Positions 1-64,000 of a stretch of 64,000 bases of DNA are shown here, piece after piece; within the stretch, counting starts at the first letter, position 1, and every line of letters begins with the position of its first letter. Source of the stretch: Liolophura sinensis (lineage: Eukaryota > Mollusca > Polyplacophora > Chitonida > Chitonidae). The stretch is taken from assembly GCF_032854445.1 (NCBI RefSeq), contig NC_088300.1, positions 70,096,984 to 70,160,983 of the forward strand. Direction: 5' to 3'. Below the pieces are notes generated by a model. The model did not search any database. It saw only the letters and a list, made by a program, of their open reading frames with translations, and was not told the DNA's origin. Both the position numbers and the translations under genes were made by a program.

Positions 1-1300
1 TACCTCTGTCTAACTCAGCTGTACCTATCTAACCCAGCTGTACATGTACCTACCTAACCCTGCTGTACCTCTGTCTAACTCAGCTGTACCTATCTAACCC
101 AGCTGTACATGTACCTACCTAACCCTGCTGTACCTCTGTCTAACTCAGCTGTACCTATCTAACCCAGCTGTACATGTACCTACCTAACCCTGCTGTACCT
201 CTGTCTAACTCAGTTGTACCTCTGTCTAACCCAGCTGTACATGTACCTACCTAACCCTGCTGTACCTCTGTCTAACTCAGCTGTACCTATCTAACCCAGC
301 TGTACATGTACCTACCTAACCCTGCTGTACCTCTGTCTAACTCAGCTGTACCTCTGTCTAACCCAGCTGTACATGTACCTACCTAACCCTGCTGTACCTC
401 TGTCTAACTCAGCTGTACCTATCTAACCCAGCTGTACATGTACCTACCTAACCCTGCTGTACCTCTGTCTAACTCAGCTGTACCTATCTAACTCAGCTGT
501 ACATGTACCTACCTAACCCTGCTGTACCTCTGTCTAACTCAGCTGTACCTATCTAACCCAGCTGTACATGTACCTACCTAACCCTGCTGTACCTCTGTCT
601 AACTCAGCTGTACCTATCTAACCCAGCTGTACATGTACCTACCTAACCCTGCTGCACCTCTGTCTATAAACACAGCTGTACCTGCCTAACCCAGCAGTAT
701 GTGTACCTGTCTAACCAAGATGTACCAGTCCAACCCAGGTGTACCTCTGTCTAACTCAGCTGCACCTCTGTCTATAAACACGGCTGTACCTGCCTAACCC
801 AGCAGTATGTGTACCTGTCTAACCAAGATGTACCAGTCCAACCCAGATGTACCTCTGTCTAACTCAGCTGCACCTCTGTCTATAAACACAACTGTATCTA
901 CATGCATCTAACCCAGCTGTACATGTACCTGTATAATCCAGGTGTACCTCTGTCTAACACAGCTGTATGTGTCTATAAACACAACTGCACCTGCCTAACC
1001 CAGCTGTACCTATCTAAACCAGCTGTACAAGTACCTGTCTAACCCAGCTGTACATGTACCTACCTAACCCTGCTGTACCTCTGTCTAACCCAGCTGTGCG
1101 TCTGTCTTACCCCGCTGTACCTCTGTCTATAAACACAACAGCACCCATTTAACCCAGTTGTATGTGTACCTTTCTCAGCCATATGTACCTGTCCAACCCA
1201 GATGTACTTGCCTAACCCTGATGTACCTGCCTAACCCAGGTGTACACATGTACCTGTCAAACCCAGCTGTACCAGTCTAACCCAGCTGTACTTGTCTCAC
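1..1300. repeat. Tandem array, 65-bp period (left array)
   Basis: From 1 to about 655 the sequence is a near-perfect array with a 65-bp period. Each period is made of three related sub-units of about 21, 19 and 25 bp, all ending in a CAGCTG/CTGCTG-like motif and containing CTAAC(C/T)C. Beyond 655 the units become degenerate (TATAAACACAGCTG variants, AACCAAGATGTACC variants) and the array fades by about 1300. The + strand is C/T/A-rich and poor in G apart from the CTG motif. No unit has coding sense. It shares the CTAACCCA core with the larger array at 1740-18650, so the two are probably related. The array runs off the left edge of the window. Confidence 0.95.
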
Positions 1301-1740
1301 CCAGGATGGGTTTTGAGGTTTGAGGCAGCAAGGACACAGAAGTTTTTAGATGATTTTTGGTTAACAATCTAGTGTCTAAACAGGCATCCATTTATGAATC
1401 ATCAACCATCATTTACATTCAGGGTTAATAACCGCAGACCAATTTCCAAAACAAACGGTCAATTCACAAAAAAACTGCACCTAAAGTGACGGTCTTTTGA
1501 TGCAGAATCCCAATAACAATCCGAACAGTTTCAACTCGGTCACAACATTGCAACAATATTGCAACAATATTGTAACAATATTCACTAAAGTTGTTTCAAG
1601 TTTCACAAATGAATGATGGGATAAGACAGCTGATCAAGGTTTAATTCTTTGCTTTCTGAGCTGCTTACACATTTTTGGCGCGCTCTGCCGATTTTATTTC
1701 TGCCATAAAAAAAAACGTCATTATTTCAGGGCTGCTGGGC
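1301..1740. other. Single-copy spacer between the two arrays
   Basis: This is about 440 bp of AT-rich sequence with no open reading frame of note and no recognised exon. It has a short local repetition (GCAACAATATT three times near 1548-1580) and an A-run near 1708. I looked on the minus strand for the missing C-terminal FANCE exons and saw nothing resembling them. Confidence 0.6.
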
Positions 1741-1932
1741 TAAGCCTATGGTAAACCCAACTGTAACGGAAGCTTCATTTAACCTACATGTATTTGCCCT
1801 TCTATGACCCACCACAATAACTTCCAACTAACCCAACTTACACTTTCATCAAACTGACCACCAATTCTGTCTAACTCACTTGCACTTCCATCTAACTGAC
1901 CAACAACTCTGTCTAACCCACTTGCCGTAGTG

Positions 1933-2160
1933 ACCCAGAAGCCTCTCACCAATGCGGTCGCTGTGAGTTCAAGACCAGCTCATGCTGGCTTCCTCTCCGG
2001 CCGTACGTGGGAAGGTCTGCCAGCAACCTTCGGATGGTCGTGGGTTTCCGCCGGGCTGTGCCCGGTTTCCACCCACCATAATGCTGGCCGCCGTCGTATA
2101 AGTGAAATATTCTTGAGTACGGCGTAAAACACCAATCAAAAAAAAAAAAAAAAAAAAAAT
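1933..2160 (+). mobile_element. SINE inserted in the satellite (5'-truncated)
   Basis: A tRNA-headed SINE interrupts the array. It starts inside the tRNA-like head (GTTCAAGACC matches a B box), continues through the conserved body (ATAATGCTGGCCGCCGTCG, AGTGAAATATTCTTGAGTAC) and ends in a run of about 22 A. The flanking satellite reads TAACCCACTTGC on both sides, which may be a target-site duplication, although satellite periodicity makes that ambiguous. The A-box half of the head is absent. The small open frame here is not a gene. Confidence 0.85.
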
Positions 2161-2273
2161 TTAACCCACTTGCATTTCCATCTAACTGACAAACAACTCT
2201 GTCTAACTCACTTGCACTTCCATCTAACCAACAACTCTGTCTAACCCACTTGCACTTCCATCAACTCTGTCTA

Positions 2274-2668
2274 ATACCCTGTTTACACCAGCAAAGTTAA
2301 GCTGGTTTAAATCCAGTGGCTTTGAGCCAGTTTGACGTTGCTCTTGTGAACGCAAAGTGGGGGCAGATAATCTGGCTTATCTTCCCCTACTAGCGGAGTG
2401 AATTTAAGCCAATTTCGGGTCTTGAGTCGTTTATCTGTGTCGTGTGAACGGTAACTGAATTGACTGCCTCAGATAAGTGTATGTCAGGATGACGTTGTAA
2501 TTACTAAATCAGCTTAAATGTGACCGTGTGAACAGACAAATTCCTGAACTGGCTTAAAACTAGCTTGTCCACATGGTCATGTGAACGTATACATTTTTAC
2601 AACAGACTTAGATTTAAACCTGTTCACCTTAGGTCCAGATTAAATTTTGCCTGTGTGAACGGAATATT
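2274..2668. mobile_element. Inverted-repeat (MITE-like) element inserted in the satellite
   Basis: This is about 395 bp of non-satellite sequence with imperfect terminal inverted repeats of about 32 bp. The left end (ATACCCTGTTTACACCAGC) pairs with the reverse complement of the right end (ATATTCCGTTCACACAGGC), and both ends continue into an AA(G/T)TTAA-CTGG match. The interior repeats the motif GTGTGAACG/TGTGAAC several times. Satellite units resume directly on both sides. It has no coding capacity, so it is probably a non-autonomous DNA transposon. Confidence 0.6.
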
Positions 2669-5600
2669 GTCCACTTGCACTTCCATCTATCCAACAACTC
2701 TGTCTAACCCACTTGCACTTCTATTTAACCAACAACTGTCTAACCCACTTGCACTTCTATCCAACCAACAACTCAGTCTAACCCACTTGCACTTTCATTT
2801 ATCCAACAGTTCTGTCTAACCCACTTGCACTTCCACTTAACCAACAACTGCCTAACCCACCCGCACTTCCATCTATCCAACAACTCTGTCTAACCCACTT
2901 GCACTTCCATCTATCCAACAACTCTGTCTAACCCACTTGCACTTCTATTTAACCAACAACTGTCTAACCCACTTGCACTTCTATCCAACCAACAACTCAG
3001 TCTAACCCACTTGCACTTTCATTTATCCAACAGCTCTGTCTAACCCACTTGCATTTCCACTCTGTCTAACCCACTTGCATTTCCACTTAACCAACAACTG
3101 CTTAACCCACCCGCACTTCCATCTATCCAACAACTCTGTCTAACCCACTTCCACTTCCATTTGACCAACAACTCTTTCTAACCCACTCGCACTTCCATCT
3201 ATCCAACAACCCTGTCTAACCCACCCACACTTCCATCTATCCAACAACTCTGTCTAACCCACTAGCACTTCCATTTGACCAACAACTCTTTCTAACCCAT
3301 TCGCACTTTCATCTATCCAACAACTCTGTCTAACCCACTTGCACTTCCATCTATCTAACAACTCTGTCTAACCCATTTGCACTTCCATCTATCCAACAAC
3401 TCTGTCTAACCCATTTGCACTTCCATCTATCCAACAACTCTGTCTAACCCACTTGCACTTCCATTTGACCAACAACTCTTTCTAACTCACTCGCACTTTC
3501 ATCTATCCAACAACCCTGTCTAACCCACCCGCACTTCCATCTATCCAACAACTCTGTCTAACCCATTTGCACTTCCATCTATCCAACAACTCTGTCTAAC
3601 CCACTTGCACTTCCATTTGACCAACAACTCTTTCTAACCCACTCGCACTTTCATCTATCCAACAACTCTGTCTAACCCACCCACACTTCCATCTATCCAA
3701 CAACTCTGTCTAACCCACTTGCACTTCCATCTATCCAACAACTCTGTCTAACCCACTCGCACTTTCATCTATCCAAAAACTCTGTCTAACCCACTCGCAC
3801 TTCCATCTATCCAACAACTCAGTCTAACCCACTTGCACTTCCATCTATCCAACAACTCTGTCTTACCCACTTGCACTTCCATTTGACCAACAACTCTTTC
3901 TAACCCACTCGCACTTTCATCTATAAAACAACCCTGTCTAACCCACCCGCACTTCCATCTATCCAAAAACTCTGTCTAGCCCACTTGCACTTCTATCTAT
4001 CCAACAACTCTGTCTAACCCACTTGCACTTCCATTTGACCAACAACTCTGTCTGACCCACTTCCACTCCCGTCTATCCAACAACTCTGTCTAACCCACCC
4101 GCACTTCCATCCACCTAACAACTCTGTCTAACCCACTTGCACTCCCATCTATCCAACAACTCTGTCTAACCCACTTGCACTCCCATCTATCCAACAACTC
4201 TGTCTAACCCACTTGCACTTCCAATTGACCAACAACTCTGTCTAACCCACTTCCACTTTCATTTATCCAACAGCTCTGTCTAACCCACTTGCACTTCCAC
4301 TTAACCAACAACTCCCTAACCCACCCGCACTTCCATCTATCCAACAACTCTGTCTAATCCACTTGCACTTCCATTTGACCAACAACTCTGCCTTACCCAC
4401 TTGCACTTTCATCTATCCAACAACCCTGTCTAACCCACCCGCACTTCCATCTATCCAACAACTATGTCTAATCCACTTGCACTTCCATTTGACCAACAAC
4501 TCTGTCTAACCCACATGCACTTCCATCTATCCAACAACTCTGTCTAACCCACCCGCACTTCCATCCACCTAACAACTCTGTCTAACCCACTTGCACTCCC
4601 ATCTATCCAACAACTCTGTCTAACCCACTTGCACCTCCATTTGACCAACAACTCTGTCTAACCCACTTCCACTCCCGTCTATCCAACAACTCTGTCTAAC
4701 CCATTTGCACTTCTATCTACCTAACAACTCTGTCTAACCCATTTGCACTTCCATCTATCCAACAACTCTGTCTAACCCACTTGCACTTCCATTTGACCAA
4801 CAACTCTTTCTAACCCACTCGCACTTTCATCTATCCAACAACCCTGTCTAACCCACCCGCACTTCCATCTATCCAACAACTCTGTCTAACCCACTTGCAC
4901 TTCCATCTATCCAACAACTCTGTCTAACCCACTCGCACTTTCATCTATCCAACTATGTCTAACCCACTTGCACTCCCATCTATCCAACAACTCTGTCTAA
5001 CCCACTTGCACTTCAAATTGACCAACAACTCTGTCTTACCCACTTCCACTTTCATTTATCCAACAGCTCTGTCTAACCCACTTGCACTTCCACTTAACCA
5101 ACAACTGCCTAACCCACCCGCACTTCCATCTATCCAACAACTCTGTCTAATCCACTTGCACTTCCATTTGACCAACAACTCTGCCTTACCCACTTGCACT
5201 TTCATCTATCCAACAACCCTGTCTAACCCACCCGCACTTCCATCTATCCAACAACTCTGTCTAATCCACCTGCACTTCCATTTGACCAACAACTCTGTCT
5301 AACCCACATGCACTTCCATCTATCCAACAACTCTGTCTAACCCACTTGCACTTCAATCTATCCAACAACTATGTCTAACCCACTTGCACTTCCATCTATC
5401 CAACACCTCTGTCTTACCCACTTCCACTTCCATTTGACCAACAAGTCTGTCTAACCCACTCGCACTTTCATCTATCCAACAACCCTGTCTAACCCACCCG
5501 CACTTCCATTTGACCAACAACTCTGTCTAACCCACTTGCACTTCCATCTATCCAACAACTCTGTCTAATCCACTTGCACTTCCATTTGACCAACAACTCT

Positions 5601-8600
5601 GTCTAACCCACTTGCACTTCCATCTATCCAACAACTCTGTCTAACCCACTTGCACTTCTATCCAACCAACAACTCAGTCTAACCCACTTGCACTTTCATT
5701 TATCCAACAGCTCTGTCTAACCCACTTGCACTTCCACTTAACCAACAACTGCCTAACCCACCCGCACTTCCATCTATCCAACAACTCTGTCTAACCCACT
5801 TCCACTCCCGTCTATCCAACAACTCTGTCTTACCCACCCGCACTTCCATCTATCCAACAAATCTGTCTAACCCATTTGCACTTCCATCTATCCAACAACT
5901 CTGTCTAACCCACTTGCACTTCCATTTGACCAACAACTCTTTCTAACCCACTCGCACTTTCATCAATCCAACAACTCTGTCTAACCCACTCGCACTTCCA
6001 TCTATCCAACAACTCAGTCTAACCCACTTGCACTTCCATCTATCCAACAACTCTGTCTTACCCACTTGCACTTCCATTTGACCAACAACTCTTTCTAACC
6101 CACTCGCACTTTCATCTATCCAACAACCCTGTCTAACCCACCCGCACTTCCATCTATCCAACAACTCTGTCTAACCCACATGCACTTCCATCTATCCAAC
6201 AACTCTGTCTAACCCACTCGCACTTTCATCTATCCAACTCTGTCTAACCCACTTGCACTCCCATCTATCCAACAACTCTGTCTAACCCACTTGCACTTCC
6301 AATTGACCAACAACTCTGTCTAACCCACTTCCACTTCCGTCTATCCAACAACTCTGTCTAACCCACCCGCACTTCCATCTACCTAACAACTCTGTCTAAC
6401 CCACTTGCACTTCCATCTATCCAACAACTCTGTCTAATCCACTTGCACTTCCATCTATCCAACAACTCTGTCTTACCCACTTGCACTTTCATCTATCCAA
6501 CAACCCTGTCTAACCCACCCGCACTTCCATCTATCCAACAACTCTGTCTAATCCACTTGCACTTCCATTTGACCAACAACTCTGTCTAACCCACTTGCAC
6601 TCCCATCTATCCAACAACTCTGTCTAACCCACTTGCACCTCCATTTGACCAACAACTCTGTCTAACCCACTTCCACTCCCGTCTATCCAACAACTCTGTC
6701 TAACCCACCCGCACTTCTATCTACCTAACAACTCTGTCTAACCCATTTGCACTTCCATCTATCCAACAACTCTGTCTAACCCACTTGCACTTCCATTTGA
6801 CCAACAACTCTTTCTAACCCACTCGCACTTTCATCTATCCAACAACCCTGTCTAACCCATCCGCACTTCCATCTATCCAACAACTCTGTCTAACCCACTT
6901 GCACTTCCATCTATCCAACAAATCTGTCTTACCCACTTGCACTTCCATTTGACCAACAACTCTTTCTAACCCACTCGCACTTTCATCTATCCAACAACCC
7001 TGTCTAACCCACCTGCACTTCCATCTATCCAACAACTCTGTCTAACCCACTTGCACTTCCATCTATCCAACAACTCTGTCTAACCCACTCGCACTTTCAT
7101 CTATCCAACTCTGTCTAACACCACTTGCACTCCCATCTATCCAACAACTCTGTCTAACCCACTTGCACTTCCATTTGACCAACAACTCTGTCTAACCCAC
7201 TTCCACTCCCGTCTATCCAACAACTCTGTCTAACCCACCCGCACTTCCATCTATCTAACAACTCTGTCTAACCCACTTGCACTTCCATCTATCCAACAAC
7301 TCTGTCTAATCCACTTGCACTTCCATTTGACCAACAACTCTGTCTTACCCACTTGCACTTTCATCTATCCAACAACCCTGTCTAACCCATTTGCACTTCC
7401 ATCTATCCAACAACTCTGTCTAATCCACTTGCACTTCCATTTGACCAACAAGTCTGTCTAACCCACATGCACTTCCATCTATCCAACAACTCTGTCTAAC
7501 CCACTTGCACTTCAATCTATCCAACAACTATGTCTAACCCACTTGCACTTCCATCTATCCAACACCTCTGTCTTACCCACTTGCACTTCCATTTGACCAA
7601 CAAGTCTGTCTAACCCACTCGCACTTTCATCTATCCAACAACCCTGTCTAACCCACCCGCACTTCCATTTGACCAACAACTCTGTCTAACGCACTTGCAC
7701 TTCCATCTATCCAACAACTCTGTCTAATCCACTTGCACTTCCATTTGACCAACAACTCTGTCTAACCCACTTGCACTTCCATCTATCCAACAACTCTGTC
7801 TAACCCACTTGCACTTCTATCCAACCAACAACCTCAGTCTAACCCACTTGCACTTTCATTTATCCAACAGCTCTGTCTAACCCACTTGCACTTCCACTTA
7901 ACCAACAACTGCCTAACCCACCCGCACTTCCATCTATCCAACAACTCTGTCTAACCCACTTCCACTCCCGTCTATCCAACAACTCTGTCTTACCCACCCG
8001 CACTTCCATCTATCCAACAACTCTGTCTAACCCATTTGCACTTCCATCTATCCAACAACTCTGTCTAACCAACTTGCACTTCCATTTGGCCAACAACTCT
8101 TTCTAACCCACTCGCACTTTCATCTATCCAACAACCCTGTCTAACCCACCCGCACTTCCATCTATCCAACAACTCTGTTTAACCCACTTGCACTTCCATC
8201 TATCCAACAACTCTGTCTAATCCACTTGCACTTCCATTTCACCAACAACTCTTTCTAACCCACTCGCACTTTCATCTATCCAACAACCCTGTCTAACCCA
8301 CCCACACTTCCATCTATCCAACAACTCTGTCTAACCCACTTGCACTTCCATCTATCCAACAACTCTGTCTAACCCACTCGCACTTTCATCTATCCAACAA
8401 CTCTGTCTAACCCACTCGCACTTCCATCTATCCAACAACTCAGTCTAACCCACTTGCACTTCCATCTATCCAACAACTCTGTCTTACCCACTTGCACTTC
8501 CATTTGACCAACAACTCTTTCTAACCCACTCGCACTTTCATCTATCCAACAACCCTGTCTAACCCACCCGCACTTCCATCTATCCAACAACTCTGTCTAA

Positions 8601-11600
8601 CCCACTTGCACTTCCATCTATCCAACAACTCTGTCTAACCCACTCGCACTTTCATCTATCCAACTCTGTCTAACCCACTTGCACTCCCATCTATCCAACA
8701 ACTCTGTCTAACCCACTTGCACTTCCAATTGACCAACAACTCTGTCTAACCCACTTCCACTCCCGTCTATCCAACAACTCTGTCTAACCCACCCGCACTT
8801 CCATCGACCTAACAACTCTGTCTAACCCACTTGCACTTCCATCTATCCAACAACTCTGTCTAATCCACTTGCACTTCCATTTGACCAACAACTCTGTCTT
8901 ACCCACTTGCACTTTCATCTATCCAACAACCCTGTCTAACCCACACGCATTTCCATCTATCCAACAACTCTGTCTAATCCACTTGCACTTCCATTTGACC
9001 AACAACTCTGTCTAACCCACTTCCACTTTCATCTATCCAACAACTCTGTCTAACCCATTTGCACTTCCATCTATCCAACAAATCTGTCTAATCCACTTGC
9101 ACTTCCATTTGACCAACAACTCTGTCTTACCCACTTGCACTTTCATCTATCCAACAACTCTGTCTAACCCATTTGCACTTTCATCTATCCAACAACTCTG
9201 TCTAATCCACTTGCACTTCCATTTGACAAACAACTCTGTCTAACCCACTTGCACTTCCATTTGACCAACAACTCTGTCTAACCCACTTCCACTCCCGTCT
9301 ATCCAACAACTCTGTCTAACCCACCCACACTTCCATCTATCTAACAACTCTGTCTAACCCATTTGCACTTCCATCTATCCAACAACTCTGTCTAACCCAC
9401 TTGCACTTCAATTTAACCAACAACTGCCTAACCCACTTGCACTTCCATCTATCCAACAACTATGTCTAACCCACTTGCACTTCCATCTATCCAACAACTC
9501 TGTCTAACCCACCCGCACTTCCATCTATCCAACAACTCTGTCTAATACACTTGCACTTCCATTTGACCAACAACTCTCTCTAACCCACTTCCACTCCCGT
9601 CTATCCAACAACTCTGTCTAACCCACCCGCACTTTCATCTATCTAACAACTCTGTCTAACCCACTTGCACTTCCATCTATCCAACAACTCTGTCTAACCC
9701 ATTTGCACTTCAATTTAACCAACAACTGCCTAACCCACCCGCACTTCCATCTATCCAACAACTCTGTCTAACCCACTTGCACTTCCATCTATCTAACAAC
9801 TCTGTCCAACCCATTTGCACTTCCATCTATCCAACAACTCTGTCTAATCCACTTGCACTTCAAATTGACCAACAACTCTGTCTAACCCACTTCCACTCCC
9901 GTCTATCCAACAACTCTGTCCAACCCACCCGCACTTCCATCTATCTAACAACTCTGTCTAACCCATTTGCACTTCCATCTATCCAACAACTCTGTCTAAT
10001 CCGCTTGCACTTCCATTTGACCAACAACTCTGTCTAACTCACTTCCACTCTCATCTATCCATCAACTCTGTCTAACCCACCCGCACTTCCATCTATCTAA
10101 CAACTCTGTCTAACCCACTTGCACTTCCATCTATCCAACAACTCTGTCTAATCCACTTGCACTTCCATCTATCCAACAACTCTGTCTAACCCACTTGCAC
10201 TTCCATCTGTCCAACAACTCTGTCTAACCCACTTGCACTTCCATCTATCCAACAACTCTGTCTAACCCACCCGCACTTCCATCTATCCAACAACTCTGTC
10301 TAACCCATTTGCACTTCCATCTATCCAACAACTCTGTCTAATCCACTTGCACTTCCATTTGACCAACAACTCTGTCTTACCCACTTGCACTTTCATCTAT
10401 CCAACAACCCTGTCTAACCCACCCGCACTTCCATCTATCCAACAACTCTGTCTAATCCACTTGCACTTCCATTTGACCAACAACTCTGTCTAACCCACTT
10501 CCACTTTCATCTATCCAACAACTCTGTCTAACCCATTTGCACTTCCATCTATCCAACAAATCTGTCTAATCCACTTGCACTTCCATTTGACCAACAACTC
10601 TGTCTTACCCACTTGCACTTTCATCTATCCAACAACTCTGTCTAACCCATTTGCACTTCCATCTATCCAACAACTCTGTCTAATCCACTTGCACTTCCAT
10701 TTGACCAACAACTCTGTCTAACCCACTTGCACTTCCATTTGACTAACAACTCTGTCTAACCCACTTCCACTCCCGTCTATCCAACAACTCTGTCTAACCC
10801 ACCCACACTCCCATCTATCTAACAACTCTGTCTAACCCATTTGCACTTCCATCTATCCAACAACTCTGTCTAACCCACTTGCACTTCAATTTAACCAACA
10901 ATTGCCTAACCCACTTGCACTTCAATCTATCCAACAACTCTGTCTAACCCACTTGCACTTCCATCTATCCAACAACTCTGTCTAATCCACTTGCACTTCC
11001 ATTTGACCAACAACTCTGTCTAACCCACATGCACTTCCATCTATCCAACAACTCTGTCTAACCCACTTGCACTTCAATCTATCCAACAACTATGTCTAAC
11101 CCACTTGCACTTCCATCTATCCAACACCTCTGTCTTACCCACTTGCACTTCCATTTGACCAACAAGTCTGTCTAACCCACTCGCACTTTCATCTATCCAA
11201 CAAACCTGTCTAACCCACCCGCACTTCCATCTATCCAACAACTCTGTCTAACCCATTTGCACTTCCATCTATCCAACAACTCTGTCTAACCCACTTGCAC
11301 TTCCATTTGACCAACAACTCTGTCTAACCCACTTCCACTCCCGTCTATCCAACAACTCTGTCTAACCCACCTGCACTTCTATCTACCTAACAACTCTGTC
11401 TAACCCATTTGCACTTCCATCTATCCAACAACTCTGTCTAACCCACTTGCACTTCCATTTGACCAACAACTGTGTCTTACCCACTTGCACTTTCATCTAT
11501 CCAACAACCCTGTCTAACCCACCCGCACTTCCATCTATCCAACAACTCTGTCTAATCCACTTGCACTTCCATCTATCCAACAACTCTGTCTAACCCACTT

Positions 11601-14600
11601 CCACTTTCATCTATCCAACAACTCTGTCTAACCCATTTGCACTTCCATCTATCCAACAAATCTGTCTAATCCACTTGCACTTCCATTTGACCAACAACTC
11701 TGTCTTACCCACTTGCACTTTCATCTATCCAACAACTCTGTCTAACCCATTTGCACTTCCATCTATCCAACAACTCTGTCTAATCCACTTGCACTTCCAT
11801 TTGACAAACAACTCTGTCTAACCCACTTGCACTTCCATTTGACCAACAACTCTGTCTAACCCACTTGCACTTCAATCTATCCAACAACTCTGTCTAACCC
11901 ACCCACACTTCCATCTATCTAACAACTCTGTCTAACCCATTTGCACTTCCATCTATCCAACAACTCTGTCTAACCCACTTGCACTTCAATTAAACCAACA
12001 ACTGCCTAACCCACTTGCACTTCCATCTATCCAACAACTATGTCTAACCCACTTGCACTTCCATCTATCCAACAACTCTGTCTAACCCATTTGCACTTCC
12101 ATCTATCCAACAACTCTGTCTAATCCACTTGCACTTCCATTTGACCAACAACTCTCTCTAACCCACTTCCACTCCCGTCTATCCAACAACTGTGTCTAAC
12201 CCACCCGCACTTTCATCTATCTAACAACTCTGTCTAACCCACTTGCACTTCCATCTATCCAACAACTCTGTCTAACCCATTTGCACTTCAATTTAACCAA
12301 CAACTGCCTAACCCACCCGCACTTCCATCTATCCAACAACTCTGTCTAACCCACTTGCACTTCCATCTATCCAACAACTCTGTCTAACCCATTTGCACTT
12401 CAATTTAACCAACAACTGCCTAACCCACCCGCACTTCCATCTATCCAACAACTCTGTCTAACCCACTTGCACTTCCATCTATCTAACAACTCTGTCTAAC
12501 CCATTTGCACTTCCATCTATCCAACAACTCTGTCTAATCCACTTGCACTTCCATTTGACCAACAACTCTGTCTAACCCACTTCCACTCCCGTCTATCCAA
12601 CAACTCTGTCCAACCCACCCGCACTTCCATCTATCTAACAACTCTGTCTAACCCATTTGCACTTCCATCTATCCAACAACTCTGTCTAATCCGCTTGCAC
12701 TTCCATTTGACCAACAACTCTGTCTAACTCACTTCCACTCTCATCTATCCATCAACTCTGTCTAACCCACCCGCACTTCCATCTATCTAACAACTCTGTC
12801 TAACCCACTTGCACTTCCATCTATCCAACAACTCTGTCTAATCCACTTGCACTTCCATCTATCCAACAACTCTGTCTAACCCACTTGCACTTCCATCTGT
12901 CCAACAACTCTGTCTAACCCACTTGCACTTCCATCTATCCAACAACTCTGTCTAACCCACCCGCACTTCCATCTATCCAACAACTCTGTCTAACCCATTT
13001 GCACTTCCATCTATCCAACAACTCTGTCTAATCCACTTGCACTTCCATTTGACCAACAACTCTGTCTTACCCACTTGCACTTTCATCTATCCAACAACCC
13101 TGTCTAACCCACCCGCACTTCCATCTATCCAACAACTCTGTCTAATCCACTTGCACTTCCATTTGACCAACAACTCTGTCTAACCCACTTCCACTTTCAT
13201 CTATCCAACAACTCTGTCTAACCCATTTGCACTTCCATCTATCCAACAAATCTGTCTAATCCACTTGCACTTCCATTTGACCAACAACTCTGTCTTACCC
13301 ACTTGCACTTTCATCTATCCAACAACTCTGTCTAACCCATTTGCACTTCCATCTATCCAACAACTCTGTCTAATCCACTTGCACTTCCATTTGACCAACA
13401 ACTCTGTCTAACCCACTTGCACTTCCATTTGACTAACAACTCTGTCTAACCCACTTCCACTCCCGTCTATCCAACAACTCTGTCTAACCCACCCACACTC
13501 CCATCTATCTAACAACTCTGTCTAACCCATTTGCACTTCCATCTATCCAACAACTCTGTCTAACCCACTTGCACTTCAATTTAACCAACAATTGCCTAAC
13601 CCACTTGCACTTCAATCTATCCAACAACTCTGTCTAACCCACTTGCACTTCCATCTATCCAACAACTCTGTCTAATCCACTTGCACTTCCATTTGACCAA
13701 CAACTCTGTCTAACCCACATGCACTTCCATCTATCCAACAACTCTGTCTAACCCACTTGCACTTCAATCTATCCAACAACTATGTCTAACCCACTTGCAC
13801 TTCCATCTATCCAACACCTCTGTCTTACCCACTTGCACTTCCATTTGACCAACAAGTCTGTCTAACCCACTCGCACTTTCATCTATCCAACAACCCTGTC
13901 TAACCCACCCGCACTTCCATCTATCCAACAACTCTGTCTAACCCACTTGCACTTCCATTTGACCAACAACTCTGTCTAACCCACTTGCACTTCCATTTGA
14001 CCAACAACTCTGTCTAACCCACTTCCACTCCCGTCTATCCAACAACTCTGTCTAACCCACCTGCACTTCTATCTACCTAACAACTCTGTCTAACCCATTT
14101 GCACTTCCATCTATCCAACAACTCTGTCTAACCCACTTGCACTTCCATTTGACCAACAACTGTGTCTTACCCACTTGCACTTTCATCTATCCAACAACCC
14201 TGTCTAACCCACCCGCACTTCCATCTATCCAACAACTCTGTCTAATCCACTTGCACTTCCATTTGACCAACAACTCTGTCTAACCCACTTCCACTTTCAT
14301 CTATCCAACAACTCTGTCTAACCCATTTGCACTTCCATCTATCCAACAAATCTGTCTAATCCACTTGCACTTCCATTTGACCAACAACTCTGTCTTACCC
14401 ACTTGCACTTTCATCTATCCAACAACTCTGTCTAACCCATTTGCACTTCCATCTATCCAACAACTCTGTCTAATCCACTTGCACTTCCATTTGACAAACA
14501 ACTCTGTCTAACCCACTTGCACTTCCATTTGACCAACAACTCTGTCTAACCCACTTGCACTTCAATCTATCCAACAACTCTGTCTAACCCACCCACACTT

Positions 14601-17600
14601 CCATCTATCTAACAACTCTGTCTAACCCATTTGCACTTCCATCTATCCAACAACTCTGTCTAACCCACTTGCACTTCAATTAAACCAACAACTGCCTAAC
14701 CCACTTGCACTTCCATCTATCCAACAACTATGTCTAACCCACTTGCACTTCCATCTATCCAACAACTCTGTCTAACCCATTTGCACTTCCATCTATCCAA
14801 CAACTCTGTCTAATCCACTTGCACTTCCATTTGACCAACAACTCTCTCTAACCCACTTCCACTCCCGTCTATCCAACAACTGTGTCTAACCCACCCGCAC
14901 TTTCATCTATCTAACAACTCTGTCTAACCCACTTGCACTTCCATCTATCCAACAACTCTGTCTAACCCATTTGCACTTCAATTTAACCAACAACTGCCTA
15001 ACCCACCCGCACTTCCATCTATCCAACAACTCTGTCTAACCCACTTGCACTTCCATCTATCTAACAACTCTGTCTAACCCATTTGCACTTCCATCTATCC
15101 AACAACTCTGTCTAATCCACTTGCACTTCCATTTGACCAACAACTGTCTAACCCACTTCCACTCCCGTCTATCCAACAACTCTGTCCAACCCACCCGCAC
15201 TTCCATCTATCTAACAACTCTGTCTAACCCATTTGCACTTCCATCTATCCAACAACTCTGTCTAATCCGCTTGCACTTCCATTTGACCAACAACTCTGTC
15301 TAACTCACTTCCACTCTCATCTATCCATCAACTCTGTCTAACCCACCCGCACTTCCATCTATCTAACAACTCTGTCTAACCCACTTGCACTTCCATCTAT
15401 CCAACAACTCTGTCTAATCCACTTGCACTTCCATCTATCCAACAACTCTGTCTAACCCACTTGCACTTCCATCTGTCCAACAACTCTGTCTAACCCACTT
15501 GTACTTCCATCTATCCAACAACTCTGTCTAACCCACCCGCACTTCCATCTATCCAACACCTCTGTCTAACCCACTTGCACTTCCATCTATCCAACAACTC
15601 TGTCTAATCCACTTGCACTTCCATTTGACCAACAACTCTGTCTTACCCACTTGCACTTTCATCTATCCAACAACCCTGTCTAACCCACCCGCACTTCCAT
15701 CTATCCAACAACTCTGTCTAATCCACTTGCACTTCCATTTGACCAACAACTCTGTCTAACCCACTTCCACTTTCATCTATCCAACAACTCTGTCTAACCC
15801 ATTTGTACTTCCATCTATCCAACAAATCTGTCTAATCCACTTGCACTTCCATTTGACCAACAACTCTGTCTTACCCACTTGCACTTTCATCTATCCAACA
15901 ACTCTGTCTAACCCATTTGCACTTCCATCTATCCAACAACTCTGTCTAATCCACTTGCACTTCCATTTGACCAACAACTCTGTCTAACCCACTTGCACTT
16001 CCATTTGACTAACAACTCTGTCTAACCCACTTCCACTCCCGTCTATCCAACAACTCTGTCTAACCCACCCACACTTCCATCTATCTAACAACTCTGTCTA
16101 ACCCATTTGCACTTCCATCTATCCAACAACTCTGTCTAACCCACTTGCACTTCAATTTAACCAACAATTGCCTAACCCACTTGCACTTCCATCTATCCAA
16201 CAACTCTGTCTAACCCACTTGCACTTCCATCTATCCAACAACTCTGTCTAATCCACTTGCACTTCCATTTGACCAACAACTCTGTCTAACCCACATGCAC
16301 TTCCATCTATCCAACAACTCTGTCTAACCCACTTGCACTTCAATCTATCCAACAACTATGTCTAACCCACTTGCACTTCCATCTATCCAACACCTCTGTC
16401 TTACCCACTTGCACTTCCATTTGACCAACAAGTCTGTCTAACCCACTCGCACTTTCATCTATCCAACAACCCTGTCTAACCCACCCGCACTTCCATCTAT
16501 CCAACAACTCTGTCTAACCCATTTGCACTTCCATCTATCCAACAACTCTGTCTAACCCACTTGCACTTCCATTTGACCAACAACTCTGTCTAACCCACTT
16601 CCACTCCCGTCTATCCAACAACTCTGTCTAACCCACCTGCACTTCTATCTACCTAACAACTCTGTCTAACCCATTTGCACTTCCATCTATCCAACAACTC
16701 TGTCTAACCCACTTGCACTTTCATTTGACCAACAACTGTGTCTTACCCACTTGCACTTTCATCTATCCAACAACCCTGTCTAACCCACCCGCACTTCCAT
16801 CTATCCAACAACTCTGTCTAATCCACTTGCACTTCCATTTGACCAACAACTCTGTCTAACCCACTTCCACTTTCATCTATCCAACAACTCTGTCTAACCC
16901 ATTTGCACTTCCATCTATCCAACAAATCTGTCTAATCCACTTGCACTTCCATTTGACCAACAACTCTGTCTTACCCACTTGCACTTTCATCTATCCAACA
17001 ACTCTGTCTAACCCACTTGCACTTCCATCTATCCAACAACTCTGTCTAATCCACTTGCACTTCCATTTGACCAACAACTCTGTCTAACCCACTTGCACTT
17101 CCATTTGACCAACAACTCTGTCTAACCCACTTCCACTCCCGTCTATCCAACAACTCTGTCTAACCCACCCACACTTCCATCTATCTAACAACTCTGTCTA
17201 ACCCATTTGCACTTCCATCTATCCAACAACTCTGTCTAACCCACTTGCACTTCAATTTAACCAACAACTGCCTAACCCACTTGCACTTCCATCTATCCAA
17301 CAACTCCGTCTAACCCACTTGCACTTCCATCTATCCAACAACTCTGTCTAACCCACTCGCACTTCCATCTATCCAACAACTCTGTCTAATCCACTTGCAC
17401 TTCCATTTGACCAACAACTCTCTCTAACCCACTTCCACTCCCGTCTATCCAACAACTCTGTCTAACCCACCCGCACTTTCATCTATCTAACAACTCTGTC
17501 TAACCCATTTGCACTTCCATCTATCCAACAACTCTGTCTAACCCATTTGCACTTCAATTTAACCAACAACTGCCTAACCCACCCGCACTTCCATCTATCC

Positions 17601-18650
17601 AACAACTCTGTCTAACCCACCCGCACTTCCATCTATCTAACAACTCTGTCTAACCCATTTGCACTTCCATCTATCCAACAACTCTGTCTAATCCACTTGC
17701 ACTTCCATCTGACCAACAACTCTGTCTAACCCACTTCCACTCCCGTCTATCCAACAACTCTGTCCAACCCACCCGCACTTCCATCTATCTAACAACTCTG
17801 TCTAACCCATTTGCACTTCCATCTATCCAACAACTCTGTCTAATCTGCTTGCACTTCCATCTATCCAACAACTCTGTCTAACTCACTTCCACTCTCGTCT
17901 ATCCATCAACTCTGTCTAACCCACCCGCACTTCCATCTATCTAACAACTCTGTCTAACCCATTTGCACTTCCATCTATCCAACAACTCTGTCTAATCCAC
18001 TTGCACTTCCATTTGACCAACAACTCTGTCTAACTCACTTCCACTCTCGTCTATCCATCAACTCTGTCTAACCCACCCGCACTTCCATCTATCTAACAAC
18101 TCTGTCTAACCCACTTGCACTTCCATCTATCCAACAACTCTGTCTAATCCACTTGCACTTCCATCTATCCAACAACTCTGTCTAACCCACTTGCACTTCC
18201 ATCTATCCAACAACTCTGTCTAACCCACTTGCACTTCCATCTATCCAACAACTGTCTAACCCACCCGCACTTCCATCTATCCAACAACTCTGTCTAACCC
18301 ATTTGCACTTCCATCTATCCAACAACTCTGTCTAATCCACTTGCACTTCCATTTGACCAACAACTCTGTCTAACCCACATGCACTTCCATCTATCCAACA
18401 ACTCTGTCTAACCCACTTGCACTTCAATCTATCCAACAACTATGTCTAACCCACTTGCACTTCCATCTATCCAACACCTGTCTTACCCACTTGCACTTCC
18501 ATTTGACCAACAAGTCTGTCTAACCCACTCGCACTTTCATCTATCCAACAACCCTGTCTAACCCACCCGCACTTCCATTTGACCAACAACTCTGTCTAAC
18601 CCACTTGCACTTCCATTTGACCAACAACTCTGTCTAACCCACTTGCAACT

Positions 18651-19032
18651 CCGCCCAACCTATATTCCCTCCTGTAATACCCACCTTAACTTTCATCTAA
18701 CCCACCTGTGCTTCCATCTATTAAACCCATTTGTAGTTCCACCCAACCCATTTGTCCTTCTGTCTTATATATCATAACTTCCATCTTTGCGCCTCCACCC
18801 AACCCATTTGCCCTTTTCTGATCCATCTTAACTTCAATCAAATCCATTTGCACTTCTCTCTAGCCCACTTAAATACACCTCTGCTCAATCTATTCACCCT
18901 TCCGTTTGACCCATCTTAACTGTCATCTAACCCACTTGCAATTCCATCTGACCTTCCAGAGTTCTAATATCAACTCTCTGTAACATTCATGTACACACCA
19001 TTAAACTCAGTTACGTCCTTTCTCCAACCCAC
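18651..19032. repeat. Degenerate right edge of the satellite array, within a FANCE intron
   Basis: Units here are strongly diverged (CCCAACCCATTTG, CCATCTTAACTT and similar) and fade into single-copy sequence just before the splice donor of the last FANCE exon seen (GT read on the minus strand at 19032-19031). This decay fits an array that expanded from its centre and left old copies at the margin. Confidence 0.75.
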
Positions 19033-19156
19033 CTGCATCCACATCCTGCAGGCAGGGTGTAATGACTCCGTCAATGAGAGCTCGCGGGAACTGCTTGGAC
19101 ACCTTAGCCAGGACAGAACACAACGATCGTGGGACAGTCGTTATCGTTACCTTTAC
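19033..19156 (-). CDS. FANCE: FANCE exon 7, last exon visible
   Basis: 41 codons plus 1 nt. VPRSLCSVLAKVSKQFPRAL aligns with the human [20 protein letters not shown] region. It is preceded on the minus strand by a C-run-rich tract and ATGTTTCAG. The donor GT at 19032-19031 is followed by the decayed satellite. It ends in phase 1, so at least one more exon must follow outside the window for an intact protein. Confidence 0.85.
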
Positions 19157-22100
19157 CTGAAACATATCATGGGTGGGGTGGGGGGGTGGGGGGGTTATAA
19201 CTGTAAAAATTCCACCTTATACTGCTGCCTCACTAGATCACGTGGAAATGACCACCACTTAATCTGGGCACCAAACAAAAAAATTACCTAAAACTGCTGA
19301 TTTTAAAGTGTTTGATATGATACCCATAGAAAATGGCTATTCACTGTTGCCAAACACCCATACTCCTTACAGTGCATGCGTCGCTCTCTGCCTTCGCTTT
19401 GCTTCACTGCCACCACTAGAAAATTTTGTACAGAAATCTTGAGCACTGCCAAGGTCACTGGGGTCATGGCGATGAGGCAGGAAGTGATGTCAGAAAACAC
19501 AAACACTCTGTTTCAATCTTTGCCTCAATTTATACTTGATAAAGATCAATTTTCTTTATCTAAAGTATACACAACATGATTTTAACCAACACTTGAAACA
19601 ATCTTATTGCTGAACGTTGACTAAATAGTTCCACGCAAGGACACTAGCAGTAAAGTTAAACCAAAACAAGCCTAAGTGTGTCACACAGGCTCAAAAGATC
19701 AGGCTTCTCCATTGGTGGCAGTGATATAAAGGGAGTGATGCATCCCCTGTATGGCATATGCTAAACACCCTACTTACTCAGCTATCACTGTAAAAATAGT
19801 CTTGTTTATTTATTTACATGTCTCTGACACTTTATAAATGCCATAATGAATAACTTTTTTCACATGTGGCATAAAGGTGGTCTTCTATGAAGGTTAGCAT
19901 GCGCGACTGTCGTTGACCACTTACTGTCATCAAAGCCCCACATACAGTGAGTGCAGGGAAATCTACAAATTTAATCCCCAAGGCCGGGTTTGAACCTGCA
20001 CCTCAAGAGTCCTGACAACGTTTTGAAAGTATTGAGGCGAGACCAATGTTATTTACATCCATCTGGGCACATAGCAATTTAGCAACTTGACATACATAAC
20101 CCTGCAAGTTCCCCTTTGGTTCATGCATGTACCTTTGGGCTTACCTTTGGCAAAACAGCAGCTGTTAAAAACTCCACACAGTTGCTATGGCTCAGTTCTT
20201 CACCAAGACTACATAAATGATCACAAGAAATCATCATGGCAACCTCGCTGAGAGTATCCAACTGTAGTTCATCACAAACTTCCTTCATCTGTTGGAAAAA
20301 GTAAAATTTCTGCAAACATCTAAATATTATTAAACTAGAGCTATTAAACTGTTGAGATCTGGTGAACAGTGAAAGGGCATACAGAAATGAACACTGATGA
20401 TACAGTAGATTCAATGTGTCTCTTTATTACCTTCATATCCACTCAGGAAGTACTATTTATAGGTCAGTGCTAAAGACATAGCAAAAGTTTACTACTTATT
20501 AATTCACCTTTACTAGTATTCCGTTTCTTTTATATACGGACAACAAATAATAAAATATTTTTTTGTGATTGTTGTTTTAGCAAATCCACACGCACCATGT
20601 CAAACATGCCTGTTTCCTTTTGGGATCCAACATGGGGATTTTACTAACACGTACTTACAACACTGAACGGTTCAAGATTGCCGTCATTTTTCTCCCCATT
20701 TTCATATCTATCTCAGTACTGATCTTTTCAGTTCATAAATCTGCCAATTTGCAGAAATTGCTATACCTGGTTGATATTAATGTCTTATGACTATATAACC
20801 ATTTTCACTGTAATTAAAGGGAGACTATCAAATCCAATTCCATTCCCTACGAATAGACATAACAGTACAAATATATTTTCACACCTTTTAAGAACATTTT
20901 ACTGTAATTTACGACAACTTTGATCTGCGGTGCTTGCAGATGCTAAACATGTGTCTGCCTGCCTGGCTCAGACAGGCCTCCTCAGCCAGAGCAAGTGAGA
21001 GTGACCTCCCATGCCTCAACCACCATACTGAATCTCCTCATGTGGTACACATACATGTAGTTGGTGCGAAAATCCAAATGGAGATACACAGAACAGGGAG
21101 TTTTTATATCAGTACCATGAGACAATGAGTGTCACAGTGAAGAGTTTATTTCCTCGAAGGAGAGAAATGAGAACTAGGTCAATGACCCTTCTAGACCATG
21201 TGCAAAAACCGTCAAGCCGGAAGCGAAACCACCCTTCTGAACCCTCCTAAAAACTGTTTTACAGTTTCACACCTTAAAATTAAACAAAGCTAACTTCAAA
21301 TATAGGACAGCTTTCAAACTTCTATTCCCTATACAAATATCTACATTTCTCTGCACCCATTTTTCTGTAATACTCAAATTTTTGGATCTACATTCAGGGG
21401 AGGCACCACAATCGAGTGGTAAAGTTTACAGTAGTATATATATGTTCGCCGCCCCCAACTTTCCACTAAATTGACTCTAAGGCCAGATTTCAAAAAAGTT
21501 CATGAGCGACAAAACTAGTTTTTATCTTTCCAAGATAGCATTACAGACTATATATACCACAGAAGTTACCGAGATTTCATCATGCAAATTTTCAAAAACT
21601 GCCATATTGGAGGCATGTACAGCACATTTTTAAATATTTAAACTATATTTGAAACAATGAAGGGAGAAATGGGCAAGTTTTACATGAACCTCAACACAAA
21701 CAGCCCAAGGAATAAACAAGGCTGTGTGAATACAATTTGAATGGTGGACTCATGATGACATACCTGAGGCATGGTACAGGATAAGAACAGTTTGATCTCC
21801 TCAGGTACCGCCACTTCACCAGTTACTGATCCCCACATATCTTTTAATCTCCCAACCATGGCCTGCAAACAGATACATGTACAAGAAAAGTTCTGATGTC
21901 TTATACAAGACATATACATCAGTGATGCTATTTACAGGCATCTCAAACTATCCAAAAATCCTTTCACAACCTGGGAAAAGCTATCACTGTACGGTATAGT
22001 GCCATGTCGGCAGTTTCTTATGTAAACAGTTAAATGGTCAAGGAGAGAATGTGTGGATTTACCCAGTCGTCAGCTGAGAGAGGGGAGGACACTTGTGAGA

Positions 22101-25100
22101 GGGAAAAATCCCCAGAGATGTTGAGAGGGCTACCTGGAACTGAGGTAAGAAAAAAACAGCTTAAAGTGCAGTGCTACAAATATGAACAGTTTATACAAAG
22201 AAAAAAATTACTGTTTGTAACACTGAAACATCTCGGCATCACCACAAAACCTGCGAGTTTCACTTGTGCGCTTTACTTGCATGTTTAGTGTAGCAAAAAT
22301 TATTTACCCCCAAAAGTTCCCAATACATAAAATGAATATTATGCCAATTGTCCAGCATCAGTAAAAACAAACATTTGTGAACTATTGCCCACTATCATTT
22401 TGAGCTCTCTCAAAGTCAACAAGAGAACAAAAACAGCCAAAATTTTGTTGAAAATGAGAAAGAAGACCCCAAACCTGAAGTTGGTATGCAACTTTCATAT
22501 GCCAATGAAACCTGTCATACACCAAGTTTCAATACAATGAACCATCATAAAAAAAAAAACTATTTTGTGACAGACTGATGAACTGACAGTTAAGAGGTAA
22601 GTCTATAGTCTCCTTCAGTAGTGGTTGCAAATTAATAAGAAATAAATTAATTTGGGATACAAACTGAAGATGCAGTTTATTGTGCACATCTCGAAAATGT
22701 TTACTAAAAATCTATGAGGTCCATAAGCCTACAAAAAGCTTAAGGTTACAAAAAAAAAATTCTCAGTGAAAGACCAAACATACATTCAGCATTTAAAAAC
22801 TTTAAAACATCGTTTTTTTGATATTGTTTTCTACTTCGAGAAAATGTTATGTTAAGCATTTTGCACAGTACAACATATAATACTTACAGTGCTGTGAGGC
22901 TTCTAGCTTTAACCTCTTAACAGCCGGAGCTTCTGGTCTGTCTATGTTTGCTACATGTAATTCTTTAGGCATCTCTTGTTGAGATTCCGTCATGTCATCT
23001 TCGTCTTCTATATCAGGGGAAGTAACCCTAGCAGGGGAGGTAACCATGACAGGGGAAGTAACATCTTCCTTGCCATCTCCTGCGACAAACCACCACCATA
23101 CAACTAAGTATTGCAGTGACTATTCTAAAAAATTGACAGATTTCAAAACTAGAATTATTTCTTCTCTTCATTCCTTTAATAGATGAAAAATTTTATGTTG
23201 TCAATATATGTTGTCAATCTTGTAATTGTCAACCAAAACAAAACACGCAGGAGCATTTTTTACATTTATTTACATGTATGTATTTATTTGCTTCTTGTTT
23301 AATGTATGCTCAAGAAGTTTTCTCTTATACCCTGGCGGTCAGTTTTATTTAATTTATTTATTTGATTGTTGCTACATCATACTTAAGCATAGTTCATTTG
23401 TATGAGTGCCTCCAGCATTATGGTGAGAGGAAAGGGGCAGAGCCCTGGGGAAGGTTTTGTGCAACATATAATTTTAAAGCCTGTAGAAAGTATTGTAGGC
23501 ACTGCATACATGTTGACTGGGGAGTATCTATGAATATCAATATGTAATTCAATCTATACCATAGAAAATGTACATGTACGTCCATACCATGCCTGCTTTC
23601 CAGGAAGTTGTAATTCTGCTGCCATGGTAATGAGTAGGAAGAATCCTGGATATCTTTACACAGACTCTTGAAGGCATTTCTGTTCTCTTCATTGCTGAAT
23701 GAATACCTAAATGGCTCAGATCGGTTCAGACTGTCACCGTCAAAGCCTCCATCCTCCTGCCTGCTCTGGAGGGTTTTCATCAGACTCCATCTCAGATGTT
23801 TTAGCCACTGATCACTAGTGTCCACCACAGAGATTTTTTCCAGAAATATTTTGAGATGACTAGCTGGAACAGTGTCCACATACTGATGAAGAAATGTCAG
23901 AAAATTCTTCTGTGTCCCAACAGGTAACACTGTGAATCGGCACTCGCTGGAAAGACATCAAGTCATCAGTTTGATTTGTAAGGCATCATTATTTGTGTAA
24001 ACCTGGTTAAGTGTTTCACGCTGCCATTCTCATTCTCCACCCTCTGCAGAGGTCATGCATTTTAGACCAATCAACGTCAGACTTAGGCCACTGCAGTTAA
24101 CGTTTATATCTCAAAGCTGTGTATGTAAGACGTTATGTCTCATTGTTGCACGATGTACATAACGGAATGTTAAAGTCTACTGTACATGTATTATGATGTC
24201 ATACCACAGAACATAGATTGGAATGTCATGAAGCAAATGTTTCCTTTTCCATGCCACAATGTCCAGGTGTAAAATATCAACAATGTAAAAAAAAAATGAT
24301 ATCTAAAAACTGTGTGAAATAACACTTTTATCACTGAAGGAATATCAGATAGTTCAATGTTATATAAATCATAAAACATAAACAGCATGAAATGATATTA
24401 CTCCAGGAGGTAAATGTGCTGGCCGGTGTGTTGTGTGACACACTCAATGCTGTTTGAAAGGCCATCTCTATTTGATATGTATATTTGTACAGTCAGCAAC
24501 TATAAGCTGGGTAGAATCGAAGTCTAACATATTTATGCCTAAACGTAGTCTGTAAAGTGAGGGTGTTATATATGTACATACTAATCAACTCTATCGTCAG
24601 TCTGTTCCCCCCCACTACAAGGCTCAAAATGGGGGCCTACGAATGATGAAAAGCAGGCCGAAAATTTGCCGTAGCAGGCCAACTTAAAATGGGCCCCAAA
24701 AAAAAAAAAAATCAACAAATAAAATTGCAAGCCAAACATGGGATGTCAATGTTTGGACAGCTAGAAGTTCTGCTTTCTAATTTATGGCAGCGTGATAAAG
24801 TTACAACAGGTTTACTATTCACCGAATACGTAGAAAACGTTGTTCACGGCCATTGCAAACCACAGAGAGATGTTACAAGAGATAATTCTGTGCTGAAAGC
24901 CACTTAAAAACAAAATTATCTCCCTTCGCTTGTATGCACTTGTATTACAGCATGTACTTCTGTTTTGGCATCAACTAAAAGCGAAACCAATGTTGACTTC
25001 TTGTTGGATTGAAGATATTTTGAACTAGTTAAAAGCAGAAAATTTGATAAAGTCTGAGTTGAATTTAAGGCCACTGTCAGAAAACATGGATAACGAGACA

Positions 25101-26410
25101 GTTGTGCAGACGATACATGATAGCCGCACGCCTTGTCTGAAACCTTTGGATTTGAGTCTTCTTGTTCAACGGACTGGAAAAATTGCTCTTTCTATTTTTA
25201 TTCCATGATGATTGATGAAACCATCACTAAACTTGTCATTTAGAGCTGCATGGTCCTGTTTGGTTGATGTCCATGTTTTTTGGCACGCTGTTCCAAAATC
25301 TTAGTAGACCCGGCGAGTGAGAGGGAAATATTTCTGTGGATTGCAACAACGTTTCGACTCGGATTGGATTTATACTTGCAGAATTGATAATAAAGGTTCT
25401 ATTCTCACCTGTTTTAGACTGAATTTTTGACTTTATGACTGGAAAAAAGATGCAGGCCAAAGGAGATGTTCTAATTCCTCGTGTATCTTAACTAAGATTG
25501 CTTACAAGGCTACCAAACAGCTCACCTGTAGAAAGCTTCTCCCAATACATAAATCATACTGAAATCATGAATTTGGTCATTTACGGTAATTAATATGCAC
25601 ACAGAGCATCCGTGATGGAACACCTCCCTCATGCCATTGTGCTTTATGCCCATGTAAAACTGCAGCACAATACATGCAGTGTTTGTGAGATATCACCCCA
25701 ATCATTTTGTTTAATTTCATTTTATTTAACTTCAATACACAATACACTGTCAAGTATTTGGATATTTAAAGTATTTAATATGCACACACCGAATTAACAA
25801 CGCAATATCCCCCTCGTGTTTGTTGTGCGCGACATGTGTGCAAGTCCTGAGCCCAATACATGCAGTACTTGACACCACACCTAACATTCTGTTTAACATC
25901 ATTCCATTCCCTGTTAATGCATGTTGTCGCCAACACCCAGGGTACGACATAAGCTATGCAAGCACTCTATACAGACAAGCTAAAAGTGATGGAAATGGAA
26001 CAGATTGTTTTGTGTCATACATGTAACTGTGATAGAGGTTCAAAACTCAGCACATCACATACTGGTAATTAAACTCCATGCAACGTGTCTATCACAGATA
26101 TCACATACCATTTTAAACTTTAATAGCCAGGTTAACATCAAAACCATCATAGAGGTTATACTACTTACAATTTCAGGTTTCCATTTTCTGTCAAGACTGG
26201 TTCAGCAGCAGTCAGCCCTTCCAAAACATCAGACCATGGTGGAGCTTGGCCGTACTGTGACGTGAACACATCGTCATACCACACCTGAGCTCTGGTCAGG
26301 CCATCAGAGGGGTGCCTCAGTGACTGGAAAAGCTCCCTCCATCTGCCTGGGATTCTCTTCACAATGACCTGTTCATGGTCAGCACCCACATGCATAGACT
26401 CCATGGTCAT
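19033..26410 (-). CDS. FANCE: FANCE homologue (Fanconi anaemia core complex subunit E), 3' end missing
   Basis: Seven exons on the minus strand, each with AG/GT borders: 26410-26169, 23946-23588, 23079-22888, 22133-22063, 21862-21764, 20288-20145, 19156-19033. All junction phases agree, giving about 410 codons without a stop. By recall of human FANCE the order matches: an N-terminal helical region including EPVLTENGNLKF (human EPVVQGPDGRLELK), a block with LPVGTQKNFLTFLHQYVD, an acidic low-complexity linker with a basic VKRLKLE patch (possible nuclear signal), then the C-terminal helical-repeat domain starting near residue 289 (MPQMKEVCDELQL aligns with human SPSQMDLLCAQLQL). In vertebrates FANCE bridges FANCC and FANCD2 in the nuclear core complex that drives FANCD2 ubiquitination at DNA crosslinks. 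The last roughly 120 residues lie beyond the satellite array or are lost. The start is the first in-frame ATG; an upstream exon is possible because the frame stays open to an AG at 26460. Confidence 0.85.
20145..20288 (-). CDS. FANCE: FANCE exon 6, helical repeats
   Basis: 48 codons, phase 0 on both sides. The sequence has the pattern LQLDTLSEVAMM…L…SHSNCVEFL, which aligns with the human pattern LQLPQLSDLGLL…L…SLSNATVLT. The donor is AAG|GTAAGC. Confidence 0.9.
21764..21862 (-). CDS. FANCE: FANCE exon 5, start of the C-terminal helical domain
   Basis: 33 codons, phase 0 on both sides. AMVGRLKDMWGS…PEEIKLFLSCTMPQ corresponds to the first helices of the FANCE C-terminal domain. The acceptor is TGTTTGCAG and the donor CAG|GTATGT. 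Confidence 0.85.
22063..22133 (-). CDS. FANCE: FANCE exon 4, short linker exon
   Basis: A 71-bp exon inferred mainly from splice phase. The preceding exon ends in phase 1 and the next starts in phase 0, so an exon of length 2 mod 3 is required. TTCCAG|…|GTAAAT bounds exactly 71 bp here, with an open frame (CSPLNISGDFSLSQ… ending SADDW). There is no sequence homology to confirm it. Confidence 0.6.
22888..23079 (-). CDS. FANCE: FANCE exon 3, acidic linker
   Basis: Encodes about residues 201-264. It has three VTSP repeats, then IEDEDDM, then the basic stretch VKRLKLE. Human FANCE has an equally low-complexity acidic linker with a KR-rich patch here. The acceptor is GTCGCAG and the donor ACT|GTAAGTA, phase 1. 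Confidence 0.75.
23340..23453 (-). mobile_element. Degenerate SINE copy in a FANCE intron
   Basis: Read on the minus strand it has the SINE body in order (GCTCTGCCCCTTTCC, CACCATAATGCTGG) and then a diverged tail ending in AAATAAATAAA. The head is missing. It sits just 3' of FANCE exon 2. Confidence 0.6.
23588..23946 (-). CDS. FANCE: FANCE exon 2, N-terminal helical region
   Basis: Encodes about residues 81-200. The acceptor is TCTTTCCAG and the donor ATG|GTATGG, phase 1. The segment TQKNFLTFLHQYVDTVPASH aligns by eye with the human stretch [20 protein letters not shown], and the spacing to the preceding motif is the same. Confidence 0.85.
25590..25910. repeat. Diverged direct duplication in FANCE intron 1
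   Basis: Two copies of about 115 bp start near 25593 (AATATGCACACAGAGC) and 25780 (AATATGCACACACCG). They share CAATACATGCAGT and CTGTTTAACATC/TTTGTTTAATTTC in the same order. Divergence is large. Confidence 0.55.
26169..26410 (-). CDS. FANCE: FANCE exon 1 of those recognised (start codon exon)
   Basis: Residues 1-81 from the ATG at 26410. It contains RWRELFQSLRHP and the conserved end AEPVLTENGNLK. The donor is ATT|GTAAGT at 26168-26167 and leaves phase 2. A candidate acceptor (TCTTCCAG, exon would begin at 26459) lies upstream in the same open frame, so 26459-26411 may be 5' UTR of this exon or coding if another exon precedes it. Confidence 0.8.
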
Positions 26411-26459
26411 GGAAAATGAACCATCAACAAAGCAAGCACAATGGTTTTGGTTAGTCACC

Positions 26460-27149
26460 TCACACCTGGAAGATACATGTTATTAATAAATATATTATAA
26501 CTAATAATTAACCAAGGTCTCAAGTACGAGGCCACAATGCATAGCCTTTGGTTGTAATAATAAGGGGGACGGTACTTCGCATTACCAAGGAGTGTCTCAC
26601 CTCTAATGGTGATGAGTGTAGGGCATGGGTCATCTGACATCGTGTTGCCCAATTTCTTTAAAATGGTGTATCTCACGGCCTCTTAAGAATTCCAGATTAA
26701 AAATGCCAATGCCCCTTCAGGTCTGCACGGACCTCTCCTCTGAAGCAACTCTGGTTATGTTCCTTGTTGTCTTATAATGCCATAGTTTAGAATTTTTCAC
26801 TCGTATGACAGCTGTCGGGTTTATGGATGAAGGAAAACGGAATGGCCAGACTACACCACAGACTTTCGACAGGTACCTACTAGCATAGATGACTGTATGC
26901 CATCTTAATTTACAGTTGGATAATTTATGCATGTGGGTGGGGTGCATAACAGAATGGGTAGTTGGTGAATATATCCTGGTCTGTTTTAATGAAGTGAGAC
27001 GTTCTGGCTAGGCAATCACATACTGACACAGTAGGAAAAATAAAACATTGTTGTATCCTTGGCCAGGTCATTACTTGCATAGTCCAGTCATAGTCTGGTG
27101 TCTTATACATAGTATGAGACACCAAATGGCCCCAAAGATGGCCCCAAAG
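26460..27149. other. Non-coding flank upstream of FANCE exon 1
   Basis: No supported exon. At 27124-27160 there is a short tandem GATGGCCCCAAA repeat abutting the inverted-repeat element that follows. The FANCE promoter or a 5' non-coding exon may be here or further upstream, but nothing in the sequence fixes it. Confidence 0.4.
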
Positions 27150-27445
27150 ATGGCCCCAAGCCAACGTCAGAGCGCACTCTATTTAAAAAGCTGATGCAGT
27201 TACAGTGGAAATTTGTCATGAAGTTCGAGACAAAAATTACCCTTCAAATACGTCAAGGCCTTGTTCTTTACTTTTTTGTCTGTCAATTTATCACAAGCAC
27301 AACGGGATCGGCTATTTATTGATATTGGTCTTTGGTAATGCTGAAAGCCACCTGCTCTACTAACAGCCTCGGCATATTTGGCAAGAGCAGGTAACTGCAT
27401 CAGTTTTTGAAATGGAGCGCGCTCTGAGGTTGGTTTCGGGGTCAT
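27150..27445. mobile_element. 296-bp inverted-repeat element
   Basis: The two ends are inverted copies of about 55 bp. The left end has ATGGCCCCAAGCCAAC and TCAGAGCGCACTC, then GCTGATGCAGTTAC. The reverse complement of the right end has ATGACCCCGAAACCAAC and TCAGAGCGCGCTC, then CTGATGCAGTTAC. Identity is about 80% or more by eye. It contains an open frame of 81 codons on the minus strand that overlaps the right repeat; I do not recognise it. It is probably a MITE or an inverted duplication. Confidence 0.65.
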
Positions 27446-28180
27446 CCTTAATCGAACAAAATTTTTCCCACACCTACAAGTTAAAATGTCAGAGCAATCT
27501 CGGGTTATGTAGATGGAGAATTTTAAATCTGAGGATGTTATTGTGTGACAGAATGTAACTCTCAGTATCGACCATTACGAACAGAGAGTTACATACCGCA
27601 ACTGGTCAATTCATTGCTTGCTTTGTTGTTGTAGTTTACCGCCTGTGAGATCTGCTATCGCAACAGCAGTATTATGTATATCTGCATGAATCTGCTGAAG
27701 TGCCGCTGCATTATCACTTACTCACTGTTCACGTCCACGCTCTAATCAGATATGAGTGTGGAGGAGTAGGAGGTAAATGTTGATCATAACAATGCGATTC
27801 CTTTCGTTTTCGGGAAATGACAGGGTAACCATATAGTGAGCGCACAACAAAGGGAGCTAAATCTTCGAAGGGCAATGAAAACCAAAAAAGTGAAGGAAAC
27901 CACCATGTTATCTCCCATATGATGGAATCGCATCCCTGTTATAAAAGCGATGGGGAGAAGGATAAACCCATGTGCTTTAATAGTGGTTTTACCTGAAAAA
28001 CTTTTGTTTTAATTTACAAGTTTGTTTACTTTCTCTCTACCTAATCTGTTTTAAGATTAGATAGGCCTGCCCGTGAGCGCTAACTTTTCCCGGTAATTCC
28101 CCATATACATGTATATAGCATCAGGGCAGAACAAGAAAGGCGGTGGATTAACCATGTATGTTAGATATGATATTGTCTTG
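27446..28180. other. Non-coding intergenic stretch
   Basis: No supported gene. The sequence is AT-rich and single-copy as far as I can see. Confidence 0.4.
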
Positions 28181-28189
28181 CTCTATCAG

Positions 28190-28276
28190 TAGTCCCTACG
28201 CCCGGTTTTCCTCCCACCATAATGCTGGCTTACGTCATAAAAGTGAAATATTCATGAGTATTCAAATAAATAAATC
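28190..28276 (+). mobile_element. SINE 3' fragment
   Basis: It carries the body motif CACCATAATGCTGGC, then AGTGAAATATTCATGAGTA, and ends in AAATAAATAAAT. The head and 5' body are missing. Confidence 0.75.
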
Positions 28277-28433
28277 AGTAGTCCAGCTTGAGGGCACCTT
28301 GGCTCCGATTTGTCTCTACAGTTCGTGGACTGTGGTGACTTTAGAATCCTATTGGAACGATGGTATGGTCATTTAGGCCTATAGGACTACAGGACGACAC
28401 TGCTGTCTCTAGTATACTCCAAAAATTAATATG

Positions 28434-28648
28434 TTAATTTTAACAGAAGTCTGTTGTCTGAGTGATGTCAGGATGTATTCTGCTAATACAGCACATTATT
28501 CTGTTCAGTATAACACACATTCTACTAATTCAACATAAAGATTCTAGTGGACAAACAGAATATTATGTTGAAAACGACAGAATATTGTGTTATAATAACA
28601 GAATACAATTTAGCATCAATCGAACAACAGATTTTTTGTTAAAATGAA
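28434..28648. mobile_element. MITE-like element, copy 1
   Basis: A 215-bp element with terminal inverted repeats of about 48 bp (TTAATTTTAACAG… and the reverse complement of …TTAAAATGAA). Both arms contain TCTGTTGT and GTATTCTG. The interior is AT-rich with repeated ACAGAATA. A homologous copy lies at 35191-35400. It is bordered by TTAA-containing sequence. Confidence 0.7.
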
Positions 28649-28899
28649 CAGATTAATTTCTTAATTGTATTTCTTATTGATATTACAGATATTTTACATC
28701 GACAGACATGATATATCGTTTCATCATTTCTCCCAAGATGATGAGTTTTTGTCCTTACTATCAAGGCGTTCTTGAAGGTTGTTATCATTCGACTAAGGGT
28801 TACTTCCAGTGTTTTGGTATCCAAAACAAACTGATTATATTGGCCACACTTAAAATGTACCAATCAGTTGATAAGGAAATAGCATCGTAAAGACAGAAA

Positions 28900-29495
28900 T
28901 AAACTTTTTGAAGGCTGGTAAGAAAATCTTCTTTCATAATAAATTCACTGAATGCAACACCATTATAGACACCTGGAAAATGGTGAATGAATTCTTAAAT
29001 AGAAGAAAGAAATCTACTGACCTACATGTAGGTCTGCGTTCTATAATTAACGATCAGGAAATAACTGATGACCGCCCAATATTCCTGTAAAATTTATTAT
29101 TGATTTCTATTGCTCAATAGCATATACTTTATCTGATAAGATTCATCGGACAAGTTCAACGTTTAGTGTCTGTCTTTAAGGCAACTTTGACAATAATTTG
29201 GAATTCAATATATGTAGCCTACTTCTTTCTTAATATCCGTCATATATAGTTAATTTATCTTTCCAGTCTGGTGTTGTGCCTACCGATATAAAAATAGTCA
29301 AAGTCACTCCAGTTTATAAATCTAGAAATGATAAACTAATGGAAAACTAGAGACAAATCTCTGTGCTCCCAACATTTAGTAAAATCTTAGAAAAAATGCT
29401 GCCACAAATGTATTATAATTTTTAGAAGACTTTACTATAGCATACTGTAATCAATTCAGATCGAACCATTCAACATGTGTTGTGATATTGTCACT
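28900..29495 (+). pseudogene. Decayed non-LTR retrotransposon (LINE) ORF2 fragment
   Basis: A stretch near 28917-29050 translates to GKKIFFHNKFTEC, TWKMVNEFLNRRKKSTDL, typical of the linker before the reverse-transcriptase domain in jockey/CR1-like LINEs. From 29255 another stretch gives SGVVPTDIKIVKVTPVYKS and then RQISVLPTFSKILEKM, the start of the RT domain (consensus YRPISVLP…SKILEK, with a stop where Y is expected). NQFR.NHST follows near 29450. Stops and frame breaks throughout, and the catalytic region is absent, so it is inactive. Confidence 0.8.
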
Positions 29496-29603
29496 ATATG
29501 TGTACACTTACCATAAATGTCAGTATACATCAAAAAATATCACGAGGGTATACATACCAGACTGTTTTTTATATAAAAGCCAAAGTACTTAACATTATAC
29601 AAC

Positions 29604-29830
29604 TATTGCATGTTTCAGAGTGGAACATCTTGATTTTCATCACTCATGCAGTAATTGTTTATTATACCGGATAACCCATCACTCAAGATTTCATTTACGT
29701 TTCCATAGGTGAATGGGTTAGGGTAGGCCTGTGTTTGGACAGACTCTGAAACATGCAATAATTTTGTTACAAGTATTATACAAGATAACCCATCAATCTG
29801 GACATTATTTACATCAATACGTCAGTGGAT
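29604..29830. repeat. 18-bp inverted repeat with an internal diverged direct repeat
   Basis: TATTGCATGTTTCAGAGT at 29604-29621 is the exact reverse complement of 29743-29760. A second relation overlaps it: TTATACCGGATAACCCATCA (29660) and TTATACAAGATAACCCATCA (29775) start two diverged direct copies of about 50 bp. It may be a small non-autonomous element. Confidence 0.6.
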
Positions 29831-32800
29831 TGCTGTCATTTGCGTCTACCACAGGTACAAATCATCAGCGCCCAACACCTTGAACTGATGTGGGTCTGTC
29901 ATGTTAGCAGATTCTCTCTGACTTCTCAGAAACAATGATTACTAAAACAGCGACTCTCAAATCAGACGGCAGATATGACGTAATACAACTCAAAGGGGAG
30001 ACTACCTTAGACGCGACCAAAAATAAATGTGATGTAGTATGTTTATCATGCTACAATGCACTTGTTTCTTTAATAACGTCACAGCGTGCAACATAACGAA
30101 ATTCTGAACCCCACGCGACGTGATATTATCCAATGGGGGGAAGAAAAATTTGCATTAGGTATAATAAGTATTGATGTTGGGTTTACTTTTATGACCAAAC
30201 TTTTAATGATCTGCTCTGTGTCAATGCTTTGAGGGTCAGGATCGATTGAGATGACATAAAGCATAATGTACATCATGGATCATGTATATGTGCATTGTTC
30301 GGATTGATTTTACAATCCTTTTACGGTATTTTTGTCATTATATTTGTGAAGTTTTACAGCATATGAGTCAGACATACAATATGGTATCGTGAAAAACAAT
30401 GGCCTGCTGTATTGGCGTCATACATGGCCATTTACTGAGTTCAATGGTCAAGTAGTTCGTATAAATGTTCGGTGTCAACGAGAGAGAGTGATATACAGGT
30501 CAAAGAGGCATGTACCTCAATTTTCTGTCAAAAAATCTATATTCGCCAATCAAATAAAATTTTCTGTATTATGAAGAATATCTCGTATTGTTGTCTTTCA
30601 GTATTAAAATATCACACACGTAACTAGGTAAAGTGAAAATTTTGAAAACGTCATATTGCTACCCGCGCCATTACGCAGATCAGTGTCCCATGCACGGGCA
30701 AAGCTGATATATATTTTGTGAAAGTAAATTATTTGAACTATTATAAAATAATACAAAAATATTACGTATGAGTGTAGTAATATAGATAAGCATTAAATTA
30801 GGATTTGTGAAGAAATTGTAGATTAGAAATTGAGTGTGTCTTTATAAACTCTCAAGATCTTTGAATTTTTAGTAATACATATAGATTCCCGTTAGTAAAT
30901 ATGTCGGCATTTCTAGACACTGTTTACATAGACCTGCACATTCTTAAGGAGACGCTACTTTAATATGATGGAATATATAGTATGTTAAAGCTACGTTAAA
31001 CCATGTAAGAAAACACGTGACGTGACGTCTGCACGAACACAACAAGGACAAAAAAGACCTGACAGTTCAAAATAGAATGCTACACGATGTATACACTTTA
31101 ATGTTGACTATTGATTTAAGCAGCTGTGTAAATGTTAACACTGCATGCATGACTAACGCACAAGTTTGGACGGCAGTTTATTGCGCATGCACAAAATCGA
31201 TTCTTACCTCACACACTGTTTTGGAGGAAAAACACCTGTGTACCTGGGCAGATTGAACGATATCAGCTATTGTAGACTATAAAAGAAAACAACCCCGAGT
31301 GATTTTCAAAATCTTGATAACGGCTGTTAAAGTACCTATAATGCTTGTATAATATAGCAGTACTTTTATTTATATATGATGGCACGGGATTGAAAAAGAA
31401 TTGAAATAATAAATATCATACTCAAACTGAGTTTCGGTCACTATGTTTACGCTATATTTTTCATGCGTTTCAGGCAGCATGTCTTGTTTTGTTTTGTTTT
31501 TTTTTTTGTTGTTTTTTTTTTGGCTTATTTCATGCACGTACTTCTACCTACATAGTTATTTAGGCTTATGTATTCCATCTCCTACCTACTCTCCTGATGA
31601 TGGTGCACTCATAAAGACCGAAATATAGATTGACTACGAATCCTATACTGGGAGTTATCAGCTTCTTTGGCATTTAGGCGTGTTTGTCTGTTGACAAGCA
31701 TGTGGACAGGAGATCTCAGTATGGAATCAAAGTCTGATGTCCATCGGTGTCATGAAGAAGAATGAGCTTATAAAAAGTACAATAGTAACTATGACGCTTT
31801 CTGTCGACTTATAAGTGCAGGTCATGAGTGGTGTATTCTCTCCCTGTGTTACAGGTGTCTGCACCGTCCTTAGTTAGGCGTGGATCAGATCAATATATGG
31901 CAGTTCAGGTGTCCGGAATAGCACATCTATTCTCTGCATACGTCCTTCCCCCCAGCTGTTGTACATGAGCGCGCAATAACCCGTCAATATTATTCACTGC
32001 ATGCCTACAGCATATATACAAAATATACATCATAAACTTATTCGGAGTCGAATTTCAACGCGATCTGCGGAATGCACAAGTCACTTTTATCGAAAATAAA
32101 CACGCAGTCCAAATAGCCATTAGCAAGTAAGGGTGTATGAAACTTTCATCAATATGGAGTAGGATACATTTAAAACTACCTGACCCTTCATCAACCAGCA
32201 GAACCTTGCCTTGCAGGCGTAGTGCGGAGTGTAATACTGCAGTGGACATTTTGATATTTGTTCACCAAACCCTTAACAGACCGTTAAACTATTTTTGTTT
32301 AGCTTGCTTCTGTCTGGGTCCATTAGGTTATCACCAAGTTTAGCGTCTGTTAAAATCATTGACTTATAATAATTCTTCATTTAAATTCATGTCATACAAG
32401 TATTATTTCACCAGTCAGAAAATCCTTTAACAAAAAAGATAACTAAGGCCATTAACTTGTAATCCGATGTGTCCCACTAGACGTTTTCGAAATAATTCCG
32501 AAACACTGACAACTTTTCGCTAAAGCGGGATTCCCTTCCCGAAGTTATTGAAATATTCTTCTCTCTGTAATAACAATTAAATACATTTTATATACAGTAG
32601 GTAAAATGTATGTGTTCGTATTTTGCCTTATTATTCATAATAAGTTATCCAGCAATGATTTCTGACAACTAATTCTTCAATCGGTAGTCGCTAATTCTCC
32701 TAACGCTTGTCAAATGGTAAGGTAGTTCGTGATGTATGTTGAGTGTGTGTGTATTTAAAAGTTGCATCTTAGATTATGTAAAGAAAATAAGATTTTTGGC

Positions 32801-33626
32801 GAGTAAAATGTATTTGTTAAAATTTCAATTCTCCCAGAATTTTTGCGTACACGTGGACCAAGACATCTTATGGTTAAACTAACAGGTGTTACACAATTCA
32901 GAGTTCAAAATAAGCCAATTTATTTAATCGCTTTATATTGTACATTGCTTTGAAAGACAGGTTCGTAACGTCCAAAACCACAAAGAAACTGAGGCGATTG
33001 GTCCCACCGTCTCGCATCTGCCACGCCTTTACATGGTCCATGACAGTATAGCAATTGACATCAATAACTTGACAATGGTCGTGAGAACATTCATCCGAAA
33101 GTTAACTTGACAAAGATCATAAGAATACGAATACATCAATATGCATTCAAGAGGTAGGGCAAGGACTGGACCTGTGATCTTAAAACACAGATGAGACAGA
33201 GGATGTTAAACACATTGCATTCGACTGACCTGTAGGTCGATTTCTAACTTGGCTGAAACATGTGGTGTGAATTCCAAAATGTTCAGGCCAACAGCAGAAT
33301 ATTTATTTACTTGATTGTTATTTAAAGATCAAACTCAAAAAAGTCACATGTGATATTTGGCCGTCAGTTTTCTCTGTAGAGGAAACTGGAGTGCCCGGGG
33401 TAAAACCCCGGCCTTTGATAAGTTACTCACAAGCTTTCACACGTGTGACTTACAGATATTCACACAATATTAGTGGAAGACAAGAGGTCTTCAATGAACA
33501 CTAAAATACAACAGACTAGTCTCTTCATCTGCTTATTATCACCAAGGCCGCACCAACAATAACTTGGAGCCATTCTACAGATTTCCTGTCCAATATTGGG
33601 ATTGTTTCTGCAGCTCATGAGTTCTC
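29831..33626. other. Intergenic stretch without a supported gene
   Basis: About 3.8 kb of AT-rich sequence. I see a T-rich tract at 31482-31530, followed near 31590 by CCTGATGATGGTGCACTC…AAGACCGAAATA, a type of motif often found at the edges of retroelements, but nothing coding. A short hairpin CCGGGGTAAAACCCCGG lies near 33395. Confidence 0.4.
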
Positions 33627-33871
33627 GGGATTAAAGTATTTCACGCCGTACCGAAGAATATTTCATTTATACGACGGCGGCCAGCATTATGGTGGGAGGA
33701 AACCGGGCAGAGCCCGGCGGAAACCCACGACCATCCGAGAGGAAGCCAACATGAGCTGGACTTGAACCCACAGCGACCATGTTGGTGAGAGGCTCCAGGG
33801 TAATTGCGGCGCGCTGGTGTGCTAACCCCATGAACCCCCTCGGCCACGGAGGCCCCGTTGGGATTAAAGTA
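33627..33871 (-). mobile_element. Full-length SINE with target-site duplication
   Basis: The element occupies 33639-33859 (minus strand) between perfect 12-bp direct repeats GGGATTAAAGTA at 33627-33638 and 33860-33871. In sense orientation the head has a Pol III A box (TGGCCGAGGGGG) and B box (GGTTCAAGTCC) of a tRNA type. It is followed by the body (GGGTTTCCGCCGGGCTCTGC, ATAATGCTGGCCGCCGTCG) and the tail TACGGCGTGAAATAC. It is the reference copy for the other fragments in the window. Confidence 0.9.
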
Positions 33872-34547
33872 AACGAGTCGTTGTAGATCTTGTATACTTG
33901 CATCTAAAATTTTTGCTTAAATCAGCAAAATGTAATGTCCTTAATAAGGCATATAACAACCACCATATAAAACCTAATTAGACAATTCTGAAGTGTTTAC
34001 AAGTCGGACTGACTGTCACTTATACTGCTTGCCTCAAGAATAGCTGTTCATCACGCTCAGACTACTAGTAATCTTGCCAACTTTCGAGAGCAATCGGATA
34101 TTGTGGAGTGAATGTTGTTCCGACTGTCTGCAGACTATCACCGTTATAGGGAATACAAGTGGGATTAGCTCATTTTGTAGACAACTAGCAACACAGAGGT
34201 GTTATATGGACAGTGAAATGTCTTCCAGTTTTATTTACTTCAATTTACACTTGGCTCTCAGCTGTATTTCGGAAACACGATATTCAATATCATTCAATGT
34301 CAAACACGATGTCATTAAGTCTACCAGCTAAACTCACTCTATCAAGCAGAATACATAGCCATGTATATGACCTCTATCTTAACCGGCCCATTGTCACAGA
34401 AATAATAATATTTGTATGAATGTTTCTAACTGCATAATACGGAGACATCAGTTCCATGTTCACGGAAAATGGACACTATCAGCCACCGAGCCGCTTGGGT
34501 GTGTTCCGTGTGATGGCCATACACTATGACAACCAACATCTCCTGAA

Positions 34548-34738
34548 AGTGTGTGTGTGTGTGTGTGGGGATGGGGGGAGGGGGGGGGGGGAGGGGGGTC
34601 TTACTTGGCCGAGTTGGGGGGGGGGGGATGCACGCTATCACGGCGCAATGACCCAGGAGCCTCACCAATGCGTCGCTATGAGTTCAAGTCTAGCTCATGC
34701 AGGCTTCCTCTCCGGCCATACGTGGGATGGTCTCTAGG
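34548..34738 (+). mobile_element. GT/G-rich tract followed by a SINE 5' fragment
   Basis: 34548-34600 is a (GT)n run merging into long G runs. From about 34605 a SINE head follows (GGCCGAGTTGG as A box, then a G run, then GAGTTCAAGTCTAG as B box), with body sequence up to TACGTGGGATGGTCT, where it stops. The 3' half is missing. Confidence 0.75.
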
Positions 34739-35190
34739 GCCCTAAATAATCCTCCTAACTGTGTAAACTTCGCCAATATTAATAAAAGCTTCTACACAGT
34801 AGACACTAAGTTTGGACAATTATCTGATGGCTCGTTTGTAATGAAATATTTAAAATTCATATATCATACGATTTGCCTGTTACATCCTTACAAGTTTAAA
34901 ATGTTCAATGCTGTTTTCGAACTCTATTATTTGTATATATGGTCTGAAAAGCGTTAAAAGTCGTTAGTTTCATTCTCATGTCGAAAGCCCTAACTGGCTT
35001 TGACGTTAAACCTCGATCATTCATTACATCCTATATTCATTCAACCCTAGCCTAGGTTAGTGAATCCCGCCTCCACTGCTCTCGTCATCTTGCCAGGCGG
35101 CAAAATGTGGATGACTGCGCCTTATAGGGCCATTTAGGTGGCCTTGAAAAACAGAATAATATCACATGTTATCCACCACTCTCAAGAAAT

Positions 35191-35400
35191 AATTAACAGA
35201 AAGTCTGTTGTTTTGGTCATACTAGGACGTATGCTGTTATTCCAACAGATTATTCTGTTAAATATGTCACAAATATTCTATTAATTCAGCATGAAAATTG
35301 TATTGGGCTAACAGGATATTATCATGTTGAATATCACACAAAATTATAATAACAGAATACATTCTAGCATCACTCAGACAACACTTTCTGTTAAAATTAA
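35191..35400. mobile_element. MITE-like element, copy 2
   Basis: Homologous to 28434-28648. It has the same terminal inverted repeats (AATTAACAGAAAGTCTGTTGT at one end, …TTTCTGTTAAAATTAA at the other) and the same interior order, including CAGAATACATTCTAGCATCA. Confidence 0.7.
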
Positions 35401-35635
35401 CACATTATTTTTAGTGTTGCACGCTCGTTCTGTGGATGATATTCGGCGTGTCACATGTGGGAAATATTACACTGTTTTCTCACTAAAACGCCGTTCCTAT
35501 GACACAAGGCATTCTGACACAAACAACACCCACTAACCGTATACTGACACCCGGTCGACCAACGCTCGGGCTCTCTTATGTTCAACATCAAGACAGGAAA
35601 TAGCGAGATTGCCTTTTTTGTCTTAGGCGTGACCC

Positions 35636-35702
35636 AACTTGAACTTGAACCCAGATCTGGTGGCTCGTAACATGTTCTCCCTCACCACTTGGCCACCGCA
35701 GA
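35636..35702 (-). mobile_element. tRNA-like head of a diverged SINE
   Basis: On the minus strand GGTGGCCAAGTGGTGAGG resembles an A box and GGGTTCAAGTT a B box, at a spacing compatible with a tRNA-derived promoter. No body follows. I do not think it is a functional tRNA gene because no cloverleaf closes. Confidence 0.45.
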
Positions 35703-36291
35703 AAGGCTCCATTTTACCACTGAGTATACGTTACTAAGTTAAATGTAACTGTGGGCCTGTTGTTAAACCAGCGTTCACAACATGACTGATTTTTCCCGGG
35801 AAATAGCTTTGTGTTTAAAATATATAAGATCAGCTGCGCTTTGATCGGCTATATATATGTATTTTAAAACGAAATAACTAAGTCGACGGTTGGGCGAGGC
35901 AACTGTTGCTATAGGTCCAGATGTTCAGCCTCAAACATCGGCTGTTTAAACAACTGAACGCCTACTGGGATGAACTGAAAACTATTGACCAGGGCCTGAC
36001 CACGTGACATGGTAACAGTCGTCTGCCCAATAGACAGCCTATCCACATGCGCTTTGGAGCCAGTTCATTTCCCGGGAACAAGGTTACACAGTGTTACCGA
36101 GGACAAACTTTCTGTTTCCATCACACAGGAATACCTGAGTGTAACTTCATTGTTTTAAACGAAATATCCACTTATGTTCCTAAAAGAAACTTATGACCAT
36201 CATGGATATTGTCAGTGATGTTGGACAATTGGTTAATTGTGGAGGATAAGCCTTCTGTACATGGACAACATAACTACACCTAGCCGACATT

Positions 36292-36487
36292 ATGTTTAAG
36301 AGGACTCAGCCCGATGTGTATTCCGTGCAGTATTTAGTGGCACGGAAACAGGATTCCGGCATCGCCTCATCTCGGCAGAAAGTGTTGTGGCTGATTGTCG
36401 GTGCTTTGCTGCTGATTAGTATAGTGACTATCAGCATTGTATTGGGCGTTGTGTATGCTCGCTGGGAGGACCACGCATTGTTTGAGG
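36292..36487 (+). CDS. Exon 1: N-terminal tail and first membrane segment
   Basis: 65 codons plus 1 nt. About 30 residues with a net positive charge (RQK just before the membrane) precede a hydrophobic run from VLWLIVGALLL to VVYARW. It reads as a type II signal-anchor rather than a cleaved signal peptide. The ATG is the first in frame. The donor is GAGG|GTAAGT, and the intron that follows is 7.5 kb. Confidence 0.85.
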
Positions 36488-39400
36488 GTAAGTGTAGATT
36501 TCTTTACCTTCGTTTATCAGAATTGCTAACGCGTTGAAGCAGATTATAGAATGTCCCCAGGCGAGATAATTAAATGACTTACACAGGCAGCTTGAAAATT
36601 GTTTTGTTGGATTTGTCAATCCTTTACTCTATCAACGTCCAAATACAAAACCAATCATTGGATGAAAATAAATAAATCGTGTATTTGGCGTTAAAGTCCT
36701 TAAGAGTGTCAGGAAATACGGAACGGCTGCAGCTCTCTTACTTTTTTGTGCCGAGTTTTTCAAAATTGATCAAAAAATTTATGAACTAAAACCACCATAT
36801 GTTAAACGTGAGTCATGTTTTTTCAGTGCATGCGCACTGTGATAGCCATGTCATATTGGGAATATCTCCGTGTTATTTAACTTCAATAATCGATAAAATT
36901 TCATCCCGCTGAGGGTTTATGAACACTGATGCATTTGCAAAATCAGGGAGGAGTTTAAATAGTACGGTATCTAAACGAGATGTACATATGTGTGGCGTAT
37001 GACGCTTAAAGCAGATCGTGGTCATGAACAATCGAGATGTATTGAACACTCATAACTGCCTCGCCCCAATCTCACTCCCAATATGCCCGTGCGTGTGAGT
37101 GCTAACCATCCTGGATACATAGGTCTAACGTGACCATACAAATATCGACAGGTCATTGTTATCATTATCCAACAGCTGCATCGAGATCTGCCAAATAGAC
37201 ACGAAGCTAGATCACCACAAGAGGCCACAGTTGTCGTTAAGTCGATACCAGCATTTTGAAAGAATTGCTTTTACAATTACGCCTCCTATCGGGTTGAGAC
37301 GTAGGAGAGAAAAACGGACATAATTTTGTAAAAATAGATGAAATAATCCGAAACTCTGACTTGATCTGTGATTTGTCCTAAAGTGATTTACAAATTTTCG
37401 ATTCAGAATAACCAATTTGCAAGACTCGATGATGATCTGTAACTGGCCATGGTGAAGTCATTGCCAAGTTTCAGTTTCAATTTACTATGAACAAAGGTCG
37501 AACTGAACTGGCTGATAGTACATCAGCGGAATACCTTAGCGGGAAATGTTGGCACATCGGCCTACGGTTAAGGGATGTTATGTTAACTATGCAGAAATGT
37601 AATGTAAATATATTCCAATTAATTGCAAGGGTATTATATTAGGACTCTTTCACCCTGTTTTAACAGTGTATAAATAATATTAAATCATTCGGAAATGTAG
37701 TAGTGCTTTCAAGCACTTTCTCGGCAAAGATCCAGCAAGCACTCGCAAACAAAAGTGGTTGTCATAAACTATAAATATCATCATACCCGTTTGTTCAAAA
37801 AGTGGAACTTAGTGTATACCTTATTTCCTCTGCAAAACATATATTCTGCTTCTGTGACTGGCACATGTGTACTGCGCCCATGTATTTCGAGATAACCCAC
37901 TCAGGAAACCACTTATAGTTCAGTTCAAGAGGTCATTGTTAACGAGCATAATGTGCCCGAAACAACATCCGGATTTTTGACAATCCTTTACACAGTCGTT
38001 GTCTGGACGAATGTGTTATATAACACATTAAAACAAAGCGTTTTATCGATGTTAATCGTTATGTATTTGGGAGCACTTCAGCACTTGGCCTATTCACATC
38101 AAGACAGGAACTTGCAATTATTAAACTAGAATATTAAAATACAGATTATTAAACTGACAAAATGCTAAAACATGAAATGGAAAAGTGAAAATTAGGTATA
38201 AAATATTTTCTTTTTTAAAATACATTTTCAACAGGGTTAAGTGCCATCGAATGTTAGAATCATAGGCTATGGTCGGTTATATGAGCCATATAGCCGGTAT
38301 TTAAGTACTTCCCTGCTGCAAGAATTTTTTCCCGCTCTAAAAACAGGTTTTGCCACTGGAATAGCTCTTAGTATCAACGAGTAAACCGTTATTTATATAA
38401 TATTCTCGGAAATATCGCTTGTAAGCGAGAGAAAAAAGGTGTTATGACGCCAGAGTTCCCTCCACTGTCGGTACTATGGTTCATGAAACATACTTTGGAA
38501 TACAAACATTTAAATGCGTTAAAAGATGCATAAAAATCTAAATGAAAATATTTGTACGCAAAGTTTTTGAATGCATTTCATTATTTTTTGAGAAAAGGTA
38601 TTATTAAGTACTGTTTACAAAATTCTGTTTGTCGACGATTACTTCATTTTTGAGCTGTTTTGTCCTTTAAACTTTGGGTTGTATATATTTGATTGTCAAC
38701 GTTGATATATGTTGCATTTTATTTTAAAGCTTAAAATTGTCTTTTAAATAATGTTACAGTAATGTATTATTACATGTTTGACATTGAACAGCCGCTGGTT
38801 TGACCTGTGACCGATGATCGTCATCATGCAGTCAAACATCATAAATAATGTTACAGTAATGTATTATTACATGTTTGACATTGAACAGCCGCTGGTTTGA
38901 CCTGTGACCGATGATCGTCATCATGCAGTCAAACATCATAAATAATGTTACAGTAATGTATTATTACATGTTTGACATTGAACAGCCGCTGGTTTGACCT
39001 GTGACCGATGATCGTCATCATGCAGTCAAACATCATGCAGAAGTTTGTTCATTACATGGACCTCACCTAAAGAAAATAAAGAAAAACTGCCTTCATGGTA
39101 TAACAAAGATTAAATATAAACAGGAGACGGTGAGGATGGGGTGGGGCTGGGTAGGCTAACGAATTATCAGAAGATCTTTCGATGTCATAACCCATGCTTC
39201 AGACTACACCTATATACATCTACGTATACATAGAGCCTACTTGAATAAAATGTCGGACCTTTGAAATGATTTGTCGAAGGTATACTGGCATTACTTTAAC
39301 ATAGCAAAGGCTTTGTGGGTCAGTATTGCTAACTTTTTGTGGTCGACATAATACATTTGTCAGATAGTAAGTAGGATGATTATGCACACTGTGTTTAGAT

Positions 39401-42400
39401 GTAGTTCTGTATTCTTCTCTTCTGGCGATATGGCATCTATAAGTTTTGTGCATTTAGATGACAATGCTGGACTAGGAAGCGTGCATATGCTGGCAGAGAT
39501 TTTAAATTGTTTCGTGGTTGGACTTTTTGTGTTTGGGAAGAAATTGGTTTTAGTGGTCTGCCATTGCTTGATAAAGAAAAACTCGTTGTATATTATGAAG
39601 GAAATTATTTTTTTGTGAAGCATATGTGGAGAGTTTGTTGTGTCTGACTTTTGGCAGTAGACATTTAGAGGCAGATTAAATATAGCCAACACAATTGCAC
39701 AGAGCCATTCAGTGTGTATATAATGAAAAGTCAGTTGGTCAGCACATATTTTTCAGGCTACACAGACACATGTGTAAGTGGAAAGTAGACTATGACATAT
39801 AGAGAAACTATGAATGGGATGAGGATGCTACCTGTGTTAATTCTGTTTACAGCAAGAATTACCATCCTTATTCAAAACTAAACTATTTTTACAGAGAGTA
39901 TCCGCCGAAATGTGACCATTTTATCATGTTTATAGTTTTATTTTAGTTGTTCCTTTCTCCTACGTAAAGCTTACTGGTTTCACCCTGGATATGTCTAGCT
40001 TCTGTTGGCATGTCAAGTTCAGGTTACCTGAATGGTGTCCATACATTCTTCGTAGCCATCATTGCAAGCTATGCACACTATAAAGCATGTATATGTAAAT
40101 GTGCCAAATTTGTAAATCGACCTTTGGACAATATTTGAAGGCGTATATGCCCTGTGTTTTTTAACACGGCTCATACATACAGTACATATATAGCTCTTTT
40201 CACACAGTGATTTTCAGCTTTACAGTTTTCTGTCAAGTGACCTGCAAATGCGGCTTAAATTGCGTTTATTCGCAATTTGCAACAATAGTATACTAATAAT
40301 AGTATGCAAGATAAAAATAAAACCGTGTTTGTAATCAGGACGTCAAACTACGTCAGGTAACATGTGTAGAGTCTTCAAATTCAAATTTTCGTTTTCACAT
40401 GACTACACTTCCGCGGTATCAGTCAATACTTAATTTCCAAACACATTGCATTCTTTTTTCCCAAATAGTGTCCAGGGAACGCTTGTTATTTGTTGTATTT
40501 CAAGTCGATCGGACGTGGGGTTCTGAAGAAGAAAACTCTCAAATGTTTTCACTTCAACTCAAAATGGCCGCCAGGTCCCAAGACTGAGATCACCCAAATT
40601 TTTACTCGTTAAAGTTTATCTCCAGTTCTATCACATACCTACGTTTTACGCTGTTCTATTGAGCCTTTTTAGCTGTAGAAGTTTTTCAATGTTAATAAAT
40701 GCAAAAATGGCGAGTTTTTATTGGCATGTACTATTTCCGGTTGAGATTAAGATTGCGCCTTTAGCTTCATCGGCTAGGGAAATATATACCCACTTCCGGT
40801 TTTGAGGGTGTCACTTCCGGTTTTGAAAAAATTGCATTTCCGGAATCAACGTCCAAAACTGCATCAGATAAGACTATTTGCCGAACATAATTTGTAGAAG
40901 TTAGAAATTATTAGCAAAAAACGAATTGTTTGGTCACATGACATTTTCACCCAGTAGCGAGCTTGTACAGTTTTCAGCGGACAAAGTTTCCGTTAACAAC
41001 CTAGGTTTTGTGTAACTGCAGTTAAAATTTCAGCTCAATCGCATCAACCGATCTGGAGAAGATATTTTTGGTTTGGCATAAAATCCAATATGGCCGTCCA
41101 GACCAAATCTTTCATATCCTTTCCTAAAACCTACTGAAGTTTCAGGAATGTAGCATTCTGCAATGTACCAGAGCTACAGACATATACCTGTCTGATAAAG
41201 GCATGTTTTGGATCCCCCTCATTCTGGTCTTAATCTAATTGGCAAAATGCCACTTAATAGGGGAATAGAGGAAAGCAGGATTTAGCACATAAAAGATTTT
41301 TAAATTCTAGGCGTTTAACCTAATTTATAGGATTCATCGATTTCTTAACAATATGTCTCAAGCAGTGAACACTATGCATTTACGATGGCATCTACGTTAC
41401 TAGGAGACCGCGATCTCAGTTGAAATTTATCAATACATTGAACTTAGATCTGCCAGCTGTTAAAACTGAGTGCATGGAAATACGACCAAATACAATGACA
41501 TCGCCCTTATCGACACAATGAAAAATCCACAAGTTAAAATCGATACATGTATAATATCGCAACGTGGCTATATACAGGTGCACTGTTTAAATACATATGC
41601 ATCGCCATCTAGAGAAGGGAACAGAGTGGGAATGGGAAAACGTAAATGCTGAGATCTACCATCAAGGATATAGCTTTCACTTTTCAGTAGCATTTTGTTT
41701 CATTATAACGTCATAGATTTATAATATTACTTTCGTGACATGCATCGACATGATATGATTGTAATTCCTGAAAACTGAACAGGGAAAAAAAACATATCTT
41801 TTAACGCAATTACCAACGTATTGCAATCAACATACAGAACAGTAAACTATGATCTGTCCTACATAGCCATTCTTAACACTACATAGAATAAGAAAATTCC
41901 CTGTTTCGTTTTGTGCACAAAGATAAGGACACCTGTTTGTTACTACGTGATCGTGCAGTTAAATCTGTCTAAAGGTAGCTTTGCCCAGAGAAGCCATTGA
42001 TAAAGAAGACGCTTACTAATATGAACAATTTGTCTTGCGTGTTCTGTATTACGCGTAAACAGAATGTACGAGTCAAAGCCGATCACTCTCTACTTGCATG
42101 GGAAAGCATCGGCTGTACTTAGCTCACATCCAGATAAAGATCAAAAACGGATGTTGACACTCCAGTTATCTTACCAGAGGTCGATCCTTTCACGTCTGCT
42201 TGGTTGCTCTTGTACAGCTTATTATAATTGTGTTAAATCATTTGAATCTAAATACCGATGCAAGTCAGTACTATCTGGCGGCTTCTTATCATGCTATACA
42301 TTACATGTGTACAAATATCTACACGAGTTTGTTGATATACATGCGATGGTGGAGTTGTTGCCCATTCTTTAGGTCATGATGTAATCTTTTCTCACTGAAT

Positions 42401-45400
42401 GTAGGCTGGAAAAAGTATTCCCTCAAATCTATCTTAAATGTGTTCCAGGTAAGAAAGTTGGTTAAATCATATTAAATCATCATACCGTCTTACCTTCGCT
42501 CGACGATGGCACGAAACGATGTGACCACGGTACACAGTAATGCCACGATGGCACGGTGCATTATGGCTTCTATTTTTTCTTCAGGTGCTTGTACTTTGTC
42601 GTATTAAGGACTCATATGAAGCGGAACTGGAAATAAAATACCATAGTGAACCCATATTGTAACGGCGACATTGATGATATGATAATATGAAGCAATAGTA
42701 CAATTTTACAATCGATGACACCACATGACACGAAACGATAGTATGATCGCACGGACCGAGGGAACGAAGGCCTGAAGCAAGGGAACGATGACATGAAGCG
42801 ACGGTATGAAGGTACGAAAGGGATGGTCATCTCGCCATGGCTTCGTGCCATCGTCCCATTACTTCGCATCTTCATGTTATCTTCCCTTACTTTTTGTATA
42901 ATCGTACCATTGCTTCGTGCCTTTTTGAGGCTCTCGCCCGGTGAAACTACACTGAAACAATGGTACAATGATCGCCTGAACCGACTTCCACAGCCTATGG
43001 ACCTGTTATTTTAAGTGTATACCGTTAAATAAAATAGATAAATAATGTATTATTATTGAAGAAATCCCGTTCTTCTGTCCCGTGTTAATATATTAGCGCA
43101 CGTGTAGAATATGACGAATTTTATAAACATGTTAAGTTTAAAATTGAGAGTTTTTAAACTGGAAATAAAGAACAACAGTAACATTCAGGTACAGAGCTGC
43201 TCATCTCAGCTAAAAACTGAGGGATTGCAATTATTTGTAAAATTATACATTATTGTAAAAGTATATCCACGCCCGTATTATTGCATACTTACACACATTT
43301 AAAAACAACCCGGTCAAGTCCTAATACACGACTACCTTTGAGCGTTTCTACACAGATGACATGTAGATGTAACCACCATGAGAAAATGTACACGTAAATG
43401 AGTTGCTGCGTGGACTAATGATCGTATGACATTACTGAGAAGTGTTAGACACATTTTGGAAGCGAAACGATCAAAGACGTTATTCACGTCGAGTTAAATA
43501 CGCAAAGCGAGCAAATAAGTTATTGGGGTCAAGTAAAGTCGAGCAAATAAGTTATTCTGCTGGTCAAGTTAAAAACAAAAGAACCAAGCGAATTACTGAG
43601 GTAAAGGTAAATGCAGAAAGTGTGCTGCTGAGCTATTGAGGTCAAGTTAAAAACGCAAGCAATCGACTGAGTTGTTGAGAATAAGTTAAACACAAAATGA
43701 GCCCCTATCTTTCAAGTTAAATACGCAAAGCGTGAGTTCTTCAACCGAAGATAAATATGAAAAGCGAGCAAATGAGCTATCCTGCTCATCCAGCTACACG
43801 TAAATACCCAAAGCGTGCAACACAGTTATTGAGGTAAAGTTAAATTAGAACAAATTGTGTGGGATTTTGTGGGAATTAAAACAAATTTCATTTTCTGAGT
43901 AACTCAATGCGAGTAATAAGTTATATAAATATATAAAAAAAAATACTCATCCATTGTGCAACTTTACACACCAGGTATTCTAAATGCACTTGTGTTGTAA
44001 TTCTGGTGCCATTTTCGTTGCAGATAAACAAGAGGGCTCTTCGGAAGACGGTTATCCTGATGACACCCCGATAAAAGCGGCCCTTCAGCATGACGCTCTG
44101 CAGAAAGATAGGGTAAGAATGTCCAGCTTATTGTGATGAGTTCTAATGGCTTGACGGAGTGGTATTCAATACAACAGCACCTATACAAACAAGGCGTGCA
44201 TAATCCACGTCTCTAGTTTATACCAGTGCTTTAGAACTGTATATTCCAGGGTTATTGCGTTAGAAACCAAATGAAGTATTACGCCGACTCTTTTCTTTTT
44301 TTGACACAGCAAATGCAGTCCATCAACCCCACTGCTGTCAGTCCGTTTGCTCCTTCCCAAGATGATCAAGTACTAAAGCCCACTGATGTACACCTCCACC
44401 CGGTGATAACGCCAAAGAGAGTTTCGCTGGGACAATTCGAGAATGAAGTCGAGGAGGTCGATGTGTTGGAGATGACGATGTCTTTGCCAGCTTCAGTCGA
44501 TGTGACATCCCAGGAGTTTGAGCACGAGGTTGCCAAAGGTCAGGCGATATTTTTTATTATTCTACTTACTCACTGACAATATTTCAGAATGTTTCTTCAT
44601 GTTTACCTAAATGGCAGCTGGCCTTACCTAACAGTAAGTTTATTTGCTTCTCCATAAATCTACTCACGAAGATACCTTAGACGTAAGTCATACTTTGTCT
44701 GACCTTGTGCTATATCCCTGACCCTAGATGATAACTTAAACGTTCATTTTCAGTTTTGAAGTCAAAGGTAGGTCTCCATTTCAGCCCTGTAAACTGTTTC
44801 AAAATTAAGAGCAAAACGGAATTAACTGAAAGACAGATTCCTATGACCAGGTATGAAAGTATGAAAACAAATACAATACTTGAATCAGCCTTTCCTGGAT
44901 CAATACACCTTTCCGAACTGTTGACCAACTGACCAATCATATGCAGTATTGTTCCAAATAGGTCAACCGGATGTCCCACACATTGGTTACAAATGTTCAA
45001 TCTGTGTGTGACGTCATGACGTCACAATTGCTTTCCCCGAGAATGGAATGAAAGGCAAAGTTGTCACGAGAAGAGGGAGGCAGGGCATAGGATGTGTTTG
45101 ATCTATTCATTGTTATTGTAACTGCATGGGCAGTTAATATAATCATAAAATATGTTTCTACCTTAATTGTGAGGCAATGGTATCATCAGAACGGCCATAC
45201 TTTTCGATCTGATTTCTATTAGCAATGGAAATATATAGTTCTTCCTCAAGGCGAATTTCGTTTTCTCCGTTTTGTAGAATTTTCAAAGGCCAACCTATAT
45301 ACTGATAGACAATATATGCATTTTCTGTTTCACAGCTCTACGAAGAAGCTTCCAGACGGCCGAACAGCGTGACACAGAATCTCAGGCGAGACGTAAACGA

Positions 45401-48400
45401 GAAACCTTCGATCCTAGCTCTGTCACGGTCAACGTTAGTGTTTTATACTTGTTACGTTAAGAAAAATGTAAACGGCTTTTATGTTGTGTGTTGGGACTGA
45501 CAAAGGGTGGTTTAGATTCACAAAAATAGCGGATCAGTTTTTTTTCTGCCTAAAATAACCTGGATAACAGTAATTTTATAGTTGGCATGTAGCTATTGCT
45601 TTTCTGGTCTCTCCGTCCGTCTTTTCGCCAGACGTTTTCGTTTTTTTAAAATTTGTCCAGCTTATATCCTCGCTACTTTGCAAAACAGAATGCTGGAATT
45701 TCTCAACTGTGTAAAAGGTGTCTATAAGGGGAGCACGGTTATGTCGTTTTCTGTACTTTTTGCCTTAATTTCTCATGAAGGTATCTGCCCTTGGTCATGA
45801 TTTGCATGATTTTTACATAGCTTGCAGTTCAACATATATTCCAAGGAAGAACTCGCATTCAGTATACCACGTATTCGTTCTAGTTATTGCACGGTGCTGA
45901 TTAAAAACTAGAATCACCTTATACAGGTAAAACTAACCATATATTAGCCGGTATTACATTGAGTAGTTTTATCGTACAAATCATTACACTTATAATCGAT
46001 GGCAATGTCAATTTGATATTTATACAGAATCAACATTGGTACGTCTGTAGTATTTCTGTTAAGTACGAAGTATTCCCATTTCTTTTGGCCACGGATAAAT
46101 TTTCCCAGGGGGCTTGTTGATGTTCGACGGGAGAGGGGGCCCGCATGAGTTTGACTTGAACTCAGCGATCGCACTGATAAGAAACGCCTTGGTGATTGTG
46201 CTGCTAGAACGACACGGGAATCTGATTATTCGGAAATGGTATAGCATGATTTGCGCTTCCTAGGTTTTTTTCTTGATCTTTTTGCACAGATAACTAATAT
46301 AACAGCTTTAGATGATGGTACAGTGGTGGTCGACTTCTTCATCGTAGAGAATGGGAAAGTTGTGGGAACTGCAGTCGCTGTCCAAATCTTCAACCGACTG
46401 TCACTTCAAGAACTGGAGGACACTATCTTAGCCGAGGTATGCTCTTGGAATACCCAAGAAAATTTAATTACATACATATCTTTTTATTTTAAAACTGTTC
46501 ATTTGTCGACTTATAGAACAACCCACTGGTTGTAATCCACTGTACAGATATTAATTATATTGTTTGCTGTTGTTATCTCACATTAATGATGCTAAAGATG
46601 TTAACAAATGGTTCAAGATGCAGAACGTATAAGACAACCTGTGGCATTTTCAGTTATCAAATGTTGTCACGTATCAAATGTTATTTATGCTTTCGCTTTC
46701 AAATCTTGGTGCTGTTGTGGGCGTACATTATTGTTGCTGCGAACGGCCTGATTTTAAACCATCCAATCATTAGAATGAAACGGATACAGAAGAGACCTTG
46801 TGGGGTTATGTCCATTTGGTTGTCCTCTATTCATAACAGTAATGATGCACATGTGACATTCATTCTGAAAACGAGACTATATGGTAGACTATAACAATGG
46901 ATTATGTATTATTCTTTTGTGGCGAACGGACGCCATTGACAATGTAAATAGACAAGCACTTTCAATGCACAAAACATTGAACAGAACAATGTTGAAGCAG
47001 GCAGGAGACCAGGTTATGATATTGCACTATACTTTAATATTTTTACCCCACAGGTGTTTAGTCTCATTGCCGTGTCAGCCAGCAGCATTATTTTTGTGGG
47101 TAGAACAGAGCTACCATCTCTTAGCACTCTGATACTGGAGTCATCCTCAGTAAGCACAGAGCCAGTGGATTCCATGTTAACTTCGCTTGGCACAATAGAG
47201 ACCTCTTCCATTGTTCTTCCAATAAGTAGCCCGACGTCCGGGGAGATAACTCCCTCAGCAAGTTCCTTTCCAATTGATTCATCGTCTGTTGTAATCACCC
47301 CAAGTCCGGATACGATCTTGGGTGTTGAAATAAAAATGCCAGCAAATTACACCTCTGTCAATGATCCACTGTTGAAAAAATACCTCGAAAGCAGTAAGTA
47401 TGGCCGGTGGTATTTTAACGTTGTAATTTCATTCTTAAACTTTATGTGTGCCGATACCATTTCACACTACACCATAATACTTGGTACAAAGTAATCACTG
47501 CTTAAATGTAACTTTCTATAACGTCTGATATTGATAAATGCAATATTTTAGTTTTTAGAAATGGCATATAAATCCTTGTGGATTAGTAAATTTTTAATCC
47601 TTTTCTTCTGCAAGAACTTGCCCAGATGTACGTTACCGGCAAAACAAGGTTAGGAAATCGGAGGAAAAGGGCAACGGAAAATGTGGAGGTCAAGGTGAGA
47701 ATTGCCCATGTCACTGTTTTCATCATCCCTTATTTCATTATTCCTGGAAAATTACATTTACATCGGCTGTATAGTTTCCGTTACATTGTGTGAAGTCAGT
47801 GGCGTTTAGCATAACTGCACATTTAACCTCCAAAAGTTTACAAACCTTAAAAAAATCCTAACTTTTCACACAACTCCATAATAGTTCCCACGGACAATCG
47901 TGAATAAAGACTGAGAGGTTTTTTCCTCCTCTAGGTAACTGACATCAAGCAGACTGAATCTGGACTGGCCGTGGAGTTTTATGTATTAGAGGATGGTAAT
48001 GTTGTCCCTGCTGAGGCAGCCTCGGAAGTCTTTGCTGAAGTTGACGTTGAAGAACAGAATGCCATTTTTGAGGCCGAGGTATGACAAAAAAATATTTTTT
48101 GAATTTGAATTTGCTTTAAAATCTCTTTTTTTTCAAAGAGAAAAGCCCACACGTTCCCAACCCTTAAAGCTTTGAAATGGTCAGCTTTATGCAAGTTTCA
48201 TGCAGTACTCATTTACAACATGAATTTTCAGGTAATCGCTCCGGTGAGACCAATCCATACATCGTCTCCAAGTTTTCCTGTTGATGTAACAATGACGCCG
48301 AGCAATATCCAGTCCTCTCAAGTTTTACCTGATTCCAGCCTGGGAAGCCATGGTTCTAGCGCCACTGCTTCACTTGACAGCAGCATCCTCCAAACGTCTG

Positions 48401-51400
48401 GGGTTCTAACAGTGTCACCAGGGGACAGTACTCTGTCTGTTGTACCTGATTCTAGCCCGGGAAGCCGTGGTTCTAGCGTCACTGCTTCACTTGACAGCAG
48501 CATCCTCCAAACGTCTGGGGTTCTAACAGTGTCACCAGGGGACAGAACTCTGTCTGTTGTACCTGATTCTAGCCTGGGAAGCCATGGTTCTAGCGTCACT
48601 GCTTCACTTGACAGCAGCATACTCCAAACGTCTGGGGTTCTAACAGTGTCACCAGGGGACAGTACTCTGTCTGTTGTACCTGATTCTAGCCCGGGAAGCC
48701 ATGGTTCTAGCGTCATTGCTTCACTTGACAGCAGCATCCTCCAAACGTCTGGGGTTCTAACAGTGTCATCAGGGGACAGTACTCTGTCTGTTGTACCTGA
48801 TTCTAGCCCGGGAAGCCATGGTTCTAGCGTCATTGCTTCACTTGACAGCAGCATGCACCAAACGTCTGGGGTTCTAACAGTGTCATCAGGGGACATAACT
48901 CTGTCTGTTGTACCTGATTCTAGCCTGGGAAGCCATGGTTCTAGCGTCACTGCTTCACTTGACAGCAGCATCCTCCGAACGTCTGGGGTTCTACCAGTGT
49001 CATCAGGGGAAAGTACTCTGTCTGTTGTACCTGATTCTAGCCCGGGAAGCCATGGTTCTAGCGTCATTGCTTCACTTGACAGCAGCATCCTCCAAACGTC
49101 TGGGGTTCTAACAGTGTCACCAGGGGACAATACTCTGTCTGTTGTACCTGATTCTAGCCCGGGAAGCCATGGTTCTAGCGTCACTGCTTCACTTGACAGC
49201 AGCATACTCCAAACGTCTGGGGTTCCAACAGTGTCACCAGGGGACAATACTCTGTCTGTTGTACCTGATTCTAGCCCGGGAAGCCATGGTTCTAGCGTCA
49301 CTGCTTCACTTGACAGCAGCATACTCCAAACGTCTGGGGTTCTAACAGTGTCACCAGGGGACGGTACTCTGTCTGTTGTACCTGATTCTAGCCCGGGAAG
49401 CCATGGTTCTAGCGTCACTGCTTCACTTGACAGCAGCATCCTCCAAACGTCTGGGGTTCTAACAGTGTCACCAGGGGACAGTACTCTGTCTGTTGTACCT
49501 GATTCTAGCCCCGGAAGCCATGGTTCTAGCGTCACTGCTTCACTGGACAACAGCATCCTCCAAACGTCTGGGGTTCTAACAGTGTCACCAGGGGACAATA
49601 CTCTGTCTGTTGTACCTGATTCTAGCCCGGGAAGCCGTGGTTCTAGCGTCACTGCTTCACTTGACAGCAGCATCCTCCAAACGTCTGGGGTTCTAACAGT
49701 GTCACCAGGGGACAGTACTCTGTCTGTTGTACCTGATTCTAGCCCGGGAAGCCATGGTTCTAGCGTCACTGCTTCACTTGACAGCAGCATGCACCAAACA
49801 TCTGGGGTTCTACCAGTGTCATCAGGAGAGATCATCATTTCACCAAGTTCCCCAAGTTTATCTGTTCAATCGTCATCCGTTTTGGTGACGCCTAATGAGG
49901 ACCAGCTTGTTCGCATTGAAATAGGACTGCCAAGAAATTTCAGTTCTGCGGCAGATCCCGGGCTTTCGAGTTACCTACAAGAAAGTAAGTTTTATGTGTT
50001 AAATGATTGAATGGCTGCTAATGTTGATTTTTACTTTTTTTAAACCATTTTTCAAAAAAATTGCAAAGTGTCTTTTGCAATTTGCATTTTACATTTAGAA
50101 ATGGTTGTTTTTGCTCGCTGTCATTTTATGTCTGTAGAAGTAGCTTTTGGATAGTCAATGTGTTATTTTATCTTCTGAATACATGCGTCTTGTTCTCGAT
50201 GGATACAACTGCGCCATGAAACATACAACATGTCGACTACACACTAAAAGTCTTCCATCAATACATCCCCATTTATTTATTACTCAATGCTCGCTCTTCG
50301 TTTTACAAGAGCTAACCGAGATTTACAACACGGGCAAGGCAAGGTTGGGAAATCGCAGAAAAAGAGCAACGAGCAATGCTGAAGTTCAGGTATGAAATCC
50401 TCTTCAAATGATTTTCAAAAACCGTTGTCTAAACTTACACACTGATTCTATGAATATAACATATTTAACAATTCTGTGGTATCATTTTCAGTCAATATCC
50501 TTTTTAAAATAAGTTTGTTTACATGGTATTCGAAATGTTGGTAACACCACTTTACGTTTCGTAGGTAACTGACATCAAGGAACAACCATCTGGGGGATTG
50601 GCCGTGGAGTTTTATGTAGTAGAGGATGGCAAAGTTGTATCTGCTGAAACCGTCATAGCGGCTTTTGCTCAGCTTACCCCTCAAGAAAAAAATGACATTC
50701 TTGGAGCTGAGGTATGAATTTTGAAGTGACATGGTCGCTCAAAATTTTAATTTTTAAACAAATTCTGATTGCGACCTCTTAACGAAGGTTTAAAGTGCAT
50801 AAACTAAATCACTTACGTCGAAATAAGAATGCATTGAGTATATATCTTGAAAGACCGAGGAGACGCTCTGCCGTTATTCGAATTCAACACAAAGAGGTCG
50901 CGTCATTCTGCTTCATTAATAATGAACCGAAAGGGCCCAAAGAATATGCGCAGCGCTTGGACAGTTCCCTGTTCCTTGGACAGTTTTGAGTCAGAAATGT
51001 GTGTCTGTTTGAAATTTAAAACCCCCTGCCCACAACAATAACAACATTAGCACCAATCTATCAAGTAGTAGTTCAAATGTACTCCACCGTTCAAACTGAC
51101 CAGCAATTACAACTCTAGACTTGCTTGTCAACCTGTCGAGCTCTTTTTTACGCCTTTTTTGGCCGAACCTGTCACGAGCGAGCCGTACGTCCATCTTTTA
51201 CACGTGTAATCAGCTATGTTTTTTACATATGAAGTTTACAGAGCGCTGTGCGCTCCATTTCCACTGAATTGACAGCGCCTCATTTACATATTCTGGCAGA
51301 ATTTTCAGTCTTTAATTTTTTTCTTTTTTTTATACATTCTTTTAATGTACAATGTTGGGGGTGGGATTAACGAAAAGCTTGTAACTTCTACTTTTTGAGA

Positions 51401-54400
51401 AAAATACCCGATACTCATGTCATTCTGTAATACCCCAAAAATACCTAATATTTGGGCGACCATGTTGCTTTCATGAAAACTGTAAATTCGACTTTGAACA
51501 AAAGGATTACATTAAAATTGTAAACATTTCGTCCTTGTAAAGCTTACGTTACGTTCCTGTACACCTGTACAGGAAATCTGTGAACCAGGATACGAGTATA
51601 AGAATTAATGGTTCAACACTCAGTGTTGTGTAATTCAGTCATAGTTTCCATTCCGATGGGTACAAATTGTGCCCCCCTTTGGGCTAACCTATACCTGTTC
51701 TCGTTCAGAAAATAGGAAAATAGTAAAGAGTAATCCTTACTAAGTCGGATCTTTCTCAGTCACTCAACGGTATATTGATTATCTACTAATTTTGAACAAT
51801 CCATGTATAGCTAAGTTTGTGAAAGATATATATCCACCTTCGCTGGATTTAAAGGAAACCACAGGCTTTCCAGATAGTGCGTCTTATCTGGATCTATATT
51901 TGTTCAAGACTGAAACGGGTTCCTCTCTCCCAGACTTTACGTCAAGAGTTTCAGTTTTGACATTGTAAATTATCCTTACTTAGACAGCAATCTCTCGCTA
52001 CTGAATGCTAGCTCTTGCCTTGTAGCATGTTGGATACTGTGCGTAATTTGACGATTTCAATAACGTCATTATTACTGTTATTACTGCAAAAACTAGTGTG
52101 TTACGATTATTCCATCAAACACCTTCACTTTCTTAAGTTTTACAGTGGTAAATTCTCATTTGCGTAAATATGGACAGATCATGCTTCATGATTATATCTA
52201 ATTCCGCTTAAACCCGGGGCTAGGACAGTATATTCATAGAGTTGAATTAAATGGCCACGTTAGATATAACTTGCAATCAAAGCGCAACTGAGATACATAG
52301 TTTATTTATTTGATTGGTGTTTTACGCCGTACTCAGGCATATTTCACTTATACCAAGGCGGCCAGAATTATGATGGGAGGTAAGTGGACAAAGCCCGAGG
52401 GATATCCATGACTATCCGCAGGTTGCGGATGGGGGGGGGGGGGGGGGGCAGGAGATCCAGGCTCAATCCTGGGTCGGGTCACACGTAAGACTTTAGAAGA
52501 TGTTGTATCTTCCTCGCTTGACGTTCAGCGTTAAGGGTGTGGTGCAACGACTGGTTAACCCGTGTCAGTATAATGGCTTGGTTGAGGCAGCTTACTTGCC
52601 TTCAGTCAGGCGTCTCGGTGAAGCAAGACTAGATAAAAAGCGGTGGAAACCCGTCCTGCAACAAGGAGGCACATCACTGTCATGGAATACGATTTGAATA
52701 GTGATTTCAATCACTCGCCTAGAACATGCCTTCCAACATCAATGAAAACTTTTGGCTGATTCTCCTCATTTCGTACTTTATACGCTTTCTTAGTTCTGTG
52801 GTAGTTCTGTTAAACGTCGTTTTCGGAATTCACCTTACCATTATTGACCTGGAACGTCCAACTTGGTTGACGGCTGGTATACGAATGTCTATTTCGACGG
52901 ATAGATTTATATACTTTCCTAGTTCCTAGTTGGTTTGTTTTAAAAGTCGTTTTGGGAATTGGCCTTGCTATTATCGATCTGGAACTTCTACTTTGGTTGA
53001 TGGCTGACATACGAATGTCTCTTAGATCCATTATGTTGTAGTACATAGATCCATTATGTTGTAGTACATTTACCCATTATGTTGTAGTACATAGACCCAT
53101 TATGTTGTAGTATTCACAAATGACGTTAAAAGCAGCGCATCCTACTTGACCCTTGTCTGTGAATTGGCCAGTTTGTGAAAAATCATCACAGCCTCTTGTC
53201 TCGGTCTTTTTCTTAGATCCTGTCCTTACAAAGAAGTCATCTAAGCGGCTCCGCCACACCCGACAGTAGCGTCTCGCCAACATCTGTCGTTCTGTCGCCG
53301 TCGCCAGGGGAGATCACTCCATCGCTGTCTTCTCAACTGATGCCGTCCTCTTCTCAGATCCTTTACACCAGCGATGTCCCAGTCCAATCCGACAGCTACA
53401 GTTTAGCGTCGAGTCACAGAGTGCCTGTTCAGTCGTCGGCGTCACCTTCGATCGCCCCAACAAAACCATTGTCGTCTAGCTCCGTCGTGATGACATCATC
53501 AGCAACAACCCCGGTGCCCCCGGAATATAACCTCCTGAGAATCACCTTCAAGCTTAACGAATTTGAGGATGTTAGTAGTGAGGAATTCCGGAAAAGAATC
53601 GCTGAAGGTATAGAGCATTTCGGAAGATTCCGTTTTCAACAGTGATAATTTACGAAGGTTGTTTGTATAAGAGGTATTGTATTTGTATTCTTATGACTGC
53701 GTTTCATGTACATGTACAATGACTTACCCTTATTCTTCATATTAAAATACTTTAACATAGTATTTGTGCAGTACACTCATTAATTCTGTATCAGTCTGAA
53801 AACTGTGCTTTATATAAATATTTGGTGTTCATAAGAATTCATTCCTTGCATGTGTTTCTCTCTGTGACAAGCTTTGAGACAGGCTTATATTAAAGGACGC
53901 CAGAATCAACAGTCTCATGGAAGGCGAAAACGAGAGACAGCAGAAGTTGACAGCCCGCGCATTTTGGTAAGGCATCACTTGACATATTTATTCTACTACC
54001 TGTTAGATAAATACTTAGATAGCAAAACCAGAACAGAAACGAAAGTGTGAATCTTGGTGATTGGTCATATGTAACATGTAAAATCCGGCCTGGTGTCAAT
54101 TTACCAGAGTTAGGGTAATTACATTTCATGGAATGTCTAATATTACTCAGAATGCTGTGTGGTTATTTCATTTAATAAACAATCAGATGAAAACAATGCA
54201 AAGGGACCAGGCTTCGGGGAGGCTTTGTTCACCAGCAGAATCCTTGTTTTGCCCATGAAAAAAGTTACTATTTCCGCCAAAGGAGGTTATGTTATTGTCG
54301 TCTATCTGCATGTCTGTATGCCTGCATGTGTGTATGTCTGTATGTCCGTATGTCTGTCAGCAACTTATACACGGATTTGGATGAAATTTAGTGCACAAGA

Positions 54401-57400
54401 TCACCTTTGAATCAGGACCAATCCGTTAAATTTTGTTGATTTTGGTGAATCGGAATCAAGGATTTGTTTAAAATGATTCCTTAACATTGATCAAGAGGAA
54501 AGAAATGCAGATTATTGTCCTTTTGTTTGTGTTGCCATCGAGTGAATTTGTACAGTTTGCTTCTTGGCTACATTAGAATCCTGGTGCCTTTCACATTTTG
54601 GAGAACTAAGTATCAATAAAATCAGTCTTCTGGCAATCTTTTCAAAACTTCGATTTTGAGACTGGATCGAGCTTGCTTGTTGATTATTCTTTTTTACCCA
54701 TTGTGTAATAATGCTTGTTTTCATGTTTTTTCATATCTAAGATACATCGAATATTCAAAGAGGACAACAACGGTGTAGTTCACTTCCAAGTAGCAGATAT
54801 TGACTCTGCACTATCGGCCCAGGACATTTTGAATACCTTTGAAGCAGTGGGCTTTGAACAGCTTAAGGCAATGCTGTGCCTTGAGGTAAGAATCATACAA
54901 CCAACGAATGTAGCTGTTTGAGAATGCTCCTAAATATTTAATAAGATCAACTGGGGTCGATTTCACATAGCCGTCTCTGAAGTTAAAAGAAACTCTTTAC
55001 CATGCATACTTTTTGCTGAAAGCTGGATGCTGAAATTTGGACACATTTGTCTTAAGATAAAATTGATGAGTTGCACAAAATTTTAATTTCTAAAGCCTAC
55101 ATATAAGCTTGAGGATCATATTTTGACGTAAGCAAGAAATGGTTTGGTCGACTCGGTCCCTAGTTATCTCACCAAGTAAAATATTAAAATATTGTTTAAA
55201 CTGGTAATTGCAGCTGTGGAGAAGCTACACTAAACTAGTGAGAAATAATGTGACAAAAACACTTTGTGCAGCTAATGATATATGATATAGGATCATGTTG
55301 TAGAAAGTGTTTTTTGTCACAGTATTTCTGATTTGTTTAAACTGGTTTTCAAGATAGTCCGGTCTATGAACTTTGTTACCTTTGTTACACAAGTCGTATC
55401 TTACAAACTTCCATGATTACCTTGATATTCATGTGCTTATAATTTCTATTTTCAGTAGTTGCTACCCCCAGGTGTCAAATTAGTCTGTGAGGACGTAACT
55501 GTTTGCCGAACGGTGACGGCTCCTTCAACGCTGATCGCACCAGCTGTTGCGGCAACGTCATTACCACCTACTCTTTTATCACCTGTTCTTCTGTCTTCTT
55601 CAGCAGTTATGTCCACGGCAACACTAGCGTCTTTCACATGTTTTCTCTTTTCGTCACCCTTCTCGACATTGGGGACGACTCCATCTGCTGAACATCCAGC
55701 TTCTTCAGAGATGTTTAGATCGAGTTACCAAGTATTAACGAATTCACCAGTAATAATCTCATCTACGGTTCTTTCAGAGTCTGCAATAACCGAGACATCA
55801 TTTTTGTCAAGCACCTCTGTATTTATATCGTCCAGTTCTTTTGTTATAATGCCGTCTTCCGCATCTAAAGGTAGCGGTTCTAGCACATTCGATGCATCGC
55901 CGGCCACCTCACAGCCTTCATATTCCACATCCAGTATTTATCCCATTTATAGTTCACTGAGTTCTACCGCAAGATACACAAGCCTTCCTGAAAGTGACTT
56001 TTCGGAAACAATTCCTAGTACTGGAAACCCAAGCTTGTCCTATGCTTCCCTGTCAACGTCTCTAGAATCTTCGGTCTTGGCCAGCAGTTCCGAAGCCCCG
56101 AGACCGACGACCATCTTCCCTTCCATTACCATTTCTGAAATATCTCTCAGCCCATCTACCGCGTTCTACACAGACTCTTTTATAACTGAGAGTTTCCAAA
56201 CAACGAAAATAATTAGTTTAGGAACTGCCCACAGTATTATCACGTTTTTACCGACAATTGTCGATTCCAGTTCTTTTCCGAGCAGTATTGTGATCAAGTC
56301 CACTGATTTCTCGGGCACAGTTTCGTCCACATTTTTTTCATCGAGGGATACCGTGTCTGCATCGTCAGAATCAATGTTTACCATACCATTCCTTGATACG
56401 ACTTCAGTTAAGAGCACCAGTGGTTCAGTAACGGATTTTCCGGTAACATCTTCTCTTTTACCAAGAACCACATCTTACTTGACGTCTACGTCCTTATGGC
56501 TACAAACTAGTACCGTGTCACCGAAACCGACGATGGATTTGCCGTCTTCTTTCCTTATTACCACGACAACGTCGGTAATGACACCAACAGTATCAATAAT
56601 GCCATCACCATCAGCCGGCACGCCAATAACACCAACAATGTCAGTAATGACAGCGTCATCTTTGACATCTGTGGAATCTACAACGTTAGTGGAGTCAACA
56701 CCATCAACTGTAACGCCAGTTACACTAACTACATTGATATTACCAACATCATCAACTGTGACACCTGTGACGTCAACAACTTTACCATTACCAACGTCAA
56801 CTGTGACGCCCGTAACACTTGCTCCAACATCTGCGCCACCAACAAGCCATTCTCTGTCAAGGTTAACTATCCAGGTGAAAACAGTGGTGAATGTTAACTC
56901 TGAACTGTTCAAGGCTTTTATTCAGCCTGGTGAGTTGATTACCTTCATTGTGATGTCTCACTGACACATTTTCAGTAAAACGCTGTTTATTTTTGTTGTA
57001 TTTCTCCGTGTCAGATACGTGTGGTATGCATTTCACAGTTCGTTCATATGTTTTTTAGGGCTGGAAAAGTGTTACGTAGAGGCCCTCTTTTTCGGACAAA
57101 TACGTCGTAAAAGGAGGGAAGTATTTGGAACCGCCAACGACAATTACACATTGATAGCACAGGTAAGAATATGCCATAGATTGTAGGCTATACTTGTGTA
57201 TGACTCGATATTAATCGATATTTTCAGATCTGCCATAGTGTTGCTCTGCAGTATGTCGTTCTACCATAGTGTTGCTCTGCAGTATGTCGTTGATTCGCCA
57301 AAACAGTTTAGTTCTCAGACTGAGGATAAAAAATAGAACCTTACCTATGGAGCCTATTATTTAGAAAGCCCCGGTTTCTTCCCACCACAATGTTGGCCGC

Positions 57401-60112
57401 AGTCGTGTTAGTGAAATATGATTGAGTACGGCCTAAAACACCAGTCAAATGAATAAATAAATGAATCAATGTCCTATCGCACGTAGAACTAAAAGAACCA
57501 ATGAATTGTTTACTCATGCTTGTGATAGGTAACGGACGTCAATCGCGAACCTGAATCTCCCAGGAAAGTTCATGTGGATTTTTATGTAACGGTCGACGGG
57601 GAGGAACTGTCAGCAGAACAAGTGAGCAGTACACTGAACAGGCTGACACCAGCTGAACTGAGCGCCATCACACGTTACCCAGTGAGTATTCACATTCACC
57701 ATGGGCATAGGCAGCATGCACCAGTCTTTATTGAGCATTTAATGGTATTATTCACTCACTTGTATGCCCAGGAGGTTAAGGGTTTGGTTTTATAAATGTC
57801 CCATTTGGCTAAACGCTTGGTGCTAAATTCTGAGTATCTAAGCAAAACTTCATTAATCTTTGGAGGACTACATACTCTTTCTAGTTACCTCCTTTCAGAA
57901 TATAACTTTTGCTGATATATTTGTTAAGAAAACAAACTTAACCGGTTAAATCAGTTCAGGAGATTGTTTCTGCTTCTGGAAACATTTTACATTGGGATCA
58001 TTGTAAATTTCGCTCAGATATTCCTTTAATAGTCTGTAATAAAAAACTGGGAGTCAAACAACATGCAGCTCAGATCGAAAATAACAATGAACGATCGCAG
58101 CTGTTTTCTATACTTTTTCCTTAGAAGAACCGTCATCATTCTAAACAGATTCAGTCGTCCTTACTCTACAGGCTCGAATCCAGTTCTCGCAATTCGGGTT
58201 TGGTTTTAAGTCAGTAGAATTGTCAGGTAGCTGGCGGCGGTCGATGGTTTGTTCTGTCCACTCCGGGTTTCTCCACCCTTACACCTGGCCGCACATGAAT
58301 AAGTGAAAGATACCTGACTAAGAACGATTTAAAAAATAATTAAATGTTTTAATTCTATATATGAAATCAAGATCATGTTATTGTTCATAAATGTACTGTA
58401 TACAACGAATAACGGCGTTACGCGACGCAAACTCGGCATAACTGTGAATGCGCAAATTCTGTGTAATATATCAGAAGAACCGACATTTAAAGTACATGTA
58501 TTTTCCATTGTAAGGTTTTGGAACCAGTGCGCCCCGTGACAGCGGATACCGTCCCATCCACTGATGAGGAACCTAACAACGACCTGGGGGTGATCTTAGC
58601 CATAGTCATCCCATCTGTTCTGGTTATTATCGTCATTATTCTTTTTTTGGTGTGGTACTGCAGGAACAACGAGATCCGCACGGGGACCAGCTTGGCTAAG
58701 GTAGGCTACAGTCTGTTTCCCTTATCTACATTCAGCTCAGTGTAAAACCATTCATCCTTACTACCCAGATTGCCTCTCTTTAGTTACACGTAACACCACA
58801 AGCTCTACATGCTGATATGTGGTACACCCATATTTTAACAAAGAAATTGCAGTTTAAAATGTTTTTTCTAATTCATAATGTTAAACTGGATAAGCGTATT
58901 TTCGAGTCGAAGACTTTATTGCCGCAGGCGAGGTCATAATTGTTCCAAAACAAGTGAGATAATGGAGTCCTGTATGTTTTGACGGAGGGGTACACTTGTT
59001 TTCTTATGATCGACTTTACTTCAAGCCCAGTTTCTGACACTGCCATGTGTGAAATTGTTTTCAAGTGTTGATACAATATAACCTTAACAGATGACTTTTC
59101 TATGTTCTAATCTCCACAGATTACTCCACAAAGCTTGTTGCGTTATGTGTCACTATCTAAACGCAATTTTGGTGGTGAGCATGAGTGATTTTACAGAAAG
59201 CTGAAAATAGGTGAAAAATTAAGAACAAAACAGACTGTAATAAAAACCAAAACGTGACAGAACTTGCCTCAAGGGTGTACATCTGTTTTACAAAATGCAG
59301 AGGTTTAATCTTGTTAAATGTTCATGGTATTGTGGTGCACAAAAATGCAAAGAATGAAAAACGCAGTGTATACACCGTAGCTGACCAAAGGTAGTTACCT
59401 GAGTGTTTTAAAAGGCTTCCGGTGGCGAGTTTACTTTTTACGATGGTATTTCGAGCTGTGTGTTGAGGCGATATATTTGCAACATTGATAAACCATTGTT
59501 TAGACATCATGGGCTACATTCTCATCAAAGTTTTCCATTTTACCATAGTGGCATGTGATTTCGGGTTTACATAGCCAATATTCCAAGCAAAATATCCAAA
59601 CCGATTTTTATTTATCGCTGTCTTGTTGAAATGCGCATTACCGGTACTCAGGTCTCAATCTGCAACTGGTAATATATGCACCAGGAGGACAGATATTCCT
59701 GCCACAGTCATACCAGAATGTTATTTGCAACATGCCATGCTGTGCATCGCAGAAATGTTTAACACTGTAACGTTGTGCGTACAGTTTCAACCTCTAGCTC
59801 TTATGGCCATCGTCTGTGTACATTAGCAATGTGAATGGTTGGTTGTCGTTTCCGACAGGATCCCGAGACTCTGGGGCACCACAATCTGGATGTAGACATA
59901 GAGAGAGGCGACATTGTGAAGAAGTCTATGACCTGGAAATCCACGTCAAGCGGCAGTCTTACGTTGAAGAAAAAGTCAACCCCATTAGCCATCGAGGTGG
60001 AAGAGCCGATTGAATCAACGCCTCATAGGGCACTCCAAGGCTCAGTTCCCCCTTTGTCACGATCCACTTCTTTTGAGCCTTATTTTCCCAACCCAGAGTC
60101 AAAAGACAGAAG
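36292..60112 (+). CDS. Five-module SEA-like transmembrane protein, KIAA1549/UPF0606-like
   Basis: Nineteen exons, all with AG/GT borders and matching phases: 36292-36487, 44024-44112, 44310-44538, 45336-45433, 46290-46436, 47054-47393, 47615-47694, 47935-48078, 48232-49984, 50310-50389, 50565-50711, 53217-53607, 53872-53966, 54742-54885, 55459-56929, 57059-57162, 57529-57681, 58515-58700, 59859-60112; 2033 codons. Order: cytoplasmic tail, membrane segment (about 31-55), five three-exon SEA-like modules separated by Ser/Thr-rich stretches, membrane segment (about 1911-1935), cytoplasmic tail. Every module has RRKR in its middle exon. By recall, module 5 through the second membrane segment resembles human KIAA1549L (RR..RRA, then VV.VV.V, FVED.DGE.LSA, IAQPV, N-LWVIVGVVIP). 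The family's molecular role is poorly defined; I infer a large glycosylated, proprotein-convertase-processed surface protein. The 3' end is uncertain: AGAAG|GTAAGG looks like a donor, but reading through gives TAA at 60114-60116. Family assignment is less sure than the gene structure. Confidence 0.75.
38748..39038. repeat. Three perfect 97-bp tandem repeats with hairpin potential
   Basis: ATAATGTTACAGTAATG starts at 38748, 38845 and 38942; the copies appear identical. Within each copy ATGTTTGAC is later followed by its complement GTCAAACAT, and GATGATCGTCATC is nearly self-complementary, so each unit can form a stem. Located in the 7.5-kb first intron. Confidence 0.95.
40700..41240. repeat. 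Probable dispersed repeat with ACTTCCGG motifs
   Basis: Three close copies of (A)CTTCCGGTTTTGA-like sequence (40793-40850), then text such as TTTCAGCTCAATCGCATCA and AAAATCCAATATGGCCGTCC, typical of dispersed invertebrate repeats. There is no coding sense. Confidence 0.35.
42500..42930. repeat. Fold-back of degenerate ACGATG/GAAGC repeats
   Basis: Short degenerate units (ACGATGGCACGAA, GAAGCAAGGGAACGATG and similar) are repeated on one strand up to about 42830 and on the other strand after it. Arms 42774-42804 and 42835-42865 are complementary at about 24 of 31 positions. The overlapping open frames with repeated RSNGT are products of this repetition. Confidence 0.7.
43460..43850. repeat. 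Degenerate minisatellite, about 40-50-bp unit
   Basis: Units of the type GTCAAGTTAAATACGCAAAG followed by CGAGCAAATAAGTTATT(GAG) recur about eight or nine times with heavy divergence and variable length, just upstream of exon 2. Confidence 0.75.
44024..44112 (+). CDS. Exon 2: acidic juxtamembrane segment
   Basis: Residues 66-95 (DKQEGSSEDGYPDDTPIKAA…). The acceptor is TTCGTTGCAG and the donor AGG|GTAAGA. Phase 1 in, phase 0 out. No recognised domain. Confidence 0.8.
44310..46436 (+). CDS. SEA-like module 1 (exons 3-5)
   Basis: Exons 44310-44538, 45336-45433 and 46290-46436. β1-like MTMSLPASVDVTSQEF and a helix are followed by the basic site QARRKRET (RRKR at about 45389-45400), then VNITNITALDDGTVVVDFFI as the central strands and a C-terminal helix (LSLQELEDTILAE). 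At the position where autoproteolytic SEA domains have Gly-Ser-Val-Val-Val this copy has Gly-Thr-Val-Val-Val. An N-glycosylation sequon NIT is present. Exon phases are 0-1, 1-0, 0-0. Confidence 0.8.
46085..46205 (-). mobile_element. Degenerate SINE head fragment
   Basis: On the minus strand CGATCGCTGAGTTCAAGTCAAACTCATGC matches, as two adjoining parts, the B-box region of the family (GTCGCTGTGGGTTCAAGTCC…AGCTCATG). The rest is lost. It lies just upstream of exon 5. Confidence 0.5.
47054..48078 (+). CDS. SEA-like module 2 (exons 6-8)
   Basis: Exons 47054-47393, 47615-47694 and 47935-48078. A Ser-rich lead is followed by GVEIKMPANYTSVND, then the middle exon with GNRRKRATENVEV, then VTDIKQTESGLAVEFYVLED and a helix ending IFEAE. 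The Gly-Ser cleavage motif is absent (Gly-Leu-Ala-Val-Glu). NYT is a sequon. The middle and last exons are close paralogues of those in module 3, the most recent-looking duplication of the series. Confidence 0.85.
48232..50711 (+). CDS. SEA-like module 3 with 13 mucin-like tandem repeats (exons 9-11)
   Basis: Exons 48232-49984, 50310-50389 and 50565-50711. Exon 9 (584 codons) is mostly 13 copies of a 39-residue repeat (for example VPDSSPGSHGSSVTASLDSS, then ILQTSGVLTVSPG), about one third Ser/Thr, a likely O-glycosylated stalk. After the repeats IEIGLPRNFSSAADPG begins the SEA-like fold. Exon 10 has GNRRKRATSNAEV and exon 11 VTDIKEQPSGGLAVEFYVVE and a helix ending ILGAE. Confidence 0.85.
48329..49840 (+). 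repeat. 117-bp coding tandem repeat, about 13 copies
   Basis: The unit is 117 bp = 39 codons. Marker GATTC(T/C)AGCC(C/T)GGGAAGCC recurs every 117 bp from 48329. Copies differ at only a few bases, so the array is young or homogenised by gene conversion or unequal exchange, and copy number is probably polymorphic. Because the unit is a multiple of three, other frames (including a 506-codon antisense frame) are also open; those are shadows. Confidence 0.95.
51757..52200 (+). pseudogene. Decayed reverse-transcriptase fragment in an intron
   Basis: Reading in broken frames gives QRYIDYLLILNNP, then FVKDIYPPSLDLKETTG, SASYLDLYL, and after a frameshift SFSFDIVNYPYLDSNL. This is the order of an RT-like family common in invertebrate genomes (YIDDLL…YP.EL.LKETT…SYLDL…F.IVNFPYL.SNIP). 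The catalytic YIDD is degraded to YIDY. It sits in the intron between exons 11 and 12 and is inactive. Confidence 0.65.
52304..52440 (-). mobile_element. SINE copy (minus strand)
   Basis: Minus-strand order: diverged 5' body, CATAATTCTGGCCGCC, AAGTGAAATATGCC, TACGGCGTAAAACACCAATC, AAATAAATAAA. On the + strand it ends against a run of about 18 G at 52431-52448. Confidence 0.8.
52800..53112. repeat. Diverged 95-bp duplication followed by four 23-bp repeats
   Basis: 52803-52893 and 52930-53022 are diverged copies (GTCGTTTT(C/G)GGAATT, ATTA(T/C)(T/C)G(A)(C/T)CTGGAAC, ACGAATGTCT). From 53023 the 23-bp unit TAGATCCATTATGTTGTAGTACA is repeated four times with point changes. Located about 100 bp upstream of exon 12. 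Confidence 0.8.
53217..54885 (+). CDS. SEA-like module 4 (exons 12-14)
   Basis: Exons 53217-53607, 53872-53966 and 54742-54885. A Ser-rich lead of about 100 residues is followed by LLRITFKLNEFEDVSSEEF, then the middle exon with HGRRKRETAEV, then IFKEDNNGVVHFQVADIDSA and a helix ending AMLCLE. This is the most diverged copy: VTDI is replaced by IHRI and the central strand is shorter. Confidence 0.8.
54262..54500 (+). repeat. Dispersed repeat with GGAGGTTATGTT motif
   Basis: The stretch beginning CCGCCAAAGGAGGTTATG, passing through a (TGTCTGTA)n-like tract and GGATTTGGATGAAATTTAGTG, resembles a repeat I recall from many animal genomes. It lies in an intron and no coding sense is seen. Confidence 0.45.
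55459..57681 (+). CDS. SEA-like module 5 with giant mucin-like exon (exons 15-17)
   Basis: Exons 55459-56929 (490 codons), 57059-57162 and 57529-57681. Exon 15 is a non-repetitive Ser/Thr/Pro-rich domain, ending in short (V)TPVTxTT repeats, then LTIQVKTVVNVNSELFKAFI. Exon 16 carries GQIRRKRREVFGTANDNYTL (sequon NYT). Exon 17 has VTDVNREPE…KVHVDFYVTVDGEELSAEQV. The acceptor of exon 15 must be the TAG of TTTCAGTAG: using the upstream CAG would put a stop first. This module is the one closest to the single module I recall in vertebrate KIAA1549-type proteins. Confidence 0.8.
57230..57294. repeat. 31-bp tandem duplication
   Basis: CCATAGTGTTGCTCTGCAGT plus ATGTCGTT occurs twice, about 31 bp apart, in the intron between exons 16 and 17. 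Confidence 0.85.
57365..57466 (+). mobile_element. SINE 3' fragment
   Basis: It carries CCCCGGTTTCTTCCCACC, then a diverged AATGTTGGCCGCAGTCGTG, GTGAAATATGATTGAGTACG and (A)AATAAATAAATGAAT. The head is missing. Lies in the intron before exon 17. Confidence 0.8.
58240..58345 (+). mobile_element. Strongly diverged SINE 3' fragment
   Basis: It keeps the order of the family (CGGGTTTCTCCACCC, GGCCGCACATGAATAAGTGAAAGA, GACTAAGAACG, A-rich tail) with many changes. It lies in the intron before the second membrane exon. Confidence 0.5.
58515..58700 (+). CDS. Exon 18: stalk end and second membrane segment
   Basis: 62 codons, phase 0 on both sides. VLEPVRPVTADT and an acidic spacer (TDEEPNND) are followed by a strongly hydrophobic run (LGVILAIVIPSVLVIIVIIL…VWYC) and then RNNEIR. 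The IVIP start of the membrane segment is like KIAA1549L as I recall it. The donor is AAG|GTAGGC. Confidence 0.9.
59859..60112 (+). CDS. Exon 19: cytoplasmic tail, possibly the last exon
   Basis: 84 codons plus 2 nt. Basic and Ser-rich (KKSMTWKSTSSGSLTLKKKS, then PPLSRSTSFEPYFPNP). The acceptor is TTCCGACAG. It either splices at AGAAG|GTAAGG or reads two codons into a stop at 60114-60116, giving a protein of 2034 residues. AATAAA sites downstream (for example 61063) would suit a terminal exon, but vertebrate relatives have much longer tails. Confidence 0.75.
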
Positions 60113-60116
60113 GTAA

Positions 60117-62860
60117 GGGCTAGTTACTATCATTGTCATATTACATACAAGCCGGAGTCAGTGCAGAAACTGATCAGATGGTGATAACTTTCATTCGTTT
60201 GAGTATTTTTTTAAACTACCAGTATGTCAACGGTTTATTACAAGGGAGACAACCGTACCGAGTAAGAGCCAGTACAACTAAGCCTCGGGTAGCCTCCCCT
60301 TGTTTTGTTGCTACGTTTATATAAGACGATGCATGTCAAATCTGTCTGTGGCAATCAGTTAAGGGTTTCCATGTTCATGTCCACACGTGAGTTATAACAA
60401 AATGGCAAGGGGCAAGACAGAGAAAGCGTGATGACGTATACTTGGTCGCACATTTATGCCTGGTGATAAATAGTTGTGATACAGTTAACTCTTTAGACTA
60501 TTTATGATAAGTCCAAACGTATATAAATGAGCCCAGCACAGGGCGAATATAACACCGCTTATATGGAGTTAAGTATGAAATCATTCCGTTCAACCTATGT
60601 GGGACTAAGGAAACTACACAGTATTGTTCATGAGGCCTGGGCGAGAAGAAGCGATCTTCAAGGCCAATAGCGCAGCCTAAAGCCTTCCGCCAGTATGGCG
60701 TCCATATCTGTACGTCACCTGTACAGAAAGATTGGTGATTCACTGTAGGCACTATGGTTTCATCCACTATACAACTGACCGCCATAGTAAAAGTGAAAAA
60801 GATTGGGGTTAAACAACTATCAAATATTTGAACAAAGTTATGAACGTCAGGAGTAAATCTCTGCCTGATGCCAAATCTACGGGGTTAGAATACCACTTAA
60901 TATGCAAGACAAGTTATCGGTGTGATACTCTTTCCTGTGCTAAGGCGACTACGGTCCAAGCTGGGTTGACCATTGTTCTCTTGCAATTCATGGGTATTAC
61001 ATTACTGGTTTGTCCAAAGGTCGTCATTGCAAAGGCAGGAATGACCAACACAAGGAAAGAATAAAACAAGGAACGAACAACACACAACAAGGCTTGATTT
61101 ACAATAGATGGAGAATGTTCTCCATTATCAAAAATTTGTCGATGTTTTAAATCAACTCGCTTTTGCAACTCGCCAACAGAGTCTCGGTAACGTGTCACGT
61201 TTGGGAAGGTTTTCCAGGAAAGACTTATATTGTAGGGTAATAAGAAAACTTCGCAAGCTACCGCAGTACATGACGTCATCACTCACGTGTGGACCGCATT
61301 ATAATAACGACAAAAAAGTCTGTATAAGAAATAAATGAGACGGAAGGAAGAACTTGAAAAATCACTGCGGAAAAACGTAGAAGGTTGCTAAAGTGCTTGC
61401 ACACGAGGACTCGCTATAATGGGCTGCTTGGGACAATGTGAAAGTAGTGATTACAACATGCCTGTGTTTGTTGAAGCAAAACAGTTAAATGAGGGTTTCC
61501 TACAGAATGCTTCGCAATTACGAAACATTCCCGATGGCTTTTAAGTCTGACAACTTCAGCACAGCGGAAATTTCGGGCTCATTTGTCGGGCCGATCTTGG
61601 ATGTCTTCACTAAGCGGCAAAAAATAAAACCCATTAAAACCCTTTCACGTCGAAAATGGAAGGGCAACAGGGAACGATCATTGGAGATGGTGATGGGTTT
61701 TTATTGATTTGGCGAAATCAGGTACTTGGCGCTTGATTAATCCGACGGTCTCAAGGAGCTGCTTTGTGCTTGATGGGCTGCGCAGATTTCGTGGCGACGT
61801 TATGCAACAGAGCTCTTTTGTGTATCCGGCTGAAAGAGAAACTCGCTTAATCAGACAAACTTTTAGGGTAAATTCTGTATTTAATTGACGCGCCAAGCGC
61901 TCTATTACACAAAGCCACAGACTTAGACCATTTCTTTTCGGTGCCTGCGAGGGAAGGTCACACTAAAGGGAATAATACGGCCAATAGTAGGCAAAGGTGC
62001 CCGGGTAGTTTCAGGCTCCACTGCCATGATTGATTCACCACAATTGCCCTCTCCGATGTAACAATGCTGGAGACTTAATATAAAGAGAAATTCACGCGCT
62101 GTGTTTGGTCGCTAGCGCAAGAGGTGCCGTAGAAAAAATGTGTTGTGCTAAATGTACACTGAAAGTCAACAAAATACTTATTTCCCAACGCACAAAGATA
62201 TTGTGATATGAATCTTACAACTTAGTTGTTTTTAATCATCAATATTTGGCCCGTGATGGCTATTTATGTGGTGGAGAAACGACGAGCAACAGCTGATTCT
62301 TGACAAATAAGCGACAAAGCCCGGAGTTTCTCCAGATTGAACGTGTTTGCAGTAATGTAACAACTATTCTTTTCAAGAATCGCGCGGTGTTATTTCAGAC
62401 AAATAAATATAAACCATTTCATCACAATTCACGTCAATTAATACTCTTTCGTGCTCGCTGAGCCGCATTATTTGCAAAGTGGAATATAATAAGTAGCATG
62501 GTTGATCGTTCGTGACGGTGTTACATCAAATTTAGTTTAAATTTGATTCTACCTCGCTGTTAGTTGCGGGCCGTGTGTAAATATACATATTAAATAGACA
62601 TGACCTTTTAAACAACATCGATTGTGTCACGCAACACACCCGCCGGTACATTTACGTCCCCATACTGTTTATGTCTACAAATAAAAGAATTTGAGTTTGT
62701 TTTCTTGTTAGATTTTCTTTTGTGATTTATATAAAGGTGAAAAATTAAAAATTCCTTCAGTGATAAAAGTGCTGTTTCGGACAGTCTATAGATATCGCCT
62801 GTTTTTACATTTTTGATCGTTTACACCCTGACGCCTTGACGTGGAAAAGAAACATTTGTT
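60117..62860. other. No recognised gene downstream of exon 19
   Basis: About 2.7 kb. Small open frames exist but none shows a family motif or a splice-compatible phase-2 continuation that I can defend. Candidate polyadenylation signals AATAAA occur near 61063 and 61330. A further cytoplasmic exon could be hidden here or lie beyond the window. Confidence 0.4.
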
Positions 62861-62864
62861 TAAT

Positions 62865-63140
62865 GACGTTCCAATCTGAGCTCAGCGATGTGACGTCATA
62901 ATACAACAATGAGACATGATGTCATACATACGCAGCTTTGAAATATCTAGGCGCTAGATTCACGATGCTTACTTGGGTGCCCTTAGCTTCCAATCTGAGC
63001 TCAGCGATGTGACGTCATAATACATGTACAGCGCCATTTTACATTCCTACGTCACACAACAATGAGACATGATGTCATACATACGCAGCTTTGAAATATC
63101 TAGGCGCTAGATTCACGATGCTTACTTGGGTGCCCTTAGC
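62865..63140. repeat. Tandem duplication carrying CRE palindromes
   Basis: The block starting TTCCAATCTGAGCTCAGCGA and ending GGGTGCCCTTAGC occurs twice back to back (about 62869-62988 and 62989-63140). The second copy has about 33 extra bases (around ACATGTACAGCGCCATTTTA). Each copy contains a perfect TGACGTCA (62891-62898 and 63010-63017). Otherwise the copies appear identical, so the event is recent. Confidence 0.9.
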
Positions 63141-63419
63141 TAAGTGCACTTTATATCTCTACAATACGTTGCCATAGTAGTTCAGGGTTTACTTAGCTAA
63201 GTGAGATTCATGAAAGCGACCAAAGGTCAACTGCAATGAAATAAGCTTGCCGTTGATTGGCCTAAAATGTATGACCTCAGTGGAGGGAGGAAAAGAGAAC
63301 GGCAGCAAAAAACTGCATGAAATATGCCATTTTTTGCCTCATTTTCTTCATTTTCGATGGGTAGAATACACTTTAACACCTTCTTCTTGGTGTTTGTTGC
63401 GTAGCCCAATACAGCTAGG

Positions 63420-63463
63420 CCTTGTTTCGTACCTCGTCAAATTTGACTCGGTACGAAACAAGG
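63420..63463. repeat. 44-bp near-perfect palindrome
   Basis: Left arm CCTTGTTTCGTACC (63420-63433), centre GTCAAATTTGAC (63436-63447, itself a perfect palindrome), right arm GGTACGAAACAAGG (63450-63463). Only the 2+2 bases between arm and centre are unpaired. No T-run follows that would suggest a bacterial-type terminator, and the DNA is eukaryotic. Confidence 0.95.
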
Positions 63464-64000
63464 TTCAGCAGTATCGGGTTACACAACACCGCTACTGTAC
63501 GTCGGTGTTAAACCCTTAAACAACTGTCAGACTAAGCCCAATGCCCAAGAAGGTCAGAATCTTCAAAACAGAAAACTTTGCTTGGTGGACTAAAAAAACC
63601 AGACAATATAGGATAATGTGTACAATAGAGGTAAAGATAACGTGTGTGATATAGAGCGTTCTTTTTGGCATCTGGTGAAGTATAAACTGTCGTACTAAAA
63701 CTTAAAGAAGGCAACGAAAGGCAACAGAGGAAGGGTATGAGTGTGGGATTTTCGAACTGAATTAAAGCCTATGTTTTCGCCATTGTAATAAGACCGCTTC
63801 TCCCAGTGGACAGCGTGTAAATCTTGACTTCATTATTTATTATCTTGGCCTTTAATTGAGTTGATGGATACATTTATCGTCATGAGTTGAAGAGCACTCA
63901 ACCTCATACATGTCCATGTACACTTCTCTGAATGCACGTTGTCCGGTTTGTTTACTTTAACCCGGGGCGTCTGTAGGAAAACACTCATCACTTAAACCAT
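63464..64000. other. Right window end, nothing supported
   Basis: AT-rich sequence with only short open frames and no motif I recognise. Confidence 0.4.

Follow-up and report, generated by a model that had tools for sequence, protein, structure and literature searches.

A five-module member of the KIAA1549 family in the chiton Liolophura sinensis

Organization of the gene

The window, the whole stretch of 64,000 nucleotides that we analyzed (C6:70096984-70160983 of the 609-Mb genome of Liolophura sinensis), contains a real gene, an unusual five-module representative of a known family. Between positions 36292 and 60112, 19 exons, chosen by eye at GT/AG sites, join into 2033 codons without a single stop (Table 1). 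The original prediction of five three-exon cassettes with identical intron phases holds in all five cases, the 15 cassette exons repeating the phases 0-1, 1-0, and 0-0, and so does the predicted order within the cassettes, with RRKR in the middle exon and the V-x-F strand in the last exon of each of the five modules. The predicted exon span also stands, except for the end of the gene at 60112. The phase at the 3′ end of exon 19 is 2, and 14-15 kb downstream, we read by eye two exons that fit it, the first with phases 2-0 and the second in phase 0, so that the gene extends past the window. The longer plus-strand frames of the 40 kb downstream were inspected, and the 3′ end of the gene lies beyond the exons read so far. 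The join of exons 1 and 2, which spans a 7.5-kb intron, was made from phase 1 and the splice consensus alone.

Table 1. Features of the five-module gene (positions in the window)
Feature	Position	Strand	Details
Exon 1: start codon, short basic N-terminus, first hydrophobic segment	36292..36487	+	Hydropathy up to 2.8 over 19 residues
Exon 2	44024..44112	+	Phase 1-0
Cassette 1 (exons 3-5)	44310..46436: 44310-44538, 45336-45433, 46290-46436	+	RRKR 45389-45400
Cassette 2 (exons 6-8)	47054..48078: 47054-47393, 47615-47694, 47935-48078	+	RRKR 47659-47670
Cassette 3 (exons 9-11)	48232..50711: 48232-49984, 50310-50389, 50565-50711	+	RRKR 50354-50365
117-base (39-residue) tandem repeat, in-frame, Ser/Thr-rich	48322..49826	+	12.9 copies, inside exon 9
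Cassette 4 (exons 12-14)	53217..54885: 53217-53607, 53872-53966, 54742-54885	+	RRKR 53922-53933
CAGTAG tandem acceptor	55453..55458	+	First AG leads to in-frame TAG after module 4; second AG leads in frame into cassette 5
Cassette 5 (exons 15-17)	55459..57681: 55459-56929, 57059-57162, 57529-57681	+	RRKR 57103-57114
Exon 18: juxtamembrane stalk and C-terminal membrane segment	58515..58700	+	Hydropathy; PF12877 match
Exon 19: start of cytoplasmic tail	59859..60112	+	Phase 0-2

Two introns contain repeats. In intron 1 (38745-39036), a 97-base unit is repeated head to tail in three identical copies, a duplication that is probably recent given their identity. Intron 11 harbors an interspersed repeat (about 52290-52690) that we take to resemble a tRNA-derived SINE common in molluscs and their relatives; similar translated pieces are found at 1946-2260, in the region of the second gene described below, and in one further stretch. 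Elsewhere in the window, a satellite array with about 422 copies of a 38-base unit occupies 16 kb (2671-18647), and minus-strand open frames at 20121-27574 resemble the exons of another gene. One of the four frames scanned (20121-20423) weakly matched FANCE, the Fanconi anemia protein (E 0.0031, 17.5 bits vs 22.2).

Ser/Thr-rich linkers and hydrophobic segments

The mucin character that had been predicted is evident in the four linkers, which consist of 39-43% Ser plus Thr and 7-15% Pro. The linker between modules 2 and 3 includes the 39-residue repeat, and exon 15 encodes a second long Ser/Thr-rich stretch. On the minus strand, a 515-codon open frame (48318-49865) is antisense to the exon 9 repeat and is most simply a by-product of the 117-base unit, which is stop-free in that frame.

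Hydropathy analysis identified strong hydrophobic segments at both ends of the protein (within residues 27-59 and 1907-1941), consistent with the two membrane segments of the original prediction, and a third, weaker stretch not listed there (within residues 248-269, encoded by 46419-46436 and 47054-47101) directly after module 1. The first segment probably serves as a signal anchor that leaves the N-terminus on the inside, considering the basic residues before it (net charge +4) and the acidic ones after it (net -10 over the following 89 residues); alternatively, it may be a long, cleaved signal peptide. Residues 248-269 may form the last strand of module 1; if they cross the membrane, the topology changes.

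Relationships among the modules

Homology links the five modules with one another and with the module found in a second KIAA1549 gene of the same genome. The five modules of the original prediction are borne out by leave-one-out profile searches, in which modules 1 to 5 scored 75.5, 96.5, 97.1, 44.6, and 53.4 bits, respectively, and the module of the second gene scored 36.6 bits, compared with 11.2 bits for the best shuffle (none of the 1000 shuffles per module reached the real score), with the qualification that the scores may be somewhat raised, the row left out having been part of the alignment that supplied the columns. After masking of RRKR, the scores were 59.2, 79.5, 80.1, 29.5, and 43.8 bits for modules 1 to 5 and 27.0 bits for the second gene. 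No sixth module was found in the protein, the six-module profile recovering only its five members. Modules 2 and 3 are 53.6% identical, and the other 14 of the 15 pairs show 14.8-29.1% identity. In the six-module tree, modules 2 and 3 group together (81/87, below the starred level), and the other branches are too long for use.

Membership in the KIAA1549 family and a second family gene

The predicted kinship with KIAA1549/DUF3827 (PF12877; curated Pfam cut-off, 24 bits) was supported by the match of module 5 together with the membrane segment, at 45.7 bits (4.2e-12, profile positions 163-290). Module 2 alone scored just above the cut-off (24.1 bits, 1.5e-5), and the consensus of the six modules also exceeded it (26.2 bits); module 1 reached 13.5 bits (profile 19-105), and modules 3 and 4 alone gave no PF12877 match. 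None of these matches extends past position 290, so that the cytoplasmic region of the profile (approximately 290-676) is unmatched by the tail as read, and the two downstream tail exons had no match in Pfam.

An exon-by-exon search of the genome with PF12877, a weak method, yielded no match at E<=0.001 and three at E<=10: exon 18 of the window gene (profile 245-290, E 0.12) and two at C6:27.717-27.729 Mb (E 0.003 and 0.23). The latter belong to a second KIAA1549 gene on the minus strand of the same contig, 42 Mb from the window gene (C6:27710001-27740000), which encodes a long Ser/Thr-rich ectodomain, a module with RRRRKR, a membrane segment, and a long tail. Its module with the membrane segment matched PF12877 at 6.5e-22, and with a roughly joined tail, the score was 80.3 bits over two stretches; the only genome match to profile positions 644-674, among three candidates scored, is at this gene. 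In the 30 kb examined (open frames longer than 40 residues), the second gene has one module, in agreement with the single module ascribed to the family in the original prediction.

The two genes share the place of one intron: in all six modules, alignment column 78 marks the phase 0 start of the exon that follows the one with RRKR. The intron before the predecessor of that exon lies about 20 residues apart in the two genes, and the phase of the next intron is 0 in the window gene and 1 in the second gene. Considering the family match and the shared intron place, the window gene is most likely paralogous to this more typical member of the KIAA1549 family. A BLAST search with the joined modules 2, 4, and 5 plus the tail yielded 15 matches, of which 13 fell in the window gene and the other two, both weak, outside it (E 1.5 and 2.8), and module 2 alone yielded five, all within the window gene. 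As the second gene escaped both searches, this genome may contain further divergent copies. Frames downstream of the window compared with those of the second gene showed chance-level similarity only, among the matches listed.

Several other assignments were considered and rejected. The module 1 match suggested two modules inside PF12877, but a doubled module 1 gave no PF12877 match, and the single module of the second gene also speaks against this arrangement. Below their cut-offs were OAM_dimer on module 1 (17 bits vs 25), TMEM154 on the membrane segment (22.6 vs 30.3, with Psg1 and Amnionless weaker there), Crystall_2 on the module of the second gene (21.5 vs 25), and PdaC on the module consensus (19.3 vs 29.1); PdaC and OAM_dimer rose above their cut-offs with doubled sequences only, which we took as a doubling artifact. 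The search against NCBIfam returned one chance match (E 0.2, 10.5 bits vs 300).

Possible relation to SEA domains

The SEA similarity of the modules that had been predicted was not recovered. None of the six modules matched PF01390 (SEA) at E<=10, a search in which the HMMER filters drop most matches above 0.1 and the SEA domain of MUC1, the positive control, scored 5.2e-14. Six hhalign comparisons of the modules with true SEA sets gave 0.1-5.6%, compared with 76% for MUC1 against a MUC16/TMPRSS set and 96% for a TMPRSS-type sequence against mucins. SEA homology was also rejected after an hhalign comparison of all six modules with five SEA sequences (14.15, with 7 of 200 column shuffles higher); the five window modules alone gave 15.19, a value without shuffles of its own. 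In pairwise alignments with MUC1, 11 to 196 of 300 shuffles were as high, depending on the module, compared with none of 300 for either of two SEA controls. A profile search against solved structures found five chance-level matches, none of them to SEA, and with module 5 alone no match. The SEA genes of this genome, with three partial matches and none above the cut-off, were not used as a reference.

Nevertheless, the modules could be true SEA domains of a divergent branch, a reading compatible with the model proposed below and one of which we are a little more doubtful than convinced. The order of elements discerned by eye (strand, helix, [RRKR], strand, strand, helix, strand) fits that of SEA, and GTVVV, present in module 1 only, resembles the MUC1 cleavage motif GSVVV and meets it in one alignment register. 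Neither this register nor the other one (5.6%), which brings the RRKR region to the MUC1 cleavage loop, is significant, and a looser motif of the GTVVV type is expected by chance 0.46 times per shuffled protein. The profile results above also count against this reading. The designation “SEA-like,” derived from the by-eye order of strands and helices only, is unproven.

The exon 15 acceptor and possible splice forms

Entry into cassette 5 depends on a tandem acceptor, CAGTAG, whose second AG is the sole YAG entry found that keeps the frame after exon 14. In a matrix built from 19 acceptor sites of the same gene, one of them (75112) placed two bases off, the score of the first AG was 9.56 and that of the second 2.77. 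The 18 acceptors with correct placement all scored 4.39 or more, although training on these same sites favors them. LLPPGVK, encoded immediately downstream of the second AG, can be aligned with VIAPVRP and VLEPVRP, which open the corresponding exons behind modules 2 and 5, so that the frame-keeping junction is probably the original state. Both splice forms may be made.

The strength of the first AG speaks for a rival reading in which the locus encodes two products, namely an N-anchored four-module protein ending at the TAG and a second protein starting inside exon 15 and consisting of module 5, the membrane segment, and the tail. An ATG in exon 15 that is followed by a short hydrophobic stretch would suit such a start; however, no basic residue precedes the hydrophobic part, the only Pfam match of this stretch is at chance level (DUF599, E 5.5), exon 15 is open over its full length in the frame of the second AG, and the LLPPGVK alignment makes the in-frame junction look ancestral. 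We consider two products unlikely.

Furin-type sites and sequence constraint

The R-X-[KR]-R pattern occurs at five places (six overlapping matches) in the 2033 residues, once per module, whereas shuffled proteins contained 0.10 matches on average and two at most (5000 shuffles). It occupies alignment columns 59-62 in all six modules, as RRKR in five and as RKRR in module 5, where RRKR is shifted by one column toward the N-terminus. The site is kept although 14 of the 15 module pairs are only 15-29% identical. RRKR might instead be a conserved surface patch or a retention signal that remains uncut, given that the case for cleavage comes from sequence, but such a role is very unlikely considering the persistence of the site in every module while the remainder drifts and its absence from the rest of the protein.

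Purifying selection has preserved the protein sequence of modules 2 and 3, as judged from dN of 0.33 against dS of 0.88 (NG86; 0.32 and 1.02 with YN00). Although the odd CAGTAG acceptor and the near-perfect tandem array within exon 9 might point to a decaying or mis-assembled duplicate gene, this explanation is hardly credible with no stops across nineteen exons and dN/dS of about 0.3-0.4 between modules 2 and 3.

A proposed surface break-point model

Judging from its sequence features, the product is most likely a mucin-like surface protein that is furin-cut in each module. More specifically, we give somewhat more credence than doubt to a model in which this KIAA1549 paralog is a giant membrane glycoprotein whose membrane-proximal module, present five-fold, provides break points at the cell surface. 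The protein would be located at the surface with both ends cytoplasmic, and its Ser/Thr-rich linkers would be heavily O-glycosylated, perhaps O-mannosylated by POMT1/2 as in human KIAA1549. Furin-type proteases of the Golgi would cut every module, the halves of each cut module would stay joined non-covalently, as in cleaved SEA domains, and pulling or shear would then set parts of the coat free at several break points. The non-covalent holding is proposed by analogy only, as there is no sequence link to SEA.

The break-point model as a whole, which is wholly inferred, draws on precedents for POMT substrates, GPR126, and proteolytic switches. Human KIAA1549 is reported to be among the few substrates of POMT1/POMT2 and to be modified in unstructured, mucin-like regions (PMC11292533); GPR126 carries a furin site within its SEA domain, whose halves remain joined after the cut (PMC6954182); and receptors with furin-cut SEA-like domains can be proteolytic switches (PMC6586460). 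Exons of the PMT family are present at two places in this genome (four matches), and perhaps POMT acts on the window paralog as well. Against the model stand the unmatched cytoplasmic part of PF12877 and the lack of PF12877 matches for modules 3 and 4 alone, the low score of module 1 (13.5 bits), the need for a weaker acceptor into cassette 5, and the third hydrophobic stretch, which complicates the topology.

A more elaborate version would be a cell-surface mucin held in the membrane at two ends, with five furin-cut links, that opens or is shed in up to six sections, the three-base choice at CAGTAG deciding between it and a short, four-module, N-anchored form; we regard this combination as quite unlikely.

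Comparison with known systems

KIAA1549 is known from a brain-tumor gene fusion and from retinal disease, and to our knowledge, there is no established mechanism for its ectodomain. Among the open-licence PubMed Central papers as listed, none on a multi-module KIAA1549 was found, which is weak evidence of absence. The window gene resembles KIAA1549/KIAA1549L (UPF0606) in the profile match and the Ser/Thr-rich ectodomain and is unmatched to the family profile beyond position 290. It differs from its relative in the same genome, with which it shares the module intron place, in having five modules rather than the one found there, and perhaps in its N-terminal hydrophobic segment. The five drifting copies of the module show which residues are kept, above all the furin-type site, and make the notion of the KIAA1549 module as a furin-cut, force-sensitive link directly testable, the human protein included.

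Notch and GPR126 each contain one furin-cut SEA-like domain. Like the window modules, they carry a furin-type site in a small extracellular domain (PMC6954182, PMC6586460). Their site lies between the second and third strands, whereas that of the window gene, as placed by eye, precedes the second; one weak alignment (5.6%) instead places it at the SEA cleavage loop.

Dystroglycan has a single cleavage domain, which is SEA-like and cleaved and adjoins the membrane. It is mucin-like and O-mannosylated by POMT1/2 (PMC11292533). We compared this family via Pfam only, and it is absent from the Pfam matches of the stretches scanned.

In MUC16 (CA125), a heavily glycosylated membrane mucin with about 56 predicted SEA domains (PMC4456727), modules are likewise repeated many times in tandem. 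The modules of MUC16, a type I protein, are named SEA domains, whereas those of the window gene, without SEA similarity, each carry a furin-type site.
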